Of a stretch of 64,000 nt of DNA, positions 1-64,000 are shown piece by piece. This DNA comes from Gemmobacter lutimaris (GTDB taxonomy: Bacteria > Pseudomonadota > Alphaproteobacteria > Rhodobacterales > Rhodobacteraceae), in NCBI RefSeq assembly GCF_003570715.1, contig NZ_QXXQ01000003.1:124001-188000 (forward strand), written 5' to 3'. Under the pieces are notes generated by a model, which was not told the origin of the DNA, made no database searches, and saw only the letters and a list, made by a program, of their open reading frames with translations. The first letter of the stretch is position 1; every line of letters starts with the position of its first letter. The position numbers and the translations under genes are program-made.

Positions 1-269
1 ATGCGCAGGGTGACCAGAGGACCGAACTCGCCCACGATCTGCGATCCGATCAGCGAGCACAGGATGCCCACGACAAAGCCCACCAGCACGACCCGTCGCG
101 CGGCGGCGGCACCATAGATGCGGTTGGTCAGATCGGTGACCAGAAAGGCGACAGGATAGGTGAGTGCGCCCCATGTCAGCCAGGGACCGAGCAGGTATTG
201 CACAAGAATGTTGGAAGCCACCACCGTGGCCGCCATGGCGAGAACGCCGGGCAGAAGGGATTTCGACAT
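1..269 (-). CDS. yhhQ: Queuosine precursor transporter, YhhQ/VUT family (3' part outside window)
   Basis: Inner-membrane carrier of the YhhQ (DUF165) family, which imports queuine-pathway precursors such as preQ0/preQ1 for tRNA modification. The first 89 residues are visible and carry the family N-terminus: start MSKSLLPGVLAMAATVVASN, then a hydrophobic segment, then LTWGALTYPVAFLVTDLTNR with the typical FLVTDLTN motif, then a further hydrophobic stretch. The gene runs off the left edge, so the C-terminal half is not visible. It follows the phytase-like gene on the same strand after a 79-nt gap. Confidence 0.85.
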   Translation of the reverse strand, partial: MSKSLLPGVLAMAATVVASNILVQYLLGPWLTWGALTYPVAFLVTDLTNRIYGAAAARRVVLVGFVVGILCSLIGSQIVGEFGPLVTLR

Positions 270-348
270 GTGTGATCCGTTTTTACAAGGTCGCGGAGAC
301 TTGGCCCTTTTGGGCAGGCCGCCCCGTTACGCCCGGACAGGGCACGAG

Positions 349-1236
349 TCAATCCGGCAGGCGATATTCGACGATTTCGGTGGTCTGGAAGAACCGGAAA
401 TTGTCATCCGCGATCAGCGTCAGCCGGATACCCTGTGCATCGTGCCAGACGGCGATGCCTTCCAGATTGTCATGCTGGCCCGGTCGGGTTTGCAGCACGG
501 TTTCCCCGCGGTCGATCTGATTGCCGGTCACGTTGAAGCGCCGGACGCGGGAGGCAAAGCCCATCAGTCCGCGAAACTGCCGCTCCAGAAGGTAAAGCCG
601 ACCATCCGGCCCGAAATCGGCGCCGACCGGCAGAAATGATCCCTCGCGCGGGATGGTGAAGGGCTGGTCCCATGTCCCGTTGTGAAAGCGCCAGACCGGG
701 AAAGGCCTGTCCTCGCGCCCAGATCTTTCGGGCAGGGTGTAAAGCGCGCCATCCGGCCCGATGGCCAGCGCCTCAAGCGAAGAATTGCGCTGCATCTTAG
801 CAAAGGCTTGCGGGGTCGGCAGGTTTTCCGCCTCGGCGCCCATCCGGGCATAGCGCAAAACCCGCGCAACGCCTTCGAGCGAGATATAGGCGGTTCCGTC
901 CGCCGCGATGGCCAGCCCCTCGCTGTCATTGCGCCCATTGGCCAGCGACGACTTGCCTTTGCCCCGCAGCACCTGCACCGGGGCGGCCTCGATCCCGATG
1001 ATCCGGCCAGAACCGTCGCGCCGCAATCGCCCGGAGGTCCAGCCGCCGCGATCAGAAAGCGCGGTGAAGCGCAGACCGTCGTCGCTGATCTCCAGCCCCG
1101 ACATGCCGCCCATGCGTGGATCGTCCGAGCGCCATACGAAGCTTCCGAGGTGGCCGGGCGCCTCCGTCGGGCTGGCGCTGCCTTCAAGGGCGAGCCCGCA
1201 GGCGAGGATCAGCGTGATGACAGAACGGCGGCGCAT
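349..1236 (-). CDS. Esterase-like activity of phytase family protein (secreted)
   Basis: Predicted exported protein of 295 residues of the phytase-like esterase family (a beta-propeller fold); substrate unknown. Residues 1-25 form a signal peptide ([19 protein letters not shown], cleavage near SPTEA). The body has family-type strands such as [20 protein letters not shown], then [17 protein letters not shown] and NLEGIAVW, consistent with repeated propeller blades. The start lies inside the 3' end of mepA (28-nt overlap), suggesting translational coupling in one operon with thioesterase, MFS and mepA. The shared operon does not reveal the substrate. Confidence 0.75.
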
Positions 1237-2114
1237 TGCTTGGGCAGATCGGCCATCGTGTATTCACGCGGCCCGCGCTTTTTCGGCGCATTCGGGTCTT
1301 TGGGCTTTTTCGGCTGCGGCTCCAGCGCGGCGGTCACCCACCAGGTCAGGCTGTCGTCACAGCCATCGCCGCCATTGGAAAGTTCGGCCACTGTGGGTTT
1401 CTGCGTCTCGCAGGCCGTGGCGCCACGCGGGCATTTCAGCCGGACGTGAAAATGCGTGTCATGCCCCCAATAGGGGCGGATTTTCTGAAGCCAGTCCTTG
1501 TCCTTGCGACCGGCGGTGCGGCAAAGTTCGATCTTCACCGGCGGGGTCACGAAGATACGATCCACGCGCGGGTCAGAGGCGGCGGCCTTAAGCACCGCAG
1601 CATGCTGTGCCGTCCAGTTCGTGGTGATCTTGCGCTGATCGGCAGAGCGCACCGAAATCGAGCTGATCTTTTCCCGGTCCGCCCGGCTGAGGTTCAGCCG
1701 CTTGGGCGGCAGCATCCAGATATCGGCATCAAGCCCGATCTGGTGGCTGGCATGGCCGCTGGTCATCGGACCGCCGCGTGGCTGGCTGATGTCGCCGATG
1801 TATAGCCCGGCCCAGCCATTGATGCGGGACACCTGCGCCGACAGATCCTCAAGAAAAGCAATCATTTCCGGCTGGCCGAAGTTCCGCCCGCGCGACAGAC
1901 GCATGGCTTGCCACGTCGGTCCGGTTTCCGGCAGTTCCACCATCCCCGCCGCACAGCCCCGCGCGTAAGACCCGATGGGCATGGGCGCCTGTTGCGACGG
2001 GGCATCCTTCGCGCCGAACAGTTTGTTTGCCAGTTTCTCTGCGCTGACGGGTGCTGCGCTTAGGGAAAGGCTTGCTGCGGCCAGCAGACTGGCCAGAAAT
2101 ATCTTGCGGATCAT
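1209..2114 (-). CDS. mepA: Penicillin-insensitive murein endopeptidase MepA
   Basis: Periplasmic zinc LAS-type peptidase that cleaves the D-Ala-mDAP cross-links of peptidoglycan. Residues 1-25 are a signal peptide ([20 protein letters not shown]). The zinc motif [15 protein letters not shown] gives H121, H124 and D131, and the second motif HDTHFHVRL supplies the C-terminal histidines. Length (301 aa) fits the family. There is a C-terminal extension rich in Lys/Pro ([14 protein letters not shown]) that is not part of the catalytic domain. The start codon overlaps the MFS stop by one base (TGATG), so it is probably co-translated with that gene. Confidence 0.93.
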
Positions 2115-3478
2115 CAGACTGCCCGTTCACCGTTCGGTTTCACCCAGATTAGCAGAATGAGCCCGATGAGAAACAGCCCGATGAGCGGCGCGACGCCAAT
2201 GCGCTGCGATCCGCTGATGTCCGAGGCGACGGCAATGGCGAAGGGCGCGATGAACGAGGTCGCCTTGCCCGACAGGGCGAACAGGCCAAAGGCCTCGGTC
2301 GCGCGTTCGGGGGTGGTGTGAAACACCATCATGGTGCGCGAGGCAGCCTGCACCGTGCCCCCCGCCGCGCCGATCAGGATACCGCAGAGATACATGATGA
2401 CATCCGGCGCGCCGGACCCTTCCGCGAAGGGAATGCCGAAGATCTGTTCGCGTGACATGCCGACGATAACGGCACAGACGACAATCAGCACCCAGACCGA
2501 CATCACGATCACCGGCTTTGGTCCGCGCGCGGCATCCAGCTTGCCGCCGATCCATGTGGCAAGGCTGGCAGAAATGGCGCCGATGATGCCGAAAATGCCG
2601 ATCTGCGTGACGCTCCACCCCAGCACACCCGAGGCATAGACCCCGCCGAACCCGTAAAGCGCGTTCAGCGAGTCGCGGTAGAACATCGAGGACATGAGAT
2701 AGGCGAACAGGCTCTGACGGCTGGGCAGTGTCTTCAGCAGCCGCCCCAGATCAGCCAGCGCCGCCTTCACCGGCTGCCCGGTGCCGGTGCCGGGTGTTTC
2801 GCGCACCCACAGGAAGAAGGGCACCATGAAGATGATATACCACAGCGCGGTGAAGGGCCCGACCGCGCGGGTGCCCTCGCGGCTGCCTGCATCCAGCCCC
2901 AGAACGGGGTCCAGTCCGATCAGCGTCTTGCCGGTCACGCCGCTTTCTGCCAGCAGAAGCAGCATGATGATCAGCGAGATGATCCCGCCCAGATAGCCGA
3001 AAGCGAAGCCAGAGCCGGAAATCTTGCCCATCTCCTCATGCTCGGCGAGGCTGGGCATCAGGGAGTTGGTGAAAATCGTGGCGAATTCCATCCCGATCAG
3101 GCCGAGACCGAAAAAGACCATCGCCATGGTCAGATCGGGCATGTCGGGGGTCAGATACCACAGCCCCCATGAGCCGATGACATAGAAGGCGGAAAACACC
3201 CAGATCCAGATCATCCGGCGCCCCGACCCATCGGCAATGGCGCCCAGAACCGGGGCCAGCAGGGCGATCATCACGCCGGAAATGGTTTGCCCATAGCCCC
3301 AGAACGCCTGTGCCTGCGCGCCTGCCGCCTCGGCCGACAGGCCTTGCGTCAGGTAATAGCTTTTCGCCACTTCCGCAAAATAGGGGCCAAAGACGAAGGT
3401 CAGCAACAAGGTGTTGTAAGGTTGGCTGGCCCAGTCAAAGAAAAACCAGCCCCAGATGCGTTTCTTCGCGCTGACCAT
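2114..3478 (-). CDS. MFS transporter, UMF1 (Atg22-like) family
   Basis: Multi-pass inner-membrane transporter of 454 residues of the major facilitator superfamily. The N-terminus MVSAKKRIWGWFFFDWASQP is characteristic of the UMF1/Atg22-like group; substrate is unknown, with amino-acid efflux the usual guess. I chose the ATG at 3478 because it is preceded by an AGGGGA ribosome site and gives the canonical N-terminus; an upstream start in frame would add 44 non-homologous residues. It lies 68 nt downstream of the thioesterase gene and overlaps mepA by one base. Confidence 0.88.
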   Translation of the reverse strand: MVSAKKRIWGWFFFDWASQPYNTLLLTFVFGPYFAEVAKSYYLTQGLSAEAAGAQAQAFWGYGQTISGVMIALLAPVLGAIADGSGRRMIWIWVFSAFYVIGSWGLWYLTPDMPDLTMAMVFFGLGLIGMEFATIFTNSLMPSLAEHEEMGKISGSGFAFGYLGGIISLIIMLLLLAESGVTGKTLIGLDPVLGLDAGSREGTRAVGPFTALWYIIFMVPFFLWVRETPGTGTGQPVKAALADLGRLLKTLPSRQSLFAYLMSSMFYRDSLNALYGFGGVYASGVLGWSVTQIGIFGIIGAISASLATWIGGKLDAARGPKPVIVMSVWVLIVVCAVIVGMSREQIFGIPFAEGSGAPDVIMYLCGILIGAAGGTVQAASRTMMVFHTTPERATEAFGLFALSGKATSFIAPFAIAVASDISGSQRIGVAPLIGLFLIGLILLIWVKPNGERAV

Positions 3479-3546
3479 GGCTGTCCCCTTTGCCCGTTCG
3501 GGCCGATCAAGCCTGAAAGGCTCCCGGCTGGCAACCCCCTGCCGGA

Positions 3547-4083
3547 TCAGCAGTGCCGTTCCGGTGGCCAGGGGCGGGTGGCATCCGCCGCGATCCAGGC
3601 GGCGACCCATTCGGGCAAAGGCGGGCTTTCGACGGGCTGGCCCATCGCCTCCAGCACGCGTGCGGGCGGCACCATCCCGGCTTTGGAGGTGAAGGCCGAT
3701 CGGGCAAGCATCTGGCCGGTGCAGTCATTACCGCGCCACATGCTTTGTTCCAGATACATGAAACGCGCATCCCAGCCCACGCAGCGTGAATGCATCTTCA
3801 CGCACTGGAATGTCGTGACCCGCTTGCGATAGCGGGTCGTGTTGCCCGCCACCGCCATGCCCCAGCCCTGTTCGCGCACCACCCGCGCCAGCCCTGTGCG
3901 GATGGCCAGCGGCACCCGGCCCAGATCGAACAGCGTCAGGGTGCGGCCGTTGTTCAGTTCCATCCACGGGTCGATGTCCCATGGCCAGATGCGATGGGTG
4001 CTGACATGGGTGTCAAAGATCCCCAGGGCGGGGGCCTTGCGAAACTTCACGATTTCCTTGGCGAGTCGAACATAGGGATACAT
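3547..4083 (-). CDS. Acyl-CoA thioesterase, 4HBT hot-dog family
   Basis: A 178-residue cytoplasmic protein of the 4-hydroxybenzoyl-CoA thioesterase-like hot-dog family, likely hydrolysing acyl-CoA esters; natural substrate unknown. Family-like features are DIDPWMELNNGRTLTLFDLG near residues 38-57, where the DxxxHxNN-type catalytic loop of 4HBT proteins is altered to DPWMELNN. The C-terminal part, YLEQSMWRGNDCTGQMLARS, fits the last strands. Start at MYPYVRLAKEIVKF. First gene of the leftward run; diverges from yggT across 122 nt. Confidence 0.8.
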   Translation of the reverse strand: MYPYVRLAKEIVKFRKAPALGIFDTHVSTHRIWPWDIDPWMELNNGRTLTLFDLGRVPLAIRTGLARVVREQGWGMAVAGNTTRYRKRVTTFQCVKMHSRCVGWDARFMYLEQSMWRGNDCTGQMLARSAFTSKAGMVPPARVLEAMGQPVESPPLPEWVAAWIAADATRPWPPERHC

Positions 4084-4205
4084 GGGCGCCTCCTGTCCCT
4101 GTGGCCTGCCGCGCGTCATCCACAGGGTCAAGCGGAACGCTGCGGAAAGGCTTGCTCCCCTAGGGTCATCGCGTTACCTAGACCACAACAGCTTGTGAGG
4201 GCGCC

Positions 4206-4493
4206 ATGGTTTCCATTCTGCAAATCCTGCTTCTGCTGCTTGACGTGGCGCAGTGGGTGATCATTGCCCACATCATCATGTCCTGGCTGATCAACTTTCA
4301 GGTGCTCAATACTCGACAGCCGCTGGTCGCGCAGCTCTGGTATGGCCTGAACCGCCTGCTGGAGCCGGTTTACGGCACGGTGCGCCGCATCCTGCCCGCG
4401 ATGTCGGGCATCGACTTCGCGCCGCTCATCGTGCTTCTGGGCATCTACGCGCTGCGCATCGTCATCATCAACAACGCCGCGTCCTTCTACTGA
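4206..4493 (+). CDS. YggT family membrane protein
   Basis: Small (95 aa) inner-membrane protein of the YggT family. Two hydrophobic spans flank a cytoplasmic loop: the first near residues 5-28 (ILQILLLLLDVAQWVIIAHI), the second near 68-90. The loop has the family motif EPVYGTVRRILPAMSGIDFAPLI split around residues 58-78. The family is linked to division or osmotic functions and has no assigned reaction. It sits 3 nt upstream of recQ and is probably co-transcribed with it. Confidence 0.9.
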   Translation: MVSILQILLLLLDVAQWVIIAHIIMSWLINFQVLNTRQPLVAQLWYGLNRLLEPVYGTVRRILPAMSGIDFAPLIVLLGIYALRIVIINNAASFY

Positions 4494-4496
4494 CCC

Positions 4497-6536
4497 ATGC
4501 AACACCCGCGCGAGCTTCTGGCGAGGGTCTTCGGCTACGGGGCCTTTCGCCCCGGTCAGGAAGAGATCGTCGAGGCGGTGCTGGCAGGCCGCGACACGCT
4601 GGCCATCATGCCCACCGGCGGCGGCAAGTCGCTGTGCTTCCAGCTTCCGGCGCTGTGCCGCGAGGGGGTCACGGTTGTCATCTCGCCGCTGATTGCCCTG
4701 ATGCGCGATCAGGTGCGCAGCTTGCGCGAGGCGGGGGTGGAGGCCGGGGCGCTGACCTCCGGCAATACCGACGAGGAAACCGAAGAGGTGTTCCGGGCGC
4801 TGGATGAAGGGCGGCTGAAACTGCTGTATATGGCGCCGGAACGGCTCGCCTCCGGCAACACCACCGCGCTTTTGCGCCGGGTCGGCACCAATCTCATTGC
4901 GGTGGACGAGGCGCATTGCGTCAGCCAGTGGGGCCATGACTTCCGCCCCGACTACCTGCGCATTGGTGAGTTGAAGCGTGCGCTGAACGTGCCGCTTGCC
5001 GCCTTCACCGCCACCGCAGACGAGGAAACCCGCGCCGAGATCGTGACCCGGCTGTTCGGCGGCGAGGCACCCGCCACCTTCCTGCGCGGCTTCGACCGGC
5101 CAAATATCCATCTGGCCTTCGCCGTGAAGGACAGCCCGCGCCGCCAGATCCTTGATTTCGCGGGGGCGCGGAAGGGGCAATCCGGCATCGTCTATTGCGC
5201 CACACGGTCCAAGACCGAGGTGCTGGCCCAGGCGCTGCGCGAGGCCGGGCATGTCGCCTGCCACTATCACGGCGGCATGGATGCCGAAGACCGCCGAAGC
5301 GTCGAGGTGCGGTTTCAGCAAGAGGACGGCCTGATCGTCTGCGCCACCATCGCTTTCGGCATGGGCATCGACAAGCCTGACATCCGCTGGGTCGCGCATG
5401 CCGATCTGTCGAAGTCCATCGAGGCTTACTATCAGGAAATCGGTCGCGCCGGGCGTGACGGCGCCCCGGCCGAGACGCTGACGCTCTACGGCCCCGACGA
5501 CATCCGCCTGCGCCGCTCGCAGATCGACGAAAGCCCCGCCCCCGCCGACCGGAAAGAGGCCGATCACGCCCGGCTGAACGCGCTGCTGGGTCTGGCCGAG
5601 GCGACGGGCTGCCGCCGTCAGGTGCTGCTTGGCTACTTTGGCGAGACCTCCGGCCCTTGCGGCAATTGCGACATCTGCGACCGCCCCGCGCAGGTCTTTG
5701 ATGCAACGGAGCCCGTGCGCAAGGCACTGTCAGCCGTGCTGCGCACAGGCGAATGGTTCGGCGCCGGACATCTGATCGACATTCTGACTGGCAATGATAC
5801 GGCCAAGGTGCGCGAGAAGGGGCATGACCAGCTTCCCACCTTCGGTGTCGGGCGTGACCTGTCGAAAACCGGCTGGGGTGCGGTGTTCCGGCAGATGATG
5901 GGGCGCGACTTGCTGCGCCCCGATCCAGAACGCTTTGGCGCCCTGCGCATGACCGAGGCCGCCCGGCCGATCCTGCGCGGCGAGGAAAGCATCACCCTGC
6001 GGCGTGACACGGTGCAGGCAAGTGCACGGCCGGCCGTCAAATCGCTGGTGGCCGAGGAGGACGCGCCGCTGCTTTCGGCGCTGAAAGCGAAGCGCCGTGC
6101 TTTGGCCGAGGCCGCGCGCGTGCCCGCCTATGTCATCTTCCCCGACCGCACGCTGATCGAGATGGCAGAGCGCCGCCCCGCCACGCTGGACGAGATGTCG
6201 CGCGTCAGTGGTGTCGGGGCCAAGAAGCTGGAAAGCTATGGCGCGGCCTTCCTGTCGGTCATCAATGGTGCCGCCGATCCGATGCATCCGGCCCGCGCCC
6301 GACTGGCCGGGCAGCCCGCCGGGGCGCTGTTCGATCTGCTGGCCGAGGCGCAACTGCGGCTGATGCGTGGCGAGGATGGCACCGGCAAACCGATGTCGCT
6401 TTCGCAAAGCGCCCTGCGCCGCATCGCCGAGGCGAGGCCGTCCACCCTGTCGGATCTCGATCGTGTCGGGGATCTTGGCCCCGCACGGCTGGACCGCTTT
6501 GGCGAAGCTTTCCTGTCCTTGTGCCGTGACGCCTGA
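4497..6536 (+). CDS. recQ: ATP-dependent DNA helicase RecQ
   Basis: 3'-5' DNA helicase acting in recombination and fork repair. Superfamily-2 motifs are intact: Walker A PTGGGKS (39-45), DEAH (137-140) followed by the RecQ aromatic loop CVSQWGHDFRPDY, and QEIGRAGRDG as motif VI. A zinc-binding set follows (CRRQVLLGYFGE...CGNCDIC), then winged helix and an HRDC domain around residues 515-580. A second short HRDC-like stretch closes the protein (ALRRIAEARPSTLSDLDRVG). At 679 residues it is slightly longer than E. coli RecQ, owing to the extra C-terminal repeat. yaaA follows 10 nt downstream. Confidence 0.97.
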   Translation: MQHPRELLARVFGYGAFRPGQEEIVEAVLAGRDTLAIMPTGGGKSLCFQLPALCREGVTVVISPLIALMRDQVRSLREAGVEAGALTSGNTDEETEEVFRALDEGRLKLLYMAPERLASGNTTALLRRVGTNLIAVDEAHCVSQWGHDFRPDYLRIGELKRALNVPLAAFTATADEETRAEIVTRLFGGEAPATFLRGFDRPNIHLAFAVKDSPRRQILDFAGARKGQSGIVYCATRSKTEVLAQALREAGHVACHYHGGMDAEDRRSVEVRFQQEDGLIVCATIAFGMGIDKPDIRWVAHADLSKSIEAYYQEIGRAGRDGAPAETLTLYGPDDIRLRRSQIDESPAPADRKEADHARLNALLGLAEATGCRRQVLLGYFGETSGPCGNCDICDRPAQVFDATEPVRKALSAVLRTGEWFGAGHLIDILTGNDTAKVREKGHDQLPTFGVGRDLSKTGWGAVFRQMMGRDLLRPDPERFGALRMTEAARPILRGEESITLRRDTVQASARPAVKSLVAEEDAPLLSALKAKRRALAEAARVPAYVIFPDRTLIEMAERRPATLDEMSRVSGVGAKKLESYGAAFLSVINGAADPMHPARARLAGQPAGALFDLLAEAQLRLMRGEDGTGKPMSLSQSALRRIAEARPSTLSDLDRVGDLGPARLDRFGEAFLSLCRDA

Positions 6537-6546
6537 AAGACCCGCC

Positions 6547-7311
6547 ATGCTGACCGTGATTTCCCCCGCCAAACGCCTTGATCCCGCGCCTGCGCCGCTG
6601 CCTGCCGGTATCGCCGCGACCGATCCGCACTTCGCGGCGGAAGCCACCGAGCTTGTCGGGATTGCCCGCGCCCTAACTCCGGCCGATCTGCGCAAGCTGA
6701 TGGGCATTTCCCCCGCGCTGGCCGAGTTGAATGCCGGGCGGTTCGCCGCCTTCGGCACACAGGATCTTGCGCCTGCCGCCCTGATCTTTGCGGGCGATAC
6801 CTATGCCGGGCTGGAGGCGGGCAAGCTGGACGCCGATGCCTGGCGCTGGGCGTCCGCGCATCTGCGCATCCTGTCGGGTCTTTACGGCCTGCTGCGTCTG
6901 ACCGACCGGATCGAGCCTTACCGGCTGGAGATGGGTTCGCGTCTGGCCAACCCGCGCGGCGCCTCGCTTTACGACTGGTGGGGTGATCGGCTGGCCACGG
7001 CGCTGGACGAGGCCGCCGAACAGGCCGGGGCGCGGTGTCTGGTGAATTGCGCCTCGATAGAATATTTCTCGGCCGTCGATCCTGCGGCGCTGCGCCTTCC
7101 CGTGGTCACCCCGGTCTTTCTGGAAGACCGCGAGGGGGGCGCCAAGGTCATCAGCTTCTGGGCCAAGAAAGCGCGCGGGGCGATGGCGCGGTTCATTCTG
7201 GAAAACCGGCTGTCCGACCCTGATGACCTGCGCGGTTTTACCTCGGGCGGCTACAGGCATGACCCGGAGGCGTCAGAGGGCGGGCGGCTGGTTTTCCGGC
7301 GCAGCGTCTGA
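6547..7311 (+). CDS. yaaA: Peroxide stress protein YaaA
   Basis: Cytoplasmic protein of the YaaA (DUF328) family; in E. coli it limits free iron and oxidative DNA damage during peroxide stress. The start MLTVISPAKRLDP and the internal LSGLYGLLRLTDRIEPYRLEMG split over residues 113-134 are family hallmarks, as is FTSGGYRHDPEAS near the C-terminus. The ATG at 6547 is chosen because translation upstream of it lies inside recQ. At 254 residues it is full length. Co-directional with recQ and convergent with the kinase gene, whose stop is only 3 nt away. Confidence 0.93.
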   Translation: MLTVISPAKRLDPAPAPLPAGIAATDPHFAAEATELVGIARALTPADLRKLMGISPALAELNAGRFAAFGTQDLAPAALIFAGDTYAGLEAGKLDADAWRWASAHLRILSGLYGLLRLTDRIEPYRLEMGSRLANPRGASLYDWWGDRLATALDEAAEQAGARCLVNCASIEYFSAVDPAALRLPVVTPVFLEDREGGAKVISFWAKKARGAMARFILENRLSDPDDLRGFTSGGYRHDPEASEGGRLVFRRSV

Positions 7312-7314
7312 CCC

Positions 7315-9855
<2,541 letters not shown>

Positions 9856-10029
9856 CCGTTATCCACATCCTGCTTCCCCGGACGGGGTTCCGTCGGGCAG
9901 GGGCAGGTTCCCGCAACATCGTGAAGCAAGGCTTAACAAGATCAGATCGTGAACAGAGGGACGCGGCGATTGCGCCGCGCGGCCCGCCGTGGCAGCATTG
10001 CGCCCAAGCCTTTTCAGGAGGATTTTCAG

Positions 10030-13000
10030 ATGCGTCCGTTTCGCCTTGCCGTCGCCGTGGCTGTATTGGCCCTTGGGCTGCCGGGGCTGTCCTCCGCACA
10101 GGACCTGATACCGGCCAAGCGATTCGTCCTGACGCAGGATGCGGACCTGCCGGGCGGCGATCTTTCCTCGCAATTCGATACCACACTGGAAGCCTGTGAA
10201 CGCGCCTGCACGGCCGAACCGCGCTGCACGGATTTCACATTCAACACCCGCAACGGGTCTTGTTTCGTGAAGGCAAATCCGGGGGAAGGGGCGTTTTATC
10301 AGGGTGCCATTTCGGGGCGTCTGGTGCAGGCCGATCCGGCGCTGCTGCGCGAGGCGCCTGCGCGCCGGGCCGATCTGGGCTTTCTGAACGACGGTGACTT
10401 CGCATTGGCGCTGGATCAGGCGCAGGGGCTGGGCAATCTCCATACGACCGGCCAGTGGACGGCGGCCGAACATATGGAAGCCGCGCGCCAGAACGAGGCG
10501 GCGGGCAAGCTGATGCAGGCCGCAAATTTCACCGGCGCCGCGCTGAACGCCGAGGATCGCGCCGACCTTTGGGTGGAATACGCCCGCCTGTTGCTTGCAG
10601 CGGCCAACCAGAACCAGAACGAGGCCGGTTCGTTGCGGTTCCGCGCCCTTTCAGCCTCGGTCAATGCCTATCTGCGCACAGGCTTGGTGGCGGTGCGGCA
10701 CAATGCGCTGGTGCAGATGGCACTGGCGATGGAGGCGCAGGGCCGGGGCGGTGATATGGTCAAGGCGCTGCGTCTGGCGCAATCCATTCAGCCGCGCGAC
10801 GATACGGCGGCGCTGCTGGACAAGGCCGCTGGCAAATACGGCTTCCGCATTCTTGAGACGGATATTCAAAGCGATACGGCGCGGCCTCGTGTCTGCGTGA
10901 ACGTCTCGGAGGATCTGGTTGAATCCGGGCTGGATTACGCTCCTTTCGTGCAACTGCCGGAAACCGGGCTGACGGTGCAACCGGGTGGTTGGCGGCAGCT
11001 GTGCGTCGAGGGCGTCAGCCATGGCAAGCGCTACCAGTTCACCTTCCGCGAAGGGCTGCCCTCGGCCGACGGGCAGGAACTGGCGAAATCGGTGCAGATC
11101 AGCGCCTATGTCCGCGACCGCGCGGCGCAGGTGCGTTTCCCCGGCCGGGCCTATGTGCTGCCGAAAACCGATCAGGCGGCGCTGCCGGTGGTGACGGTGA
11201 ATACCGACAAGCTGGATCTTGCGTTGTATCGCGTGTCTGACCGCAACATTCTGCGGGCGGCGCAGAATGGCTATATCGACTGGCCGATTGCCGAATATCA
11301 GGAACAGGGCTTTGCCGGTGAGGTGGGCGAGGAGTTGTGGAAGGGCAGCGCCACTGTCGTGCGCGAGGTGAACAAGGATGTCACCACGCGCCTGCCGCTG
11401 GCCGAGGCACTGCATGACCTGCCCGCCGGGATCTATGCGCTGAAGGCGGCGGTGCCGGGGGTGGACCCCTATGCCATCCCGGCGGCCTGGCAATGGTTCG
11501 TGGTCTCCGACCTTGGCATGACCTCGCTTTCGGGGACTGACGGGCTGCATGTCATCATCCGCAGTCTCGCCAGTGCCGAAGCACGGGCGGGTGTGACGGT
11601 CGAACTGCTAAGCCGGACCAACAATGTTCTCGGCACGGCAGTCACTGACGCGCAAGGTTATGCCCGGTTTGACGCCGGGCTGGCGCGCGGCACCGGCGGG
11701 GCTGCGCCCTCGATGCTGGTGGCGAAGGATGGCGACAAGGATCTGGCCTTCCTGTCGCTGACCGACCCGGAGTTCGACCTGTCCGACCGTGGGGTGGAAG
11801 GGCGAGAGGCGGCGGGGCCGGTGGATGTGTTCCTGACCACGGATCGCGGCGCCTATCGTGCGGGCGAAACCGTCTATGCCACCGCGCTGACCCGCGATCC
11901 GCGCGCGCAGGCGGTTGAAGGACTCCCGCTGACCGCGATTTACCGTCGGCCCGACGGGGTGGAATATGCCCGTGCGCAGGCGGCAGATGCAGGCAAGGGC
12001 GGCCATGTCTTTGCGCAACCCATCGCGGGCAGCGCGCCGCGCGGCGTCTGGAAGATGCAGGTCTATGCCGATCTGGAGGCCAAGCCACTGGCGACACAAA
12101 CCTTCCTCGTCGAAGATTTTCTGCCGGAACGCATCGACTATGCGCTGAAGCTGCCGGATACCCCGCTCGCGCCCGGCGATGTGGCGGAAATCGGCGTCGA
12201 GGCGAAATATCTGTTCGGGGCGCCCGGTGCCGATCTGGCGATCGAGGGTGAGGTGCTGCTGCGCGCCGCCAAGGGGCTGCCCGCATGGCCCGGCTATGTC
12301 TTCGGCCGCCACGATCAGCCCTTTGACGCGCGGATGGAGGCGATCGCCTCGGGCACCCGCACCGATGCCGCGGGCAAGGCGACCGTTGCCGCCGCGCTAC
12401 CCGAAGCAGATGATCCGGGCCGTCCGCTGGAGGCGCGCTTTACCCTGCGCATCGCCGAAGGCTCGGGCCGTCCGGTGGAACGGCGGGTGGAAACCCCGCT
12501 GGTGCCTGTATCGCCGATGATCGGGGTGAAGCCGCTGTTTGATGGCACCGTGCCGGAAAACGCCGAGGCGCGGTTCGCGCTGATCGGCGTCGGCACTGAT
12601 CTGGCCGCCACTCCGATGAAGGCGGCGTGGGAGCTGACGCGCGTCGAGACCAATTACCAATGGTATAGCTACTCCGGCAACTGGAACTGGGAGCCGGTGA
12701 CGACCCGCACCCGCATCGCCAGTGGCGAGGTCGATCTGGGCGCCGATCCGGTGCAGGTGTCGGCCCCGGTGCAATGGGGCGAGTATGAGCTTTCGGTCAG
12801 CCGCATCGACGGCACGCCGGCCGAAACCTCGACCAGTTTCTATGCTGGCTGGTATGCGCCTGCCGATGCCACCGCAACGCCCGACACGCTGGAACTGTCG
12901 CTGGACAAGCCCGCCTATCGGCCGGGCGAGACGGCGAAGCTGCGCATGGTGCCGCGCGCGGCGGGCAAGGCGCTGGTCATGGTGATGTCTGACCGGCTGA

Positions 13001-15468
13001 TCGCGATGCAGGCGGTGGATGTGGCCGAGGGTGAGAACCTGATCGACCTGCCCGTCACCGATGACTGGGGCGCGGGGGTCTATGTCACCGCCTCGGTGCT
13101 GCGGCCGATGGATGTGGCGGCGGGGCGCAACCCGGCGCGGGCGCTCGGTCTGGCCCATGCCAGCATCGATCCCGGCGCCGCCAAGCTGGATGTCACCGTG
13201 CAGGCCCCGGCCGAGGCCGCGCCGCGTGGCCCGCTGGACATCGCGGTGAAGGTCGCAGGTGTGGCCGCGGGCGATACCGCCTATGTCACCGTTGCGGCCG
13301 TGGATGTGGGCATCCTTAACCTCACTGGCTTCAAGGCACCCGATCCGGCTGGATATTACTTTGGCCAGCAGAAGCTGGGCATCGGTATCCGCGACGTTTA
13401 CGGCCGTCTCATCGACGGGCTGAACGGGGCCGAGGGACAGGTGCGTTCGGGCGGAGACGCGGGCGCGCAAGCCCGGCTGCAAGCCCCGCCGCCCACCGAA
13501 GAACTGGTGGCCTATTTCACTGGCCCGGTCGCGGTGGGGGCCGATGGTCTGGCGCGTGTCAGCTTCGACCTGCCCTCGTTCAACGGCACCGTGAAGGTGA
13601 TGGCCGTGGCCTGGAGCGGCAAGGGCGTCGGCCAGTCCAGCGCCGATGTGCTGGTGCGCGACCCGGTGGTGGTGACCGCCTCGCTGCCGCGCTTCATGGC
13701 GCCCGGCGATGAAAGCCGCCTGCTGCTGGAAATCGTGCATGCCACCGGCCCGGCCGGGCGAATGAAACTGGCCGTAGCGGGCGAGGGCGTCACCCTTGGC
13801 ACCGTCCCGGCCGAGATCGACCTTGGCGAAAAGCAGAAGACCAGCCTCCGTATTCCGGTGACTGCAGGCGCAGCGGGGATCGACAAGATCACCGTCACGC
13901 TGACCACGCCGGAAGGTAAGGAACTGGTGAAGACGCTCACCCTGCCCGTGCAATCGGGCGAACCCGAGGTCGCGCGGGTCAGCCGCTTCGATCTGGACAA
14001 GGGGCAAGCGTTTACCTTCGATTCCGCGGCTTTCGACGGGATGATGCCCGGCACCGCCAAGGCGACGCTCGCCGTCGGTCCCATCGCGCGACTGAATGCG
14101 CCGGGGCTGCTGGAGGCGCTGGATCGTTACCCCTATGGCTGCACCGAACAGATGACCTCGCGCGCGCTGCCCTTGGTTTACTTTGATCAGGTGGCGCAGG
14201 CGATGCAGTTGAAAGGGGCCGACAATATCAGCCTCCGCATCGACCAGGCGATTACCGAGATCTTGCAGAACCAGAATGCCGAGGGCGCCTTTGGCCTGTG
14301 GTCGGCGCCGGAATATTCGGGCGGCGATCTGTGGCTGGATGCCTATGTGACCGATTTCCTCAGCCGGGCCCGCGCGCAGGGGCATGAGGTGCCGGCACTG
14401 GCCTTCCGCAATGCGCTGGATAATCTGCGCAATCAGGTGAACTACCAGTCCGACTTCGACGAGGGCGGCGAGGCGCTGGCCTATGCGCTGCTGGTTCTGG
14501 CGCGCGAAGGGGCGGCGGCGATTGGCGATCTGCGTTATTACGCCGATGTGAAGGGCGATGCCTTCGCCACGCCGCTGGCACAGGCGCAGCTTGGCGCGGC
14601 GCTGGCGTCCTATGGCGATCCGGCGCGGGCCGATGCGATGTTCCGCAAGGCGATGGCGCGACTGGATGCGGCGAAGCCCGATACGGCGCAGATCCTGCGG
14701 GCGGATTACGGCACCACCCGGCGCGACGCGGCGGCGGTGCTGACGCTGGCGGTGGAATCCGGCTCGCAGGCGGTGAACCGCGACGAGCTGGTCAGTCGCA
14801 TTGCCACCACCGGCGCGCTTTCGACGCAGGAAAGCGTATGGACGCTGCTTGCCTCCAACGCGCTGCTCGACGGGGCAGGGGCGGATGTCACCATGAACGG
14901 GGCGCCAGTCACCGGGCCGCTGGTGCGGGTGCTGTCCGATGGCGATGCGCCGGTGACGGTGCAGAACAACGGCGCCAAGACCTTCCTGACCGTCACCACC
15001 TATGGCGTGCCGGCCGAACCGCTGTCGGCCGCTGGCAACGGCTATTCCATCAGCCGCAGCTATTACACGCTGGATGGTCAGGCGGCGACGCTGGACGGGC
15101 TGAAGGTGGGCGATCGTCTGGTCACCGTGCTGGAGGTGACGCCCTTCGGGCGCGGCGAGGCGCGGTTGATGGTCAACGATCCGCTGCCCGCCGGGTTCGA
15201 GATCGACAACCCCAACCTGATCGGCGGCGGCAATATCGATGCGCTGGACTGGCTGGGTCTGGAAACCGATGCCGCGCATAGCGAGTTCCGGCAGGATCGT
15301 TTCCTGACGGCGTTGGATCGTTACGATAACGGCAGCTTCCGGCTGGCCTATATCGTGCGCGCGGTTTCGCCCGGCAGCTTCACCCATCCTGCCGCCTCGG
15401 TCGAGGACATGTATCGCCCGAGCTTCCGCGCCCAAAGCGGCACCGGCCGGGTGACGATTGCAGAGTGA
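10030..15468 (+). CDS. yfhM: Bacterial alpha-2-macroglobulin with N-terminal PAN/Apple domain
   Basis: Large secreted or periplasmic protease trap of 1812 residues. It has a signal peptide (MRPFRLAVAVAVLALGLPGL, then SSAQ) and next a Cys-rich PAN/Apple-like module at about residues 30-105 (CERACTAEPRCTDFTF). Macroglobulin MG domains follow, then the thioester site CTEQ with Cys1371 in YPYGCTEQMTSRALPL, in an alpha-helical TED domain. The preserved CxEQ suggests a functional thioester that covalently traps attacking proteases. Start chosen at 10030 because AGGAGG precedes it. The stop overlaps pbpC (TGATG), the classic A2M-PBP1C pairing. Confidence 0.93.
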   Translation: MRPFRLAVAVAVLALGLPGLSSAQDLIPAKRFVLTQDADLPGGDLSSQFDTTLEACERACTAEPRCTDFTFNTRNGSCFVKANPGEGAFYQGAISGRLVQADPALLREAPARRADLGFLNDGDFALALDQAQGLGNLHTTGQWTAAEHMEAARQNEAAGKLMQAANFTGAALNAEDRADLWVEYARLLLAAANQNQNEAGSLRFRALSASVNAYLRTGLVAVRHNALVQMALAMEAQGRGGDMVKALRLAQSIQPRDDTAALLDKAAGKYGFRILETDIQSDTARPRVCVNVSEDLVESGLDYAPFVQLPETGLTVQPGGWRQLCVEGVSHGKRYQFTFREGLPSADGQELAKSVQISAYVRDRAAQVRFPGRAYVLPKTDQAALPVVTVNTDKLDLALYRVSDRNILRAAQNGYIDWPIAEYQEQGFAGEVGEELWKGSATVVREVNKDVTTRLPLAEALHDLPAGIYALKAAVPGVDPYAIPAAWQWFVVSDLGMTSLSGTDGLHVIIRSLASAEARAGVTVELLSRTNNVLGTAVTDAQGYARFDAGLARGTGGAAPSMLVAKDGDKDLAFLSLTDPEFDLSDRGVEGREAAGPVDVFLTTDRGAYRAGETVYATALTRDPRAQAVEGLPLTAIYRRPDGVEYARAQAADAGKGGHVFAQPIAGSAPRGVWKMQVYADLEAKPLATQTFLVEDFLPERIDYALKLPDTPLAPGDVAEIGVEAKYLFGAPGADLAIEGEVLLRAAKGLPAWPGYVFGRHDQPFDARMEAIASGTRTDAAGKATVAAALPEADDPGRPLEARFTLRIAEGSGRPVERRVETPLVPVSPMIGVKPLFDGTVPENAEARFALIGVGTDLAATPMKAAWELTRVETNYQWYSYSGNWNWEPVTTRTRIASGEVDLGADPVQVSAPVQWGEYELSVSRIDGTPAETSTSFYAGWYAPADATATPDTLELSLDKPAYRPGETAKLRMVPRAAGKALVMVMSDRLIAMQAVDVAEGENLIDLPVTDDWGAGVYVTASVLRPMDVAAGRNPARALGLAHASIDPGAAKLDVTVQAPAEAAPRGPLDIAVKVAGVAAGDTAYVTVAAVDVGILNLTGFKAPDPAGYYFGQQKLGIGIRDVYGRLIDGLNGAEGQVRSGGDAGAQARLQAPPPTEELVAYFTGPVAVGADGLARVSFDLPSFNGTVKVMAVAWSGKGVGQSSADVLVRDPVVVTASLPRFMAPGDESRLLLEIVHATGPAGRMKLAVAGEGVTLGTVPAEIDLGEKQKTSLRIPVTAGAAGIDKITVTLTTPEGKELVKTLTLPVQSGEPEVARVSRFDLDKGQAFTFDSAAFDGMMPGTAKATLAVGPIARLNAPGLLEALDRYPYGCTEQMTSRALPLVYFDQVAQAMQLKGADNISLRIDQAITEILQNQNAEGAFGLWSAPEYSGGDLWLDAYVTDFLSRARAQGHEVPALAFRNALDNLRNQVNYQSDFDEGGEALAYALLVLAREGAAAIGDLRYYADVKGDAFATPLAQAQLGAALASYGDPARADAMFRKAMARLDAAKPDTAQILRADYGTTRRDAAAVLTLAVESGSQAVNRDELVSRIATTGALSTQESVWTLLASNALLDGAGADVTMNGAPVTGPLVRVLSDGDAPVTVQNNGAKTFLTVTTYGVPAEPLSAAGNGYSISRSYYTLDGQAATLDGLKVGDRLVTVLEVTPFGRGEARLMVNDPLPAGFEIDNPNLIGGGNIDALDWLGLETDAAHSEFRQDRFLTALDRYDNGSFRLAYIVRAVSPGSFTHPAASVEDMYRPSFRAQSGTGRVTIAE

Positions 15469-17501
15469 TGCGCGCGCGCTGGCCCATTGCCCTGGTCGCT
15501 GCCCTATGGGTGGCGGCCTTTGGCCTTGACCGGGCGCGGGACTGGGTGGCGGCGACCGATCTGCCGCCGCTGACCCTGCCAAGCTCGGTCGAGGTGGTGG
15601 ACCGCAACGACATCCTGCTGCGTGCCTATACCGTGGCCGATGGCCGCTGGCGCATGACTGTGACGCCGGATGAGGTGGACCTGCGTTACCTCGCCATGCT
15701 GGTGGCCTATGAGGACAAGCGGTTCTGGCAGCATCATGGCGTTGACTGGCGGTCGATGGCGCGGGCTTTGGCGCAGGCGGTCCGGTCGGGGCGCGTGGTT
15801 TCGGGCGGCTCCACCCTGACCATGCAGGTGGCGCGGCTGCTGGAGGACAGCGGCACCGGCAAGGTTGCAGGCAAGCTGCGGCAGATGCGCGTGGCGCTGG
15901 CGCTGGAACAGCGGTTGACCAAACCGCAGATCCTGCAACTTTACCTCAATCTTGCTCCGTTCGGCGGCAACCTTGAAGGGCTGCGCGCGGCCTCGCTGAC
16001 CTATTTCGGAAAAGAACCGCGCCGCCTGACGCCGGCGGAAGCCGCGCTGCTGGTCGCCATTCCACAGGCCCCGGAAAGCCGCCGCCCCGACCGCCACCCC
16101 GGTCGCGCAGCAGAGGCACGGGGCCGCGTGTTGGAGCGCGCGCTGCGCGACGGCGTCATCAGCGCCGAACAGGCGCGTGAGACGCAGGGCGAAAGGGTGC
16201 CTGATGCGCGCCAGCCGGTGCCGATGCTCGCCCCGCATCTGGCCGACCGGGTGGTTGCCGAAAACCCCGGCGTGCCGCGCCTGAAGCTGACCATCGAGGC
16301 GGGTTTGCAGAAATCACTTGAGGCGCTGGCGCGCGAGGCCGTGCAGGCGCGGGGCGAACAGTTGCAGATCGCCATTCTGGCCGCCGACCATCGCTCGGGC
16401 GAGATCCTTGCCTCGGTCGGTTCGGCCGGGTTTCTGGCCGACCGGCGGCAGGGTTTCGTGGATATGACGCAGGCGCTGCGCTCACCCGGCAGCACGTTGA
16501 AACCGCTGGTCTATGGCCTCGCCTTCGACGAGGGGCTGGCCCATCCTGAAACCATGATCGACGACAAGCCGGTCAACTTCGGCACCTATGCGCCGCAGAA
16601 TTTCGACAAGATCTTCCGTGGCACTGTGCGAGTGCGCGAGGCCTTGCAGATGTCGCTCAATATCCCGGTCGTGCTGCTGACCGAGGCGCTGGGCCCGGCC
16701 AAGGTCATCGCCGGGATGCAGCGCGCGGGCATGGCGCCGGTGTTGAAGGGCGACGAGCCGGGGCTGGCGATCAGCCTCGGCGGCGTGGGGGTGACGCTGC
16801 ACGATATGGTGCAACTTTACGCCGCCATCGCGCGCGGCGGCGTGGCGCTTCCCCTGCGGGTCATGGGGGATGGTGCGCCGGGGCAAAGGGTGATGTCGGC
16901 GGTCGCGGCGTGGCAGGTGGCCGATGTGCTGGCGGGTTTACCACCGCCACCCGGTGCGCCCTCGAACCGGCTGGCCTACAAGACCGGCACCTCTTACGGC
17001 CACCGCGATGCCTGGGCCATCGGCTTTGACGGGCGCTATGTGGTGGGGGTCTGGATGGGGCGGGCGGATGGCACGCCCGTGCCGGGGGCCTTCGGCGCCG
17101 ATACCGCCGCGCCGGTGTTGTTTCAGGCCATCGGCCGGATCAGCCGCAGCCTGACGCCGCTGCCGCCCGTGCCCCCGGCGACACTGTTGCTGTCGAATGC
17201 CGAATTGCCGCAACCCCTGCGCAGTTTCCGGTCGCGCACTGCTGCCTTCGAACTGAAGGCCGATGCGCCAGTGGTTACCTTTCCGCCGGAAGGAGCGGAG
17301 GTCGAGCGGCTGGACGGGCAGTTGCTGGTGAAACTGCGGGGCGGTCAGTTGCCGCTGACCCTTATGGCCGATGGCGTGCCATTACGCACGGGCCTGCGCA
17401 GCCGCGAGGCGCTGCTGGCCATGCCCGGCGCGGGCTTTGTCACGCTGAGCGTGATTGACGCGGAAGGGCGATCCTCCCGCGTCCGGGTGCTGCTGAAATA
17501 G
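15468..17501 (+). CDS. pbpC: Penicillin-binding protein 1C
   Basis: Bifunctional-type peptidoglycan synthase of 677 residues anchored in the inner membrane. N-terminal span at about 5-22 (WPIALVAALWVAAFGLD). The glycosyltransferase domain shows AYEDKRFWQHHGVDWRSMAR and GGSTLTMQVARLL. The transpeptidase domain carries the SxxK box in SPGSTLKPLVYG and the KTG box in LAYKTGTSYG. The C-terminal BiPBP_C domain follows (FPPEGAEVE onward). Its ATG overlaps the macroglobulin stop codon, so the two are translationally coupled. PBP1C is thought to repair the wall after protease attack together with the macroglobulin. Confidence 0.95.
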   Translation: MRARWPIALVAALWVAAFGLDRARDWVAATDLPPLTLPSSVEVVDRNDILLRAYTVADGRWRMTVTPDEVDLRYLAMLVAYEDKRFWQHHGVDWRSMARALAQAVRSGRVVSGGSTLTMQVARLLEDSGTGKVAGKLRQMRVALALEQRLTKPQILQLYLNLAPFGGNLEGLRAASLTYFGKEPRRLTPAEAALLVAIPQAPESRRPDRHPGRAAEARGRVLERALRDGVISAEQARETQGERVPDARQPVPMLAPHLADRVVAENPGVPRLKLTIEAGLQKSLEALAREAVQARGEQLQIAILAADHRSGEILASVGSAGFLADRRQGFVDMTQALRSPGSTLKPLVYGLAFDEGLAHPETMIDDKPVNFGTYAPQNFDKIFRGTVRVREALQMSLNIPVVLLTEALGPAKVIAGMQRAGMAPVLKGDEPGLAISLGGVGVTLHDMVQLYAAIARGGVALPLRVMGDGAPGQRVMSAVAAWQVADVLAGLPPPPGAPSNRLAYKTGTSYGHRDAWAIGFDGRYVVGVWMGRADGTPVPGAFGADTAAPVLFQAIGRISRSLTPLPPVPPATLLLSNAELPQPLRSFRSRTAAFELKADAPVVTFPPEGAEVERLDGQLLVKLRGGQLPLTLMADGVPLRTGLRSREALLAMPGAGFVTLSVIDAEGRSSRVRVLLK

Positions 17502-17504
17502 CGG

Positions 17505-18680
17505 TCAGATCCGCTCCAGCGCCAGCGCGATGCCCTGACCGCCGCCGATGCACATGGTGACGATGGCGCGCTTGCCGCCGATCCGTTCCAGTTCATACAT
17601 CGCCTTGACGGTGATCAGCGCGCCGGTCGCGCCCACGGGGTGCCCCAGCGCGATCGCGCCGCCATTCGGGTTCACCTTCGCCGGGTCCAGCCCCAGTTCC
17701 TTCGTCACCGCAAGGGCCTGTGCCGCGAAAGCCTCGTTCGATTCGATCACATCGAAATCGGCCAGCGTCAGGCCGGTGCGTTCCATCAACTGCCGCACGG
17801 CGGGGATGGGGCCAAGGCCCATGACCTCGGGGCGCACCCCGGCGACGGAATAGCCAAGGATGCGGGCGCGCGGCGTCAATCCGGCCTTCTTGGCCGCGTC
17901 AGACCGCGCCAGAACCAGTGCCGCCGCCCCGTCATTGATGCCCGAGGCATTGCCCGCCGTCACGCTGCCGCCCTTCTGGAACACGGCTTTCAGCCCGGCC
18001 AGCGCCTCGGCGGTGGTGGCTTTGGGATGTTCATCCGTATCAAAGACCACTGTGCCCTTGCGACCCTGAATTTCGACCGGCGCGATCTGGTCCCTGAAGC
18101 GACCTTCCGCAATGGCGCGGGCGGCGCGGGCCTGGCTTTCCAGCGCGAAAGCATCCTGATCCTCGCGCGAGATGCCGCATTCGGCGGCCACATTCTCGGC
18201 CGTCACGCCCATATGCCCGGTCCCGAAGGGGCAGGTCAGCGCGCCGGTCATCATGTCCAGTGCGCGGGCGTCGCCCATCTTCTGCCCCCAGCGGGCGGCG
18301 GGCAGCGCATAGGGTGCGCGGCTCATGCATTCCGCCCCGCCGGCCAGCGCGAAATCGGCATCCCCGAGCATCAGCATCTGGGCGGCCGAGACCAGCGCCT
18401 GTGCACCGGAGCCGCACAGACGGTTCACGTTCATCGCAGGCGCGGTATCGGGCACACCGGCCTGAATGGCTACGACCCGCGACAGATACATGTCGCGCGG
18501 CTCGGTATTGATGACATGGCCGAAGACGGTGGTGCCGACCTGCGCGCCCGCCACCCCCGCGCGTTCCAGCGCAGCCTTGGCCACATGGGTCGCAAGGTCG
18601 ATAGGGGCAAAGCCCGCGAGGCTGCCGCCGAAAGCGCCGATTGCGGTGCGGGCGCCAGAGAGGATAACGATGTCGGTCAT
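17505..18680 (-). CDS. Acetyl-CoA C-acetyltransferase (thiolase)
   Basis: Thiolase of 391 residues that reversibly condenses two acetyl-CoA to acetoacetyl-CoA, used in polyhydroxybutyrate synthesis (PhaA) or acetoacetate use (AtoB). All catalytic residues are present: nucleophile Cys89 in [10 protein letters not shown], His347 in [11 protein letters not shown] and Cys377 in CIGGGQG. There is no phaB, phaC or atoDA nearby, so the pathway cannot be decided here. Convergent with pbpC (3 nt between stops) and divergent from the MFS gene. Confidence 0.9.
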
Positions 18681-18797
18681 GTGTAAGCCTTTCGCTCGGA
18701 TCGGTGCGAGACTGGCCGCGCATCAGGATACGCGCGAGTCTGACGTTGCGTCATCGCCGCGTGAAAGGCAAAGGCGGAACCGCCGCAGGAGATGGAT

Positions 18798-19919
18798 ATG
18801 GAAATGACGGCGCGGGACCGGGGGGTCTTGCTGGCGGCGGGAATGGCGGTTTTTGTGCTGATGGGGGCTGTGCAGGCGGTTTATGGCCCGGCGCTGCCGG
18901 TGATCGCGCGGGAAACCGGGAGGGGCCTCGCTTCGGTTTCGGTGCTGTTCACGGCGCATTGGATCGGCGCGGCGCTGGGCGTGGCGGCGATGTTCGCACT
19001 GGGCACACGGATGACGCCGCGCGTTGTGGTGTTGGTGCTGGCAGCGGGATCCGCCCTGCTGGGTGCCGGGCTGGGCTGGAACACCATGCTGGCAGGCGCG
19101 GTGCTGGCAGGCATGGGCCAGGGATGCGCCGCCGTCTTGTTCAACCCGCGTCTGCTGGGGGCTTATGGTGCGCGCGGCCCGGCCATGCTGACCCTGATCA
19201 ATGCGATTTTCGGGGCGGGGGCGATTCTGGCGCCGCTTGCTTTCGTCGCATTGGCGGGGGCGTTCCGGCCTCTGTTTCTGGTGCTGGCAGCGGGTTTTCT
19301 CCTGACGCTGGTGCTGGCGCGCGATGTCGGGCGACCGGCTGTCAGCACGGCGCGGGGCGCTCTGCGGATCGACTGGATCGTGCTGGGTTTCGGTGCCTTC
19401 GGCGTCGGGTTTGAGGCGACACTTATCGGCCTTGGCCCTGCCGCGCTGGTGCGGGCTGGCCTGTCCGAGGTCAGCGCGGCGGAAATGCTCAGCCTGTTCT
19501 TCGTGGCCTTTCTTGCCGCGCGGGTGCTTCTGGTCTTCGTCGCGCATCTGGTCGCGCCCTTCACGCTTTATACGCTGTCGGTTGCCGGTCTGGTGCTGAC
19601 GCTTTGCGGTGCCGTCATTCTTGAGCCGGGCTGGATGTTCGTCGCTGCGGGCGCCTTTGCTGCAACGATCTTTCCGGGCTATTTCGTGGCTGCGGTGCAA
19701 AGGATGGGGCATGACCCGCGCGTCTCGCCGCTGGTTGTGGCCGGGGGGCTGGTCGGCGGTATTGGTATGCCCTTTGTCCTGGCGCAGATGGCTGAACAGA
19801 TGGGGCCGCGCGGCCTGTTCGTGGCCCTTGCGGCGATGGCTGTGGCGGTGTTGGTTGCGGCGCTGGCATTTGGCCTGCGTGGGCGCATCCCGGTCGAATC
19901 TGACCGGCAGGGGGCCTGA
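18798..19919 (+). CDS. MFS transporter
   Basis: Inner-membrane protein of about 373 residues with the hydrophobic periodicity of a 12-span major facilitator: repeated Leu/Val/Ala/Gly spans and a short charged central loop (RDVGRPAVSTARGALRID). Substrate unknown; the N-terminus resembles sugar/fucose-type permeases only loosely. Three in-frame ATGs lie at 18792, 18798 and 18804. I prefer 18798, which has AGGAG six bases upstream. A 9-bp GC-rich hairpin spans the stop codon. Confidence 0.7.
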   Translation: MEMTARDRGVLLAAGMAVFVLMGAVQAVYGPALPVIARETGRGLASVSVLFTAHWIGAALGVAAMFALGTRMTPRVVVLVLAAGSALLGAGLGWNTMLAGAVLAGMGQGCAAVLFNPRLLGAYGARGPAMLTLINAIFGAGAILAPLAFVALAGAFRPLFLVLAAGFLLTLVLARDVGRPAVSTARGALRIDWIVLGFGAFGVGFEATLIGLGPAALVRAGLSEVSAAEMLSLFFVAFLAARVLLVFVAHLVAPFTLYTLSVAGLVLTLCGAVILEPGWMFVAAGAFAATIFPGYFVAAVQRMGHDPRVSPLVVAGGLVGGIGMPFVLAQMAEQMGPRGLFVALAAMAVAVLVAALAFGLRGRIPVESDRQGA

Positions 19920-19931
19920 CCCGGCCCCCTG
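19908..19931. terminator. Hairpin across the MFS stop codon (weak terminator candidate)
   Basis: A perfect 9-bp stem, CAGGGGGCC and GGCCCCCTG, with a 6-nt loop overlaps the MFS stop and lies between two converging genes. No T-run follows on either strand, so intrinsic termination is doubtful; it may instead act as an RNA-end stabiliser. Confidence 0.3.
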
Positions 19932-19937
19932 AAAGCC

Positions 19938-20105
19938 CTAGAGAAACCGACGCGGCGCCAGTGTGATATCGCGCAGGGCGTGACCGCCTGAAATCAGCCG
20001 CCACAGATGCACCATGGCCAGCATGTCATCGGCCTTGGGCAGTGCATGGCCCGCATGGTCCCGCAGTTTCAGAACGCGCTGCCCGTCGAGCATTTCTGTT
20101 GTCAT
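19938..20105 (-). CDS. Small hypothetical protein, 55 residues
   Basis: A short reading frame not matching any neighbour. It encodes MTTEMLDGQRVLKLRDHAGH followed by a stretch ending DITLAPRRFL. An AAGGGA ribosome site stands 9 bases before the ATG, and the codons are GC-rich at the third position like the surrounding genes. It has no signal peptide, membrane span or recognised domain. It is convergent with the MFS gene and about 107 nt downstream of the metallophosphatase stop on the same strand. It could be a conserved small cytoplasmic protein; function unknown. Confidence 0.55.
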   Translation of the reverse strand: MTTEMLDGQRVLKLRDHAGHALPKADDMLAMVHLWRLISGGHALRDITLAPRRFL

Positions 20106-20212
20106 GTCCGTTATTCCCTTGCTGGATCGCCCCCGAGACCAGCGTGAACAGGCGGAATTAACGGCAGCTTACCTGCCTGTGGCGGGAATATGGCGCTTCC
20201 TTCGGGTTGCAC

Positions 20213-20944
20213 TCAGTTGTGCAGCGGCACACGTCCTGACGGGGTCAGGTGGAACACCTCGCGCCCTTCGAAGGCGACGGCAGTCAAAGGTCCGCCATAG
20301 GCAGCACCACTGTCGAGGTTCAGCCGGTTGCCGTAATGCATCGGTGCATCCAGCGCGGTATGGCCATGCACGATCAGCGCACCATGATCCCGGTCGTCCG
20401 AAAGGAAGGGTTCGCGGATCCAGACGAGGTCGGTTTCCGTCTGATCCTCGAAGGCGACACCGGGGCGGATACCGGCATGGACGAAGACCAGCTCACCCAG
20501 TCTGTGCATCGTGGGGCGGGACGCCAGCCAGTCGCGGTGTGCCTGGGGCACTGCCGCCATCGCATCGGCATGGACCGGCGCGACCGGCCGGTCGCCGGGG
20601 GCATGGATGCCGTAGGATGCAAGCGTGGTAGCCCCGCCAAGGCGCGGGTGCAGCCAGCTGTAGTCGGGGCGGAGTCCCGGATCCTGTGCCGCAGGATCAT
20701 CCAGAAACAGGCTGAACATGCGGTCGTGATTGCCCTTCAGCACCACCCAGTCTTCGCCGCGTGCCTGCCCGTGCAGCAGATGTTCGATGACACCGCGGCT
20801 GTCCGGGCCGCGATCCACCAGATCGCCCAGATGGATGACCGGGGCGGGGCCGCCATGGCGGGCCATATCCTCGGTGATGAGGTTATGGGCGGTCAGCAAC
20901 AGGTTCAGGTGGCCGTGGATGTCACCGATGGCATAGGCGCGCAT
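20213..20944 (-). CDS. Metallophosphoesterase (PrpE/ApaH-like serine/threonine phosphatase family)
   Basis: Cytoplasmic two-metal phosphoesterase of 243 residues. Metal-binding motifs appear in order: GDIHGH (residues 7-12), HLGDLVDRGPDSRG (GDxVDRG), LKGNHDRM (GNHD), then a C-terminal IVHGHTALDAP (GH) and NLDSGAAYGG. Such proteins act as protein phosphatases or dinucleoside tetraphosphatases; specificity is open. The start at 20944 follows an AAGGGA site and produces the canonical MRAYAIGDIHGH start. Upstream sequence holds a GC-rich hairpin repeat. Confidence 0.88.
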   Translation of the reverse strand: MRAYAIGDIHGHLNLLLTAHNLITEDMARHGGPAPVIHLGDLVDRGPDSRGVIEHLLHGQARGEDWVVLKGNHDRMFSLFLDDPAAQDPGLRPDYSWLHPRLGGATTLASYGIHAPGDRPVAPVHADAMAAVPQAHRDWLASRPTMHRLGELVFVHAGIRPGVAFEDQTETDLVWIREPFLSDDRDHGALIVHGHTALDAPMHYGNRLNLDSGAAYGGPLTAVAFEGREVFHLTPSGRVPLHN

Positions 20945-20972
20945 GGGGTATCCCTTCGCGGGTTGGGAAGCG

Positions 20973-21020
20973 CCGGGGGCTTCACGCCCCCGGACCCCCG
21001 TGGAGTATTTGGACAAGGGG
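20973..21020. repeat. GC-rich hairpin element followed by a pyrimidine/purine tail
   Basis: Perfect 8-bp stem CCGGGGGC/GCCCCCGG with loop TTCAC at 20973-20993, followed by ACCCCCGTGGAGTATTTGGA. From memory, sequences of this form recur in intergenic DNA of Rhodobacteraceae; copy number cannot be counted from this window, where I see only one clear copy. It sits directly upstream of the metallophosphatase start. Confidence 0.4.
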
Positions 21021-21115
21021 CAAAGGGCAAGGGTGCCACAGGCGCTGAGGTCGGGTTGCGGCGCGGGTGAGCGGATTTCACGGGCGGAACGGCTGTCGCG
21101 CCGCCTTGAAAGGAA

Positions 21116-21141
21116 AAGGGCCGGGGGATGCCCGGCCCTTT
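21116..21141 (-). terminator. Intrinsic terminator of serA
   Basis: A 10-bp perfect stem (AAGGGCCGGG with CCCGGCCCTT, 5-nt loop) ends five bases beyond the serA stop codon. On the minus strand it is followed by TTTTCCTTT, consistent with Rho-independent termination of the serC-serA transcript. Confidence 0.75.
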
Positions 21142-21145
21142 CGTA

Positions 21146-22741
21146 TCATGCGACGTGGAATTGCAGCGGTTTGACTTGCTGGAACATGCCGGTCGCCTCC
21201 AGCGTGTCCACCACCTTCGGGTCGATGGCCTGATCGAGATACAGGAGCGCGATGGCATCCTGCCCGACGCCGGAACGGCCAAGGGTGAAGTTGGCGATGT
21301 TCACGCCGTTCTTGCCCATCGTCATCCCCAGCAGGCCGATGATGCCCGGCACGTCCTCGTTGGTGGTGTAGAGCATATGGGCGCCGACTTCGGCGTCAAT
21401 ATTGATACCCTTGATCTGGATGAAGCGCGGCTTGCCATCGGCGAAACAGGTGCCCGCGACCGAGCGTTCGCGCTTGTCCGTTACCATGGTGACCTTGATA
21501 TAGGCGTCGAAGGCGCCGGTCTTGTCCTGTTTGGTGGTCGAGACCTGAATGCCCTTGTCCTTGGCGACGATGGGGGCGGAGACGAGATTCACATCGGGGT
21601 TATGCGCCTTCAGCACACCGGCGATGACCGACTGGTTCAGCGCGGCGAGGTTCATATCGGCCACGCGGCCATCGTAGAGGATATTGATGGCCTTGATCGG
21701 CTCGTCCGTCATCTGGCCGATGAAGGCACCCAGATGGTCGGCCAGCTTGATCCAGGGGCCCATGATGGCGGCCTGTTCGGCGGTGACGTTCGGCATGTTC
21801 AGCGCGTTCTGCACGGCGCCGGTCAGCAGGTAATCCGACATCTGCTCGGCCACTTGCAGCGCGACGTTTTCCTGCGCTTCGGTGGTCGAGGCGCCGAGGT
21901 GCGGGGTGCAGACGACGTTCGGGTGGTTGAACAGCACGTTCTCGGTCGCCGGTTCGACCTCGAACACGTCGAGCGCGGCGCCTGCCACATGGCCGCTGTC
22001 CAGCGCGTCTTTCAGCGCCGCCTCATCGACCAGACCGCCACGGGCGCAGTTGATGATGCGCACGCCTTTCTTGGTCTTGGCGAGGTTCTCGCGCGACAGG
22101 ATGTTGCGGGTCTTGTCGGTCAGCGGAACGTGCAGGGTAATGAAATCGGCCTTGGCCAGCAGCTCTTCCAGCTCGACCTTGTGCACGCCAAGCGTCTTGG
22201 CGCGCTCTTCCGAGAGGAAGGGATCATAGGCGATGACCTTCATCTTCAGCCCAACCGCACGGTCGCAGACGATGCCGCCGATATTGCCCGCGCCGATCAC
22301 GCCGAGCGTCTTGTTGAACAGCTCGACCCCCATGAATTTCGACTTTTCCCATTTCCCGGCATGGGTGGAGGCATTGGCCTCGGGGATCTGCCGGGCGACG
22401 GCGAACATCATGGCGATGGCATGTTCAGCGGTGGTGATCGAGTTGCCGAAGGGCGTGTTCATCACGATCACGCCTTTCTTGGACGCGGCCGGGATGTCCA
22501 CATTGTCCACACCGATGCCGGCGCGGCCCACGACCTTCAGGTTCGTTGCGCTTTCCAGCAGCTTTTCGGTGACCTTGGTGGCCGAGCGGATGGCGAGGCC
22601 ATCATACTGGTTGATAAGTTCAGCCAGCTTTTCCTTGTCCTTGCCTAGCTTCGGCATGTAATCAACCTCGACGCCACGGTCGCGGAAGATCTGGACGGCG
22701 GTTTCGGAAAGTTCGTCGGAAACGAGAACGCGGGGAGCCAT
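21146..22741 (-). CDS. serA: D-3-phosphoglycerate dehydrogenase
   Basis: First enzyme of serine synthesis: oxidises 3-phosphoglycerate to 3-phosphohydroxypyruvate with NAD. At 531 residues it is the long form with intervening domain and C-terminal ACT domain. Visible motifs are VVGRAGIGVDNVDIPAA (substrate loop), LGVIGAGNIGGIV (NAD-binding GxGxxG), ARGGLVDE, and the catalytic His in CTPHLGAST. The ACT domain lies near residues 455-525 (NEDVPGIIGLLGMTMGKNGV). An AAGGAT ribosome site precedes the start. Downstream partner of serC, 90 nt apart. Confidence 0.97.
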   Translation of the reverse strand: MAPRVLVSDELSETAVQIFRDRGVEVDYMPKLGKDKEKLAELINQYDGLAIRSATKVTEKLLESATNLKVVGRAGIGVDNVDIPAASKKGVIVMNTPFGNSITTAEHAIAMMFAVARQIPEANASTHAGKWEKSKFMGVELFNKTLGVIGAGNIGGIVCDRAVGLKMKVIAYDPFLSEERAKTLGVHKVELEELLAKADFITLHVPLTDKTRNILSRENLAKTKKGVRIINCARGGLVDEAALKDALDSGHVAGAALDVFEVEPATENVLFNHPNVVCTPHLGASTTEAQENVALQVAEQMSDYLLTGAVQNALNMPNVTAEQAAIMGPWIKLADHLGAFIGQMTDEPIKAINILYDGRVADMNLAALNQSVIAGVLKAHNPDVNLVSAPIVAKDKGIQVSTTKQDKTGAFDAYIKVTMVTDKRERSVAGTCFADGKPRFIQIKGINIDAEVGAHMLYTTNEDVPGIIGLLGMTMGKNGVNIANFTLGRSGVGQDAIALLYLDQAIDPKVVDTLEATGMFQQVKPLQFHVA

Positions 22742-22831
22742 GGGGTATCCTTTGCGAATATCTGTTCACATTGATGCGCAGGCGCATCCGGGGGGATGGG
22801 GAAGGGGGCACGTGCGGCGCCCCCGAAAGGA

Positions 22832-23989
<1,158 letters not shown>

Positions 23990-24100
23990 GGTATCCTTCC
24001 AGATATAAGCCTCTCGTTGGGGAGAGGTGTCCCGCTGCTGTGCTTATGGAAGGTCCAAGATCCTTGCAAGCGGAAATGTCGTTTCCGATAGGAAACCCGT
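23990..24100 (-). ncRNA. Structured 5' leader of serC (candidate serC RNA motif)
   Basis: On the minus strand, the 110 nt before serC hold two hairpins. One has arms CCTCTC and GAGAGG (24010-24027) flanked by pairing ATAAGC/GCTTAT (24042-24047 with 24005-24010). The other is a perfect GTTTCC/GGAAAC stem with a 4-nt loop (24081-24096). The first ends a few bases before the AAGGAT ribosome site, a good place for translational control. A serC RNA motif is described upstream of serC in alphaproteobacteria; I cannot align to its model here, so identity is inferred from position and structure. Confidence 0.4.
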
Positions 24101-24111
24101 CGTTTGCGATC

Positions 24112-24150
24112 GGGGCGACCCCTCCGTGGGGCGCCCCCGGGTTTCACCCG
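24112..24150 (-). terminator. Hairpins at the end of the RTX gene
   Basis: CGGGT/ACCCG with a 3-nt loop overlaps the stop codon (24138-24150). A stronger nested stem, GGGGCG/CGCCCC enclosing CCCC/GGGG, lies at 24112-24137. No clear U-run follows on the minus strand, so this is a possible but imperfect terminator insulating serC from the RTX gene. Confidence 0.4.
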
Positions 24151-25994
24151 ACCAACAGGGTATCGGCGAGGGCCGCCTTGTCGGTGATCCCGTTGAGGAT
24201 CAGCCGGTCATCCGCGCCGAAATCGAAAACCAGATTGCCGCGCCGCACCTCGGCAAGGTCGGCAATCTGGGCTGCGGACAGTTCCGCACCGTGCCACAGG
24301 GCCGGGTCAAGGCGCAGGTGGTCGCGTGTCAGGTCGAAATCCGTGATGCGGTCGATCCCACGGCCATAGACAAAGGTATCGGCCCCTTCACCGCCCGTCA
24401 TGCGGTCGTCGCCCGCGCCGCCGTCAAGGCGGTCATTGCCGCTGTCGCCATCGAGCGAGTCGCGGCCGTCGCCACCCAGCAGCGTATCGGCGCCGCGTTG
24501 GCCTTCCAGCCTGTCGTTGCCCGCACCTCCGTCCAGCCTGTCGCGGTCATTTCCGCCTTCAAGGCCATCATTGCCGGTGCCGCCAAGCAGCGTGTCATTT
24601 CCCTTCTGACCGCGCATCGTGTCGCCGCCGGCGCTGCCTTCCATCCGGTCCCTGCCGGTGCCGCCGATCATCAGATCGTTGCCATTGCCGCCCAGCATCC
24701 TGTCATCGCCGCCCGCCCCCCAGAGCGAGTCGGCGCCATTGAACCCGTAAAGGCTGTCCCCCTGAGCGGTGCCTTGCAGGGCGTTTGCATCTGCATTGCC
24801 CATGAGCAGGCGATCAGGATCGAAAAGCGCAACGAAGATGTCGGGGTCACTGGCCGAATTTTCGGTCGAGGCTATGGCGATGCGGCCGTCCTCCAGCCGG
24901 GTAAGCGCGCTGTCATGCGTGCCCAGTGTCGGGTGATACCAGTCTGAGAGCACCAGTTCGACACCCCTGCGGCTGCCGTCGGCCTCGAACAACTGCCCCA
25001 TCAGCCCGTTCCCGCGCGACGAGTTGTTGTTGCTCCAGCTGACCATGAAGCCGCCATCCTCCAGTGCGACCACGGCGGGCTGGGTCTGCTGCCCGAAGGT
25101 CTGGGTATTCACGTCGATTTCCGCGCCGCGCATCGTGCCGTCGGCGTCGAAGACCTGGGCGCGGATGCAACTGCCCGACCCGTCGCCATAGCCTTGCCAG
25201 ACCACGACGAAACCGCCGTCTTCCAGTGTGGCGATGACCGGATCGGCGTCAGTGCCGTCGGTGGTGGTCTGCGGCTGGAACTCCTGTTCCTTCGCGGTGC
25301 CGTCCGCCTCGAACAGACGCAGCCAGATCGAGGTGGAGCCATCGGAATCGCGCCCCGATGTGTTCTGGAACACTACGGCGAAGCGGCCTTCCTTCAGTGC
25401 GGTGCCACGCGCATCGGTCACCGATTCATAACCCCAGGGCGAGCGCCAGTCGCCATTGACCGGGAAAGGCTGCACAGCAACAGAACCATCGGCGTTGTAG
25501 ATCACGCCATTCACACCGATCGTGCTGGTTGCGGCCCCCTTCGGTCCGAAATCCGTCCACAGAACCAGCGTGCGGCCATCGTCCAGCGCCACGGCATCGG
25601 TTGGGCCATATGCGCCCCCGGCTTCTGCGTAGCTGCCGGATTGAAGCCCCTTCGCTGTGAAGATGCCAGTCTGGATCTGGTTGTATTTCACCCCCGAGTC
25701 AGACCAGCTTGCCGCGAAGCCTCCGCCCGGCAGGGGGGCGAGGGACGGCGAAGTATCCCATTCGGCATTGCCGCCCTGAAGCGTCAGCTCTGCCCCGAGG
25801 GGTTTGCCGTTGGCCCCGAAGCGCTGTGCGAGGATATCGCTGTCCAGATAGGGGTCGGGGGTGGTGCTGTCGCTATGGCTGACCCAGGCGATAACGAAAC
25901 CGCCACCCTCCAACGCCGTGATGGCTGGTTGGTCCTGCTGTCCGTCGGTGGTGGTGTTCACCCGCCGGGCGGCGAGATCGAGTGTGATGCTCAT
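24144..25994 (-). CDS. RTX calcium-binding protein with beta-propeller-like N-terminal repeats
   Basis: Predicted type I-secreted protein of 616 residues without a signal peptide. The first 400 residues are built of about seven 50-residue repeats, each with a core like ALEDGGFVVVWQ or LEDGGFMVSWS followed by an FDADGT-like turn. Residues 410-560 are RTX nonapeptides (GGNGNDLMIGGTGRDRM, GGTGNDGLEGGNDRDRL, GGAGNDRLEGQRGADTL) that bind calcium. The end, LRLDPALWHGAELSAAQI onward, resembles type I secretion tails. No hlyB/hlyD/tolC genes are adjacent. Start at 25994 after a GGAGGAG site. Activity unknown. Confidence 0.85.
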   Translation of the reverse strand: MSITLDLAARRVNTTTDGQQDQPAITALEGGGFVIAWVSHSDSTTPDPYLDSDILAQRFGANGKPLGAELTLQGGNAEWDTSPSLAPLPGGGFAASWSDSGVKYNQIQTGIFTAKGLQSGSYAEAGGAYGPTDAVALDDGRTLVLWTDFGPKGAATSTIGVNGVIYNADGSVAVQPFPVNGDWRSPWGYESVTDARGTALKEGRFAVVFQNTSGRDSDGSTSIWLRLFEADGTAKEQEFQPQTTTDGTDADPVIATLEDGGFVVVWQGYGDGSGSCIRAQVFDADGTMRGAEIDVNTQTFGQQTQPAVVALEDGGFMVSWSNNNSSRGNGLMGQLFEADGSRRGVELVLSDWYHPTLGTHDSALTRLEDGRIAIASTENSASDPDIFVALFDPDRLLMGNADANALQGTAQGDSLYGFNGADSLWGAGGDDRMLGGNGNDLMIGGTGRDRMEGSAGGDTMRGQKGNDTLLGGTGNDGLEGGNDRDRLDGGAGNDRLEGQRGADTLLGGDGRDSLDGDSGNDRLDGGAGDDRMTGGEGADTFVYGRGIDRITDFDLTRDHLRLDPALWHGAELSAAQIADLAEVRRGNLVFDFGADDRLILNGITDKAALADTLLVG

Positions 25995-26187
25995 GGTCTT
26001 GCTCCTCCGGTCTTCAGGCGAACAGGGATTGCCCATGCTCGCCCTTCACCGAACAGTATGGTCCGGCTTCGGGGCGGGGCGCTGATGCAGATCAACGCCG
26101 ATGTCGTTTTGGCTGGACGGTGGCTGCAAGGTCGCGTCTTTTGGCGCTGGCGCAGTTGCGCCGGGATATTTCAAGACCAGGGAACGG

Positions 26188-26757
26188 ATGATGAGGAAAG
26201 CCATTTTCGCCACTTGCGCACTGATCGCGCTGGCCCCGCCGGCCTTTGCCGACGATGTGACCGATGCGCTGGACGCCGCGACGGCCGCCTATGCGTCAGG
26301 AGATCTGAACGGCACGGCGGCGCAGGTCATCGCGGCAGGCAAGGCGGTGCAGGCCTTGCAGGCCGGGCGGTTGCAGGCCCTTTTGCCCGAGGCACCTTCG
26401 GGTTGGACGCGTGAGGTCGATGCCGAGGCGGCCAATGGCATGGCGATGATGGGCATGGCCGGAACGATGATTTCCGCCCGATACGCTGATGCGGGTGGCA
26501 ACGGCTTTACCCTGACGCTGACCGCCGACAGCCCGCTTGTGGCCTCGATGGCGGGGGTTCTGGGCAATGCGCAGATGATGCAGATGATGGGCAAGGTCAC
26601 CAAGGTCGGCGGGCAGGATATGCTGGAACAGGGCAGCGATCTGTCGGCGCTTGTCGGCAACCGGGTGCTGGTGCAGGCGCAGGGGATGGAGCCGACGGAC
26701 ATGGTTCCGGTGCTGGAACAGCTCGATTTCACAAAGCTGGCCACATTCGACCGCTGA
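26188..26757 (+). CDS. Periplasmic hypothetical protein
   Basis: Predicted exported protein of 189 residues; signal peptide MMRKAIFATCALIALAPPAF, then ADD. The mature part begins with an Ala-rich helix (TDALDAATAAYASG), then a mixed region with many Met residues (MAMMGMAGTMISARY; NAQMMQMMGK). No enzyme motif or known domain is recognised. Two ATGs in a row start it; the second would remove one residue. It is monocistronic, between the RTX gene and phnC, with no evident link to either. Confidence 0.6.
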   Translation: MMRKAIFATCALIALAPPAFADDVTDALDAATAAYASGDLNGTAAQVIAAGKAVQALQAGRLQALLPEAPSGWTREVDAEAANGMAMMGMAGTMISARYADAGGNGFTLTLTADSPLVASMAGVLGNAQMMQMMGKVTKVGGQDMLEQGSDLSALVGNRVLVQAQGMEPTDMVPVLEQLDFTKLATFDR

Positions 26758-26878
26758 CCGGCAGCACGACAATCATGGGTGGCGCATCTGCGCCGCCCTC
26801 GCGTGTCAGGCGATGGATTGAGATCTATTGCCCCGTCCCGCTGCATTGTTACCAAGTCGTCACCTGACTTTGGCGTGG

Positions 26879-26896
26879 CTGTCATGCAGCGCGCAT
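26879..26896 (+). promoter_or_regulatory. Pho-box-like site upstream of phnC
   Basis: CTGTCAT, four bases, then CGCGCAT matches the alphaproteobacterial PhoB site (two CTGTCAT repeats with 4-nt spacer) at 11 of 14 positions, the first half perfectly. A weaker half-site TCGTCAC lies two helical turns upstream at 26857. The site ends 34 nt before the phnC start. Confidence 0.45.
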
Positions 26897-26930
26897 AGCT
26901 ATCGCCCCGACTCGAACGGAAGGGGCGGGG

Positions 26931-27752
26931 ATGCTGCAAGTCCGCAATGTATCGCGCGTGTTCGGCCAGAAGGCCGCGGTAGATAATATCAGCTTTGATA
27001 TCGACCGCCCTGCATTCGTGGGAATCATCGGCCGTTCCGGTGCGGGCAAATCGACCTTCCTGCGCATGATGAACCGTCTGACCGACGCCAGCACCGGACA
27101 GATCATGGTTGAAGGCCGCGATATCCTTGCGCTGAAAGGCGCTGCCGCCCGCGCATGGCAAAGCAATTGCGCGATGATCTTCCAGCAGTTCAACCTTGTG
27201 CCACGCATGGATGTGGCCTCGAATGTGCTGCACGGCATTCTGAACCGCCGGTCCACGCTTCAGACGCTGTTCAATCTCTGGCCCCGTGCCGACATCCTGA
27301 AGGCGCTGGAAATCCTTGACCGGCTGGGCATCGCCGAGCAGGCGCCAAAGCGGGCCGAGGCGCTTTCGGGCGGTCAGCAGCAGCGCGTCGCCATCGCGCG
27401 GGCGCTGATGCAGGACCCCCGCATCATCCTTGCCGACGAACCCATTGCCAGCCTCGACCCGATGAATGCGCAGATTGTGATGGACACGCTGAAGCGCATC
27501 AATGTCGAGGATGGCCGCATGGTCATCGCCAACCTGCACACGCTGGATACTGCGCGGCGCTATTGCGACCGGGTGATCGGCATGCGGGACGGTCGCATCG
27601 TCTTTGACGGCACGCCCGAACAGCTTTCGACCGGCGTTGCGCGCGACATCTACGGCGCCGACGACAGCTTCAACGAAGCCGCGACCTCCACCTCCATCCC
27701 CGCCGATACCGCGCCCGACCGGGCCTGGGCCGAGCGGATGCTGGCCAACTGA
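26931..27752 (+). CDS. phnC: Phosphonate ABC transporter ATP-binding protein
   Basis: Cytoplasmic ATPase of the phosphonate importer, 273 residues. Walker [10 protein letters not shown], signature LSGGQQQR and Walker [13 protein letters not shown] are all present, with the PhnC-type feature that helix [13 protein letters not shown] follows the Q-loop. First gene of the rightward phnC-D-E-E operon; a Pho-box-like site is upstream. A GC-rich purine stretch GGAAGGGGCGGGG precedes the ATG as ribosome site. Confidence 0.95.
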
Positions 27753-27802
27753 CCCCGTTTCACCCGCCCCGCAGGATGCAGGGCAGAACCCGGAGCACCC
27801 CG

Positions 27803-28699
27803 ATGAAAAACCTCCTCCTCGCCCTTGCCGCGACCACCGCGCTGACCGGCGCTGCCAGCGCCGAAGGCATCACCCAGTTCAATGTCGGCATCCTTGGCGG
27901 CGAAAACGCCCAGGATCGCATGACCTCGAACGAATGCTACCGCGCGAAGATCGAAGAGGCGCTGGGCGTGCCGGTCAAGGTCTTTACCCCGGCCGATTAT
28001 GACGGCGTGATCCAGGGCCTTCTGGGCGGCTCGCTGGACCTCGCGTGGCTGGGCGCCTCGGGCTATGCCAAGATCTACCTGACCGACCCGGAAGCGGTGG
28101 AGCCTGTTCTGACCAAGCAGAACATGGACGGCTCGACCGGCTACTACTCGATCGGTTTCGCCCGCAAGGACTCGGGGATCACCTCGATCGAGGATGCCAA
28201 GGGCAAGGTCTTTGCCTTCGGTGAACCGAATTCGACCTCGGGCTATCTGGTGCCGGGTGCAGAGCTGCAAGAGAAGTATGGCAAGCTGGAAGATTACTTC
28301 GGTGAAGTGAAATTCTCGGGCGGCCACGAGCAAACCATCGTCGGCGTTGCCAAGGGCGATTTCGCGGCTGGCGTGAGCTGGGCTGACGGTCTGGGCAACT
28401 GGGAAGACGGCTACAATTCCGGCGCCTTCCGCAAGGCTGCCGATGCGGGCCTCGTCGACATGAATGACCTCGTGGAAATCTGGAAGTCGAAGCTGATCCC
28501 CGAAGGGCCGATGGTGGTGCGCAAGGCGCTGCCGCAGGACGTCAAGGACAAGGTGATCGCGCTGACCGCCGATCTTCATGAAACCGACAAGGATTGCGCC
28601 TATGGCGTGGCTGCGGGCGAAGCCAAGGACTTCGTTCCGGTTACCCATGACGAGTATCTGGGCATCGTTGCGGCCCGGAAGCTGCAAGAAGGCATGTGA
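27803..28699 (+). CDS. phnD: Phosphonate ABC transporter substrate-binding protein
   Basis: Periplasmic binding protein of 298 residues that captures phosphonates for the PhnCE importer. The signal peptide MKNLLLALAATTALTGAASA ends near residue 20. Family motifs include TPADYDGVIQGLLGGSLDLAWLGAS (residues about 59-83) and FAFGEPNSTSGYLVPG, whose Ser/Thr residues bind the phosphonate group. It is followed by a strong hairpin before phnE. Confidence 0.95.
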   Translation: MKNLLLALAATTALTGAASAEGITQFNVGILGGENAQDRMTSNECYRAKIEEALGVPVKVFTPADYDGVIQGLLGGSLDLAWLGASGYAKIYLTDPEAVEPVLTKQNMDGSTGYYSIGFARKDSGITSIEDAKGKVFAFGEPNSTSGYLVPGAELQEKYGKLEDYFGEVKFSGGHEQTIVGVAKGDFAAGVSWADGLGNWEDGYNSGAFRKAADAGLVDMNDLVEIWKSKLIPEGPMVVRKALPQDVKDKVIALTADLHETDKDCAYGVAAGEAKDFVPVTHDEYLGIVAARKLQEGM

Positions 28700-28715
28700 G
28701 TTTTTCTGACGTGTC

Positions 28716-28741
28716 GCCGGGTTCCCTGAAGGGAGCCCGGC
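28716..28741 (+). terminator. Hairpin between phnD and phnE
   Basis: An 11-bp stem (GCCGGGTTCCC/GGGAGCCCGGC, one wobble pair, loop TGAA) is followed by AATTTCTTTT. It probably causes partial termination or protects the 3' end, giving more binding protein than permease, as in other binding-protein operons. Confidence 0.55.
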
Positions 28742-28775
28742 AATTTCTTTTCCGGCCCCGCAACAGGACTGCACA

Positions 28776-29654
28776 ATGGTAGATATCGCCTTCGGCCCGC
28801 AGGGCGACAAAGGCCCCGGCCCCACGAACGGGCGCGACGCCTATCTTGATTTGGTGCGTCGCCGCCGCATGTATGGCGGGATTCTGCTGGTGCTGTTCGT
28901 GGCGCTGATGGCCTCGGGTTTCCGTCTCGCCGAAAGCCGCAATGCGGGCGGGTTCATCGACGGGTTGCCGCAGGTCTTTGCCTTTCCTTCGGAAGTGATT
29001 TCCGAAGCCTGGGCAAAACGGGCCGAGGTGCCGGGCCTGATCTGGGCGCATGTGCCCTCGCTGATCGAGACGATCAACATCGCGGCGGTGTCCACACTTG
29101 CGGGCGGGCTGGCCGCCATGGTGCTGGCCTTGCTGTCCACGCGGGGGCTGTCGCGCTGGCCGCGCCTCACCGGCGTGTTCCGCCGCATGATGGATGCCTT
29201 TCGCGCCGTGCCCGAAATCGTCATCGCGCTTGTGCTGATCTACCTCTTGGGCGGTGGCCCGGTTCCGGCAGTCATCGCCATCGCCCTGCATACCTCGGGG
29301 GCTCTGGGGAAGCTGTTTTCCGAAGTGGCCGAAAATGCCGATCTGAAGCCGGTCGAGGGGCTGACCTCGGTGGGTGCCACATGGGGACAGAAGATGTGGC
29401 TGGGCATCATCCCGCAGGTGGCGCCGAACTGGATCAGCTATGCGCTGCTGCGGTTTGAAATCAATGTGCGCGCCTCGGCCATCCTTGGCTTCGTGGGCGA
29501 GGGCGGCATCGGCCACGATCTGAAACTGGCGATGCAATGGGGGCAGGGGCGCTATGACGAGGTGGTGGCGATCTTCCTGCTTTTGTTCCTGACCATCGTG
29601 GCCATCGACCGCCTGTCGGACCGCGCGCGTGAAAAACTGGTGAGGGGGCGCTGA
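28776..29654 (+). CDS. phnE: Phosphonate ABC transporter permease (first PhnE)
   Basis: Inner-membrane permease, 292 residues. A hydrophobic span near residues 32-52 is followed by a periplasmic stretch and the five-span BPD_transp_1 domain. The EAA-like cytoplasmic loop is EVAENADLKPVEGLTSVGAT, where it contacts the PhnC ATPase. Downstream of phnD after a hairpin and 2 nt before the second permease, with which it likely forms a heterodimer. Confidence 0.93.
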   Translation: MVDIAFGPQGDKGPGPTNGRDAYLDLVRRRRMYGGILLVLFVALMASGFRLAESRNAGGFIDGLPQVFAFPSEVISEAWAKRAEVPGLIWAHVPSLIETINIAAVSTLAGGLAAMVLALLSTRGLSRWPRLTGVFRRMMDAFRAVPEIVIALVLIYLLGGGPVPAVIAIALHTSGALGKLFSEVAENADLKPVEGLTSVGATWGQKMWLGIIPQVAPNWISYALLRFEINVRASAILGFVGEGGIGHDLKLAMQWGQGRYDEVVAIFLLLFLTIVAIDRLSDRAREKLVRGR

Positions 29655-29656
29655 AC

Positions 29657-30988
29657 ATGGCCGTGACCGAATTTCCCGATGGACGCGCCGTGCTGACCGA
29701 AACGGTCACCCGCAACTTCACCCGGCACAGCCGCATGGCGCTGGCGGTGCCTGCGGTGATCTGCGCCTATTTCGTCTATATCTTCTTTGCCTTCGACATT
29801 GCGGGCATCGCCGCGCGCCTCCGGCCCGACAATGCGGTCATTCTTCTGTCGGATTTCTGGTCTTACAAGACCCATGTGACCCGCGACAACCGCAGCGGCA
29901 GGCTCAGCGTCGCCATCGAGGGCGAGGCGAAAGGCGCTTATCCCGAAGGCCAGTTGCCCGATTGGGTGACGCAGGCGGGCGACACCACGGTCATCGACCT
30001 CGGCGGCGGCAATATCGTCACCTATGACGCGGCCGGTGCGCGCTATGTGGTGCCGGGCTACGGCACCATCGACATCGCGCCCGAAGACGGCAAGCTGCGC
30101 CTGACCACGCCTGAACCGCTGCCAGACTGGATCAACGCCTCTGACAACCGGGTCAGCGTCACCACCGATGCCGGGCGCTTCGCCTATACCCGGTCGAAGG
30201 TTGAAACCTTCCGCTATCAGCCGGGGTGGGAACTGTTCTTCTTCACACTCGACAGCCCCTTCGCGGGCAAGGGCGTGGGCGAACTGGCCGCGCTGGCGCT
30301 GTGGGGCGAACGGGTTGATCCCGCGCGCGGTAATCTGGGCTATATGCTGTCCGAGTTCTGGAACAACCGCATGTGGCGCCATGGCGACGTCGCCTGGGCG
30401 ATGTTTGAAACCGTGCTGATGGCCTTCCTTGGCACCATGGGGGCGGCGGTGATCGCCCTGCCGCTGGGCTTTCTGGCCGCGCGCAACTTCATGCCGCTGG
30501 GGCCGCTGCGCTTTGCCATGCGCCGGGTGTTCGATTTCATCCGCGGCGTGGACGGGCTGATCTGGACCATCATCCTCAGCCGCGCCTTCGGCCCCGGCCC
30601 GATGACCGGCGCGCTGGCCATCCTGCTGACCGACACCGGCAGTTTCGGCAAGATGTTCTCCGAAGCGCTGGAAAACATCGACGAGAAACAGGTGGAGGGC
30701 ATCCGCTCCACTGGCGCCAGCGCCGTGCAGCGCGCGCGGTTCGGGGTGATCCCGCAGGTGACGCCGGTGCTGGTGAGCCAGGTGCTTTACTATCTCGAAT
30801 CCAACACCCGCAGCGCTACAGTGATCGGCGCCATCGTCGGCGGCGGCATCGGCCTGTTGCTGACGCAGGCCATCATCACCCAGAAAGACTGGGAAGAGGT
30901 CGCCTACTACATGGTGCTCATCGTGCTGATGGTCATGGCGATGGACAGCCTGTCGGGCTGGCTGCGCAAGAAGCTGATCAAGGGATAA
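29657..30988 (+). CDS. phnE: Phosphonate ABC transporter permease (second PhnE, long form)
   Basis: Second permease of 443 residues. After a first span (residues 26-48) comes a periplasmic insertion of roughly 190 residues (about 60-235), rich in beta-strand sequence such as GRLSVAIEGEAKGAYPEGQ and VVPGYGTIDIAPEDGKLRLT. The BPD_transp_1 core follows, with loop EALENIDEKQVEGIRSTGAS. The insertion is absent from the 292-residue partner. Sequence resembles the family's second PhnE; the inserted domain's role is unknown. Confidence 0.9.
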   Translation: MAVTEFPDGRAVLTETVTRNFTRHSRMALAVPAVICAYFVYIFFAFDIAGIAARLRPDNAVILLSDFWSYKTHVTRDNRSGRLSVAIEGEAKGAYPEGQLPDWVTQAGDTTVIDLGGGNIVTYDAAGARYVVPGYGTIDIAPEDGKLRLTTPEPLPDWINASDNRVSVTTDAGRFAYTRSKVETFRYQPGWELFFFTLDSPFAGKGVGELAALALWGERVDPARGNLGYMLSEFWNNRMWRHGDVAWAMFETVLMAFLGTMGAAVIALPLGFLAARNFMPLGPLRFAMRRVFDFIRGVDGLIWTIILSRAFGPGPMTGALAILLTDTGSFGKMFSEALENIDEKQVEGIRSTGASAVQRARFGVIPQVTPVLVSQVLYYLESNTRSATVIGAIVGGGIGLLLTQAIITQKDWEEVAYYMVLIVLMVMAMDSLSGWLRKKLIKG

Positions 30989-30992
30989 ACCC

Positions 30993-31610
30993 GTGCCGAA
31001 ACTTTCCGCGACCGAAGCCTTCGTCCATCCGGGCTGCCAGATCGTAAATTCCACCTTCGGCGCCTATTGCGAGGTGGGTGAGGGCAGCCGGGTGCTGAAC
31101 TCCGACTTCGGGGATTATGCCTATTGCGACCGCATGGCTGACATTGCCAATACGACCGTCGGCAAATTCGCCAACATCGCCGCGATGACGCGGATCGGGC
31201 CGACGGATCACCCGTTCACCCATGCCGCGCAGCATCATTTCCTGTATCGCTCCTCTTACTATTGGGAGGATGCCGTGGATGATCCGGCCTTCTTTGCCGC
31301 CCGCGCGGCCCGGCGCAGCACACTGGGGCCGGATTGCTGGGTCGGCCATGGCGCGATCATCAAACCCGAGGTGACCATCGGCGCCGGGGCCATCGTCGCC
31401 TCGGGGGCCGTGGTCACGCGCGATGTGGCGCCCTTCATGATCGTGGCAGGCTGCCCCGCCGTGCCGCTGCGCGCCCGCTTCACACCACAGGTCACGGACC
31501 GCCTGCTGGCGCTGGGCTGGTGGGATTGGGATCACGCGACGCTGCGTCAGGCGCTGCCCGATTTCCGCAGCCTGCCGGCCGAGGCTTTCCTTGAGAAATA
31601 CGGTGGCTAA
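30993..31610 (+). CDS. Hexapeptide acetyltransferase, phosphonate-linked family
   Basis: Left-handed beta-helix transferase of 205 residues, of the phosphonate-operon hexapeptide family. Repeats run through NSTFGAYCEVGEGSRVLNS, then TVGKFANIAAMTRIG, and VTIGAGAIVASGAVVTRDVA; catalytic-type His residues lie in GPTDHPFTHAAQHHF. It probably acetylates an aminoalkylphosphonate or aminosugar, by analogy to chloramphenicol-type acetyltransferases. It begins with GTG 4 nt after the long PhnE and overlaps the converging glycosyltransferase by 4 nt. Confidence 0.8.
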   Translation: MPKLSATEAFVHPGCQIVNSTFGAYCEVGEGSRVLNSDFGDYAYCDRMADIANTTVGKFANIAAMTRIGPTDHPFTHAAQHHFLYRSSYYWEDAVDDPAFFAARAARRSTLGPDCWVGHGAIIKPEVTIGAGAIVASGAVVTRDVAPFMIVAGCPAVPLRARFTPQVTDRLLALGWWDWDHATLRQALPDFRSLPAEAFLEKYGG

Positions 31611-32284
31611 CGCACCTGTCGCGTCAGGCGGACAATCTGGTTCAGCACGGTCATCGGGCCGGTGGCGCGCAGAATATCGACGATCATCAGCCCATCCGAC
31701 GCCATACCCCGCCAGAAGCCACGCTTGACGGATTTGGCGGGGCTGGCAACACCGGGCCAACGCACGACTGCGGGGCGCAGGCCGTGATTCAGCATCAGCC
31801 GGTTCAGGAAGACCTCGAAACCGAATTTCGGCAGGCTGTCCAGCGCGGTCAGATGCGGGGCGATCAGGGTGCGCGGCAGCATGCGTTCGCCCGAGATGTA
31901 ATCCACCCCCAGCCAGCGCCAGAGCCGTGGCGCATTGCCGCGCAGGGACAGGCTGACATCGGCCCGACCTTCCAGCACGGGCCAGACAAGTTGGGTGACA
32001 TCCGCCGCCGTCAGCCCGGTCAGATCCGCGTCGATCAGCAACAACCAGTCGCCGTCGCTGGCGGCGATACCCTGCGCCAGCGCCCGTGTCTTGCCCCGGT
32101 TCGGCACAAGGCGCAGCACCTCTGCCCCGGCTTTTCGTGCAACCTCTGCCGTGCCATCCTGCGAGCCGTCGTCTATGACCAGAACCCGGTCGATCATGGA
32201 ATGCCCGACCAGCACGCCCAGAACGGCGCCGATCCGCGTTGCCTCGTCATGGGCGGGAACCAGACAGGTGATCTTGCCCCTCAT
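31607..32284 (-). CDS. Glycosyltransferase family 2
   Basis: Cytoplasmic-face GT-A fold glycosyltransferase, 225 residues. The nucleotide-sugar motifs are VIDDGSQDGT (residues 36-45) and LLLIDADLTGL (DxD-like), preceded by LVPAHDEATRI at the N-terminus. No membrane span is obvious. The acceptor is unknown; placement in a gene set with a GT21 enzyme, a DedA protein and a PlcP-like phosphoesterase suggests a lipid or polyprenyl acceptor. Its start overlaps the DedA stop by 4 nt. Confidence 0.8.
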   Translation of the reverse strand: MRGKITCLVPAHDEATRIGAVLGVLVGHSMIDRVLVIDDGSQDGTAEVARKAGAEVLRLVPNRGKTRALAQGIAASDGDWLLLIDADLTGLTAADVTQLVWPVLEGRADVSLSLRGNAPRLWRWLGVDYISGERMLPRTLIAPHLTALDSLPKFGFEVFLNRLMLNHGLRPAVVRWPGVASPAKSVKRGFWRGMASDGLMIVDILRATGPMTVLNQIVRLTRQVR

Positions 32285-32856
32285 CGGCCGACCTTTCGTT
32301 TATGTACGAACCACAATGTCCCGGCCAGCGCGGCAAGTGCGGTGAGCACCAGTGCGCCGTGAAAGATCCAGTCGTCGATCCGCTGCCAGGCCGAGCCGAA
32401 CACCCAGCCCAGCCCGACGAACAGCAGGCTTTTCGGGATCGAGGCCAGCAGGTTGACCAGCAGGAATTTCCCGAAATCCATTCGGGCGATGCCTGCCGCC
32501 GTCAGCACGGCCGCACCTGCCGAATGGGTCAGCTTCCCCACCACTAGCAGCCGCGTGCCCTGCGCCCGGAACGCCCGCACCAGCCGGGCAAGGCGCGGTC
32601 GGGTCAGTCCGATGCGGTCCAGCCAGCGTTGTGGCACCAGACGGCGCCCGTGCCGTCCCAGCGCGTAGAACAGCGCGTCGCCGGCCACATCGGCAAGGAT
32701 GACGCAGATGACCACCGCTGGCAGATCCATCAGCCCCAGCCGCGCCAGATAGGCCGCGATGACGGTGACCACCGGCCCTTCGATCAGGGCAAGCGGCGCG
32801 AGGATCAGCAGGCCGTGGCTCTGGATCAGGGCCACCAGATCGGGTTCAGGCATCAT
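32281..32856 (-). CDS. DedA family (SNARE-associated/VTT-domain) membrane protein
   Basis: Inner-membrane protein of 191 residues, of the DedA family of lipid-handling proteins (undecaprenyl phosphate or phospholipid scramblases). Features: GLLILAPLALIEGPVVTVIA re-entrant helix, GRRLVPQRWLDR, and VVGKLTHSAGAAVLTAAG with the family's conserved Gly/Arg pattern. Two adjacent ATGs at 32856 and 32853 are possible starts. Sits between the two glycosyltransferase genes, 10 nt after the GT21 stop. Confidence 0.82.
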   Translation of the reverse strand: MMPEPDLVALIQSHGLLILAPLALIEGPVVTVIAAYLARLGLMDLPAVVICVILADVAGDALFYALGRHGRRLVPQRWLDRIGLTRPRLARLVRAFRAQGTRLLVVGKLTHSAGAAVLTAAGIARMDFGKFLLVNLLASIPKSLLFVGLGWVFGSAWQRIDDWIFHGALVLTALAALAGTLWFVHKRKVGR

Positions 32857-32866
32857 TGTGGCCGGA

Positions 32867-34003
32867 TTACTCCGCCGGGTGCAGCGTCGGGGCAGCAGCG
32901 GCATCACCCATGGTATTGCCGCGCCAGTCAAAGCCGCGCCGCAGGAAGGTAGTGGCCCAGATTGCCGGGATCATCAGGTCGCGCAAAGGGAGCACGGCGA
33001 TGTCCTGCCAGCCCGAGGGCCAGCCCGCCCGCCGCATCAGCCGTGCTTCGGCAGCATACCAGAGACCCAGGTAGCCCAGAACCAGTGCAGGCGAGAGACC
33101 TGCGCCTGCCAGTGCGCCAAGGCAGACGAGGCCGGGCAGCACGGAACCATTCGCCGGCTCCGCCCCGAAAAGCTGGGGAAACCCGTCGCGGCGGATGCGG
33201 CTCCAGCGTAGTTGACGGTTCCATACCTGCGAAAGGCGTCGCCGTCCCACCGGCTGTGCGAAGGGCAGGGGAGTCAGCCGCACCCTGAGGCCGATGTCGC
33301 GCATCAGATGGGTCGCCGCCGCATCCTCGGCCAGTTCGCGGCCCAGAACGGCCAAGCCTCCGAAGCGTTCGATCAGCGGTTTGTTGAAGAACAGCGTCTT
33401 GCCTTGCGCATAGCCCTTGCCAAGGCTGTCGGCGGCGAATTGCAGTCGCGCCTGATTGCCGTTCAGGAAGGCGCATTCCAGCCGTCCGGCAAGGCCCTGC
33501 GGGCGGATGCCCACGGCGGGCGAGGACACCAGCCCTGTCGCCGGCCCCCAGCTTGCCACCACGCGCGACAGATAATCGGGCGGCAGCAGCAGGTTCGCAT
33601 CTGTCATGCAAACCCATTCCGCAGTGTCAGAATACCAGCCCTTCCAGACATTGTTGATCTTCGGGTTGCGCGTCACCCGTGCCTCGCCCACCAGCAGACG
33701 GGCCGACACCTGCGGATGTTCCGCGATCAGGTGGCGGATCAGCGGCAGCACCGGATCGTCGGGCGATGCGGCGCAGAAGATCACGTCATATTCCGGGTAA
33801 TCCTGCGTGAAGGAGGTGCGCAGCGTTTCGGCATCGAACGGGTCCAGCCCACAGACCGGACGCAGCAGGGTCACGCGCGGCGTGCCGATCAGTCCGGGCG
33901 CGGCGGGCCGGTCGGTCTCCAGCCTGCGGAGGAACAGCACCACCGAGGCATAATGCACCGCCAGAAATCCGGTGGCGACAAGGGCAAGCAGTAGGGCGAT
34001 CAT
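32867..34003 (-). CDS. GT21 glycosyltransferase (ceramide/diacylglycerol glucosyltransferase-like)
   Basis: Membrane-anchored processive-type glycosyltransferase of 378 residues. All family-21 elements are present: N-terminal span (IALLLALVATGFLAVHYASV), FCAASPDDP, the second Asp in MTDANLLLPP, the third in ELAEDAAATHLM and the NRQLRW acceptor motif, then C-terminal membrane spans. Alphaproteobacterial members add glucose or glucuronate to diacylglycerol under phosphate starvation. Adjacent PlcP-like gene starts one base earlier in the shared TGATG junction. Lipid use is inferred. Confidence 0.85.
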   Translation of the reverse strand: MIALLLALVATGFLAVHYASVVLFLRRLETDRPAAPGLIGTPRVTLLRPVCGLDPFDAETLRTSFTQDYPEYDVIFCAASPDDPVLPLIRHLIAEHPQVSARLLVGEARVTRNPKINNVWKGWYSDTAEWVCMTDANLLLPPDYLSRVVASWGPATGLVSSPAVGIRPQGLAGRLECAFLNGNQARLQFAADSLGKGYAQGKTLFFNKPLIERFGGLAVLGRELAEDAAATHLMRDIGLRVRLTPLPFAQPVGRRRLSQVWNRQLRWSRIRRDGFPQLFGAEPANGSVLPGLVCLGALAGAGLSPALVLGYLGLWYAAEARLMRRAGWPSGWQDIAVLPLRDLMIPAIWATTFLRRGFDWRGNTMGDAAAAPTLHPAE

Positions 34004-34815
34004 CAGGCACCTGCAAATTCGGGTTCAGCGGTGGCGCGGCCCGGCAGCAGCGCGGGCGCCTTGCGCGCATCCAGCAGGCGCAGGCTGCCGTCCGCGGCTT
34101 CGGCCAGCGCGGTCAGGCTGTCGATCCAGTCGCCGCAATTGGCATAGGTCAGACCGAAATCGTCATGCAGCCCGGCAATGTGGAAATGCCCGCAGATCAC
34201 GCCATCGACCTTCTGTCCACGGGCAAGGCGCAACACCTTCCGTTCGTGCGCGCGGCCCAGATACAGCAACGCATTGACCGAGGTCAGCAGCATGTCCACC
34301 GCGCTGCGCGCTTCGGGCGGGGTATCGGGGCGGCGGCGGGTCAGCAGGCGTTCGAACCGGCGCAGGCCATGGTCGATCCGGCTGCCCAGACGGGTGAAGA
34401 TATGGGCCCGGAACAGCCGCCCGTCGCAGGCATCGCCATGCAGGACCAGATAGCGACGGCCATCGGCGGCGGTATGGATCAGTGCATCCTGCGCCTCGGC
34501 CGGAACGCGGCAATGCTGCGGTGCGCGGTCGGGGAAAGGATCGTGATTGCCGCGCAGGTAAAGGATATGTGCGCCCTCGGCCTTGCGGGCCGCCAGATGG
34601 TCGATCACCGCCTGATCCGCCGCGCTCCAGTGCGGCAGCAGCGGATGCCAGAGGTCGAGGATGTCACCCACCAGCACATAGGTTTCAGCCCGATGCGCTG
34701 TCAGGAAGGCCAGCACCAGATCCGGCCGCGCGCCAAGAGCGCCCAGATGCAGGTCGGACAGAAACAGCGTCCGATACTGGCAAGCGGCGGCGGGTCGGCG
34801 GTCCGGCTGGGTCAC
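34003..34815 (-). CDS. plcP: PlcP-like phospholipase C / UDP-2,3-diacylglucosamine hydrolase-like metallophosphoesterase
   Basis: Two-metal phosphoesterase of 270 residues of the LpxH/COG2908 superfamily. Metal motifs: SDLHLG (residues 20-25), VGDILDLWHPLLPHW, RGNHDPF, LHGDACDG, and CGHFHIAG with NCGDWIDS. In marine and soil alphaproteobacteria such a protein (PlcP) cuts phosphatidyl lipids during phosphate starvation, giving diacylglycerol for glycolipid synthesis. The GT21 neighbour and the phn context make that role more likely than lipid A synthesis, although sequence alone does not exclude the latter. GTG start with GGAG upstream; symbol is a best guess. Confidence 0.75.
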   Translation of the reverse strand: MTQPDRRPAAACQYRTLFLSDLHLGALGARPDLVLAFLTAHRAETYVLVGDILDLWHPLLPHWSAADQAVIDHLAARKAEGAHILYLRGNHDPFPDRAPQHCRVPAEAQDALIHTAADGRRYLVLHGDACDGRLFRAHIFTRLGSRIDHGLRRFERLLTRRRPDTPPEARSAVDMLLTSVNALLYLGRAHERKVLRLARGQKVDGVICGHFHIAGLHDDFGLTYANCGDWIDSLTALAEAADGSLRLLDARKAPALLPGRATAEPEFAGA

Positions 34816-34872
34816 GGCAAGGCTCCGTCACGGGGTCGTGAGCGGACCATGGGCACAGAAGGCCACGATTTG

Positions 34873-34890
34873 ATGACGTTTCGCTTGCAG
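34873..34890 (-). promoter_or_regulatory. Weak Pho-box-like site upstream of the PlcP-like gene
   Basis: On the minus strand CTGCAAG, four bases, ACGTCAT matches the double CTGTCAT pattern at 9 of 14 positions, inside the 112-nt gap between phnM and the PlcP-like gene. Weak alone; it gains weight from the lipid-remodelling genes it precedes. Confidence 0.25.
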
Positions 34891-34927
34891 TTTCACGACG
34901 ATTGCGGCGCTGCGGCGAAAACCCGGC

Positions 34928-36070
34928 TCAGGCGACGCGGCGGCCTTGAACCCAGACACCCCGCACCGCGCCTGCCTGGCCGATCCGTGTGACGCGGATG
35001 ACATCGGCCCTTCCACCCGGCACCAGATGGCCGCGATCTTCCAGCCCTGTTGCCTCGGCCGGGGCGGCGGTCACGGTGGCAACGCCGCGCGCGGTATCGC
35101 CCCAGACATCGCCCAGCATCAGCGCCGCCGACAGAAGCGATGAGGGCACATAATCCGACGACACGATGTCCAGCAGATCCGCCTGTGCCAGATCCAGTGC
35201 CGCGACATTGCCGGAATGGCTGCCGCCGCGAATGAGGTTCGGCGCCCCCATCATCACGCGGATGTCGTGGTCATGGCAGGCTTGTGCGGCCTCGGTCGTC
35301 GTGGGAAATTCGGCGAAATGCACACCATGCCCGGCCGAAACCGCAACTTGCGGCCCGGTCGTGTCGTCATGGCTCGCCAGCACCGCGCCGAAGCGCCGCG
35401 CCTCGGATACGACAGCCGCCTCATGCACTGCGCCCACGCGATCACGCAGGGCGCGCTGGTCGGCGATATGGGTGTGAAACTCCGCCTCGCTGAGACCATG
35501 CTTGCCGCAGAGGTAATCCTTCAGCTTGGTCACATCGCGGAATTGCCGCTCGCCCGGTGTATGGTCCATCAGGCTGACAATGCCGATACGATCATCCGGG
35601 CCGAACTTTGCCAGTTCATCCACCAGCGTTTCCGAGCAAACCTCGGCGCGCAGATGCAGGAAATGGCTGATCCGCAGCGCGCCCTGTGCCCGCAGGTCCA
35701 GAATTTCATCGGCCAGTGCACGGGCATATTCGCCGTAATTGGCCTTCTTGTTCGATACGACCGACCCCACGCGCAGCGCGTCGAATACCGTGGTGATGCC
35801 GACGCTGGCAAGCTCGGCGTCATGGGCGATGATGGCGGCCTGATGCGGCCAGCCGACACGCGGGCGCGGTTCGATATGGCGTTCCAGATTGTCGGTATGC
35901 AGTTCGATCAGGCCGGGCATCACCAGATCACCCGCGCAGTCGATGGCACCCGCGGGCACGGCGGCCCCTTCGGCAATGTCGGCTATCCGCCCGTCGGACA
36001 GCCGCACCTGGCCGCGCAGGGTCTCCCCCGGCAGAACAAGGGTGGCATTGGCGAGGATCGTATCGGTCAT
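34928..36070 (-). CDS. phnM: Alpha-D-ribose 1-methylphosphonate 5-triphosphate diphosphatase
   Basis: Amidohydrolase-superfamily enzyme of 380 residues that releases pyrophosphate from alkylphosphonate ribose triphosphates, the step before C-P lyase cleavage. Metal-site motifs LVMPGLIELHTDNLERHI, AELASVGITTVFDALRVGS, and HDTTG are visible. Clusters with the C-P lyase genes although on a separate transcript from phnG-L. Diverges from the DUF1045 gene across a short dyad-containing region. Confidence 0.95.
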   Translation of the reverse strand: MTDTILANATLVLPGETLRGQVRLSDGRIADIAEGAAVPAGAIDCAGDLVMPGLIELHTDNLERHIEPRPRVGWPHQAAIIAHDAELASVGITTVFDALRVGSVVSNKKANYGEYARALADEILDLRAQGALRISHFLHLRAEVCSETLVDELAKFGPDDRIGIVSLMDHTPGERQFRDVTKLKDYLCGKHGLSEAEFHTHIADQRALRDRVGAVHEAAVVSEARRFGAVLASHDDTTGPQVAVSAGHGVHFAEFPTTTEAAQACHDHDIRVMMGAPNLIRGGSHSGNVAALDLAQADLLDIVSSDYVPSSLLSAALMLGDVWGDTARGVATVTAAPAEATGLEDRGHLVPGGRADVIRVTRIGQAGAVRGVWVQGRRVA

Positions 36071-36124
36071 TTCGGAAAGTCCTGTCTTGCGGTTCCGGGC
36101 GCAGGCGGCTGCAATGGCACGAAA

Positions 36125-36144
36125 CCGTCACGCCTTTGTGACAG
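36125..36144. promoter_or_regulatory. Dyad with Pho-box-like half-sites between phnM and DUF1045
   Basis: GTCAC and GTGAC (36127-36142) form an inverted repeat in the 95-nt divergent gap. In the plus direction CCGTCAC, four bases, TTGTGAC matches the double CTGTCAT motif at 9 of 14; on the minus strand CTGTCAC is a 6 of 7 half-site. It could serve both promoters. Confidence 0.35.
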
Positions 36145-36165
36145 TCGCAGGCTAGGCCACCCGAC

Positions 36166-36855
36166 ATGGAAAAGATGAAACGCTATGCTGTCTATTATGC
36201 CCCGCGCCCCGGCGCCTTTGCCGCGCGGGCGGCGGAATGGCTGGGCTGGGACCCGGTCGCGGCCGAACCTCGGCCGCAGCCGCAATTGCCGGGCCTGCCC
36301 GGCACGGTTGCCGATCTGACGGCCGAGCCGCGCAAATACGGCTTTCACGGCACGATCCGCGCGCCCTTCCGCCCGGCCGAAGGGTTGGGGCAGGAGGATG
36401 TTGCGGCGGGGGTGGCGGAGCTTGCCAGCCGTCTGAAGCCCGCCGTCTGTGACCGGCTGCGGCTGGTCAACCTGCACGGCTTTCTGGCGCTGATCCCCGA
36501 AGGTGGCGAGGCAGATTTTCTGGCGCTGGGTGCTGCGGTGGTCGAAGGCACCGATGCCCTGCGCGCGCCACTGAACGAGGTCGAAATCGCCCGCCGCCGC
36601 CCCGAACGGCTCAGCCCCCGCCAGCGCGCTCTGCTGGACCGCTGGGGCTATCCCTTCGTGATGGAGGAATTCCGCTTTCACCTGACGCTGACCGGCAGCC
36701 TGAGCGCGCCGGACGCCGCAGCGACGCGCAAGGTGCTGGAGCCGCATTTTGCCCCGGTCCTGCCGCAGCCTTTCGTGATCGAGGATCTGTGCCTGTTCGG
36801 CGAGGATAGTGCGGGTCGCTTCCATTTTTTGCATCGCTACGCCCTGACCGGCTGA
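36166..36855 (+). CDS. DUF1045 phosphonate-operon 2H phosphoesterase
   Basis: Protein of 229 residues in the phosphonate-operon DUF1045 family, related to the 2H (HxT) phosphodiesterases. Both signature motifs are visible: HGT in RKYGFHGTIRAPFRP (near residue 62) and HLT in FRFHLTLTGSL (near residue 172). No phnP is present in the window, so this protein may open the cyclic ribose phosphate made by the C-P lyase, replacing PhnP; this is inference. It diverges from phnM and ends inside the converging phnN gene with a 19-nt overlap. Confidence 0.8.
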   Translation: MEKMKRYAVYYAPRPGAFAARAAEWLGWDPVAAEPRPQPQLPGLPGTVADLTAEPRKYGFHGTIRAPFRPAEGLGQEDVAAGVAELASRLKPAVCDRLRLVNLHGFLALIPEGGEADFLALGAAVVEGTDALRAPLNEVEIARRRPERLSPRQRALLDRWGYPFVMEEFRFHLTLTGSLSAPDAAATRKVLEPHFAPVLPQPFVIEDLCLFGEDSAGRFHFLHRYALTG

Positions 36856-37361
36856 AGCGCCGCCAGAAACCGCGCGACGCCCTCGGACAGCGTGCCGTCG
36901 TTGCGCACCTCGATGGCCTTGATGCCCTCGGGCAGGGTAAATGCCGCGCGGGCCAGCCGGGCGCGGATATCGGCCTCTGGCTCGCGTCCCCGCGCGGCCA
37001 GGCGCTGCGCCAGAACCGCATCCGGCGCGGTGACAAGGATCACCCGCAGTCCGGGAAACCGCGCCTGCGCCTGCGGCAGGGCCATGCGCGAGCCGTTGAA
37101 GATCACCACGCCCGGTGCGGCGAGCTGCGCTTGCGGGATGCCATAGTTCAGCCCATGCGCCTGCCAGTCCAGCGCGAAGTCACCGGCGGCCTTGCGCGCG
37201 GCGAAGTCCTCGGGGCTGACCCCTTCGAAATCCTCGCCTCCGGCCTCGGTCGGGCGGGTGATCACCCGCTGCACCAGCCGCAGATCGGGCCGCGCCGCCA
37301 CTGCACCGGCGATCAGCGTATCCTTCCCGGCCCCGGAAGGTCCGACTACCGCGACCAGCAC
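36837..37361 (-). CDS. phnN: Ribose 1,5-bisphosphokinase
   Basis: Phosphotransferase of 174 residues converting ribose 1,5-bisphosphate to PRPP, recycling the ribose freed by phosphonate breakdown. P-loop VGPSGAGKDT (residues 6-15) at the N-terminus and lid/core residues such as VITRPTEAGGEDFEG, QAHGLNYGIP are guanylate-kinase-like. Stop overlaps the converging DUF1045 gene; start lies 1 nt after the phnL stop, in the same transcript as phnG-L. Confidence 0.93.
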   Translation of the reverse strand: MLVAVVGPSGAGKDTLIAGAVAARPDLRLVQRVITRPTEAGGEDFEGVSPEDFAARKAAGDFALDWQAHGLNYGIPQAQLAAPGVVIFNGSRMALPQAQARFPGLRVILVTAPDAVLAQRLAARGREPEADIRARLARAAFTLPEGIKAIEVRNDGTLSEGVARFLAALQPVRA

Positions 37362-37362
37362 G

Positions 37363-38046
37363 TCAGGCCGCCAGACGCGGGGTGAAGCCGGTCACATCGA
37401 CCAGCCGGTCGCAAACGCGATCCCGCGCCGCCTCGTCATGGAAGATCCCCACGATGGCCGCCCCGCGCGCCTTGGCCTCTTCGATCAGCCCCAGAACCAC
37501 CTCGCGGTTGGCGGCATCCAGACTGGCCGTCGGCTCGTCCAGCAACAGCGCCGGATAGGGATGTGCGAAGCCGCGCGCGATGTTCACCCGCTGCTGCTCG
37601 CCGCCCGAAAAGGTGGTGGGCGACAGGCCCCAAAGCCGCTCGGCAATGTTCAGCCGCGCCAGCAGATCCGCCGCCCGCGCCCGCGCCGCATCGACCGGCA
37701 CGCCCAGTTGCAGCAGCGGCTCCGCCACCACATCCAGTGTCGGCACGCGCGGCACCACGCGCAGGAACTGACTGACATAGCCCAGAACCTCGCGCCGCAG
37801 CCGGATGATCTCGCGCGGGGCGGCGCGGGCGACATCCAGATCGCCGACCCGGATGCTGCCGCCGGCGGCCAGATAGTTGCCGTAGATCATCCGCATCAAG
37901 GTGGATTTCCCCGACCCCGACCGCCCGGTCAGCCCGACGCACTCGCCAGGCGTGACGGAAAGCGCCGCCCCCGCCATCACCGGGATCACGGCGCTGCCCT
38001 GATTGTGCAGGGTAAAGACCTTGGAAAGATTGGTAATCTCGATCAT
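37363..38046 (-). CDS. phnL: C-P lyase subunit PhnL (ABC-type ATPase)
   Basis: ATPase-like subunit of 227 residues in the C-P lyase assembly, needed for phosphonate activation along with PhnG-H-I. Walker [18 protein letters not shown], signature [15 protein letters not shown] and Walker [12 protein letters not shown] are intact. ATG at 38046 lies within the ATGA overlap with the upstream corA stop, so it is translationally coupled to corA. The start chosen gives [17 protein letters not shown], typical of the family. Confidence 0.93.
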
Positions 38047-39002
38047 AGCCAGCGTTTCCACTTGAAGAAAAGATAGGTCAGCACCGCCGAGGCCAGCATC
38101 AGTGCCAGCGCCATCGGATAGCCGAATGCCCATTGCAGTTCCGGCATATGGGCGAAGTTCATCCCATAGGCCGAGGCGATCACTGTGGGCGGCAGGAAGA
38201 TCACCGCCACCACCGAAACGATCTTCACCGTTTTGTTCTGGGCAAGGTTCACCATGCCCAAAGTCACGTCCGAGGCCATGGCGACCCGGCTGGTGAGGAA
38301 GTCGCCATGGACCTCCAGCGCCCGGATGTCGCGCATCAGCCCCTTCACCACCGGACGCAAGCCATGGCCCGCCCCGGCCTCGTCCAGTGCCTGCCCGAAG
38401 TAACTGATGGCGCGTTCCAGCGTCAGCAGCGACTGCCGCACCCGGCTGATCAGGTCACTTTCACGGGCGACCTGACGCAGTGCCTCTTGCAGCGCGTCGT
38501 CGCTCGCCTTGGCGCCTTCCTCGAACACCCGCGCCATCAGCGTGTCCAACCCCCGCCCGGTGCCCTCCATCAGATCGGCCAGCCGCCCGACGATTTCCTC
38601 CATCAGCGACAGGAACACCCTGCGCGGATCGCCGCAGCCTGGACCGACGCGGTCCGCGCGTTCGGGATAGGTTTCGAACGGTCGCGGCGCATGGTGGCGC
38701 ACAGTCACCAGCCGTTCGGGGTGAAGGATGAAACAGACCGGGCCGGACATCGGCGCCTTGGTCTCGCTCAATCCCGGCAGCACCACAGTCAGATAATCGA
38801 CGCTGCCCTCACGATAGAGACGGTTCGAAACCTCAATCTCTTCCATATCGGCCAGCGTCGGCACTTCGACGCCCAAGGCCTGCGCCTGATCCACCTGACC
38901 GGACAGCGGGCGGTACAGATCCACCCAGATGGCCGCAGCCAGATCGCTGCCCTGCGGCAGCGGCTTCAGTTTCCGGTCGGCGGGGGCATAGGCGTAAAGC
39001 AT
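38043..39002 (-). CDS. corA: CorA-family divalent cation channel
   Basis: Membrane channel of 319 residues with the long cytoplasmic N-terminal domain and two C-terminal spans typical of CorA/ZntB. The pore motif YGMNF (in [13 protein letters not shown]) near residue 279 precedes the second span, and the last residues (FKWKRWL) are basic. It sits inside the C-P lyase operon, 3 nt from phnK and overlapping phnL by ATGA. A role in Mg2+ or Fe/Zn supply for C-P lyase is only a guess from this placement. Confidence 0.9.
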
Positions 39003-39005
39003 GGG

Positions 39006-39803
39006 TCAGACCTGAAGGACAGAGGATACCAGCAATTGCGTATACCCGTGCTGCGGGTCGTCCAACACCTGATCGGTCAGCCCCTGTTCCACCACCCGGC
39101 CCGATTTCATCACCATCAGCCGGTCGGCGAGCAGACGCACCACCGCAAGGTCATGGGTGACGATCACGACCGACAGCCCCAGATCGCGCACCAGTCCGCG
39201 CAAAAGATCCAGCAAGCGCGCCTGCACGCTGACATCCAGACCGCCGGTCGGCTCGTCCATGAACACCAGCCGCGGCCCGGTCACCAGATTGCGCGCGATC
39301 TGCAAACGCTGCTGCATGCCGCCGGAAAAGGCGGAAGGGCGGTCGTCGATCCGGTCGGCGGCAATCTCCACCCGGCCCAGCCAGTCAGTCGCGGTGTCGC
39401 GGATGGCGGCATAGTTCCGCGCACCCACCGCCATCAGCCGCTCGCCGACATTGCCGCCGGCACTGACCCCCATGCGCAACCCGTCGCGCGCATTCTGATG
39501 CACGAAGGCCCATTCGGTGCGGCTCAGCCGCCGCCGCTCCGGTTCCCCCAGCGCACCCATGTCGCGGCCATCGTAAAGGATGCGCCCCGCATCCGGCTTC
39601 AGATGCCCGGCCAGACAGCCCAGCAGCGTGGATTTGCCCGAACCGCTTTCGCCCACGATCCCCAGAACCTCACCGGGAAACAGATCGAACGTCACATCGG
39701 TACAGCCGATCCGGCTGCCATAAAGCTTCATCACGCCCTGAACCGACAAAAGCGGCCGGTCCTCTTTGACCTTGGCACAAGTATCCATATCCACCGCCCC
39801 CAT
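39006..39803 (-). CDS. phnK: C-P lyase subunit PhnK (ABC-type ATPase)
   Basis: ABC-type subunit of the C-P lyase complex. Walker [18 protein letters not shown], signature AFSGGMQQRLQIARN, and Walker B LVFMDEPTGGLD are visible. I start at the ATG at 39803 (MGAVDMDT...) as AAGGGGA precedes it; an earlier in-frame start at 39863 would include 20 residues coded by an AT-rich palindrome, with ATGA overlap to phnJ. PhnJ lies upstream; the corA gene follows 3 nt after the stop. Length (265 aa) is normal. Confidence 0.92.
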   Translation of the reverse strand: MGAVDMDTCAKVKEDRPLLSVQGVMKLYGSRIGCTDVTFDLFPGEVLGIVGESGSGKSTLLGCLAGHLKPDAGRILYDGRDMGALGEPERRRLSRTEWAFVHQNARDGLRMGVSAGGNVGERLMAVGARNYAAIRDTATDWLGRVEIAADRIDDRPSAFSGGMQQRLQIARNLVTGPRLVFMDEPTGGLDVSVQARLLDLLRGLVRDLGLSVVIVTHDLAVVRLLADRLMVMKSGRVVEQGLTDQVLDDPQHGYTQLLVSSVLQV

Positions 39804-39829
39804 CGCGCGATCCCCTTGGGCAGGAGCGC

Positions 39830-39851
39830 CAAAATTCTTCAAAGAATTTTG
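39830..39851. repeat. AT-rich perfect palindrome between phnJ and phnK
   Basis: CAAAATTCTT and its exact complement AAGAATTTTG flank a 2-nt centre, in otherwise GC-rich sequence. It sits in the 56-nt phnJ-phnK gap. If phnK starts at 39863 the palindrome is translated; if at 39803 it is untranslated. It could be a small repeated element or an RNA processing hairpin. Confidence 0.45.
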
Positions 39852-39859
39852 TCCCCCGG

Positions 39860-40729
39860 TCATTCTGCCGCTCCCGGCTGGCCCAGCCGTCCGACATGTC
39901 CTGCCGCGCGGCGTCCCGCACAGAAATCGGTGTCGGAACAGACATACATCCGGCTGCCCCGGTCATCGGTGATGACCTCGTCCAGATAGCTGTCACCGGC
40001 GCCGCAGAGGTCGCAGTCATGCGGCGCTTTCGATGCCTCGAACGGGTGATCCTCGAAATCGAGGCTGATAACCTGTGTATAGGGCGGCAGGGCATAGATG
40101 CGCTGCTCGCGGCCTGCACCGAAGAGCTGGATCGCCGGATTGTCCGACAGTTTCGGATTGTCAAATTTCGGGATCGGCGAGGGGTCCATCACATAGCGCC
40201 CCTCCACCTTCACCGGATAGGCATAGGCTGTAGCAATGGTGCCGTGACGGGCGATGTCCTCGTAGAGCTTCACATGCATGAGCCCGTATTCCTCCAGCTC
40301 GTGCATCTTGCGTGTCTCGGTCTCGCGCGGTTCCAGAAAGCGCAGGGGTTCCGGGATGGGCACCTGATAGACGAGGATCTGGCCCTCGCAGAGCGGGGTT
40401 TCAGGGATGCGGTGGCGGGTCTGGATCACGGTGGCCTCGGCGGTCGCCTCGGTCACCGCCACCCCTGCCGTGCGCTGAAAAAACTTGCGGATCGACACGG
40501 CGTTGGTGGTGTCGTCGGCGCCCTGATCGATGACCTTCAGCCGGTCGTCAGGCGTCAGACAGGCCGCGGTCACCTGCACCCCGCCGGTGCCCCAGCCATA
40601 GGGCATCGGCATTTCGCGGCTGGCGAAGGGCACCTGATAGCCCGGCACCGCGATCCCTTTCAGGATCGCGCGGCGGATCATCCTCTTGGTCTGTTCGTCC
40701 AGATAGGCGAAGTTGTAAGCATCAGACAT
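39860..40729 (-). CDS. phnJ: Alpha-D-ribose 1-methylphosphonate 5-phosphate C-P lyase
   Basis: Radical SAM-type enzyme that breaks the carbon-phosphorus bond, 289 residues. The family's unusual cysteine pattern CX2CX21CX5C is exact: Cys239, Cys242, Cys264 and Cys270 (CDLCGAGDSYL ... YVCSDTDFC). N-terminal MSDAYNFAYLDEQTKRMIRR supports the start at 40729. Together with phnGHI and phnK it forms the C-P lyase core. A 198-nt gap with a plus-strand small ORF separates it from phnI, so phnJ may need a promoter or read-through there. Confidence 0.97.
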   Translation of the reverse strand: MSDAYNFAYLDEQTKRMIRRAILKGIAVPGYQVPFASREMPMPYGWGTGGVQVTAACLTPDDRLKVIDQGADDTTNAVSIRKFFQRTAGVAVTEATAEATVIQTRHRIPETPLCEGQILVYQVPIPEPLRFLEPRETETRKMHELEEYGLMHVKLYEDIARHGTIATAYAYPVKVEGRYVMDPSPIPKFDNPKLSDNPAIQLFGAGREQRIYALPPYTQVISLDFEDHPFEASKAPHDCDLCGAGDSYLDEVITDDRGSRMYVCSDTDFCAGRRAAGHVGRLGQPGAAE

Positions 40730-40757
40730 GGCAGGACCACATGAAGGGAAGCAGGAA

Positions 40758-40925
40758 ATGGAGGCATGGATTTTCGCCATCGTGATCGGTGTAATCGTAG
40801 GAGGCGTCTATATCCGGCAGAACAAGCTTCCGCTGGCCGGGCTGCCACGAAACCATACCTCTGATGGGGGATCTGACGACGGGGATGGCGGTGGAGATGG
40901 CGGCGGCGACGGGGGTGGGGACTGA
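40758..40925 (+). CDS. Small membrane protein with Gly/Asp repeat tail (antisense orientation)
   Basis: A 55-residue frame reads opposite to the operon and fills the phnI-phnJ gap. It has a hydrophobic segment at residues 3-18 (AWIFAIVIGVIVGGVY), a short linker, and then an acidic tail of GGGD repeats (GDGGGDGGGDGGGD). A purine-rich AAGCAGGAA precedes ATG 40758. Alternatively the frame starts at 40728, inside the complement of the phnJ start. Similar small proteins with Gly/Asp tails seem common in this family of bacteria; no function is known. Confidence 0.4.
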   Translation: MEAWIFAIVIGVIVGGVYIRQNKLPLAGLPRNHTSDGGSDDGDGGGDGGGDGGGD

Positions 40926-40927
40926 TC

Positions 40928-42010
40928 TCATTCCGCCGCCTCCTGTATCTGCATCGCCTCGGCCCGCAGGCGGCGCACCAGTTCCAGTTCGGACTGGAAA
41001 TCGACGTAATGCGGCAACTTGATATGCTCCAGAAATCCGGTGGCCTGGATGTTGTCGCAATGGCTCAGCACGAATTCCTCGTCCTGCGCCGGGGCGCCGG
41101 TGAAATCCTCGCCCAACTCCTGCCAGCGCAGCGCGCGATCCACGAGGCTCATGGCGATGGCCTTGCGCTCGGTCTGGCCGAAGGTCAGGCCATAGCCACG
41201 GGTGAATTGCGGCGGTTCGGTTTTCGAGCCCTTGAACTGGTTGACGGTTTCACATTCCGTCAGTTCGACCTCGCCGATCTCGATGGCGAAGCCCAGCTCG
41301 GGAATGTCCATTTCCACCGGCACGCGGCCAATGCGCAGTTCGCCGACGAAGGCATGGGTGCGGCCGTAGCCGCGCTGGGTGGAATAGGCCAGCGACAGGA
41401 TGAATCCCTCATCCCCCCGCGTGATGGCTTGCAGCCGCAGCGGGCGGTTCGCGGGCAGTTCCAGCGGTTCGCGTGTCAGGTCAGGCGGCGGCGTCTCCTC
41501 GCGCGGGGCGGCTTCGATCAGCCCGTCGCGGTCCAGAAGGCCGGTGACATGCGGCACCGTCTCAGGGCTGGCGGGCGCCAGTGGCGCGACCGGCAGCTCG
41601 CCCTCGGCCGCCAGTTTGAAATCCAGCAGGCGGTGCGTGTAATCGAAGGTCGGCCCCAGCACCTGCCCGCCGGGCAGATCCTTGAAGGTGGCGCTGACGC
41701 GGCGGTCCACCGCCATCGCGGCCGTTTCCACCGGCTGCGAGGCGCCAAGGCGTGGCAGTGTGGTGCGATAGGCGCGGATGAGGAAGATCGCCTCAATCAG
41801 ATCGCCGCGCGCCTGCTTGATCGCCAGCGCCGCCAGATCGGGGTCATACAGCGATCCTTCGGCCATCACCCGGTTCACCGCCAGCTTCAACTGCTCGCGG
41901 ATCTGCGGCAGGGTCAGTTCAGTGACCGATGGATCGCCGCGCCGTTCTTCGGCCAGCCAGGCATGGGCGTTGTCGATGGCGCGTTCGCCACCCTTGACGG
42001 CGACATACAT
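40928..42010 (-). CDS. phnI: C-P lyase subunit PhnI
   Basis: Alpha-D-ribose 1-methylphosphonate 5-triphosphate synthase nucleosidase subunit, 360 residues; swaps the adenine of ATP for the phosphonate with PhnGHL. N-terminus MYVAVKGGERAIDNAHAWLA and the segment ATFKDLPGGQVLGPTFDYTH match the family. TGATG with phnH means one shared base; translation is coupled to phnH. Confidence 0.95.
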   Translation of the reverse strand: MYVAVKGGERAIDNAHAWLAEERRGDPSVTELTLPQIREQLKLAVNRVMAEGSLYDPDLAALAIKQARGDLIEAIFLIRAYRTTLPRLGASQPVETAAMAVDRRVSATFKDLPGGQVLGPTFDYTHRLLDFKLAAEGELPVAPLAPASPETVPHVTGLLDRDGLIEAAPREETPPPDLTREPLELPANRPLRLQAITRGDEGFILSLAYSTQRGYGRTHAFVGELRIGRVPVEMDIPELGFAIEIGEVELTECETVNQFKGSKTEPPQFTRGYGLTFGQTERKAIAMSLVDRALRWQELGEDFTGAPAQDEEFVLSHCDNIQATGFLEHIKLPHYVDFQSELELVRRLRAEAMQIQEAAE

Positions 42011-42579
42011 CAGGCTTCCTCCACGATGGTGGATCGGGGCAGGGCGGCGAGCATGTCGCCGCTGGTGAAGTAGCAATCGAACCCCAGCGGAAAGAGCGCG
42101 CGATTGGCGCGGAATGCCGCGATCTCGGGCAGCGACAGTTGCGCCGTGTCACGGATGCCGGGGCCACGGAGCGTTACGCCGGTCGCGGAAAGCGTGGGCA
42201 GTTCCACGATCAGCGTGGCGGAACGGTCCGGGTAATCTGGCTGGCCGATGCGGAAGCGGGTCAAAGGATGCAGCGCGGCCCAGTCGCCCACCGCGAAATC
42301 TGCCTGATCCGCCGGGGCGAAGGGGGCGCCGGTATGGAAGGTGATCCAGTCGCGCACCGCCGGGCAATCGACCGTCCCGGCCAGATGCACCGGCGTCGTT
42401 GTATCGGCAAGCGTCAGCAAGAGCGCCCCGGCAGCGGGCGACAGCGGCGCGGGCGGGGTAGCGCCAGTCAGGCGATGCAGGGTGCCGGGGCGGGCCATCG
42501 CCTCCAGCGCGGCGCGGAAGGCATGGGCGGCCTCGGTCGCGGGCGCGGCGAACCCGCCGGTCAGGGCTTCGGGCGTCAT
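42010..42579 (-). CDS. phnH: C-P lyase subunit PhnH
   Basis: Structural C-P lyase subunit of 189 residues, PLP-transferase-like fold without the cofactor. N-terminal MTPEALTGGFAAPATEAAHAF and FRAALEAMARPGTLHRL, and later FTSGDMLAALPRST, fit PhnH. Starts inside the end of phnG (ATGA), ends one base into phnI. The strong overlap of the phnG-H-I chain favours fixed stoichiometry. Confidence 0.93.
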   Translation of the reverse strand: MTPEALTGGFAAPATEAAHAFRAALEAMARPGTLHRLTGATPPAPLSPAAGALLLTLADTTTPVHLAGTVDCPAVRDWITFHTGAPFAPADQADFAVGDWAALHPLTRFRIGQPDYPDRSATLIVELPTLSATGVTLRGPGIRDTAQLSLPEIAAFRANRALFPLGFDCYFTSGDMLAALPRSTIVEEA

Positions 42580-43022
42580 TGATCCTCTCCGCGGACCATG
42601 GTGAAGAATTCGACCTTTGTTGCAGCCGCCTTGGCGGCGCGGGTCGTGCGGGTGGTCTCTGCCTCTAGCCGCAGGGGATGCAGCACCTGCGCCTCGATCC
42701 GCGCGGCCTCGGGCGTTTGCATCAGCGCATCCACAACGGCGGCGCGGCGGGCGTGATCCTTGTCGCGGCCCTGCACATAGGCATGGCCCACAGCGCCGCA
42801 TGCCAGCCGCAGCGAGCAGCGAGTCACCGTCATCTCGCCCAGATTGAACGGGGCGCCGGTGCCGCCGACGCGACCCCGCACCATGACGGAACCCACTTCG
42901 GCCGGGCGCAGCAGCGCGGTTTCAGGCAGGTCGGGCAGCAGGGCGGCAAGCCGCGCGGGTGGCGCCTTGGCCAGAAGGGACATCCAGCCCTTCCGCGCCA
43001 GATCTTCCGGGCGTTCGGTCAT
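42576..43022 (-). CDS. phnG: C-P lyase subunit PhnG
   Basis: First gene of the leftward C-P lyase operon; 148 residues. Family sequence at the N-terminus (RKGWMSLLAKAPPARLAALLP) and MTVTRCSLRLACGAVGHAYVQGRDKDHARRAAVVDAL (residues about 65-101). Needed with PhnH, PhnI and PhnL for nucleophilic attack of phosphonate on ATP. The perfect palindrome at 43046-43073, 24 nt upstream of the ATG, is the likely PhnF operator. Confidence 0.93.
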   Translation of the reverse strand: MTERPEDLARKGWMSLLAKAPPARLAALLPDLPETALLRPAEVGSVMVRGRVGGTGAPFNLGEMTVTRCSLRLACGAVGHAYVQGRDKDHARRAAVVDALMQTPEAARIEAQVLHPLRLEAETTRTTRAAKAAATKVEFFTMVRGEDQ

Positions 43023-43045
43023 CTGATCCTCGACAGGTTGCGGAT

Positions 43046-43073
43046 TTGTCTAGTTTACTATACAACTAGACAA
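43046..43073. promoter_or_regulatory. PhnF operator: perfect inverted repeat between phnF and phnG
   Basis: Arms TTGTCTAGTT and AACTAGACAA are exact complements around an 8-nt AT-rich spacer (TACTATAC). It occupies the intergenic space 24 nt upstream of phnG and 67 nt upstream of phnF, where a GntR/HutC repressor controlling both promoters would bind. Half-sites GTCTA/TAGAC resemble known HutC-type sites. Confidence 0.8.
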
Positions 43074-43113
43074 GTGATAGCCGATGACCTGAGTCGGCAC
43101 AACGCCCGATGGC

Positions 43114-43131
43114 ATGAAACTTTTGCGACAG
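43114..43131 (-). promoter_or_regulatory. Pho-box-like site upstream of phnG
   Basis: On the minus strand CTGTCGC, four A, GTTTCAT matches the double CTGTCAT box at 10 of 14 positions with the exact 4-nt spacer. It lies upstream of the PhnF operator for the phnG promoter; activator upstream, repressor near the start is plausible. Confidence 0.35.
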
Positions 43132-43139
43132 GAGATTCC

Positions 43140-43850
43140 GTGGCCCGCAGCCCGATCTGGAAATCCATTGCCGACACGCTGGCCGCCGAGATTGCCGAGG
43201 GCTTGTATCGACCCGGCGACAAGCTGCCGTCAGAGGCGGATCTGGCCAGCCGTTTCGGCGTGAACCGCCATACGGTGCGGCATGCGCTGGCGGTGTTGGC
43301 AGAGGCGGGAACCCTGCATGCCCGGCGTGGGGCCGGGGTTTTCGTCACCGCGCGGCCCACCGATTACCCGTTGGGGCGTCGCGTGCGCTTTCACCAGAAC
43401 GTCGCCGCCTCGGGGCGCGCACCGTCGCGCCGGCTGACCCGGCTGGAGACCCGCCCCGCCAGCGCAGAGGAGGCCGAGGCGCTGACACTGGCCCCCGGCG
43501 CCCCGGTGCATGTGATGGAAGGCGTGTCGCTTGCCGACGGGCAGCCGCTGGCAGCGTTCCGGTCGGTCTTTCCTGCGGAACCTTTGCCCGGTCTGCTGGC
43601 TCTGCTGGAGGAATACCAGTCGGTCACTGCTGCCCTGACCGCGCTGGGCGTCGCCGATTACACGCGCGCCGAAACCCGGCTGACGGCGAAGCGCGCCGGG
43701 GCGGTGCTGGCGCTGGCCCTGCAAGTGCAGGAGGGCGCGCCGATCCTGCGTTCGGTGGCGGTGAATGTGGATGCGGCAGGGCGGCCGCTGGAATACGGCA
43801 CCACTTGGTTCGCCGGGGACCGGGTGACGCTGACTGTCACGCCGGATTGA
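43140..43850 (+). CDS. phnF: GntR/HutC-family transcriptional regulator PhnF
   Basis: DNA-binding repressor of 236 residues. N-terminal winged-helix (residues 5-70: GDKLPSEADLASRFGVNRHT), then a UTRA effector domain with RLETRPASAEEAEALTLAPG. The GTG start at 43140 is chosen because ACAGGAG stands at 5-6 nt; further upstream in-frame sequence would carry the operator. Divergent from phnG, it probably represses the operon until a phosphonate is available. Convergent with rlmH, 2 nt between stops. Confidence 0.9.
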   Translation: MARSPIWKSIADTLAAEIAEGLYRPGDKLPSEADLASRFGVNRHTVRHALAVLAEAGTLHARRGAGVFVTARPTDYPLGRRVRFHQNVAASGRAPSRRLTRLETRPASAEEAEALTLAPGAPVHVMEGVSLADGQPLAAFRSVFPAEPLPGLLALLEEYQSVTAALTALGVADYTRAETRLTAKRAGAVLALALQVQEGAPILRSVAVNVDAAGRPLEYGTTWFAGDRVTLTVTPD

Positions 43851-43852
43851 CC

Positions 43853-44323
43853 TCAGGCCCGGTGATAGGGGGCGCCCGAAAGGATCGAGGCCGCGCGGTA
43901 AAGCTGCTCGGTCAGCATCACCCGCACCAGCATATGCGGCCAGACCATCTTGCCGAAACTGATGGAGAAATCGGCCCGCGCCCGTAGCGCAGGCGCGATA
44001 CCGTCGGCTCCGCCGATGACGAAAGCGACATCCTGCCGCCCGTCATCGCGCCATTTCGCCAGATGATCGGCAAATTCCGGGCTGGACAGAAGCTTGCCGC
44101 GTTCGTCCAGCGTGATCAGCAAGGCGCCCGAGGGCAGCGCGCGCTCCAGCAGCGTCGCCTCTGCCTCCATGCCGCCGCCCTTGCGGTCCTCGATCTCATG
44201 TTCGGTGAAAGGCCCCAGCGCCAGCGCCCGGCCGGTGCGGTCAAACCGCGTTGTGTAATCGTCGATCAGATCACGCTCGGGGCCGGCGCGCAGCCGCCCC
44301 ACGGCGCAAAGATGGACCCGCAT
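43853..44323 (-). CDS. rlmH: 23S rRNA (pseudouridine1915-N3)-methyltransferase
   Basis: SPOUT-fold methyltransferase of 156 residues that modifies helix 69 of 23S rRNA in 70S ribosomes. Motifs: RVHLCAVGRLRAGPERDLID at the start, TLDERGKLLSS, and VIGGADGIAPALR of the SAM trefoil knot. Start at 44323 overlaps the rsfS stop by one base, as usual for the rsfS-rlmH pair. Confidence 0.95.
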   Translation of the reverse strand: MRVHLCAVGRLRAGPERDLIDDYTTRFDRTGRALALGPFTEHEIEDRKGGGMEAEATLLERALPSGALLITLDERGKLLSSPEFADHLAKWRDDGRQDVAFVIGGADGIAPALRARADFSISFGKMVWPHMLVRVMLTEQLYRAASILSGAPYHRA

Positions 44324-44694
44324 CAGACCCCGGAGGTCGGGGCAGGGCGCTGCTGGCCCGCAGGCAGCCACATCTTTTCAAGCTGATAGAAATCGCGCAC
44401 TTCCGGGCGGAACACATGCACGATGACATCGGCTGTGTCGATCAACACCCAGTCGCCGGTTTCCTTGCCTTCGACCTTGCACTGGCGGCCATAGTCCTGC
44501 TTCAGCCGATCAACCAGCTTTTCGGAAATCGCCGCCACCTGACGCGAGGACCGGCCCGAGCAGATGACCATGTAATCGGCCATGTCAGACCGCCCGCGCA
44601 GGTCGATCTGCACGATGTCTTCGGCCTTGTCGTCTTCAAGCGAGGTGATGATGCGGGCAAGCAACTCTTCGCTGGATGGGCCGGCGTCGTTCAT
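44323..44694 (-). CDS. rsfS: Ribosome silencing factor RsfS
   Basis: Binds uL14 on the 50S subunit and blocks subunit joining in starvation; 123 residues. Family motifs DKAEDIVQIDLRGRSDMADY and SGRSSRQVAAISEKLVDRLK, followed by EGKETGDWVLIDTADVIVHV. Upstream is a 159-nt gap with no recognisable gene. Co-transcribed with rlmH. Confidence 0.95.
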   Translation of the reverse strand: MNDAGPSSEELLARIITSLEDDKAEDIVQIDLRGRSDMADYMVICSGRSSRQVAAISEKLVDRLKQDYGRQCKVEGKETGDWVLIDTADVIVHVFRPEVRDFYQLEKMWLPAGQQRPAPTSGV

Positions 44695-44853
44695 GCGCTC
44701 GGCTCGCGGTCCGACCGGCAGGCCGGTCGCAGGATCAGAATGAGACAGGACATCGTCCTCCAGGTGACACGCCGCATTCGCCCCGGCGCCGGGTTGGGAA
44801 GCAATCTAACAGTCGTTCGGCGGAATCTCAACGATCCGCAGAGTAGGTCCGCC

Positions 44854-46215
44854 CTAAACGCTCTGCCCGTCAGGGTCCAGCCCTGTCGGCACCTTGAGGC
44901 CGGTGCCGGTGTCCTCGGGCAGGCCGATCACCCGCACCTCGCGTTGCGGGAAGGGAATGGCGATGCCATGCGCCTTGAACGTATCCCAAAGTGCAAGGAA
45001 GACATTGCCGCGGATATTGGTCAGACCGTCGGTCGGATCCTGAATCCAGAAACGCAGGACGTAATCGACCGAACTGTCGCCGAAGCCGATGATATGGCAG
45101 ACCGGCGCCTTGTTGGTCAGCACCCTGTTGACGCTGGCCGCCGCCTCGACCGCCAGCTTGCGCACCAGATGCGGGTCGTCGCCGTAAGAGGTTCCGAAAT
45201 TGATGTCGAGCCGGACAAAATCGTTGGAATGCGACCAGTTGACCACCTGCCCGGTGATCAGATCCTCGTTCGGGATCAGGTATTCCTTGCCGTCGCGGGT
45301 GACGACCGAGACATAGCGCGCGCCCAGTGCCTCGATCCAGCCGAAGGTATTGCCGATCGAGATGACGTCACCGGGTTTCACCGATTTATCCAGCAGGATG
45401 ATGACACCGGAAACGAGGTTCGACACCACCTTCTGCAAGCCGAAGCCAAGGCCGACCCCGATGGCACCGGACAGCACGGCAAGCCCCGACAGATCGAAGC
45501 CCACGGCCTTCAACCCGATGAAGAAGGCCGCGCCATACAGCATGATTTGCAGCATCTTCACGGTCAGAACCCGCATTGTCGGGCTCATGTCCTGATTGCT
45601 GCCGATGCGACGCGCGGCGCCCTGCGAGATCAGCCGTGCCAGCGTCAGCAGCACGCCGGTCACTGCCAGCGCCTTCAGAACCGTAAGGACTGACAGCCGG
45701 AAACTGCCGAACTCAACCGCCAGCGAATCGAGAAAAGCCGAGGCCGGAGCGACAAGGCCGAGGAACAGCAGCGTCACATAGATCCACGCCGCCCATCGCA
45801 CGATGCGCCGGATCAGCCGGTTGCGGATCAATTGCGACCCGAGCCCGATGAACACCCAGGCCGAGGCGATGGTGGCCACCAGTTCCACCAGAAACCGGCG
45901 CGAGGGGAAGGGGCTCCACAGCATCAACAGGCCCACCGCCGCCCAGGCCAGCATCACGAAGAAAACTCCGCGCAACCGTTGGCGCAGGGTGATCAGCGTC
46001 CTCATCTGCCAAAGCTTCAGCCCCTCGCGCTCGCGCATCCAGCTGTCCAGCCGCGGGCCTGTCATCCATGCCAGAGCCTGCGCCAGACCCGCGATCAGCA
46101 CCAGAATCGCCACCTGCCAGACCCGTGGCGGTTCGGTCAGCGACTCGATGAATTCTGCGGCCTGGACCGCTAGGGCAACGGCCTTCTGCCAGATCGCATT
46201 CGCACCAAACTCCAT
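44854..46215 (-). CDS. Mechanosensitive ion channel, MscS family
   Basis: Inner-membrane channel of 453 residues with several N-terminal spans preceding the MscS core. The pore helix is rich in Gly/Ala: LAVLSGAIGVGLGFGLQKVV, followed by SNLVSGVIILLDKSVKPGD and the beta domain WIEALGARYVSVVTRDGKEY. Protects against osmotic downshock. Divergent from leuC across a 322-nt region. Confidence 0.93.
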   Translation of the reverse strand: MEFGANAIWQKAVALAVQAAEFIESLTEPPRVWQVAILVLIAGLAQALAWMTGPRLDSWMREREGLKLWQMRTLITLRQRLRGVFFVMLAWAAVGLLMLWSPFPSRRFLVELVATIASAWVFIGLGSQLIRNRLIRRIVRWAAWIYVTLLFLGLVAPASAFLDSLAVEFGSFRLSVLTVLKALAVTGVLLTLARLISQGAARRIGSNQDMSPTMRVLTVKMLQIMLYGAAFFIGLKAVGFDLSGLAVLSGAIGVGLGFGLQKVVSNLVSGVIILLDKSVKPGDVISIGNTFGWIEALGARYVSVVTRDGKEYLIPNEDLITGQVVNWSHSNDFVRLDINFGTSYGDDPHLVRKLAVEAAASVNRVLTNKAPVCHIIGFGDSSVDYVLRFWIQDPTDGLTNIRGNVFLALWDTFKAHGIAIPFPQREVRVIGLPEDTGTGLKVPTGLDPDGQSV

Positions 46216-46537
46216 TACTCGTCCGTTTTTCTGCTGCGTTATCCTGCAAGGCTAAGACAGAAATGCCCGGAAACGATAGCGATTTCGGCAATGCAGGCAC
46301 ATGGCGGGGCATATGGCTTCTGTTGGCTGGCCGATTGCATTTCAGCCCGATCAGGCGTATTTCCTTTGCCATGGACGGGTTCATCTACTTCAACATCACC
46401 GATCATGCGCGGCTTCCGGCCCGCTTTTTCGGCATGACCCGCACGATTCTCGCCCGGCTTTGACGCCGTGCCGGCCTCAAGATCTGAAGGCCCCGTTTCG
46501 CATCCCCACAGCTATCCCATTGATGAAGGTGAGAGCC
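46216..46537. other. Intergenic region upstream of leuC (322 nt)
   Basis: Separates the divergent MscS and leuC genes. A short frame at 46371-46463 would encode a 30-residue basic peptide (start [20 protein letters not shown]) ending in Ile-Leu-Ala-Arg-Leu, but it lacks a ribosome site. A weak GGCCT/AGGCC hairpin follows it. This could be a leader-peptide/attenuator for leuC, with low confidence. Otherwise only presumed promoter sequence is present; nothing else is recognisable. Confidence 0.3.
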
Positions 46538-47956
46538 ATGACCGCTCCGCGCACACTCTACGACAAGATCTGGGACGACCACGTCGTCCATCAGGCCGAA
46601 GACGGCACCTGCCTGCTGTATATCGACCGCCATCTGGTGCATGAAGTCACCAGCCCGCAGGCCTTTGAAGGTCTGCGCATGACGGGTCGCAAGGTCCGTG
46701 CGCCGGAAAAGACCATCGCCGTGCCGGACCACAACGTCCCCACGACGGCGGGCCGCGACACCCATATCGACAATGAGGAATCGCGGATTCAGGTCGAGGC
46801 GCTGGACAAGAACGCCAAGGATTTCGGCATCAACTATTACCCGGTTTCCGACATCCGTCAGGGCATCGTGCATATCGTCGGCCCGGAACAGGGCTGGACG
46901 CTGCCGGGCATGACCGTGGTCTGCGGTGACAGCCACACCGCCACCCATGGCGCCTTCGGCTCGCTGGCGCATGGCATCGGCACTTCGGAAGTGGAACACG
47001 TTCTGGCCACCCAGACGCTGATCCAGAAGAAGTCGAAGAACATGAAGGTGGAGATCACCGGCAAACTGCGTCCGGGCGTCACCGCCAAGGACATCACGCT
47101 GTCGGTCATCGGCGCGACCGGCACGGCGGGCGGCACCGGCTATGTCATCGAATATTGCGGCGAGGCGATCCGCGACCTGTCGATGGAAGGCCGCATGACT
47201 GTCTGCAACATGGCGATCGAGGGCGGCGCGCGTGCTGGCCTGATCGCGCCCGACGAAAAGACCTTTGAATACATCAAGGGCCGTCCGCATGCGCCGAAAG
47301 GCGCCGCCTGGGAAGCCGCGATGACCTACTGGAAATCGCTGTTCACCGATGAAGGTGCGCATTTCGACAAGGTGGTCACGCTCAAGGGCGAGGACATCGC
47401 CCCCGTCGTGACCTGGGGCACCAGCCCCGAGGATGTGCTGCCGATCACCGGCACCGTGCCCGCGCCCGAAGATTTCACCGGCGGCAAGGTCGAGGCCGCG
47501 CGCCGTTCGCTGGAATATATGGGTCTGACCCCCGGCATGAAACTGTCGGACATCAAGATCGACACCGTGTTCATCGGGTCGTGCACCAATGGCCGGATCG
47601 AGGATCTGCGCGCCGCCGCCGCCATCCTGAAGGGCAAGAAGATCAAGCCGGGGATGCGCGCGATGGTCGTGCCGGGCTCGGGCCTCGTGCGCGCGCAGGC
47701 CGAGGAAGAGGGTCTGGCGCAAATCTTCATCGACGCGGGCTTTGAATGGCGTCTGGCCGGGTGTTCCATGTGCCTCGCCATGAACCCCGACCAACTGTCG
47801 CCGGGCGAACGCTGCGCTGCGACCTCGAACCGCAATTTCGAGGGCCGTCAGGGCCGCGGCGGCCGCACGCACCTCTTGTCCCCTGCCATGGCGGCGGCGG
47901 CGGCGGTGACCGGCCACCTGACGGATGTGCGCGAGATGATGGCAGAAAACGCGTGA
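46538..47956 (+). CDS. leuC: 3-isopropylmalate dehydratase large subunit
   Basis: Iron-sulfur (4Fe-4S) isomerase that interconverts 2- and 3-isopropylmalate in leucine synthesis, with LeuD. At 472 residues it is full length, from [17 protein letters not shown]. The cluster cysteines are in [13 protein letters not shown] and [12 protein letters not shown]; the substrate loop [19 protein letters not shown] is intact. An AAGGTGAG ribosome site precedes ATG 46538. The stop overlaps the start of the DUF3800 gene (TGATG). Confidence 0.96.
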
Positions 47957-48702
47957 TGCACGAGGCGGCCGCTTTTAGTGAGTATATCATTTATGCTGAT
48001 GAAAGTGGCTCGCCAGTTCTGGGGGCTGATGCGAGTGATTTTCCGATCTTCGTGTTGGTCTTCCTGATTGTCCGAAAGTCCTACTATGCCGGTTCACTCG
48101 TGCCTCAGTTTCAAGCTCTCAAATTTGAAACTGTCGGGCATGATCAGTTGATTCTTCATGAGCGGGATATCCGGCGACAGTCTGGTGCGTTTGCTTTTCT
48201 ACAAGTCTCCGTACAAACCAGAGCAGCCTTTATCGGACGACTGACAAAGATGATCGAAGAGGCGGATATTCACCTTTGCTGTGCGATCATCGACAAGGAG
48301 AAACTCGCGGAGCGCTATTCTGACCCCTGGAGCCCGTATGACCTTGCTCTCACCTTCTGCATTGAGAAAGCAGCAAAATTTCTTCAATCCGAAGGTGAGA
48401 ACGGGCATGCCGTCCATGTCTTGTTTGAGGCGCGGGGTCAGAAAGAGGATAGGCACCTCGAACTTGAATTCCGGCGCATCGCGGCTGGTCAGCCAAAAAT
48501 CGGGAGAGCATTGCCTGTGATACAGAGCTTCAACTGGCAGCCCATGTTCGTCGACAAAAGATCAAACTCGACAGGTCTTCAAATTGCAGATCTGGCAGCA
48601 AGACCACTTGGGTTGGCTTATCTGCGTCCAGATCAGGAAAATCGGGCTGCCAAAGTTCTTCAACATAAGATGGTCTTCCCACACCCGAAATGCTTCCCGT
48701 GA
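47956..48702 (+). CDS. DUF3800 domain protein inserted between leuC and leuD
   Basis: Protein of 248 residues of the DUF3800 family, of RNase-H-like fold and unproven activity. The acidic N-terminal motif [10 protein letters not shown] (residues 11-20), [10 protein letters not shown] and the late [15 protein letters not shown] match the family. GC content is visibly near 50%, much lower than leuC, leuD or other neighbours, and codon use is different, which points to horizontal gain. DUF3800 genes occur near phage and defence islands. It is read from the leuC transcript, and leuD starts only 124 nt later. Confidence 0.8.
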
Positions 48703-48826
48703 AAAAGCCGAAGGGCCTCCGAGCAAGCCCAGAAGCCCCACGCCGACCGAAAAACTCCAGCCCATTTCATTAGTATATGTAATGGACTGGCGACCAAAAG
48801 TCAACTTAACAAGGGCTCATAGCACC

Positions 48827-49432
48827 ATGGACAAGTTCACCACCCTCACCGGCGTTGCCGCGCCGATGCCGCTGGTCAATATCGACACCGATATGATCAT
48901 CCCGAAGCAGTTCCTGAAAACGATCCAGCGTTCGGGTCTTGGCAAGAACCTGTTTGACGAGATGCGTTACACGCAGGACGGCGCCGAGATTGCCGATTTC
49001 GTGCTGAACCAGCCGGCTTACCGCAAGGCCGAGATCATCGTTGCCGGTGACAACTTCGGCTGCGGTTCCTCGCGCGAGCATGCGCCCTGGGCGCTTCTGG
49101 ATTTCGGCATCCGCTGCGTGATCTCGACCAGCTTTGCCGACATCTTCTTCAACAACTGCTTCAAGAACGGCATCCTGCCGATCGTGATGCCGCAGGAGGT
49201 TGTGAATGTGCTGATGGAGGACGCGAAGAAAGGCGAAAATGCCCGGATGACCGTCGATCTGGAAGCGCAGACCGTCACCACCTCGGATGGGCAGAGCTTC
49301 GGCTTCGAGGTCGATCCGTTCCGCAAGCATTGCCTGCTGAACGGGCTGGATGACATCGGCCTGACGCTGGAGAAAGTGGCAAGCATCGACACATTCGAGG
49401 CCAAGGCAGGTCTGCTGCGTCCCTGGGTCTGA
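48827..49432 (+). CDS. leuD: 3-isopropylmalate dehydratase small subunit
   Basis: Swivelling-domain partner of LeuC, 201 residues, with the start [20 protein letters not shown] and the typical [23 protein letters not shown] 48827 has an AAGGG site upstream. Normally next to leuC; here separated by the low-GC DUF3800 gene and 124 nt which may carry a promoter. Terminated by the hairpin at 49457. Confidence 0.96.
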
Positions 49433-49456
49433 CCTTCAGGACCCACTACATCTTGT

Positions 49457-49491
49457 GCCGCCTTGGGTTGAAACCCCAAGGCGGCCTTTTT
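49457..49491 (+). terminator. Intrinsic terminator of leuD
   Basis: Perfect 11-bp stem GCCGCCTTGGG/CCCAAGGCGGC with a 7-nt loop followed by TTTTT, 25 nt after the leuD stop. Strong Rho-independent form. Confidence 0.85.
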
Positions 49492-49598
49492 CTTGCCCTG
49501 CTTTGATGCAAAGTGGCGACAGTTTTTCCCCGTAATTGCCGCATTGATCGCGTTAAATGCCCTGAACCGTTGCGACTTTGAAAGAAAGAAGGCAAAAC

Positions 49599-50534
49599 TT
49601 GGGCAAGATTGAGGCAGCCCGTCGCAAAGCACGGGAAAAACTGGGAAAAGCCGTCCGGCAACGTATCGGGCGGCGCCGGGTTGAGGAAGGCAAGGCAGTG
49701 TTCACACGGCTGATAGGGGCCGCGTTTCGGGCGTTTTTCGTGGTGGTGCTTGTTGCAACCCCTTCGGTTCTCATGCCCGGAACCGGCTCTGACGAAAAGC
49801 AGATGGTGGCGCTGGTGGCCCTGTTCGCTGGCGCGCTGACCTTTGCGGAATACAAGACCACCTATCCGGGGTTGGTGGAGTTCCGTGATGCGCCGCCCTT
49901 CAACCGCATCCGCTTTCTGATCCTGTTCTGCACCGTCTTCATTCTGACCGTCATACAGAAAAGCCTGGTGGAGCCTTCAACTCTCAACACCCTGATCGGG
50001 GCCATTGGCCTGCTGATCGGGCAGGCGATGGATTTCCCCTATTCGCCGGTCCGTCTGGCGACCCTGATGATGACCGAGGGCGCGTCGGAGCTTCAGGTCA
50101 TCTCGGTGCGCACGGCTGCGGCGATGGCCTATCTGATCTCGCTGGTGGGGTTGGCCGTTTTTGTTATCCTGCTGAAGCTGAAGGGCTGGCCAGACCGTGG
50201 CAATGGCTTCAACGTCTGGGTCAACCTGCCCACCTTCGACCCGACGACCGGCGGCGATGTCGTTGTGCGGCTGGAGCGCGATGCGCGGATCAACATCGCC
50301 TTCGGTTTTCTGCTGCCCTTCCTGATCCCGGCGGTCGTGCGCATCGGATCGGCCGGGTTCGAGCCTCTGACTTTGACCAATCCGCAAACCCTGATCTGGA
50401 CGATGACCGCATGGGCTTTCCTGCCGTTCAGCCTGTTCATGCGCGGTATCGCCATGGGCAAGATCGCCGAGATGATCCGCGAAAAGCGCCGTATTTCCAG
50501 TGTGATGGGCGCGGAAGGCTATATGCCTGCCTGA
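49599..50534 (+). CDS. Conserved hypothetical membrane protein
   Basis: Inner-membrane protein of about 311 residues with six or so spans in two groups (residues about 40-155 and 165-290) separated by a periplasmic or cytoplasmic loop rich in polar residues (PTFDPTTGGDVVVRLERDAR). The basic N-terminus is KIEAARRKAREKLGKAVRQR. No family with known function recognised. Start is TTG; I chose 49599 because AGAAGGC lies upstream, though TTG at 49578 is possible. Overlaps or abuts the exonuclease-family gene. Confidence 0.65.
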   Translation: MGKIEAARRKAREKLGKAVRQRIGRRRVEEGKAVFTRLIGAAFRAFFVVVLVATPSVLMPGTGSDEKQMVALVALFAGALTFAEYKTTYPGLVEFRDAPPFNRIRFLILFCTVFILTVIQKSLVEPSTLNTLIGAIGLLIGQAMDFPYSPVRLATLMMTEGASELQVISVRTAAAMAYLISLVGLAVFVILLKLKGWPDRGNGFNVWVNLPTFDPTTGGDVVVRLERDARINIAFGFLLPFLIPAVVRIGSAGFEPLTLTNPQTLIWTMTAWAFLPFSLFMRGIAMGKIAEMIREKRRISSVMGAEGYMPA

Positions 50535-51571
50535 TTGCGCTCAGTCTCGCGGCACCGGCCGGGGCGGACGAACTGCGCATTGCCACATGGAATGCGGGGC
50601 TGACCCGCAAAGGCCCCGGTCTTCTGCTGGAGGAAATCGAGCGCGGCAAGAGCCCGGCGATTTCTGGTGCCGTGGCAGTGATCGTGGCGCTGGATGCCGA
50701 TGTGCTGCTGCTGACCGGGGTGGATTTTGATGCCGAACAGGCGGCGCTGACGGCATTGCGGGGGCGGCTGGCCGAAGCGGGCCTGTCCTACGGCTGGCAA
50801 TTTGCCCTTGGACCCAACGCTGGTCTGCCCACGGAACTGGATATTGACCGGGATGGCCGGTTGAACGGCCCGCGAGACGCTATGGGCTATGGCGCATTCC
50901 GGGGGCAGGGCGGCATGGCGCTGCTGTCGCGCCTGCCGATCCGGGCCGAGGCTGCTGTGGATTACACGGGCTTCCTGTGGGCCGATCTGCCGGGCGCGCT
51001 GTTGCCGCCGGGGATGGGTGCGGAGGAGCGGGCGCTTCAAAGGTTGTCGTCTGTCAATCACTGGCAGGTTGGGCTGGATCTGCCCGATGGGACCAAGCTG
51101 GAGCTTCTGGCCTGGGCCGCGACGCCGCCGGTGTTCGATGGGCCGGAGGATCGCAACGGCCGCCGCAATCACGACGAGGCTGCCTTCTGGCTTCGCCTTC
51201 TGGACGGCGCCTTGCCACTTGATCCGCCACAGGCGCCCTTCGTGCTGCTGGGCGACGCCAATCTTGACACACAGGACGGCGATGGCCGCCCCGAGGCGCT
51301 GCGCGCCCTGCTGTCCGACCCCCGTCTGCAAGACCCGGCCCCCCGCGCGGCCGAGGTTTCACCCGAACCCGACCACAAGGGCGACCCTGCGCTGGATACC
51401 GCATTCTACGCCAAAGGGCCGGGCGGGTTGCGGGTGGATTACATCCTGCCCTCTGCCGGTCTGCGCGTCACCGGCGCGGGCGTGATGCGCCCGCAAACCG
51501 GCCCGCTGGCCGAGGCGCTGGCGGCCGCCTCGCGGCACTTCCCGGTCTGGGTCACGCTCGATCTGCCATAG
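50411..51571 (+). CDS. Endonuclease/exonuclease/phosphatase family protein (start uncertain)
   Basis: Secreted-type member of the DNase I-like EEP superfamily. Core motifs are visible: RIATWNAGLTRKG (Asn), LLLTGVDFDAEQAAL, LLGDANLDTQDGD (GDxN) and LRVDYILPS; the final active His is in ASRHFPVWV. A hydrophobic stretch LYACLIALSLAAPAGADE looks like a signal peptide with no standard start nearby: the first in-frame ATG is at 50411, giving a 124-nt overlap with the preceding gene, or translation may begin at a CTG near 50531. Substrate unknown. Confidence 0.7.
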   Translation: MGFPAVQPVHARYRHGQDRRDDPRKAPYFQCDGRGRLYACLIALSLAAPAGADELRIATWNAGLTRKGPGLLLEEIERGKSPAISGAVAVIVALDADVLLLTGVDFDAEQAALTALRGRLAEAGLSYGWQFALGPNAGLPTELDIDRDGRLNGPRDAMGYGAFRGQGGMALLSRLPIRAEAAVDYTGFLWADLPGALLPPGMGAEERALQRLSSVNHWQVGLDLPDGTKLELLAWAATPPVFDGPEDRNGRRNHDEAAFWLRLLDGALPLDPPQAPFVLLGDANLDTQDGDGRPEALRALLSDPRLQDPAPRAAEVSPEPDHKGDPALDTAFYAKGPGGLRVDYILPSAGLRVTGAGVMRPQTGPLAEALAAASRHFPVWVTLDLP

Positions 51572-51673
51572 GCGAAACCCCAAGCCTGCTTGACCCGACT
51601 GCCCCCAAAGGCTACGCCACGGCCAACCTTTCTTGCAGATCAAAACCTGCGTGCAGATCAAGGAGCCCTTGAC

Positions 51674-52780
51674 GTGGCAAACCCCTCCATCCTCATCCTT
51701 GCCGGCGACGGCATCGGCCCCGAAGTCATGGCCGAGGTGAAAAAGATCATCGGCTGGTATGATGCCAAGCGCGGCATCGCCTTCGACGTGAGCGAAGACC
51801 TTGTCGGCGGCTGCGCCTATGACAAGCACGGCACGCCGCTGCATGATGACACCATGGCCAAGGCGCAAGAGGTGGATTGCGTACTGCTGGGTGCCGTGGG
51901 TGGTCCGAAATACGACAACCTCGATTTCAGCGTGAAGCCCGAGCGGGGCCTGCTGCGCCTGCGCAAGGAAATGGACCTCTATTCCAACCTGCGGCCGGCC
52001 CAGTGCTTCGATGCGCTGGCCGATTTCTCGTCGCTGAAGAAAGAGGTCGTCGGGGGCCTCGACATCGTGATCGTGCGCGAGCTGACCTCGGGCATCTATT
52101 TCGGCGAACCGCGCGGTATCTTCACCGAAGGGAACGAGCGTGTGGGCATCAATACCCAGCGCTATACCGAATCCGAAATCGCCCGCGTCGCGCGCTCGGC
52201 CTTTGAACTGGCCCGCCGCCGCGGCAACAAGGTCTGCTCGATGGAGAAGGCCAATGTCATGGAATCGGGCATCCTGTGGCGTCAGGTCGTGCAGGAAATC
52301 CACGACAAGGAATACCCGGATGTCGCGCTGTCGCACATGTATGCCGACGCCGGTGCGATGCAGCTCTGCCGCTGGCCCAAGCAGTTCGACGTCATCGTGA
52401 CCGACAACCTGTTCGGTGACCTGCTGTCGGATGCCGCCGCCATGCTGACCGGCTCGCTGGGCATGCTGCCCTCGGCATCTCTGGGTGCGCCGATGGCCAA
52501 TGGCCGCCCGAAGGCGCTGTATGAGCCCGTCCACGGTTCCGCCCCCGACATCGCGGGGCAGGGCAAGGCCAACCCGATCGCCTGCATCCTGAGCTTCGCC
52601 ATGGCGCTGCGCTACAGCTTTGACCTTGGTGACGAGGCGGCCCGGCTGGAGCAGGCGGTCGAGAAAGTCCTCGCCGATGGCGTACGCACCGCTGATCTGA
52701 TGGGCCCCGAAGGTGGCACCCCCGTCTCGACCTCCGCCATGGGCGACGCCATCGTTGCGGCGCTCGACGCCAGCCTCTGA
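51674..52780 (+). CDS. leuB: 3-isopropylmalate dehydrogenase
   Basis: NAD-dependent dehydrogenase of the leucine pathway, 368 residues, producing 2-oxoisocaproate. Family motifs: [16 protein letters not shown] at the start, [10 protein letters not shown], the catalytic [12 protein letters not shown], the Asp motif [12 protein letters not shown] and [17 protein letters not shown] at 51674 is the likely start with AAGGAG 8 nt upstream. It lies apart from leuC/leuD by the membrane and EEP genes, but in the same direction. Confidence 0.96.
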
Positions 52781-52816
52781 TTGGCTGGCATCTGATCGGT
52801 TGATCCGCGCGATTTC

Positions 52817-52844
52817 CGGCCGCCACTCGTTGGCGGCCGTTTTT
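52817..52844 (+). terminator. Intrinsic terminator of leuB
   Basis: 9-bp perfect stem CGGCCGCCA/TGGCGGCCG, loop CTCGT, followed by TTTTT, 36 nt after the leuB stop. Confidence 0.85.
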
Positions 52845-52942
52845 GTTGCGCCTGTATGGCTTGAGGCCATGCCCCCCGTTCTGTAAAACGGGCGATAGCG
52901 CAAACACCGCGGCGCAGGCGTCGCTTTCCGCAGGCCAGACCC

Positions 52943-53908
52943 ATGACCCCCAATGCCCAGGGCGCGCTTCTCGCGCTTCTCGCCTTTGCCATCTATGCCA
53001 CACATGACGTGGTGGTGAAGTTTCTGGGCGCCGATTATCACGCAATCCAGATCATCTTCTTCGCGGGTCTGCTGAGCTTCCCGCTCGCCACCACCATGCT
53101 GATGAGCGACCGCACCGATGGCCACCTGCGCCCGCGCCACCCGTGGTGGATGGCTCTGCGTATGGTGTCTACGGTCATCACCGGCGTCTCTGCCTTCTAT
53201 GCCTTCTCGGTGCTGCCGCTGGCGCAGACCTATGCGATTCTGTTCGCCGCGCCCCTGCTGATCACTTTGTTGGCCATTCCGCTTCTGGGCGAAAAGGTCG
53301 GTCTGCGGCGGGGCCTTGCGGTGCTGGTTGGATTGGCTGGCGTGATGATTGTGCTGCGACCGGGGGCGGAACCGCTGAGCCTCGGCCATGCGGCTGCGCT
53401 TGCGGCGGCTATATTTTCCTCGCTTGCCTCGGTCATCGTGCGCAAGATCGGCACCGAGGAACGCTCGGTCGTTCTGCTGCTTTATCCGATGATGGCCAAT
53501 TTCGTGGTGCTGGGGCTGGCGCTGCCCTTCGTCTACAAACCGATGCCAGTGGTGCATCTGGGCATGCTGGGCATCATCGCGCTGTTCAGCTTTGTGGCCA
53601 TGCTTCTGATCATCATGGCCTATCGCCGCGCCGAGGCGGTGATCGTGGCGCCGATGCAGTATTCGCAGATGATCTGGGCCGCGATCTTCGGCTATCTGAT
53701 CTTCGACGAAACGCCGGACAGCTACACCCTGCTGGGCGCGGCAGTCATCATCGCCTCCGGCATCTATATCGTGCTGCGCGAGGGGCGGGCGAAAGTGTCG
53801 GAAAACCGCCCGGTGCTGGAATCGCGCTCGCGGCCCGAGACAGGCACGACGCCGCGGATCTCGCTTCTGCTGCGCCGCCGCGAACTGGCAGAGCGGAACG
53901 AAGGCTGA
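52943..53908 (+). CDS. EamA/DMT family transporter
   Basis: Inner-membrane drug/metabolite-type exporter of 321 residues with ten hydrophobic spans in two EamA repeats (residues about 5-140 and 150-285). The segment MIWAAIFGYLIFDETPDSYT is characteristic of the second repeat. Substrate unknown; the C-terminal tail is basic and probably cytoplasmic. tRNA-Pro follows. Confidence 0.85.
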   Translation: MTPNAQGALLALLAFAIYATHDVVVKFLGADYHAIQIIFFAGLLSFPLATTMLMSDRTDGHLRPRHPWWMALRMVSTVITGVSAFYAFSVLPLAQTYAILFAAPLLITLLAIPLLGEKVGLRRGLAVLVGLAGVMIVLRPGAEPLSLGHAAALAAAIFSSLASVIVRKIGTEERSVVLLLYPMMANFVVLGLALPFVYKPMPVVHLGMLGIIALFSFVAMLLIIMAYRRAEAVIVAPMQYSQMIWAAIFGYLIFDETPDSYTLLGAAVIIASGIYIVLREGRAKVSENRPVLESRSRPETGTTPRISLLLRRRELAERNEG

Positions 53909-53974
53909 TTGCACAAGAATCGCATTCGGCCCCCTTGCAATGCCGCGCAATCCGGTTTAACCCCACGCCACGGT

Positions 53975-54051
53975 CGGAGCGTAGCGCAGCCTGGTAGCGC
54001 ACCTGCTTCGGGAGCAGGGGGTCGGAGGTTCGAATCCTCTCGCTCCGACCA
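53975..54051 (+). tRNA. tRNA-Pro (anticodon CGG)
   Basis: 77-nt gene including encoded CCA. Acceptor stem CGGAGCG/CGCTCCG, D-stem GCGC/GCGC, anticodon stem CCTGC/GCAGG with loop TTCGGGA reading CGG, T-loop TTCGAAT between GGAGG and CCTCT. Reads proline codon CCG, common in this GC-rich genome. Confidence 0.97.
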
Positions 54052-54274
54052 GTTATCCCCCTGAAAATAAAGAGTATAGTGCCCTTTGGGCGCCCTGCAT
54101 GGCGCGGGGCAGAACCAAAGCGAGCCTGATCCCTTTTCAGGACGAAAGTCCCTGACATTGCCACGGCAGCACGGTGTCATGGTGGGAGCCTCGCACTGCG
54201 CAGTGGCTATGCGCGCAAATAATGCAGGCATATGAGAGTCTTCAGAAAGCCGAAGCTTTGTGACGGCGGCCAGA
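54052..54274. other. Gene-free stretch between tRNA-Pro and GntR gene
   Basis: Contains no frame with a ribosome site or a recognisable domain. It has AT-rich pockets such as CTGAAAATAAAGAGTATAG, unlike most of the window. Adjacent to a tRNA 3' end, so a decayed integration site is conceivable, but no repeat of the tRNA end or integrase remnant is visible. Confidence 0.3.
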
Positions 54275-54931
54275 TCAGTGGCCAAGACATTTCAGTAGGG
54301 CGAGTTTGGCGTCCTTGATGTGCTGTGTGGTCAGCCGGGCGGCAAGTGTGGCATCGCCGGCCTTGCAGGCATCAAGGATCAGTGCATGCTCCTCGACCGC
54401 TTTCCGGTGGCCGTCGGTCAGCGAAAGCTGGGCGCGCAGATAGCGGTCGCTGAGGTTCAGCAGGTTTTCGATCACGCCAAGATAGTGCCTTTGCCCACCA
54501 ACCGCATAAAGCGCGCAGTGGAAGCGGCGGTTCTGTTCCATCCATTCGGCCGGGGTGGCCGCATCGGCAAAGGCCAGATGCGCGCTTTCGGCCTCGGCCA
54601 GGGCGGTGCCGGTCATCCGGGCTGCCGCGTGACGGATGGCATCGCCTTCGACAAGGGCGCGCAGGCGGAAAATTTCCTCGATCTCCTGTGGTGGAAGATC
54701 GGTAACGAAGGCCCCCTTGTAGCGCCGCGTCTCGACAAGGCCGAGCTGTTCAAGCCGGGCGATCGCCTCGCGCACGGGAATGCGGCTGACCTTGAAAGCC
54801 GCGGCAATTTCCTCCTGTCGAAGCTGTGTGCCGTTTTCCAGATCACCATTCACGATGGCCGCGCGCAAGGCCGCGAAGACGACATCCGCGGCGGATCGGG
54901 TTTGTGACAGATCGGTGGGTTCGAACTTCAT
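54275..54931 (-). CDS. GntR-family (FadR/FCD) transcriptional regulator
   Basis: Regulator of 218 residues. The N-terminal winged helix is at residues 12-80 ([20 protein letters not shown] then [17 protein letters not shown]), and the FCD effector domain covers about 90-210 with metal-binding-type His/Asp residues ([19 protein letters not shown]). Divergent from a proline racemase-family gene across a 110-nt gap with an inverted repeat, so it probably controls the hydroxyproline genes. ATG at 54931 chosen from the N-terminal domain. Confidence 0.88.
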
Positions 54932-54991
54932 GTGCCGGATATGCCTCGCATCGACAAAGTTTGCCAGCGAAGAGCTTGGACTCTGCAATGT

Positions 54992-55007
54992 ATATTGGAT
55001 ACAATAT
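54992..55007. promoter_or_regulatory. Candidate GntR operator
   Basis: ATATTG, spacer GATA, CAATAT is a perfect 6-bp dyad centred in the 110-nt divergent gap; it contains TTGGATACAA, close to the TTGTATCCAA-like sites of FCD-type GntR regulators. Confidence 0.55.
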
Positions 55008-55041
55008 TCATTATCGGGCGTCACGCAAGCGGAGGAAAGAA

Positions 55042-56076
55042 ATGCGCAGCACGAAGGTCATCCATGTCGTGTCCTGCCATGCAGAGGGCGAGGTGGGCGA
55101 TGTGATTGTCGGTGGTGTTTCCCCGCCACCCGGCAGCACGGTCTGGGAACAGCGCAACTGGATTGCCCGCAATCAGGTGCTGCGCAACTTCATGCTGAAT
55201 GAACCGCGTGGCGGGGTGTTCCGTCATGTGAACCTTCTGGTGCCGCCCAGACATCCCGAGGCGCAGGCCGCATGGATCATCATGGAGCCGGAAGACACAC
55301 CGCCGATGTCGGGATCGAACTCGATCTGCGTTTCGACGGTGTTGCTGGACAGCGGCATCATCCCGATGCAGGAGCCGGTCACCGAAATGGTGCTGGAAGC
55401 ACCGGGCGGTCTGGTGCGGGTGCGGGCGGAATGCGCGCAAGGCAAGGCCCAACGTATCCATGTCGAAAACCTGCCGTCTTTCGCCACGCGGCTGGATGTG
55501 CCGCTGGATGTGCCGGGGCTGGGCTGTCTGACGGTCGATACGGCCTTCGGCGGGGACAGTTTCGTCGTGGTCGATCCGGTCGCTCTGGGCATCGACCTCG
55601 TGGCCGGGAATGCGCGCGAGATCGCGGAAACCGGCATCCGCATTACCAATGCCGCCAATGCGCGATATCGGTTCGAGCATCCGGGGCAGCCCGACTGGAC
55701 GCATCATTCCTTCTGTCTGTTCGCCGGTCCGGTGTCGCGGCAGGGCAACCAGTTGCGGGCACAATCGGTGGTTGCAATTCAGCCCGGCAAGCTGGATAGG
55801 TCGCCGACCGGAACCGCCGTTTCCGCCCGCATGGCCATTCTGCACGCGCGCAACCAGATGGGGCCGGAGGACCGCTTTACCGGCGTGTCGATCATCGGGT
55901 CAGAGTTTCATGGCCGTATTCTTGGGGAAACCCGCGTCGGGGATATTCCGGCCATCCGGCCCGAAATCAGTGGCCGGGCATGGATCACGGGCACGCATCA
56001 GCACATGCTGGACCCGGCAGATCCCTGGCCCGAGGGCTATCGCATTTCCGATACCTGGCCCCGGCTGTTCGGCTGA
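55042..56076 (+). CDS. Proline racemase superfamily protein, Ser/Thr active-site subgroup (trans-3-hydroxy-L-proline dehydratase-like)
   Basis: Cytoplasmic enzyme of 344 residues of the proline racemase fold. In place of the two catalytic Cys, the first position is Ser90 ([11 protein letters not shown]) and the second Thr256 ([14 protein letters not shown]). Racemases/epimerases use Cys/Cys, and trans-3-hydroxyproline dehydratases Cys/Thr, so dehydration is favoured over racemisation but not proven. The first start, [20 protein letters not shown], follows GGAGGAAAG. Alone on the plus strand, facing the rest of the hydroxyproline genes. Confidence 0.75.
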
Positions 56077-56090
56077 GGCCAGGGGTCGGG

Positions 56091-57341
56091 TCAGAACCGA
56101 CGCGGATCGAAGGGGATGAGCGACACCGCAGGCTCCCGACCCGCCACAAGGGCGGCGACCAGTTCGGCAGTTCCGGCGGATTGCGTCAGCCCCAGATGGC
56201 CGTGGCCGAAAGCATAGATCACCCGGTCGGCCCCCGGTGCGCGGGCGATGACCGGCAGGCTGTCGGGCAGCGAAGGGCGGAAGCCCATCCATTGCGTGCC
56301 GCCATTCGGATCGAAGCCGGGCAGGAACTCGGCTGTCTTGCGCACGAGGATTTCGGCGCGCCTGTAGTTCGGCGGAAGGTTCAGGCCGCCCAGCTCTACC
56401 GCGCCGCCGACGCGCAAGCCCTCGCCGATGCGGCTGACGACGAAGCCGTGATTGCTGAAGGTCAGATGGGTGCGCAGATCGAAACTGGCCGTGGGGAAGG
56501 TGGTGTTGTAGCCGCGTTCGGTTTCCAGCGGGATGCGGTCGCCCAGCGTCCGGGCAAGATGATGCGACCACGCCCCGGCGGAAACGATAACCTGCGCGGC
56601 GGTGCGGGTTCCGGTGGCGGTGATGATATCCACGCCCGCCTCGCGCGGTTGGATCGCGCGGACATCTGCCACCTCGATCACGCCGCCTGCGGTGACGAAA
56701 GCGGCGGCAAGGTGTTCCGTCCAACGGGCGGGATCGACGGTGTTCATCCAACCGGGGGTAAAGCCTGCATGGGTGAAGCGCGGGTTCAGCCCCGGCTGGA
56801 TTTCCGCAATCACCGCCGGACTTTCCAGCAGGTCGAAGGCGATGCCATGGCGGCGGCGCAGATCCCACGCGGGCAGCGAGGCGGCGAATTGCGCCTGCCC
56901 CTCATAGACCTGAAGCTGGCCTTCCCGGCGCATCAGCGGCGCCCCGTCAACGCGCGTGATCAGCCGCTCCAGCGCCTGTTGTGACAGCCGCATCAGCCCC
57001 GATTGCGCCTGCACCGCCGCCTCGTAGCGTGAAGGTGCCGTCGCCCGCCAGAAATGCCACATCCATGGCAGGATCTGCGCCGCATAGGCCGGCCGCAGCG
57101 ACAGCGGCCCCAGCGGGTCCAGCAGCCATTTCGGCGCCTTGCGCATGATGCCGGGGGTGGCCAGCGGCTCCAGCTCGGCAAAGGCGAAGGCCCCGGCGTT
57201 TCCGCGCGAGGTTTCGGCGGCCACGCCCTTGCGATCCAGCAAGCGCACGCGGTGCCCCTCGGCCTGAAGCGCCAGCGCGGTGGTCACGCCGATGATCCCG
57301 GCGCCGATGACGATGATTTCCGTTTGGGTGGGATGTGGCAT
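56091..57341 (-). CDS. FAD-dependent D-hydroxyproline/D-amino acid dehydrogenase (DadA-like)
   Basis: Flavoprotein of 416 residues. The dinucleotide-binding GIGVxxG-type motif IIVIGAGIIGVTTALALQAE is at residues 9-28; the C-terminal FAD-contact is in DRVIYAFGHGHLGLTQSAGT. By context it likely oxidises cis-4-hydroxy-D-proline made by the epimerase to pyrroline-4-hydroxy-2-carboxylate. ATG at 57341 is chosen; a TTG at 57362 would add seven residues. Same strand as the epimerase, 55 nt downstream of its stop. Confidence 0.85.
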   Translation of the reverse strand: MPHPTQTEIIVIGAGIIGVTTALALQAEGHRVRLLDRKGVAAETSRGNAGAFAFAELEPLATPGIMRKAPKWLLDPLGPLSLRPAYAAQILPWMWHFWRATAPSRYEAAVQAQSGLMRLSQQALERLITRVDGAPLMRREGQLQVYEGQAQFAASLPAWDLRRRHGIAFDLLESPAVIAEIQPGLNPRFTHAGFTPGWMNTVDPARWTEHLAAAFVTAGGVIEVADVRAIQPREAGVDIITATGTRTAAQVIVSAGAWSHHLARTLGDRIPLETERGYNTTFPTASFDLRTHLTFSNHGFVVSRIGEGLRVGGAVELGGLNLPPNYRRAEILVRKTAEFLPGFDPNGGTQWMGFRPSLPDSLPVIARAPGADRVIYAFGHGHLGLTQSAGTAELVAALVAGREPAVSLIPFDPRRF

Positions 57342-57396
57342 TCCGGTCAGCCATGAAAGCAAGGGGAAACCCCGGCCCTGACGGCCGGGGCTGGGG

Positions 57397-58329
57397 TCAG
57401 AGCACGATGCCCAGTCGGAACGGGTCGTCCACCTGAAAGATCAGCCGGCTTTCCGCCATCACATAGGCGCTGCCGGTGATCGAGGGGATGATTCCGCCAT
57501 TCGGCCCCTTGCGCCAGGACAGCCGGTAGGTGCTGCCGATGATGCTTTCCTGCACGATCTCAGTGCCTTCGGCCAGCCGTCCGGCGGCGGCAAGACAGGC
57601 CAGCCGGGCCGAACTGCCGGTGCCGCAGGGCGAGCGGTCATAGGCGTCATCGGGGCACAGCACGAAGTTGCGGCTGTGGCCTTCCGGCGTTTCGGCGGGG
57701 CCGTAGAAGATCACATGATCGACCGGCATACCGGGCGCGCAGGTGATCCCCGCCGCCTGAAGCGCCTCGCGCACCGCTATGGTGACCTCGCTCAACTGAC
57801 GGATGTTCGAGGCGGTGACCGGGATCGGGCTGGGATCGACAATGAAGAAGCCGTTGCCGCCATAGGCCAGATCGCCGGTGACGGTGCCGACGCCCGCGAC
57901 CTCGACCGAAACGCCGCTGCGGGTGCGGCGGCTTTCGACATTCGTCACCCGAACCGTGTTCGGGTCCAGCAGATCGACTGTCACAACCCCGACCGGCGTT
58001 TCGATCCGGTGCTGGCCGATGCCGATGCGGCCCAGATGGGCCAGCGTCACTGCCAGCCCGATGGTGCCATGGCCGCACATGCCCAGAACCGCCTCGGCGT
58101 CGAAGTAGATCACCCCGGTCACGCAGGTCGGATCGACCGGCGGAACCAGCAGGGCACAGACCATGGCGGGCTGCCCGCGCGGTTCAAGAATGACCGAGCG
58201 GTAGAAATCCCGGTATTCCGTTGCAAGCCGCGCCGCCCGTTCGGCCAGAGGCCCGGTTCCGAGATCGGGACCGCCATCAAGGATCACCCGTGTCGGCTCT
58301 CCGCCGGTATGGCTGTCGATCACATGCAT
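57397..58329 (-). CDS. lhpA: 4-hydroxyproline 2-epimerase
   Basis: Proline racemase-superfamily epimerase of 310 residues that turns trans-4-hydroxy-L-proline into cis-4-hydroxy-D-proline. The catalytic cysteine pair is intact: Cys85 in MCGHGTIG and Cys235 in DRSPCGTGSS. Begins MHVIDSHTGGEPTRVILDGG, classic for the family. Overlaps the downstream end of the dihydrodipicolinate-synthase-like gene by 10 nt and heads to the dehydrogenase. Confidence 0.92.
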   Translation of the reverse strand: MHVIDSHTGGEPTRVILDGGPDLGTGPLAERAARLATEYRDFYRSVILEPRGQPAMVCALLVPPVDPTCVTGVIYFDAEAVLGMCGHGTIGLAVTLAHLGRIGIGQHRIETPVGVVTVDLLDPNTVRVTNVESRRTRSGVSVEVAGVGTVTGDLAYGGNGFFIVDPSPIPVTASNIRQLSEVTIAVREALQAAGITCAPGMPVDHVIFYGPAETPEGHSRNFVLCPDDAYDRSPCGTGSSARLACLAAAGRLAEGTEIVQESIIGSTYRLSWRKGPNGGIIPSITGSAYVMAESRLIFQVDDPFRLGIVL

Positions 58330-59279
58330 TCAGCGATCACCCCGCCCTGACGCGACCATGCGGCGAACCACTTGTTGAACTGGTGGAACTGCGCTTCGCA
58401 GAATTTGGCCTGCGAGGGCGACAGCGCATCGGTTTCATTGATATTGAGCGCATATTCGCTTTCGCCCTTCAGCACCATGAGATGCTTGAAGTAAAGCACG
58501 AGATCGACGCCCTCGTCGAACTTGGCCAGCACCGAAAATGCTTCGGCCAGTTCGCGCGCGCGCAGGTCGGCTTCGGGGCAGCCCTCGGCGGCGCGACGTG
58601 ACAGCGCGACCTGAAGCAGCGATTCCTTCGGGAAGATCGTGCCGATGCCGGTGATCGCGCCCACCGCGCCGCATTTGACGAAACCGTGGTAGACCTCGGT
58701 ATCCACGCCCACCATCAGGATCACCTCGTCATCCTGCGAGGTGATATGTTCCGCCGCATAGCTCAGATCCGCCTTGCCGCCGAATTCCTTGAAACCGATC
58801 AGGTTCCTGTGCTCGGCACGCAGGGCGAAGAACAGGTCTGCCTTGGTTGAATAGCCGTAGTAGGGGCTGTTGTAGATGATGGCGGGCACATCCGGCGCCG
58901 CGTCGAGGATCGCCTTGAAATGGTTACGCTGTGCGGCGACTGAAAGCCCGCGCGACAGCACCCGCGGAATGACCATCAGACCGGCGGCGCCGATCTTCTG
59001 GGCATGGGCGGCATGGGCCACGGCGGATCTGGTGTTGATGGCGCCGGTGCCGACGACGACCGGCACCCCGGCCTTCGTCAGACGTTCCACGCCTTCCATG
59101 CGCTGTTCGTCGGTCAGCAGTGGCCAGTCGCCGCATGACCCGCAATAGACCACGCCGGACATGCCGGCCGCCATCATCTCTTGTCCCTTGCGCACAAGTG
59201 CGTCGAAATCGGGCTGACGGTCTGCGGTGCAGGGCGTCAGCAATGCGGGGATCGTGCCAAGAAATACATCTTTCTTCAT
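58320..59279 (-). CDS. Dihydrodipicolinate synthase-like pyrroline-4-hydroxy-2-carboxylate deaminase
   Basis: TIM-barrel enzyme of 319 residues with the Schiff-base lysine Lys164 in NLIGFKEFGGKADL and GxxxE-type MSGVVYCGSCGDWPLLTDEQ loop. In this family, the hydroxyproline-locus member opens 1-pyrroline-4-hydroxy-2-carboxylate to 2-oxoglutarate semialdehyde. The next dehydrogenase, for the semialdehyde, is not in this window. Stop overlaps the epimerase start by 10 nt, suggesting coupling. Confidence 0.85.
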   Translation of the reverse strand: MKKDVFLGTIPALLTPCTADRQPDFDALVRKGQEMMAAGMSGVVYCGSCGDWPLLTDEQRMEGVERLTKAGVPVVVGTGAINTRSAVAHAAHAQKIGAAGLMVIPRVLSRGLSVAAQRNHFKAILDAAPDVPAIIYNSPYYGYSTKADLFFALRAEHRNLIGFKEFGGKADLSYAAEHITSQDDEVILMVGVDTEVYHGFVKCGAVGAITGIGTIFPKESLLQVALSRRAAEGCPEADLRARELAEAFSVLAKFDEGVDLVLYFKHLMVLKGESEYALNINETDALSPSQAKFCEAQFHQFNKWFAAWSRQGGVIAECM

Positions 59280-59324
59280 CGGAGGCTCCGTTGGTTCGTG
59301 GGAAGGGCAGGGGGAACCCCCGCG

Positions 59325-61013
59325 TCAGATTGTGGCTTGCGTCATCCAGCCGGGGGGCAGGGCAGGGGCCAGCCCGCTGCGTGCCGTTTCGGCGCATTGG
59401 GCAAGCGCACCAAAGCGGATGCTGCGATTGCTCAGCCCCGGTGCGTAATGGGCGTATTTGCCGGAATTGGTCATCAGCACCTTTGCCTGTGGCGGAAAGA
59501 CCGGCTCCGAGATCGAGCACCAGCACAGATCGGGAATGATCCTGACGCCTGCGGCTTCCAGCCGGGCCTGGACGCCGTTCCGCCCGATCGCCGCAAGTGT
59601 GTCGCGGCCAAGCGTGATGATCGTGGTGACTTCGGGATGCACGCGGCTTCCCGCCATCAGATCGGCGAAAAGCGCACATTCGTCCGCCGAGAAATGCGGG
59701 CTGCCAAGCGCGACCAGATCGACCTGCGCCGGACCGCGATTGAAGTCCTGCCAGAGCCGGGCGAAATCGGCAGGGCCAAGCGTCACGGTGTCGGCCTCGG
59801 GCGCGGGGGGCAGGCCTGCCTCGGGCGTGAGGCCTGCGACATGCAGCATCGGCGCGGCTGAGGTCGTCCCGAAGGCGGCGCAAAGCGCCTTCAGATCATC
59901 CTGTGACGGGTGCGCGTGCTCCAGTCCCCGGATCAGCGGAATACGGTCTGGTGCCGCCTGACCCACCAGCCAGCCCAAAATGGGCCAGAAGGCATCGTCG
60001 GCCCCGTCCGGCAGGGCCACATCAATGATCCGGCGCGGCGCGCGGTTTTCCGGCAGGTAAACCCCGGCAAGCGCGGTGCGCCCGGTCAAAGCGATGCAGA
60101 GATCCATGAAATCGGCGTGTTTCACCGTGCGCGCGCCCAGCACGCTGTTGGCATAGATCACCGCATTGCTTTCGGCCCATGCGATGTCTTCGCCCGTGCC
60201 GGGGCAATCCTTCAGCAGATAGGGCGCGCAGGTGAAGCTGGGCTTCGCGCCCATCTCGACATAGGCATCGGCCAGCCCCGCAGCCGGAGTGCCGAAGGCA
60301 GGGGCGACGCCCTGCGCGCGCCAGTTGGCGTGATCCACCGAAATGGCGTTCATCGTGGTCGGCACGCGCACCCTTGCGCCCTTGTCGGCCATGCTGCGGG
60401 CAAAGGTCAGGAAGGCCGGGCTGGCATAGATGCAGCCGTCGATATGCACGCGGCTGACATCGGTCAGGCGCGGAGCGCCCTGCGCGCGGGCCATGGTGAC
60501 GATGATCTCCATCGCAAGCTGCGCCGCCGCGCCTTGCTGGCCGTCAAGGAAGGACCGGTCGGCTGCCGTCAGCTCCAGGTCCCGGTCTCCGGCGGGGACA
60601 AGCGGCAGGGTCAGCGCCCCGGCAGTCAACGCGTCGGGGGTGATTCTGGCGGCGGTTTCGTGGGCCAGCGCATCATATTCGGCGGCCGTCAGGCGCAGCA
60701 CCGCGATGTCATGCCCGAACAGCCGCCCGGCCACCAGCGCGCCCAGCGTCAGGATGTCTTCGCCCTCGCGGAAGATCAGGGCGCGCGGGGCATTGCCCGC
60801 GAAGGCCAGACCCAGCAGCACGCCGCTGCCGGTGCACGACCCCCGACTGGTCGGCATCATCACGATCTGACCGGCCAGCGAGTGCCCGCGTTGGGGGTGC
60901 AGCGCGTCGATGATCTCGCCCGTGGACGGGTTCACGCCGCCCCAGACGCTCAGCCCCTCGTCGCAGACGAGGAGCGGCCCCTGAACCGATGCGGAAACGA
61001 TCATGGTTGCCAT
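59325..61013 (-). CDS. Aconitase X-type cis-3-hydroxy-L-proline dehydratase
   Basis: Fused large-plus-small AcnX protein of 562 residues. N-terminal swivelling (small-subunit-like) domain LVCDEGLSVWGGVNPSTG and MMPTSRGSCTGSGVLL, then a large domain with HIDGCIYASPAF, KPSFTCAPYLLKDCP and FMDLCIALTGR, candidate iron-sulfur ligands. Such AcnX in hydroxyproline loci dehydrates cis-3-hydroxy-L-proline to pyrroline-2-carboxylate. A GAGG site precedes the start. Divergent from the XRE regulator. Confidence 0.85.
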   Translation of the reverse strand: MATMIVSASVQGPLLVCDEGLSVWGGVNPSTGEIIDALHPQRGHSLAGQIVMMPTSRGSCTGSGVLLGLAFAGNAPRALIFREGEDILTLGALVAGRLFGHDIAVLRLTAAEYDALAHETAARITPDALTAGALTLPLVPAGDRDLELTAADRSFLDGQQGAAAQLAMEIIVTMARAQGAPRLTDVSRVHIDGCIYASPAFLTFARSMADKGARVRVPTTMNAISVDHANWRAQGVAPAFGTPAAGLADAYVEMGAKPSFTCAPYLLKDCPGTGEDIAWAESNAVIYANSVLGARTVKHADFMDLCIALTGRTALAGVYLPENRAPRRIIDVALPDGADDAFWPILGWLVGQAAPDRIPLIRGLEHAHPSQDDLKALCAAFGTTSAAPMLHVAGLTPEAGLPPAPEADTVTLGPADFARLWQDFNRGPAQVDLVALGSPHFSADECALFADLMAGSRVHPEVTTIITLGRDTLAAIGRNGVQARLEAAGVRIIPDLCWCSISEPVFPPQAKVLMTNSGKYAHYAPGLSNRSIRFGALAQCAETARSGLAPALPPGWMTQATI

Positions 61014-61109
61014 GGTTTACCTCGTTGTCCGTCGAAGAGCCGCCGTTTCGGTCATTTCACGCGGAACGGTATCGAAAGGGCCGACTTTGGGATTCTCTTT
61101 TCTGTTGGC

Positions 61110-61122
61110 AGATTGCTAATCT
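61110..61122. promoter_or_regulatory. Candidate operator between AcnX and XRE-cupin genes
   Basis: AGATT and AATCT arms around GCT form a short perfect dyad within the 164-nt divergent gap, likely bound by the XRE-cupin regulator; weak on its own. Confidence 0.3.
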
Positions 61123-61177
61123 TGCAGTCGCCACGAAAATATGCTTAAACGATCACAACTGGTAAGAAAAGAAAAAT

Positions 61178-61825
61178 ATGACGCAAACGGAAAAATCCTT
61201 GGACGGTGCCGAAGCCGATCCGGCAGGAGACGCCTGGGAGGCCGAGCGCCTGCAACTGCGGTCCGATCTGGGGAACCGGATGAAATCCGTGCGGCAGGCC
61301 TGTGGCCTGACCCTTGAGGCGGCGGCGCAGCGGACAGGTCTTGCCGTATCGACGATCCACAAGATCGAAAACGGCCGCGTCTCGCCAAGCTACGAAAACC
61401 TTGTCCGCATCGCGCGGGCCTATGACATCGGGATGGAGCGGCTGTTCTCGTCGGATCACGAGGCGCATCAGACGACCCGCATGACGGTGACCAAGGCGGG
61501 GCAGGGGCGCAAGGTGCGTTCGAAGAACTTCGAATACGAGGTGCTTTGCAACGCGCTGGCCGAGAAAAAGATCATCCCCCTTGTGACCCGTGTCGAGAAA
61601 CGCGCGCCGCTGAGACCGTCCGAGCTTGAGGCGCATGATGGCGAGGAAACGCTGTATGTGCTGTCCGGCCGGATCGAACTGGTGGTGGAGCATTACCAGC
61701 CCGTCGTGCTGGAACCGGGCGACTGCGCCTATTTCGACAGCACGTTGAAGCACGGCTTGCGCGCCCTCGACGATGACGAGGCCCGCGTATTCTGGGCCTG
61801 CACCTATATCGACGTGGACAGGTAG
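61178..61825 (+). CDS. XRE-family regulator with C-terminal cupin domain
   Basis: Regulator of 215 residues. Helix-turn-helix at about 30-90 (MKSVRQACGLTLEAAAQRTG, then LAVSTIHKIENGRVSPSYEN), and cupin fold in the last 90 residues (HDGEETLYVLSGRIELVVEH and LEPGDCAYFDSTLKHGLRAL). Start ATG at 61178. First of two plus-strand genes, followed by the reductase; divergent from the AcnX gene. Effector probably a hydroxyproline-pathway compound. Confidence 0.9.
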   Translation: MTQTEKSLDGAEADPAGDAWEAERLQLRSDLGNRMKSVRQACGLTLEAAAQRTGLAVSTIHKIENGRVSPSYENLVRIARAYDIGMERLFSSDHEAHQTTRMTVTKAGQGRKVRSKNFEYEVLCNALAEKKIIPLVTRVEKRAPLRPSELEAHDGEETLYVLSGRIELVVEHYQPVVLEPGDCAYFDSTLKHGLRALDDDEARVFWACTYIDVDR

Positions 61826-61880
61826 GCGCAGGACGCCCGGTCTGCCCACCCCCTGCCTTTCTGAAGGAGACTGCCCAAGC

Positions 61881-62918
61881 ATGGCCGAGCCAAACATCCT
61901 GTCCTGCGATGCGCTGCTGACGCGCGTCGAAACCATCTTCACCCGTGCCGGTGTGCGCCGCGAAAGCGCCGAGGCCGTGGCCCGCGTGATCGTTGCGGGC
62001 GAACGGGACAATTGCAAATCGCACGGCATTTACCGGATCGAGGGCTGCCTGCGGGTTCTGGCTGCGGGCAAGGTCGTGCCTGATGCGGTGCCGGAGCTGC
62101 ATGATGCCGGGAAATCCGTGATCGAGGTGGATGCAAAGGGTGGATTTTCCAACCCCGCGTTTTATACCGCCCGCGCAGCGCTGGCGGCCCGTGCCCGCGA
62201 AACCGGCCTTGCGGCGCTGGTGATCCGCGACTGTCTGCATTTCTCGGCGCTGTGGCATGATGTCGAGGCGCTGGCCGAGGACGGGCTTGCCTCGCTGTCG
62301 ATGTGCCCGAGCTATTCTTTCGTGGCACCCGCTGGCGGGAAGGAGCCGCTTCTGGGCACCAATCCGCTGGCCTTTGGCTGGCCGCGCAAGGGCGCGCATC
62401 CCTATGTCTTCGACTTTGCGACCAGCGTTGCCGCGCGGGGCGAGATCGAATTGCACCGCCGCGCGGGCAAGCCGATCCCTGAAGGCTGGGCCGTTGACCG
62501 CGACGGTAAGCCGACCACCGACCCGGAGGCGGCGCTGGACGGTGCGATGCTGACTTTCGGAGGCCATAAGGGGTCTGCCATATCGACCATGGTCGAACTG
62601 CTGTCGGGTGCGATGCTGGGAGAGTTCATGAGCAAGGAAGCACTGGATTTCATGGGCGGCACCGACCTACTGCCGCGTCATGGCGCGCTAGTGATCGCAC
62701 TGGACCCGCAGGTCTTCGCCGCCCGCAGTGGCCGTGACCCGATTGCCGAGGGCGAGAAGCTGCTGACCGCCATCGGGGCGCAGGGCGCGCGCCTGCCGTC
62801 CGAACGCCGATTTGCCGCACGCGACAGGGCCCTGCGCGACGGCATTACGCTCAGCGACACCGAACTGGCGCAGCTTGACCGTTTCGAGGCCATGGGCCTT
62901 GCGGCTGTCGCCGCCTGA
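61881..62918 (+). CDS. Ldh-family (malate/lactate-like) oxidoreductase, probable 1-pyrroline-2-carboxylate reductase
   Basis: NAD(P)H-dependent reductase of 345 residues. The family's catalytic His lies in KSHGIYRIEG; other conserved parts are GFSNPAFYTARAALAARARE and PLLGTNPLAFGWPRKGAHPY. In hydroxyproline loci this enzyme reduces pyrroline-2-carboxylate, the product of the cis- and trans-3-hydroxyproline dehydratases, to L-proline. AAGGAGA precedes the ATG at 61881. Follows the XRE-cupin gene by 55 nt. Confidence 0.88.
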   Translation: MAEPNILSCDALLTRVETIFTRAGVRRESAEAVARVIVAGERDNCKSHGIYRIEGCLRVLAAGKVVPDAVPELHDAGKSVIEVDAKGGFSNPAFYTARAALAARARETGLAALVIRDCLHFSALWHDVEALAEDGLASLSMCPSYSFVAPAGGKEPLLGTNPLAFGWPRKGAHPYVFDFATSVAARGEIELHRRAGKPIPEGWAVDRDGKPTTDPEAALDGAMLTFGGHKGSAISTMVELLSGAMLGEFMSKEALDFMGGTDLLPRHGALVIALDPQVFAARSGRDPIAEGEKLLTAIGAQGARLPSERRFAARDRALRDGITLSDTELAQLDRFEAMGLAAVAA

Positions 62919-62988
62919 GCGATCAGGCCGGAATTGCGAAAGGCGCGAGGGTAGCCCACGCGCCTTTTTCCTGTTTTGAAGAAGGGGT

Positions 62989-63711
62989 TCAGCGCACGCT
63001 GGCCAGAAAGGCTCGCGTTTCCAGGTGCTGCGGATCGCCGAAAATCTGTTCCGGCGCCCCGATTTCGGCCATGATCCCCTTGTGGAAATAGGCCACGCGG
63101 TCTGACACGTCGCGGGCAAAGGCCATTTCATGCGTCACACAGATCATGGTCATACCTTCCTCGGCCAGCATCTTCAGCGTCTCCAGCACCTCACCCACAA
63201 GCTGCGGGTCCAGCGCCGAGGTGACCTCGTCGAACAGCATGTAATCCGGCGACATGGCCAGCGCGCGGGCAATCGCCATGCGCTGCTGCTGCCCGCCTGA
63301 CAGGCGCGAGGGGAAGGTGGACAGCTTGTCGCCCAGCCCGACGTGGCGCAACTGCTTTTCCGCAATCGCCTCGGCTTCCGCCTTGTCGATCCCCAGCACC
63401 TTGCGCGGTGCCAGCGTCACGTTTTCCAAGACGGTCAGATGCGGAAAGGCGTTCCATTGCTGGAACACGATCCCGATCTTCTGGCGCAGCCTGTTCAGGT
63501 CGGTCGTGCGGGCGTGAACCTCGGTGCCATCCACAAGGATACGGCCGGAATCAATGGGCTCCAACCCGTTGATGCAGGTCAGCAGCGTCGATTTCCCCGA
63601 CCCCGAGCCCCCGATTACGGTGACAACCTCGCCCTTTTCCACCGTCAGGTCGATGCCCTTGAGAACCTTGAGCGGACCAAAGGATTTGTGGACGTTCTGG
63701 ATCTCAATCAT
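62989..63711 (-). CDS. Amino acid ABC transporter ATP-binding protein
   Basis: ATPase of 240 residues of the polar amino acid (GlnQ/HisP-like) class. Walker [14 protein letters not shown], signature [16 protein letters not shown] and Walker B YMLFDEVTSALD (with Glu) are intact. MIEIQNVHKSFGPLKVLKGI at the start supports ATG 63711. Overlaps the permease gene upstream. Its substrate is probably hydroxyproline or proline, given the neighbouring enzymes. Confidence 0.93.
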   Translation of the reverse strand: MIEIQNVHKSFGPLKVLKGIDLTVEKGEVVTVIGGSGSGKSTLLTCINGLEPIDSGRILVDGTEVHARTTDLNRLRQKIGIVFQQWNAFPHLTVLENVTLAPRKVLGIDKAEAEAIAEKQLRHVGLGDKLSTFPSRLSGGQQQRMAIARALAMSPDYMLFDEVTSALDPQLVGEVLETLKMLAEEGMTMICVTHEMAFARDVSDRVAYFHKGIMAEIGAPEQIFGDPQHLETRAFLASVR

Positions 63712-64000
63712 GGGACCACCTTTTTTCAAGATACCCGCCGAAACGGGCCAGCGGGAAGCTGATGAGGAAGTAGAAGGCACCGCAGATCAGCAGCAGAAAA
63801 AGCGGCTCTTGCAGGCGGGTGATCAGGATCTGGGTGGATTTCAGCAATTCGGTCACCTGCACCACATAGACCAGCGCGGAATCCTTCATCACGCCAAGCG
63901 CAAGCCCGATCCACGACGGGAGCGCGATCCGCGTCGCCAGCGGGGCCACGATATAGCGCATGTCCTGCATCCAGCTCATGCCCAGCGACCGCGCCGCGCG
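63704..64000 (-). CDS. Amino acid ABC transporter permease (5' part outside window)
   Basis: C-terminal part of a His/Glu-type permease reading leftwards; the upstream half is beyond the right edge. The EAA loop RAARSLGMSWMQDMRYIVAP is visible, then a span and the last span FLLLICGAFYFLISFPLAR. Its stop overlaps the ATP-binding gene by 8 nt, consistent with one importer operon. Confidence 0.88.
   Translation of the reverse strand, partial: RAARSLGMSWMQDMRYIVAPLATRIALPSWIGLALGVMKDSALVYVVQVTELLKSTQILITRLQEPLFLLLICGAFYFLISFPLARFGGYLEKRWSHD

Follow-up and report, generated by a model that had tools for sequence, protein, structure and literature searches.

A candidate lipid-remodelling gene cassette within a C–P lyase locus of Gemmobacter lutimaris

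Gene organization of the locus

The window analysed here is a 64,000 nucleotide stretch of Gemmobacter lutimaris contig NZ_QXXQ01000003.1, and all coordinates are positions within it. It contains phnGHIJKLMN together with phnCDE, the full gene set of a C–P lyase (phn) operon. The importer genes are on the + strand: phnC (26931–27752; TIGR02315, 317 bits), phnD (27803–28699; TIGR03431, 315 bits) and two copies of phnE (28776–29654 and 29657–30988; TIGR01097, 236 bits each). The core genes are on the − strand: phnG (42576–43022; TIGR03293, 168 bits), phnH (42010–42579; TIGR03292, 156 bits), phnI (40928–42010; PF05861, 549 bits), phnJ (39860–40780; PF06007, 479 bits), phnK (39006–39863, start approximate; TIGR02323, 373 bits), phnL (37363–38046; TIGR02324, 312 bits), phnN (36837–37361; TIGR02322, 176 against 156 bits) and phnM (34928–36070; TIGR02318, 419 against 391 bits). 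The regulator gene phnF (43140–43850, + strand; TIGR02325, 222 bits) was given a GTG start on the basis of a preceding AGGAG. The NCBIfam search assigned no family to PhnI or PhnJ, which were identified with the Pfam models; the other Phn proteins all exceed their NCBIfam cut-offs. An inverted repeat with 10-base arms (43046–43073), read from the sequence upstream of phnG, is perhaps the PhnF operator.

Two genes of this region had been overlooked in the original prediction. One, between phnK and phnL, encodes a CorA-family transporter (38043–39002, − strand; PF01544, 135.6 bits). The other encodes a TIGR03223/DUF1045 phn-operon protein (36166–36855, + strand), which scores 178.5 bits with Pfam and 236.7 bits with NCBIfam, slightly below the cut-off of 248.95.

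Every gene that the original prediction named was found where it had been placed, with an identity backed by family models. The opposed phnCDEE and phnF/phnGHIJKLNM blocks do bracket the plcP-like, GT21, dedA and GT2 genes as proposed, but enclose five genes rather than four. The fifth (30993–31610, + strand) encodes a TIGR03308 phosphonate-associated hexapeptide transferase (290 bits, cut-off 202). The remaining four, here called the quartet, all lie on the − strand in the order plcP (metallophosphoesterase, 34003–34815; PF00149, 42.5 bits, cut-off 21.5), GT21 glycosyltransferase (32867–34003; PF13506, 150.3 bits, cut-off 21.7), divergent DedA/VTT membrane protein (32281–32856; PF09335, 51.3 bits, cut-off 33.9) and GT2 glycosyltransferase (31607–32284; PF00535, 61.8 bits, cut-off 23.3). 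Alignment with relatives indicates that dedA most likely starts at 32856 instead of 32931. The intergenic gaps are −1, +10 and −4 bases, and with the shared strand these make the four genes look like an operon.

Properties of the quartet proteins

The PlcP-like and GT21 proteins are each the sole match of their type in the genome. The PlcP-like protein aligns with a Sinorhizobium meliloti homologue at 37.7% identity over 244 amino acids (140 bits); the gene for this homologue lies near an AHL synthase gene and, judging by its neighbours, we take it to encode the characterised PlcP. Residues D21, H23, D51, N90, H91, H126, H210 and H212, which fall in calcineurin-like motifs, are invariant in 24 quartet PlcP-like proteins and presumably include the metal ligands. 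The protein probably releases diacylglycerol (DAG) from phospholipid.

In the GT21 protein D83, D135, D227 and R263-Q264-x-R266-W267 are invariant among 24 homologues, in agreement with what we take to be the GT21 signature, D1, D2, D3, (Q/R)xxRW. We infer that it places the first sugar on DAG. Assignment as the hopanoid glycosyltransferase HpnI was rejected (184.5 against 310 bits), and the hopene cyclase model TIGR01507 has no match in the genome. Neither of the two quartet transferases matched any Pfam model for GT4 (threshold E <= 0.001), and an Agt identity for them was likewise rejected.

The predicted structure of the GT2 protein is closest to GpgS, a retaining alpha-glucosyltransferase of family GT81. 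Its score with the GpgS equivalog model is far beneath the cut-off (60.7 against 262 bits), and the acceptor must differ from that of GpgS; GT2 may add the second sugar. Relatives with 42–44% identity occur outside the Rhodobacteraceae, at loci L079 and L080, with no plcP nearby.

The motif KxTHxxG is present in 36 of 37 quartet DedA proteins. K108 and G114 align with two arginines, six residues apart, of the Burkholderia VTT protein at L080, arginines that we take to be Arg130 and Arg136 of YghB. The two arginines of UptA on the second re-entrant helix are absent from the quartet protein; the alignment of the first re-entrant helix is ambiguous. Identity as a UptA-type undecaprenyl-phosphate flippase was rejected (58.9 against 250 bits). 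The protein may translocate a lipid.

Conservation of the quartet as a unit

The order plcP–GT21–dedA–GT2 is complete at 36 of the 38 plcP–GT21 loci compared, with overlaps of a few bases in most. We searched 394 Rhodobacteraceae genomes, close to one per genus, scoring up to seven GT2 candidates in each. Strong GT2 matches were found in 34 (E <= 2.1e-57; next best 7.7e-14), and 33 of these also carry a quartet-type plcP (Fisher p = 1.5e-44, a value that ignores kinship). Counted the other way, both genes are present in 33 of the 36 genomes having either. A GT21 gene accompanies the strong GT2 at all family loci examined, including those of G307 and G425, where the unit is divided between two contigs. 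In the 34th GT2 genome (G203) a VTT-PAP2-LssY protein fills the slot of plcP, and the GT21 frame begins directly past its stop codon. Two kinds of phosphatase capable of yielding DAG thus precede GT21, and the replacement of plcP by a DedA-PAP2 phosphatase points to DAG as the intermediate.

Departures from the full unit are few: one genome (G248) has a quartet-type plcP without the other genes, another (G343, locus L056) has only the plcP–GT21 pair, and dedA is missing from two lineages (G080 and a Pannonibacter plasmid) and is therefore not essential. Pairwise protein distances of the four members correlate across 36 loci (r 0.28–0.73); among 999 permutations, between none and two attained the observed r. 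When the 6 kb flanks of 36 quartets were compared, only ABC-type ATPases, which form a broad group of paralogues, were shared by more than four loci (12 at most). These comparisons bear out the proposal that the four genes belong together, with DedA and GT2 as regular additional members. The quartet is probably a self-contained, horizontally moving cassette; co-occurrence is not in itself proof of a shared pathway.

Pho-box-like sites

Candidate PhoB sites were sought with a matrix built from phnG promoters: in 15 out of 20, the site most like the textbook consensus was used, the choice being made by eye. A site of modest score (9.9 bits; 34862–34879, − strand) lies 64–47 bases upstream of plcP. 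Others lie upstream of phnC (26846–26863, + strand, 16.0 bits), as a divergent pair between the DUF1045 gene and phnM (36114–36144; 14.5 bits on +, 13.3 on −) and between phnF and phnG (43109–43131; 12.8 bits on +, 20.4 on −). All 10 sites of at least 9 bits in the window fall within 26.6–43.9 kb, where 200 shuffled matrices averaged 1.7 sites and never gave more than 6.

Across loci, sites of at least 8 bits occur upstream of plcP in 20 of 38 cases, against 5 of 112 regions upstream of GT21, dedA or GT2 (MWU p = 4e-13). None of 40 column-shuffled matrices reached 20 plcP loci. On the other side, 8 bits were attained by 198 out of 1900 upstream regions after shuffling, and the plain textbook consensus (at least 11/14) gave a weak signal, 6/38 for plcP against 1/38 and 1/37 for controls. 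Non-quartet plcP genes have such a site in 10 of 22 cases. Pho-box-like sites are common to quartet and phn operons, and in one genome (G026) pst-phoU-phoB lies about 2.2 kb upstream of the quartet. These promoter sequences suggest that PhoB controls the quartet.

Association with phosphonate genes

The original prediction had phosphonate scavenging and lipid remodelling physically joined. This holds at the present locus and fails as a general rule: phn core or importer genes are near 5 of 38 quartets. Co-conservation of the four genes with phn genes is for the most part absent, the other 33 having none in the surrounding sequence compared. The five joins occupy separate tree positions, and phnJ is commoner in quartet genomes (26/35) than in others (177/359; Fisher p = 0.007, ignoring kinship).

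Could the joining itself be an adaptation, with selection keeping phosphonate scavenging and phospholipid sparing at one locus? Its repeated occurrence and the excess of phnJ speak for this, as does the naive chance, 0.015, of at least two of 26 quartets lying within 15 kb of phnJ. One quartet (G309) has as neighbours two PhnM-like amidohydrolases (33–35%) and a transferase resembling TIGR03308 (41%), another (G010) a DUF1045 gene, and in the genomes G159 and G206 a plcP of the other type is found close to phn genes. Against it stand the 33 quartets without phn neighbours and the one beside pst-phoUB, which suggests that quartets may be drawn to phosphate genes of any kind. We regard selection for the joining as unlikely. 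The best reading is that the link is functional, phosphate being drawn from phosphonates while the demand for phospholipid is lowered, and not obligatory.

Discussion

We consider it likely that the quartet is a PhoB-controlled, probably mobile lipid-remodelling cassette, here lying within a C–P lyase locus; its substrates, products, regulation and transport role are predicted. When phosphate is short, PlcP would remove the phosphate head group from phospholipid to give DAG, GT21 would attach a first hexose, and the second transferase, GT2 by Pfam and GpgS-like by predicted fold, would attach another to give diglycosyl-DAG. DedA would carry DAG or the finished glycolipid over the inner membrane.

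A more specific version is tentative. The quartet could supply the genes so far lacking for the glycolipid, of the alpha-Glc(1->4)-beta-Gal-DAG type, that Rhodobacter-type bacteria form when starved of phosphate. GT21, as an inverting enzyme, would make beta-Gal-DAG, and glucose would be added by retaining lipid alpha-glucosyltransferases of a new, GpgS-like family. A new DedA subfamily, having lost its phosphate-gripping arginine pair, would act as scramblase for phosphorus-free lipid, and the cassette would travel whole, repeatedly settling by phosphate genes.

Other readings divide the work differently. GT21 might be processive, like the Pgt of Mesorhizobium loti, and alone make di- and triglycosyl-DAG, leaving GT2 another role such as a further sugar or another acceptor. 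Pgt enzymes are indeed GT21 proteins with such products (PMC3972451, PMC8231724), and the plcP–GT21 pair lacking GT2 shows that the two can occur by themselves; however, GT2 belongs to the unit at 36 of 38 loci and GT21 accompanies a strong GT2 at all family loci examined, and we hold this reading to be rather improbable. It is also doubtful that GT2 loads sugar onto undecaprenyl phosphate while DedA recycles or flips the carrier, which would make the quartet a DAG-producing step combined with a polyprenyl-linked sugar pathway. Finally, RefSeq names the first gene product in annotated carriers UDP-2,3-diacylglucosamine diphosphatase, and LpxH structures are its closest solved relatives by sequence (E 2.8e-14), as if the quartet made modified lipid A or a surface glycan. 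By bit scores, however, the protein is nearer rhizobial PlcP than either LpxH model (29.8 against a cut-off of 134; 25.6 against 190). The genome has LpxI, which would make an LpxH-like protein dispensable for lipid A, a PAP2 protein can occupy the slot, and Pho-box-like sites lie upstream. A lipid A enzyme is thus very improbable.

Lipid remodelling under phosphate shortage influences the phosphorus requirement of bacteria. If the cassette reading is right, many Rhodobacteraceae genera (34/394 genomes) have one more way of remodelling lipids through PlcP, next to plcP-agt and plcP-btaBA, and the cargo of DedA would be a lipid without phosphate. The RefSeq names, which also include ceramide glucosyltransferase, mask the proposed pathway. 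We found no published description of the four-gene cassette and no earlier tie of a DedA protein or second sugar transferase to phosphate-starvation lipid remodelling; PlcP adjoining a pgt-type GT21 is already published.

The original prediction treated PlcP with GT21 as a known system for replacing phospholipids with glycolipids. A GT21 partner, Pgt, is known, though processive; the best-characterised partner is Agt, of family GT4 (PMC8231724, PMC3972451). As described for SAR11, Erythrobacter and Methylosinus (PMC4796936, PMC8231724, PMC9239053), the plcP-agt operon resembles the quartet in passing PlcP-made DAG to an adjacently encoded glycosyltransferase under phosphate shortage, but yields one-sugar lipids, whereas the quartet has GT21, a second transferase and DedA. 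Also related are the 'types 3 and 5' arrangements of plcP beside putative glycosyltransferases (PMC4796936, which gives Pelagibaca bermudensis as a pgt holder) and the Pgt of M. loti and Agrobacterium; these too place PlcP by a GT21-type transferase for multi-sugar DAG lipids, and differ from the proposed separate second transferase in that Pgt is processive. A figure in that 2016 paper may show the first half of the cassette; the word DedA does not appear in its text, and its gene-context section names no comparable second transferase. The plcP-btaBA genes of Phaeobacter sp. MED193 (PMC4796936) likewise serve, within the Roseobacter clade, to replace lipids in a PlcP-dependent way, with a betaine lipid product; the BtaA family model has no match in the G. 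lutimaris genome. A parallel in product is the glycolipid that Rhodobacter sphaeroides makes in phosphate starvation, glucosylgalactosyl-DAG (Benning 1995, retold in PMC3972451), found in related bacteria under the same stress and with two different sugars. Its outer glucose is alpha-linked and so fits a GpgS-like second transferase, and the quartet would provide a testable gene candidate for this glycolipid, whose genes are unnamed in that account.

Conservation of the four-gene unit

A search for plcP in 394 Rhodobacteraceae genomes, nearly one per genus, gave a match in 67 of them, at 68 places. The set of loci used for comparison (n = 61, mostly stretches of 20 kb) comprised 54 of these 68 places, six loci from nearer relatives and the window itself, and omitted 13 of the 68 places, all with PlcP of 36% identity or less. 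A GT21 gene of the quartet type adjoins plcP in 38 of the 61 loci. Of these 38 loci, 36 carry the complete series plcP, GT21, dedA and GT2, arranged in this order on a single strand; neighbouring frames overlap by a few bases in most cases. The exceptions are a locus without dedA (L035, genome G080) and one that stops at a contig end (L031, genome G307), the GT2 gene and the rest of dedA being found on another contig (L199). A further plcP–GT21 pair (L056) was excluded from the 38. In 22 of the 61 loci plcP has no GT21 match at 1e-5; three of these hold plcP of the quartet type, two at contig ends (L033 and L050) and one standing by itself (L039).

When the same 394 genomes were searched with GT2, 34 gave matches at E ≤ 2.1e-57 and the next best stood at 7.7e-14. 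Quartet-type plcP is present in 33 of the 34 genomes with strong GT2 matches, and occurs without GT2 in two genomes, G248 and G368, whose assemblies are rated 78% and 74% complete. Pairwise distances of the four proteins correlate over 36 loci. ABC-type ATPases form a broad paralogous group and were found in the flanks of up to 12 loci; apart from these, no other family found up to 6 kb from the quartet is shared by more than 4 of 36 loci, when all frames of at least 90 residues are compared and a near copy of the window (L057) is omitted. The borders of the four-gene unit are therefore sharp. The suspicion in the original prediction that DedA and the second glycosyltransferase, GT2, are members of the system is borne out by the 36 complete quartets among 38 loci. 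The cassette itself, with these two members, is the larger result, and its joining to phosphonate genes is a minor part.

Association with phosphonate and phosphate genes

The window spans 64 kb, and its genome measures 4.66 Mb in 76 contigs. Gene calls and family models place phnCDEE and a TIGR03308 transferase gene rightward at 26931–31610, and the genes for GT2, DedA, GT21, plcP, phnM, phnN, phnL, CorA, phnK, J, I, H and G leftward at 31607–43022. The opposed importer and core around the four genes, as described in the original prediction, are thereby confirmed at its coordinates. The DUF1045/TIGR03223 gene (36166–36855) lies on the strand opposite to the surrounding phn core, as does phnF (43140–43850). 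The CorA-family transporter gene (38043–39002, minus strand) interrupts the C–P lyase core between phnL and phnK; it is also there in a close relative (G001, L057) and is absent from G009 (L061). The pairing may recur, because in G159 (L063) DUF1045 and phnM adjoin a gene of the CorA family (39%). An RTX-type calcium-binding repeat protein gene (24144–26036, minus strand) flanks the phn locus, and the quartets on Gemmobacter fulvus p2 (L159) and on Fuscovulum blasticum pRsa (L160) also have genes annotated as calcium-binding proteins in their vicinity. Further along, a DUF3800 protein gene (47914–48702, plus strand) lies between a leuC-like and a leuD-like frame, where G+C is lower (0.55).

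Physical joining of phn genes and the quartet, as claimed for this locus, is real and was found in separate branches. It is confined to 5 of the 38 loci (the window, G001, G009, G276 and G125), counted from neighbour lists that omit phnC, phnK and phnL matches below 38% identity, ABC ATPases being too alike. The stretches compared hold no phn core or importer gene in the other 33, and a general tie of the quartet to phn was rejected. The quartet follows phnM in the window, G001 and G009, and precedes phnC in the same direction in G276 and G125, about 0.2 and 4.3 kb away respectively; a phnJ search gave no match in G125. In G010 only DUF1045 is near the quartet, and in G309 a TIGR03308-like transferase (41%) and two PhnM-like amidohydrolases (33–35%). 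A tree built with FastTree from plcP, GT21 and GT2 puts the phn-joined quartets in separate places: a clade of the window with G276 (local support 0.999) leaves out G009 and G125, and the window's own subclade (0.994) leaves out G276.

At the level of whole genomes, phnJ is commoner where plcP is of the quartet type: 26 of these 35 genomes have it, versus 177 of 359 others (p = 0.007, a generous value since the genomes compared are related). In G026 the quartet is preceded, at a distance of about 2.2 kb and in the same orientation, by a pst-phoU-phoB cluster (L018:1202–7466); pstB, phoU and phoB score over their cut-offs and pstS below, and pstC and pstA were assigned by position. The other PlcP type has phn genes nearby in G159 and G206, and the second copy in G206 is near pst-phoB.

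Pho-box-like sites

The textbook Pho box consensus, used as the first probe, gave a weak signal before plcP (6 of 38 loci) and was for that reason replaced by a family matrix. The phnG promoters of 20 quartet-bearing genomes share a form of approximately CTGTCAT-GAAA-NTTTCAC, and the matrix was built from 15 of the 20 sites, picked by eye for fit to the common form. The pstS model TIGR00975 matches few Rhodobacteraceae (8 of 61 genomes, a single one of them above the cut-off), and pstS promoters were not usable as a source. At 8 bits or more, the matrix finds sites upstream of plcP in 20 of the 38 quartets and in 10 of the 22 remaining plcP loci, compared with 5 of the 112 regions that precede GT21, dedA and GT2. 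Column-shuffled matrices, 40 in all, gave at most 9 plcP loci and so never reached 20. Single predicted sites prove little, because 198 of 1900 shuffled upstream sequences also reach 8 bits; the set as a whole argues for a link to phosphate.

All 10 sites of at least 9 bits in the window fall in 26.6–43.9 kb, where 200 shuffled matrices gave a mean of 1.7 sites and a maximum of 6. Six of the 10 are in the gaps before phnC, plcP, phnM/DUF1045 and phnG/phnF, and four are within genes; the plcP site is among the weakest (9.9 bits). In the gap that separates phnM from DUF1045, two divergent sites overlap (36114–36144). A possible PhnF operator is the inverted repeat at 43046–43073, whose arms are 10 bases long.

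Probable mobility of the cassette

In the shared slot after phnM, the quartet proteins of the window and G009 are only about 50% identical, versus 80–90% for phnM, I, J, K and L and 61–70% for phnG, H, N and DUF1045. With about 59% identity, the window's quartet resembles quartets of other genera more than it does that of G009. It would seem that a quartet entered this slot, or replaced an earlier one, on two occasions, fast divergence being the alternative. Quartets of the same genus fall into at least four groups with mutual identity of about 50–55%. The quartet is plasmid-borne in Gemmobacter fulvus (p2) and Fuscovulum blasticum (pRsa), and Pannonibacter phragmitetus has a plasmid-borne form without dedA. 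Judged from these comparisons, the quartet looks like a cassette that is transferred in one piece.

Incomplete and related arrangements

G203 is the only genome with GT21, dedA and GT2 yet no plcP match. Directly before its GT21 frame is one of 706 residues that combines VTT, PAP2 and LssY_C domains (L197:5608–7728). Phosphatidic acid phosphatases are among the PAP2 proteins, and a GT21 lipid glycosyltransferase requires diacylglycerol. Diacylglycerol is a plausible shared product of two unrelated phosphatases that occupy one slot. DedA-fused PAP2 domains have also been interpreted, in the available text of PMC10127716, as acting on undecaprenyl pyrophosphate, so the swap supports diacylglycerol as the intermediate but is not proof.

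The plcP–GT21 pair of G343 (L056:9585–11537), with GT21 37% identical and no dedA or GT2 match, is possibly a simpler form of the system. Outside the Rhodobacteraceae, GT2 relatives of 42–44% identity have no plcP nearby (L079, L080). VTT and GT2 genes lie close together, in the absence of plcP, in Burkholderia sp. L27 (L080:8370–10663), with a GT21-like match (24%) about 3 kb further, and in a gammaproteobacterial MAG (L092:7918–10678), with a diacylglycerol-kinase-type gene adjacent. Of 337 genomes drawn from the whole class, the GT2 profile matches 3 at E ≤ 1e-25; one is G000 itself, and the other two match in part, over residues 2–121. The same profile found at least 80 loci in genome contigs, matches dominated by a general motif, with none titled Rhodobacteraceae among the matches listed. 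The GT2 fold list comes from a second inspection of Foldseek ranks, and the absence of other families from it is uninformative.

Comparison with known systems

A hopanoid role for GT21 was rejected, the protein scoring below the HpnI cut-off and the genome giving no match to a hopene cyclase model. An LpxH role for the PlcP-like protein was likewise rejected: it is far below the LpxH cut-off, and LpxI is present in the genome. Pelagibaca bermudensis is a member of the Rhodobacteraceae. PlcP-agt and PlcP-btaBA are established (PMC4796936, PMC8231724, PMC9239053, in the text available). One half of the cassette may have been depicted already in PMC4796936, because its available text has plcP before 'some putative glycosyltransferases' in types 3 and 5 and names P. 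bermudensis as a pgt holder; the word DedA is absent from that text. A literature search, with subscription papers mostly outside its reach, found no paper on the plcP–GT21–dedA–GT2 unit and nothing that connects plcP with DedA or with a second transferase.
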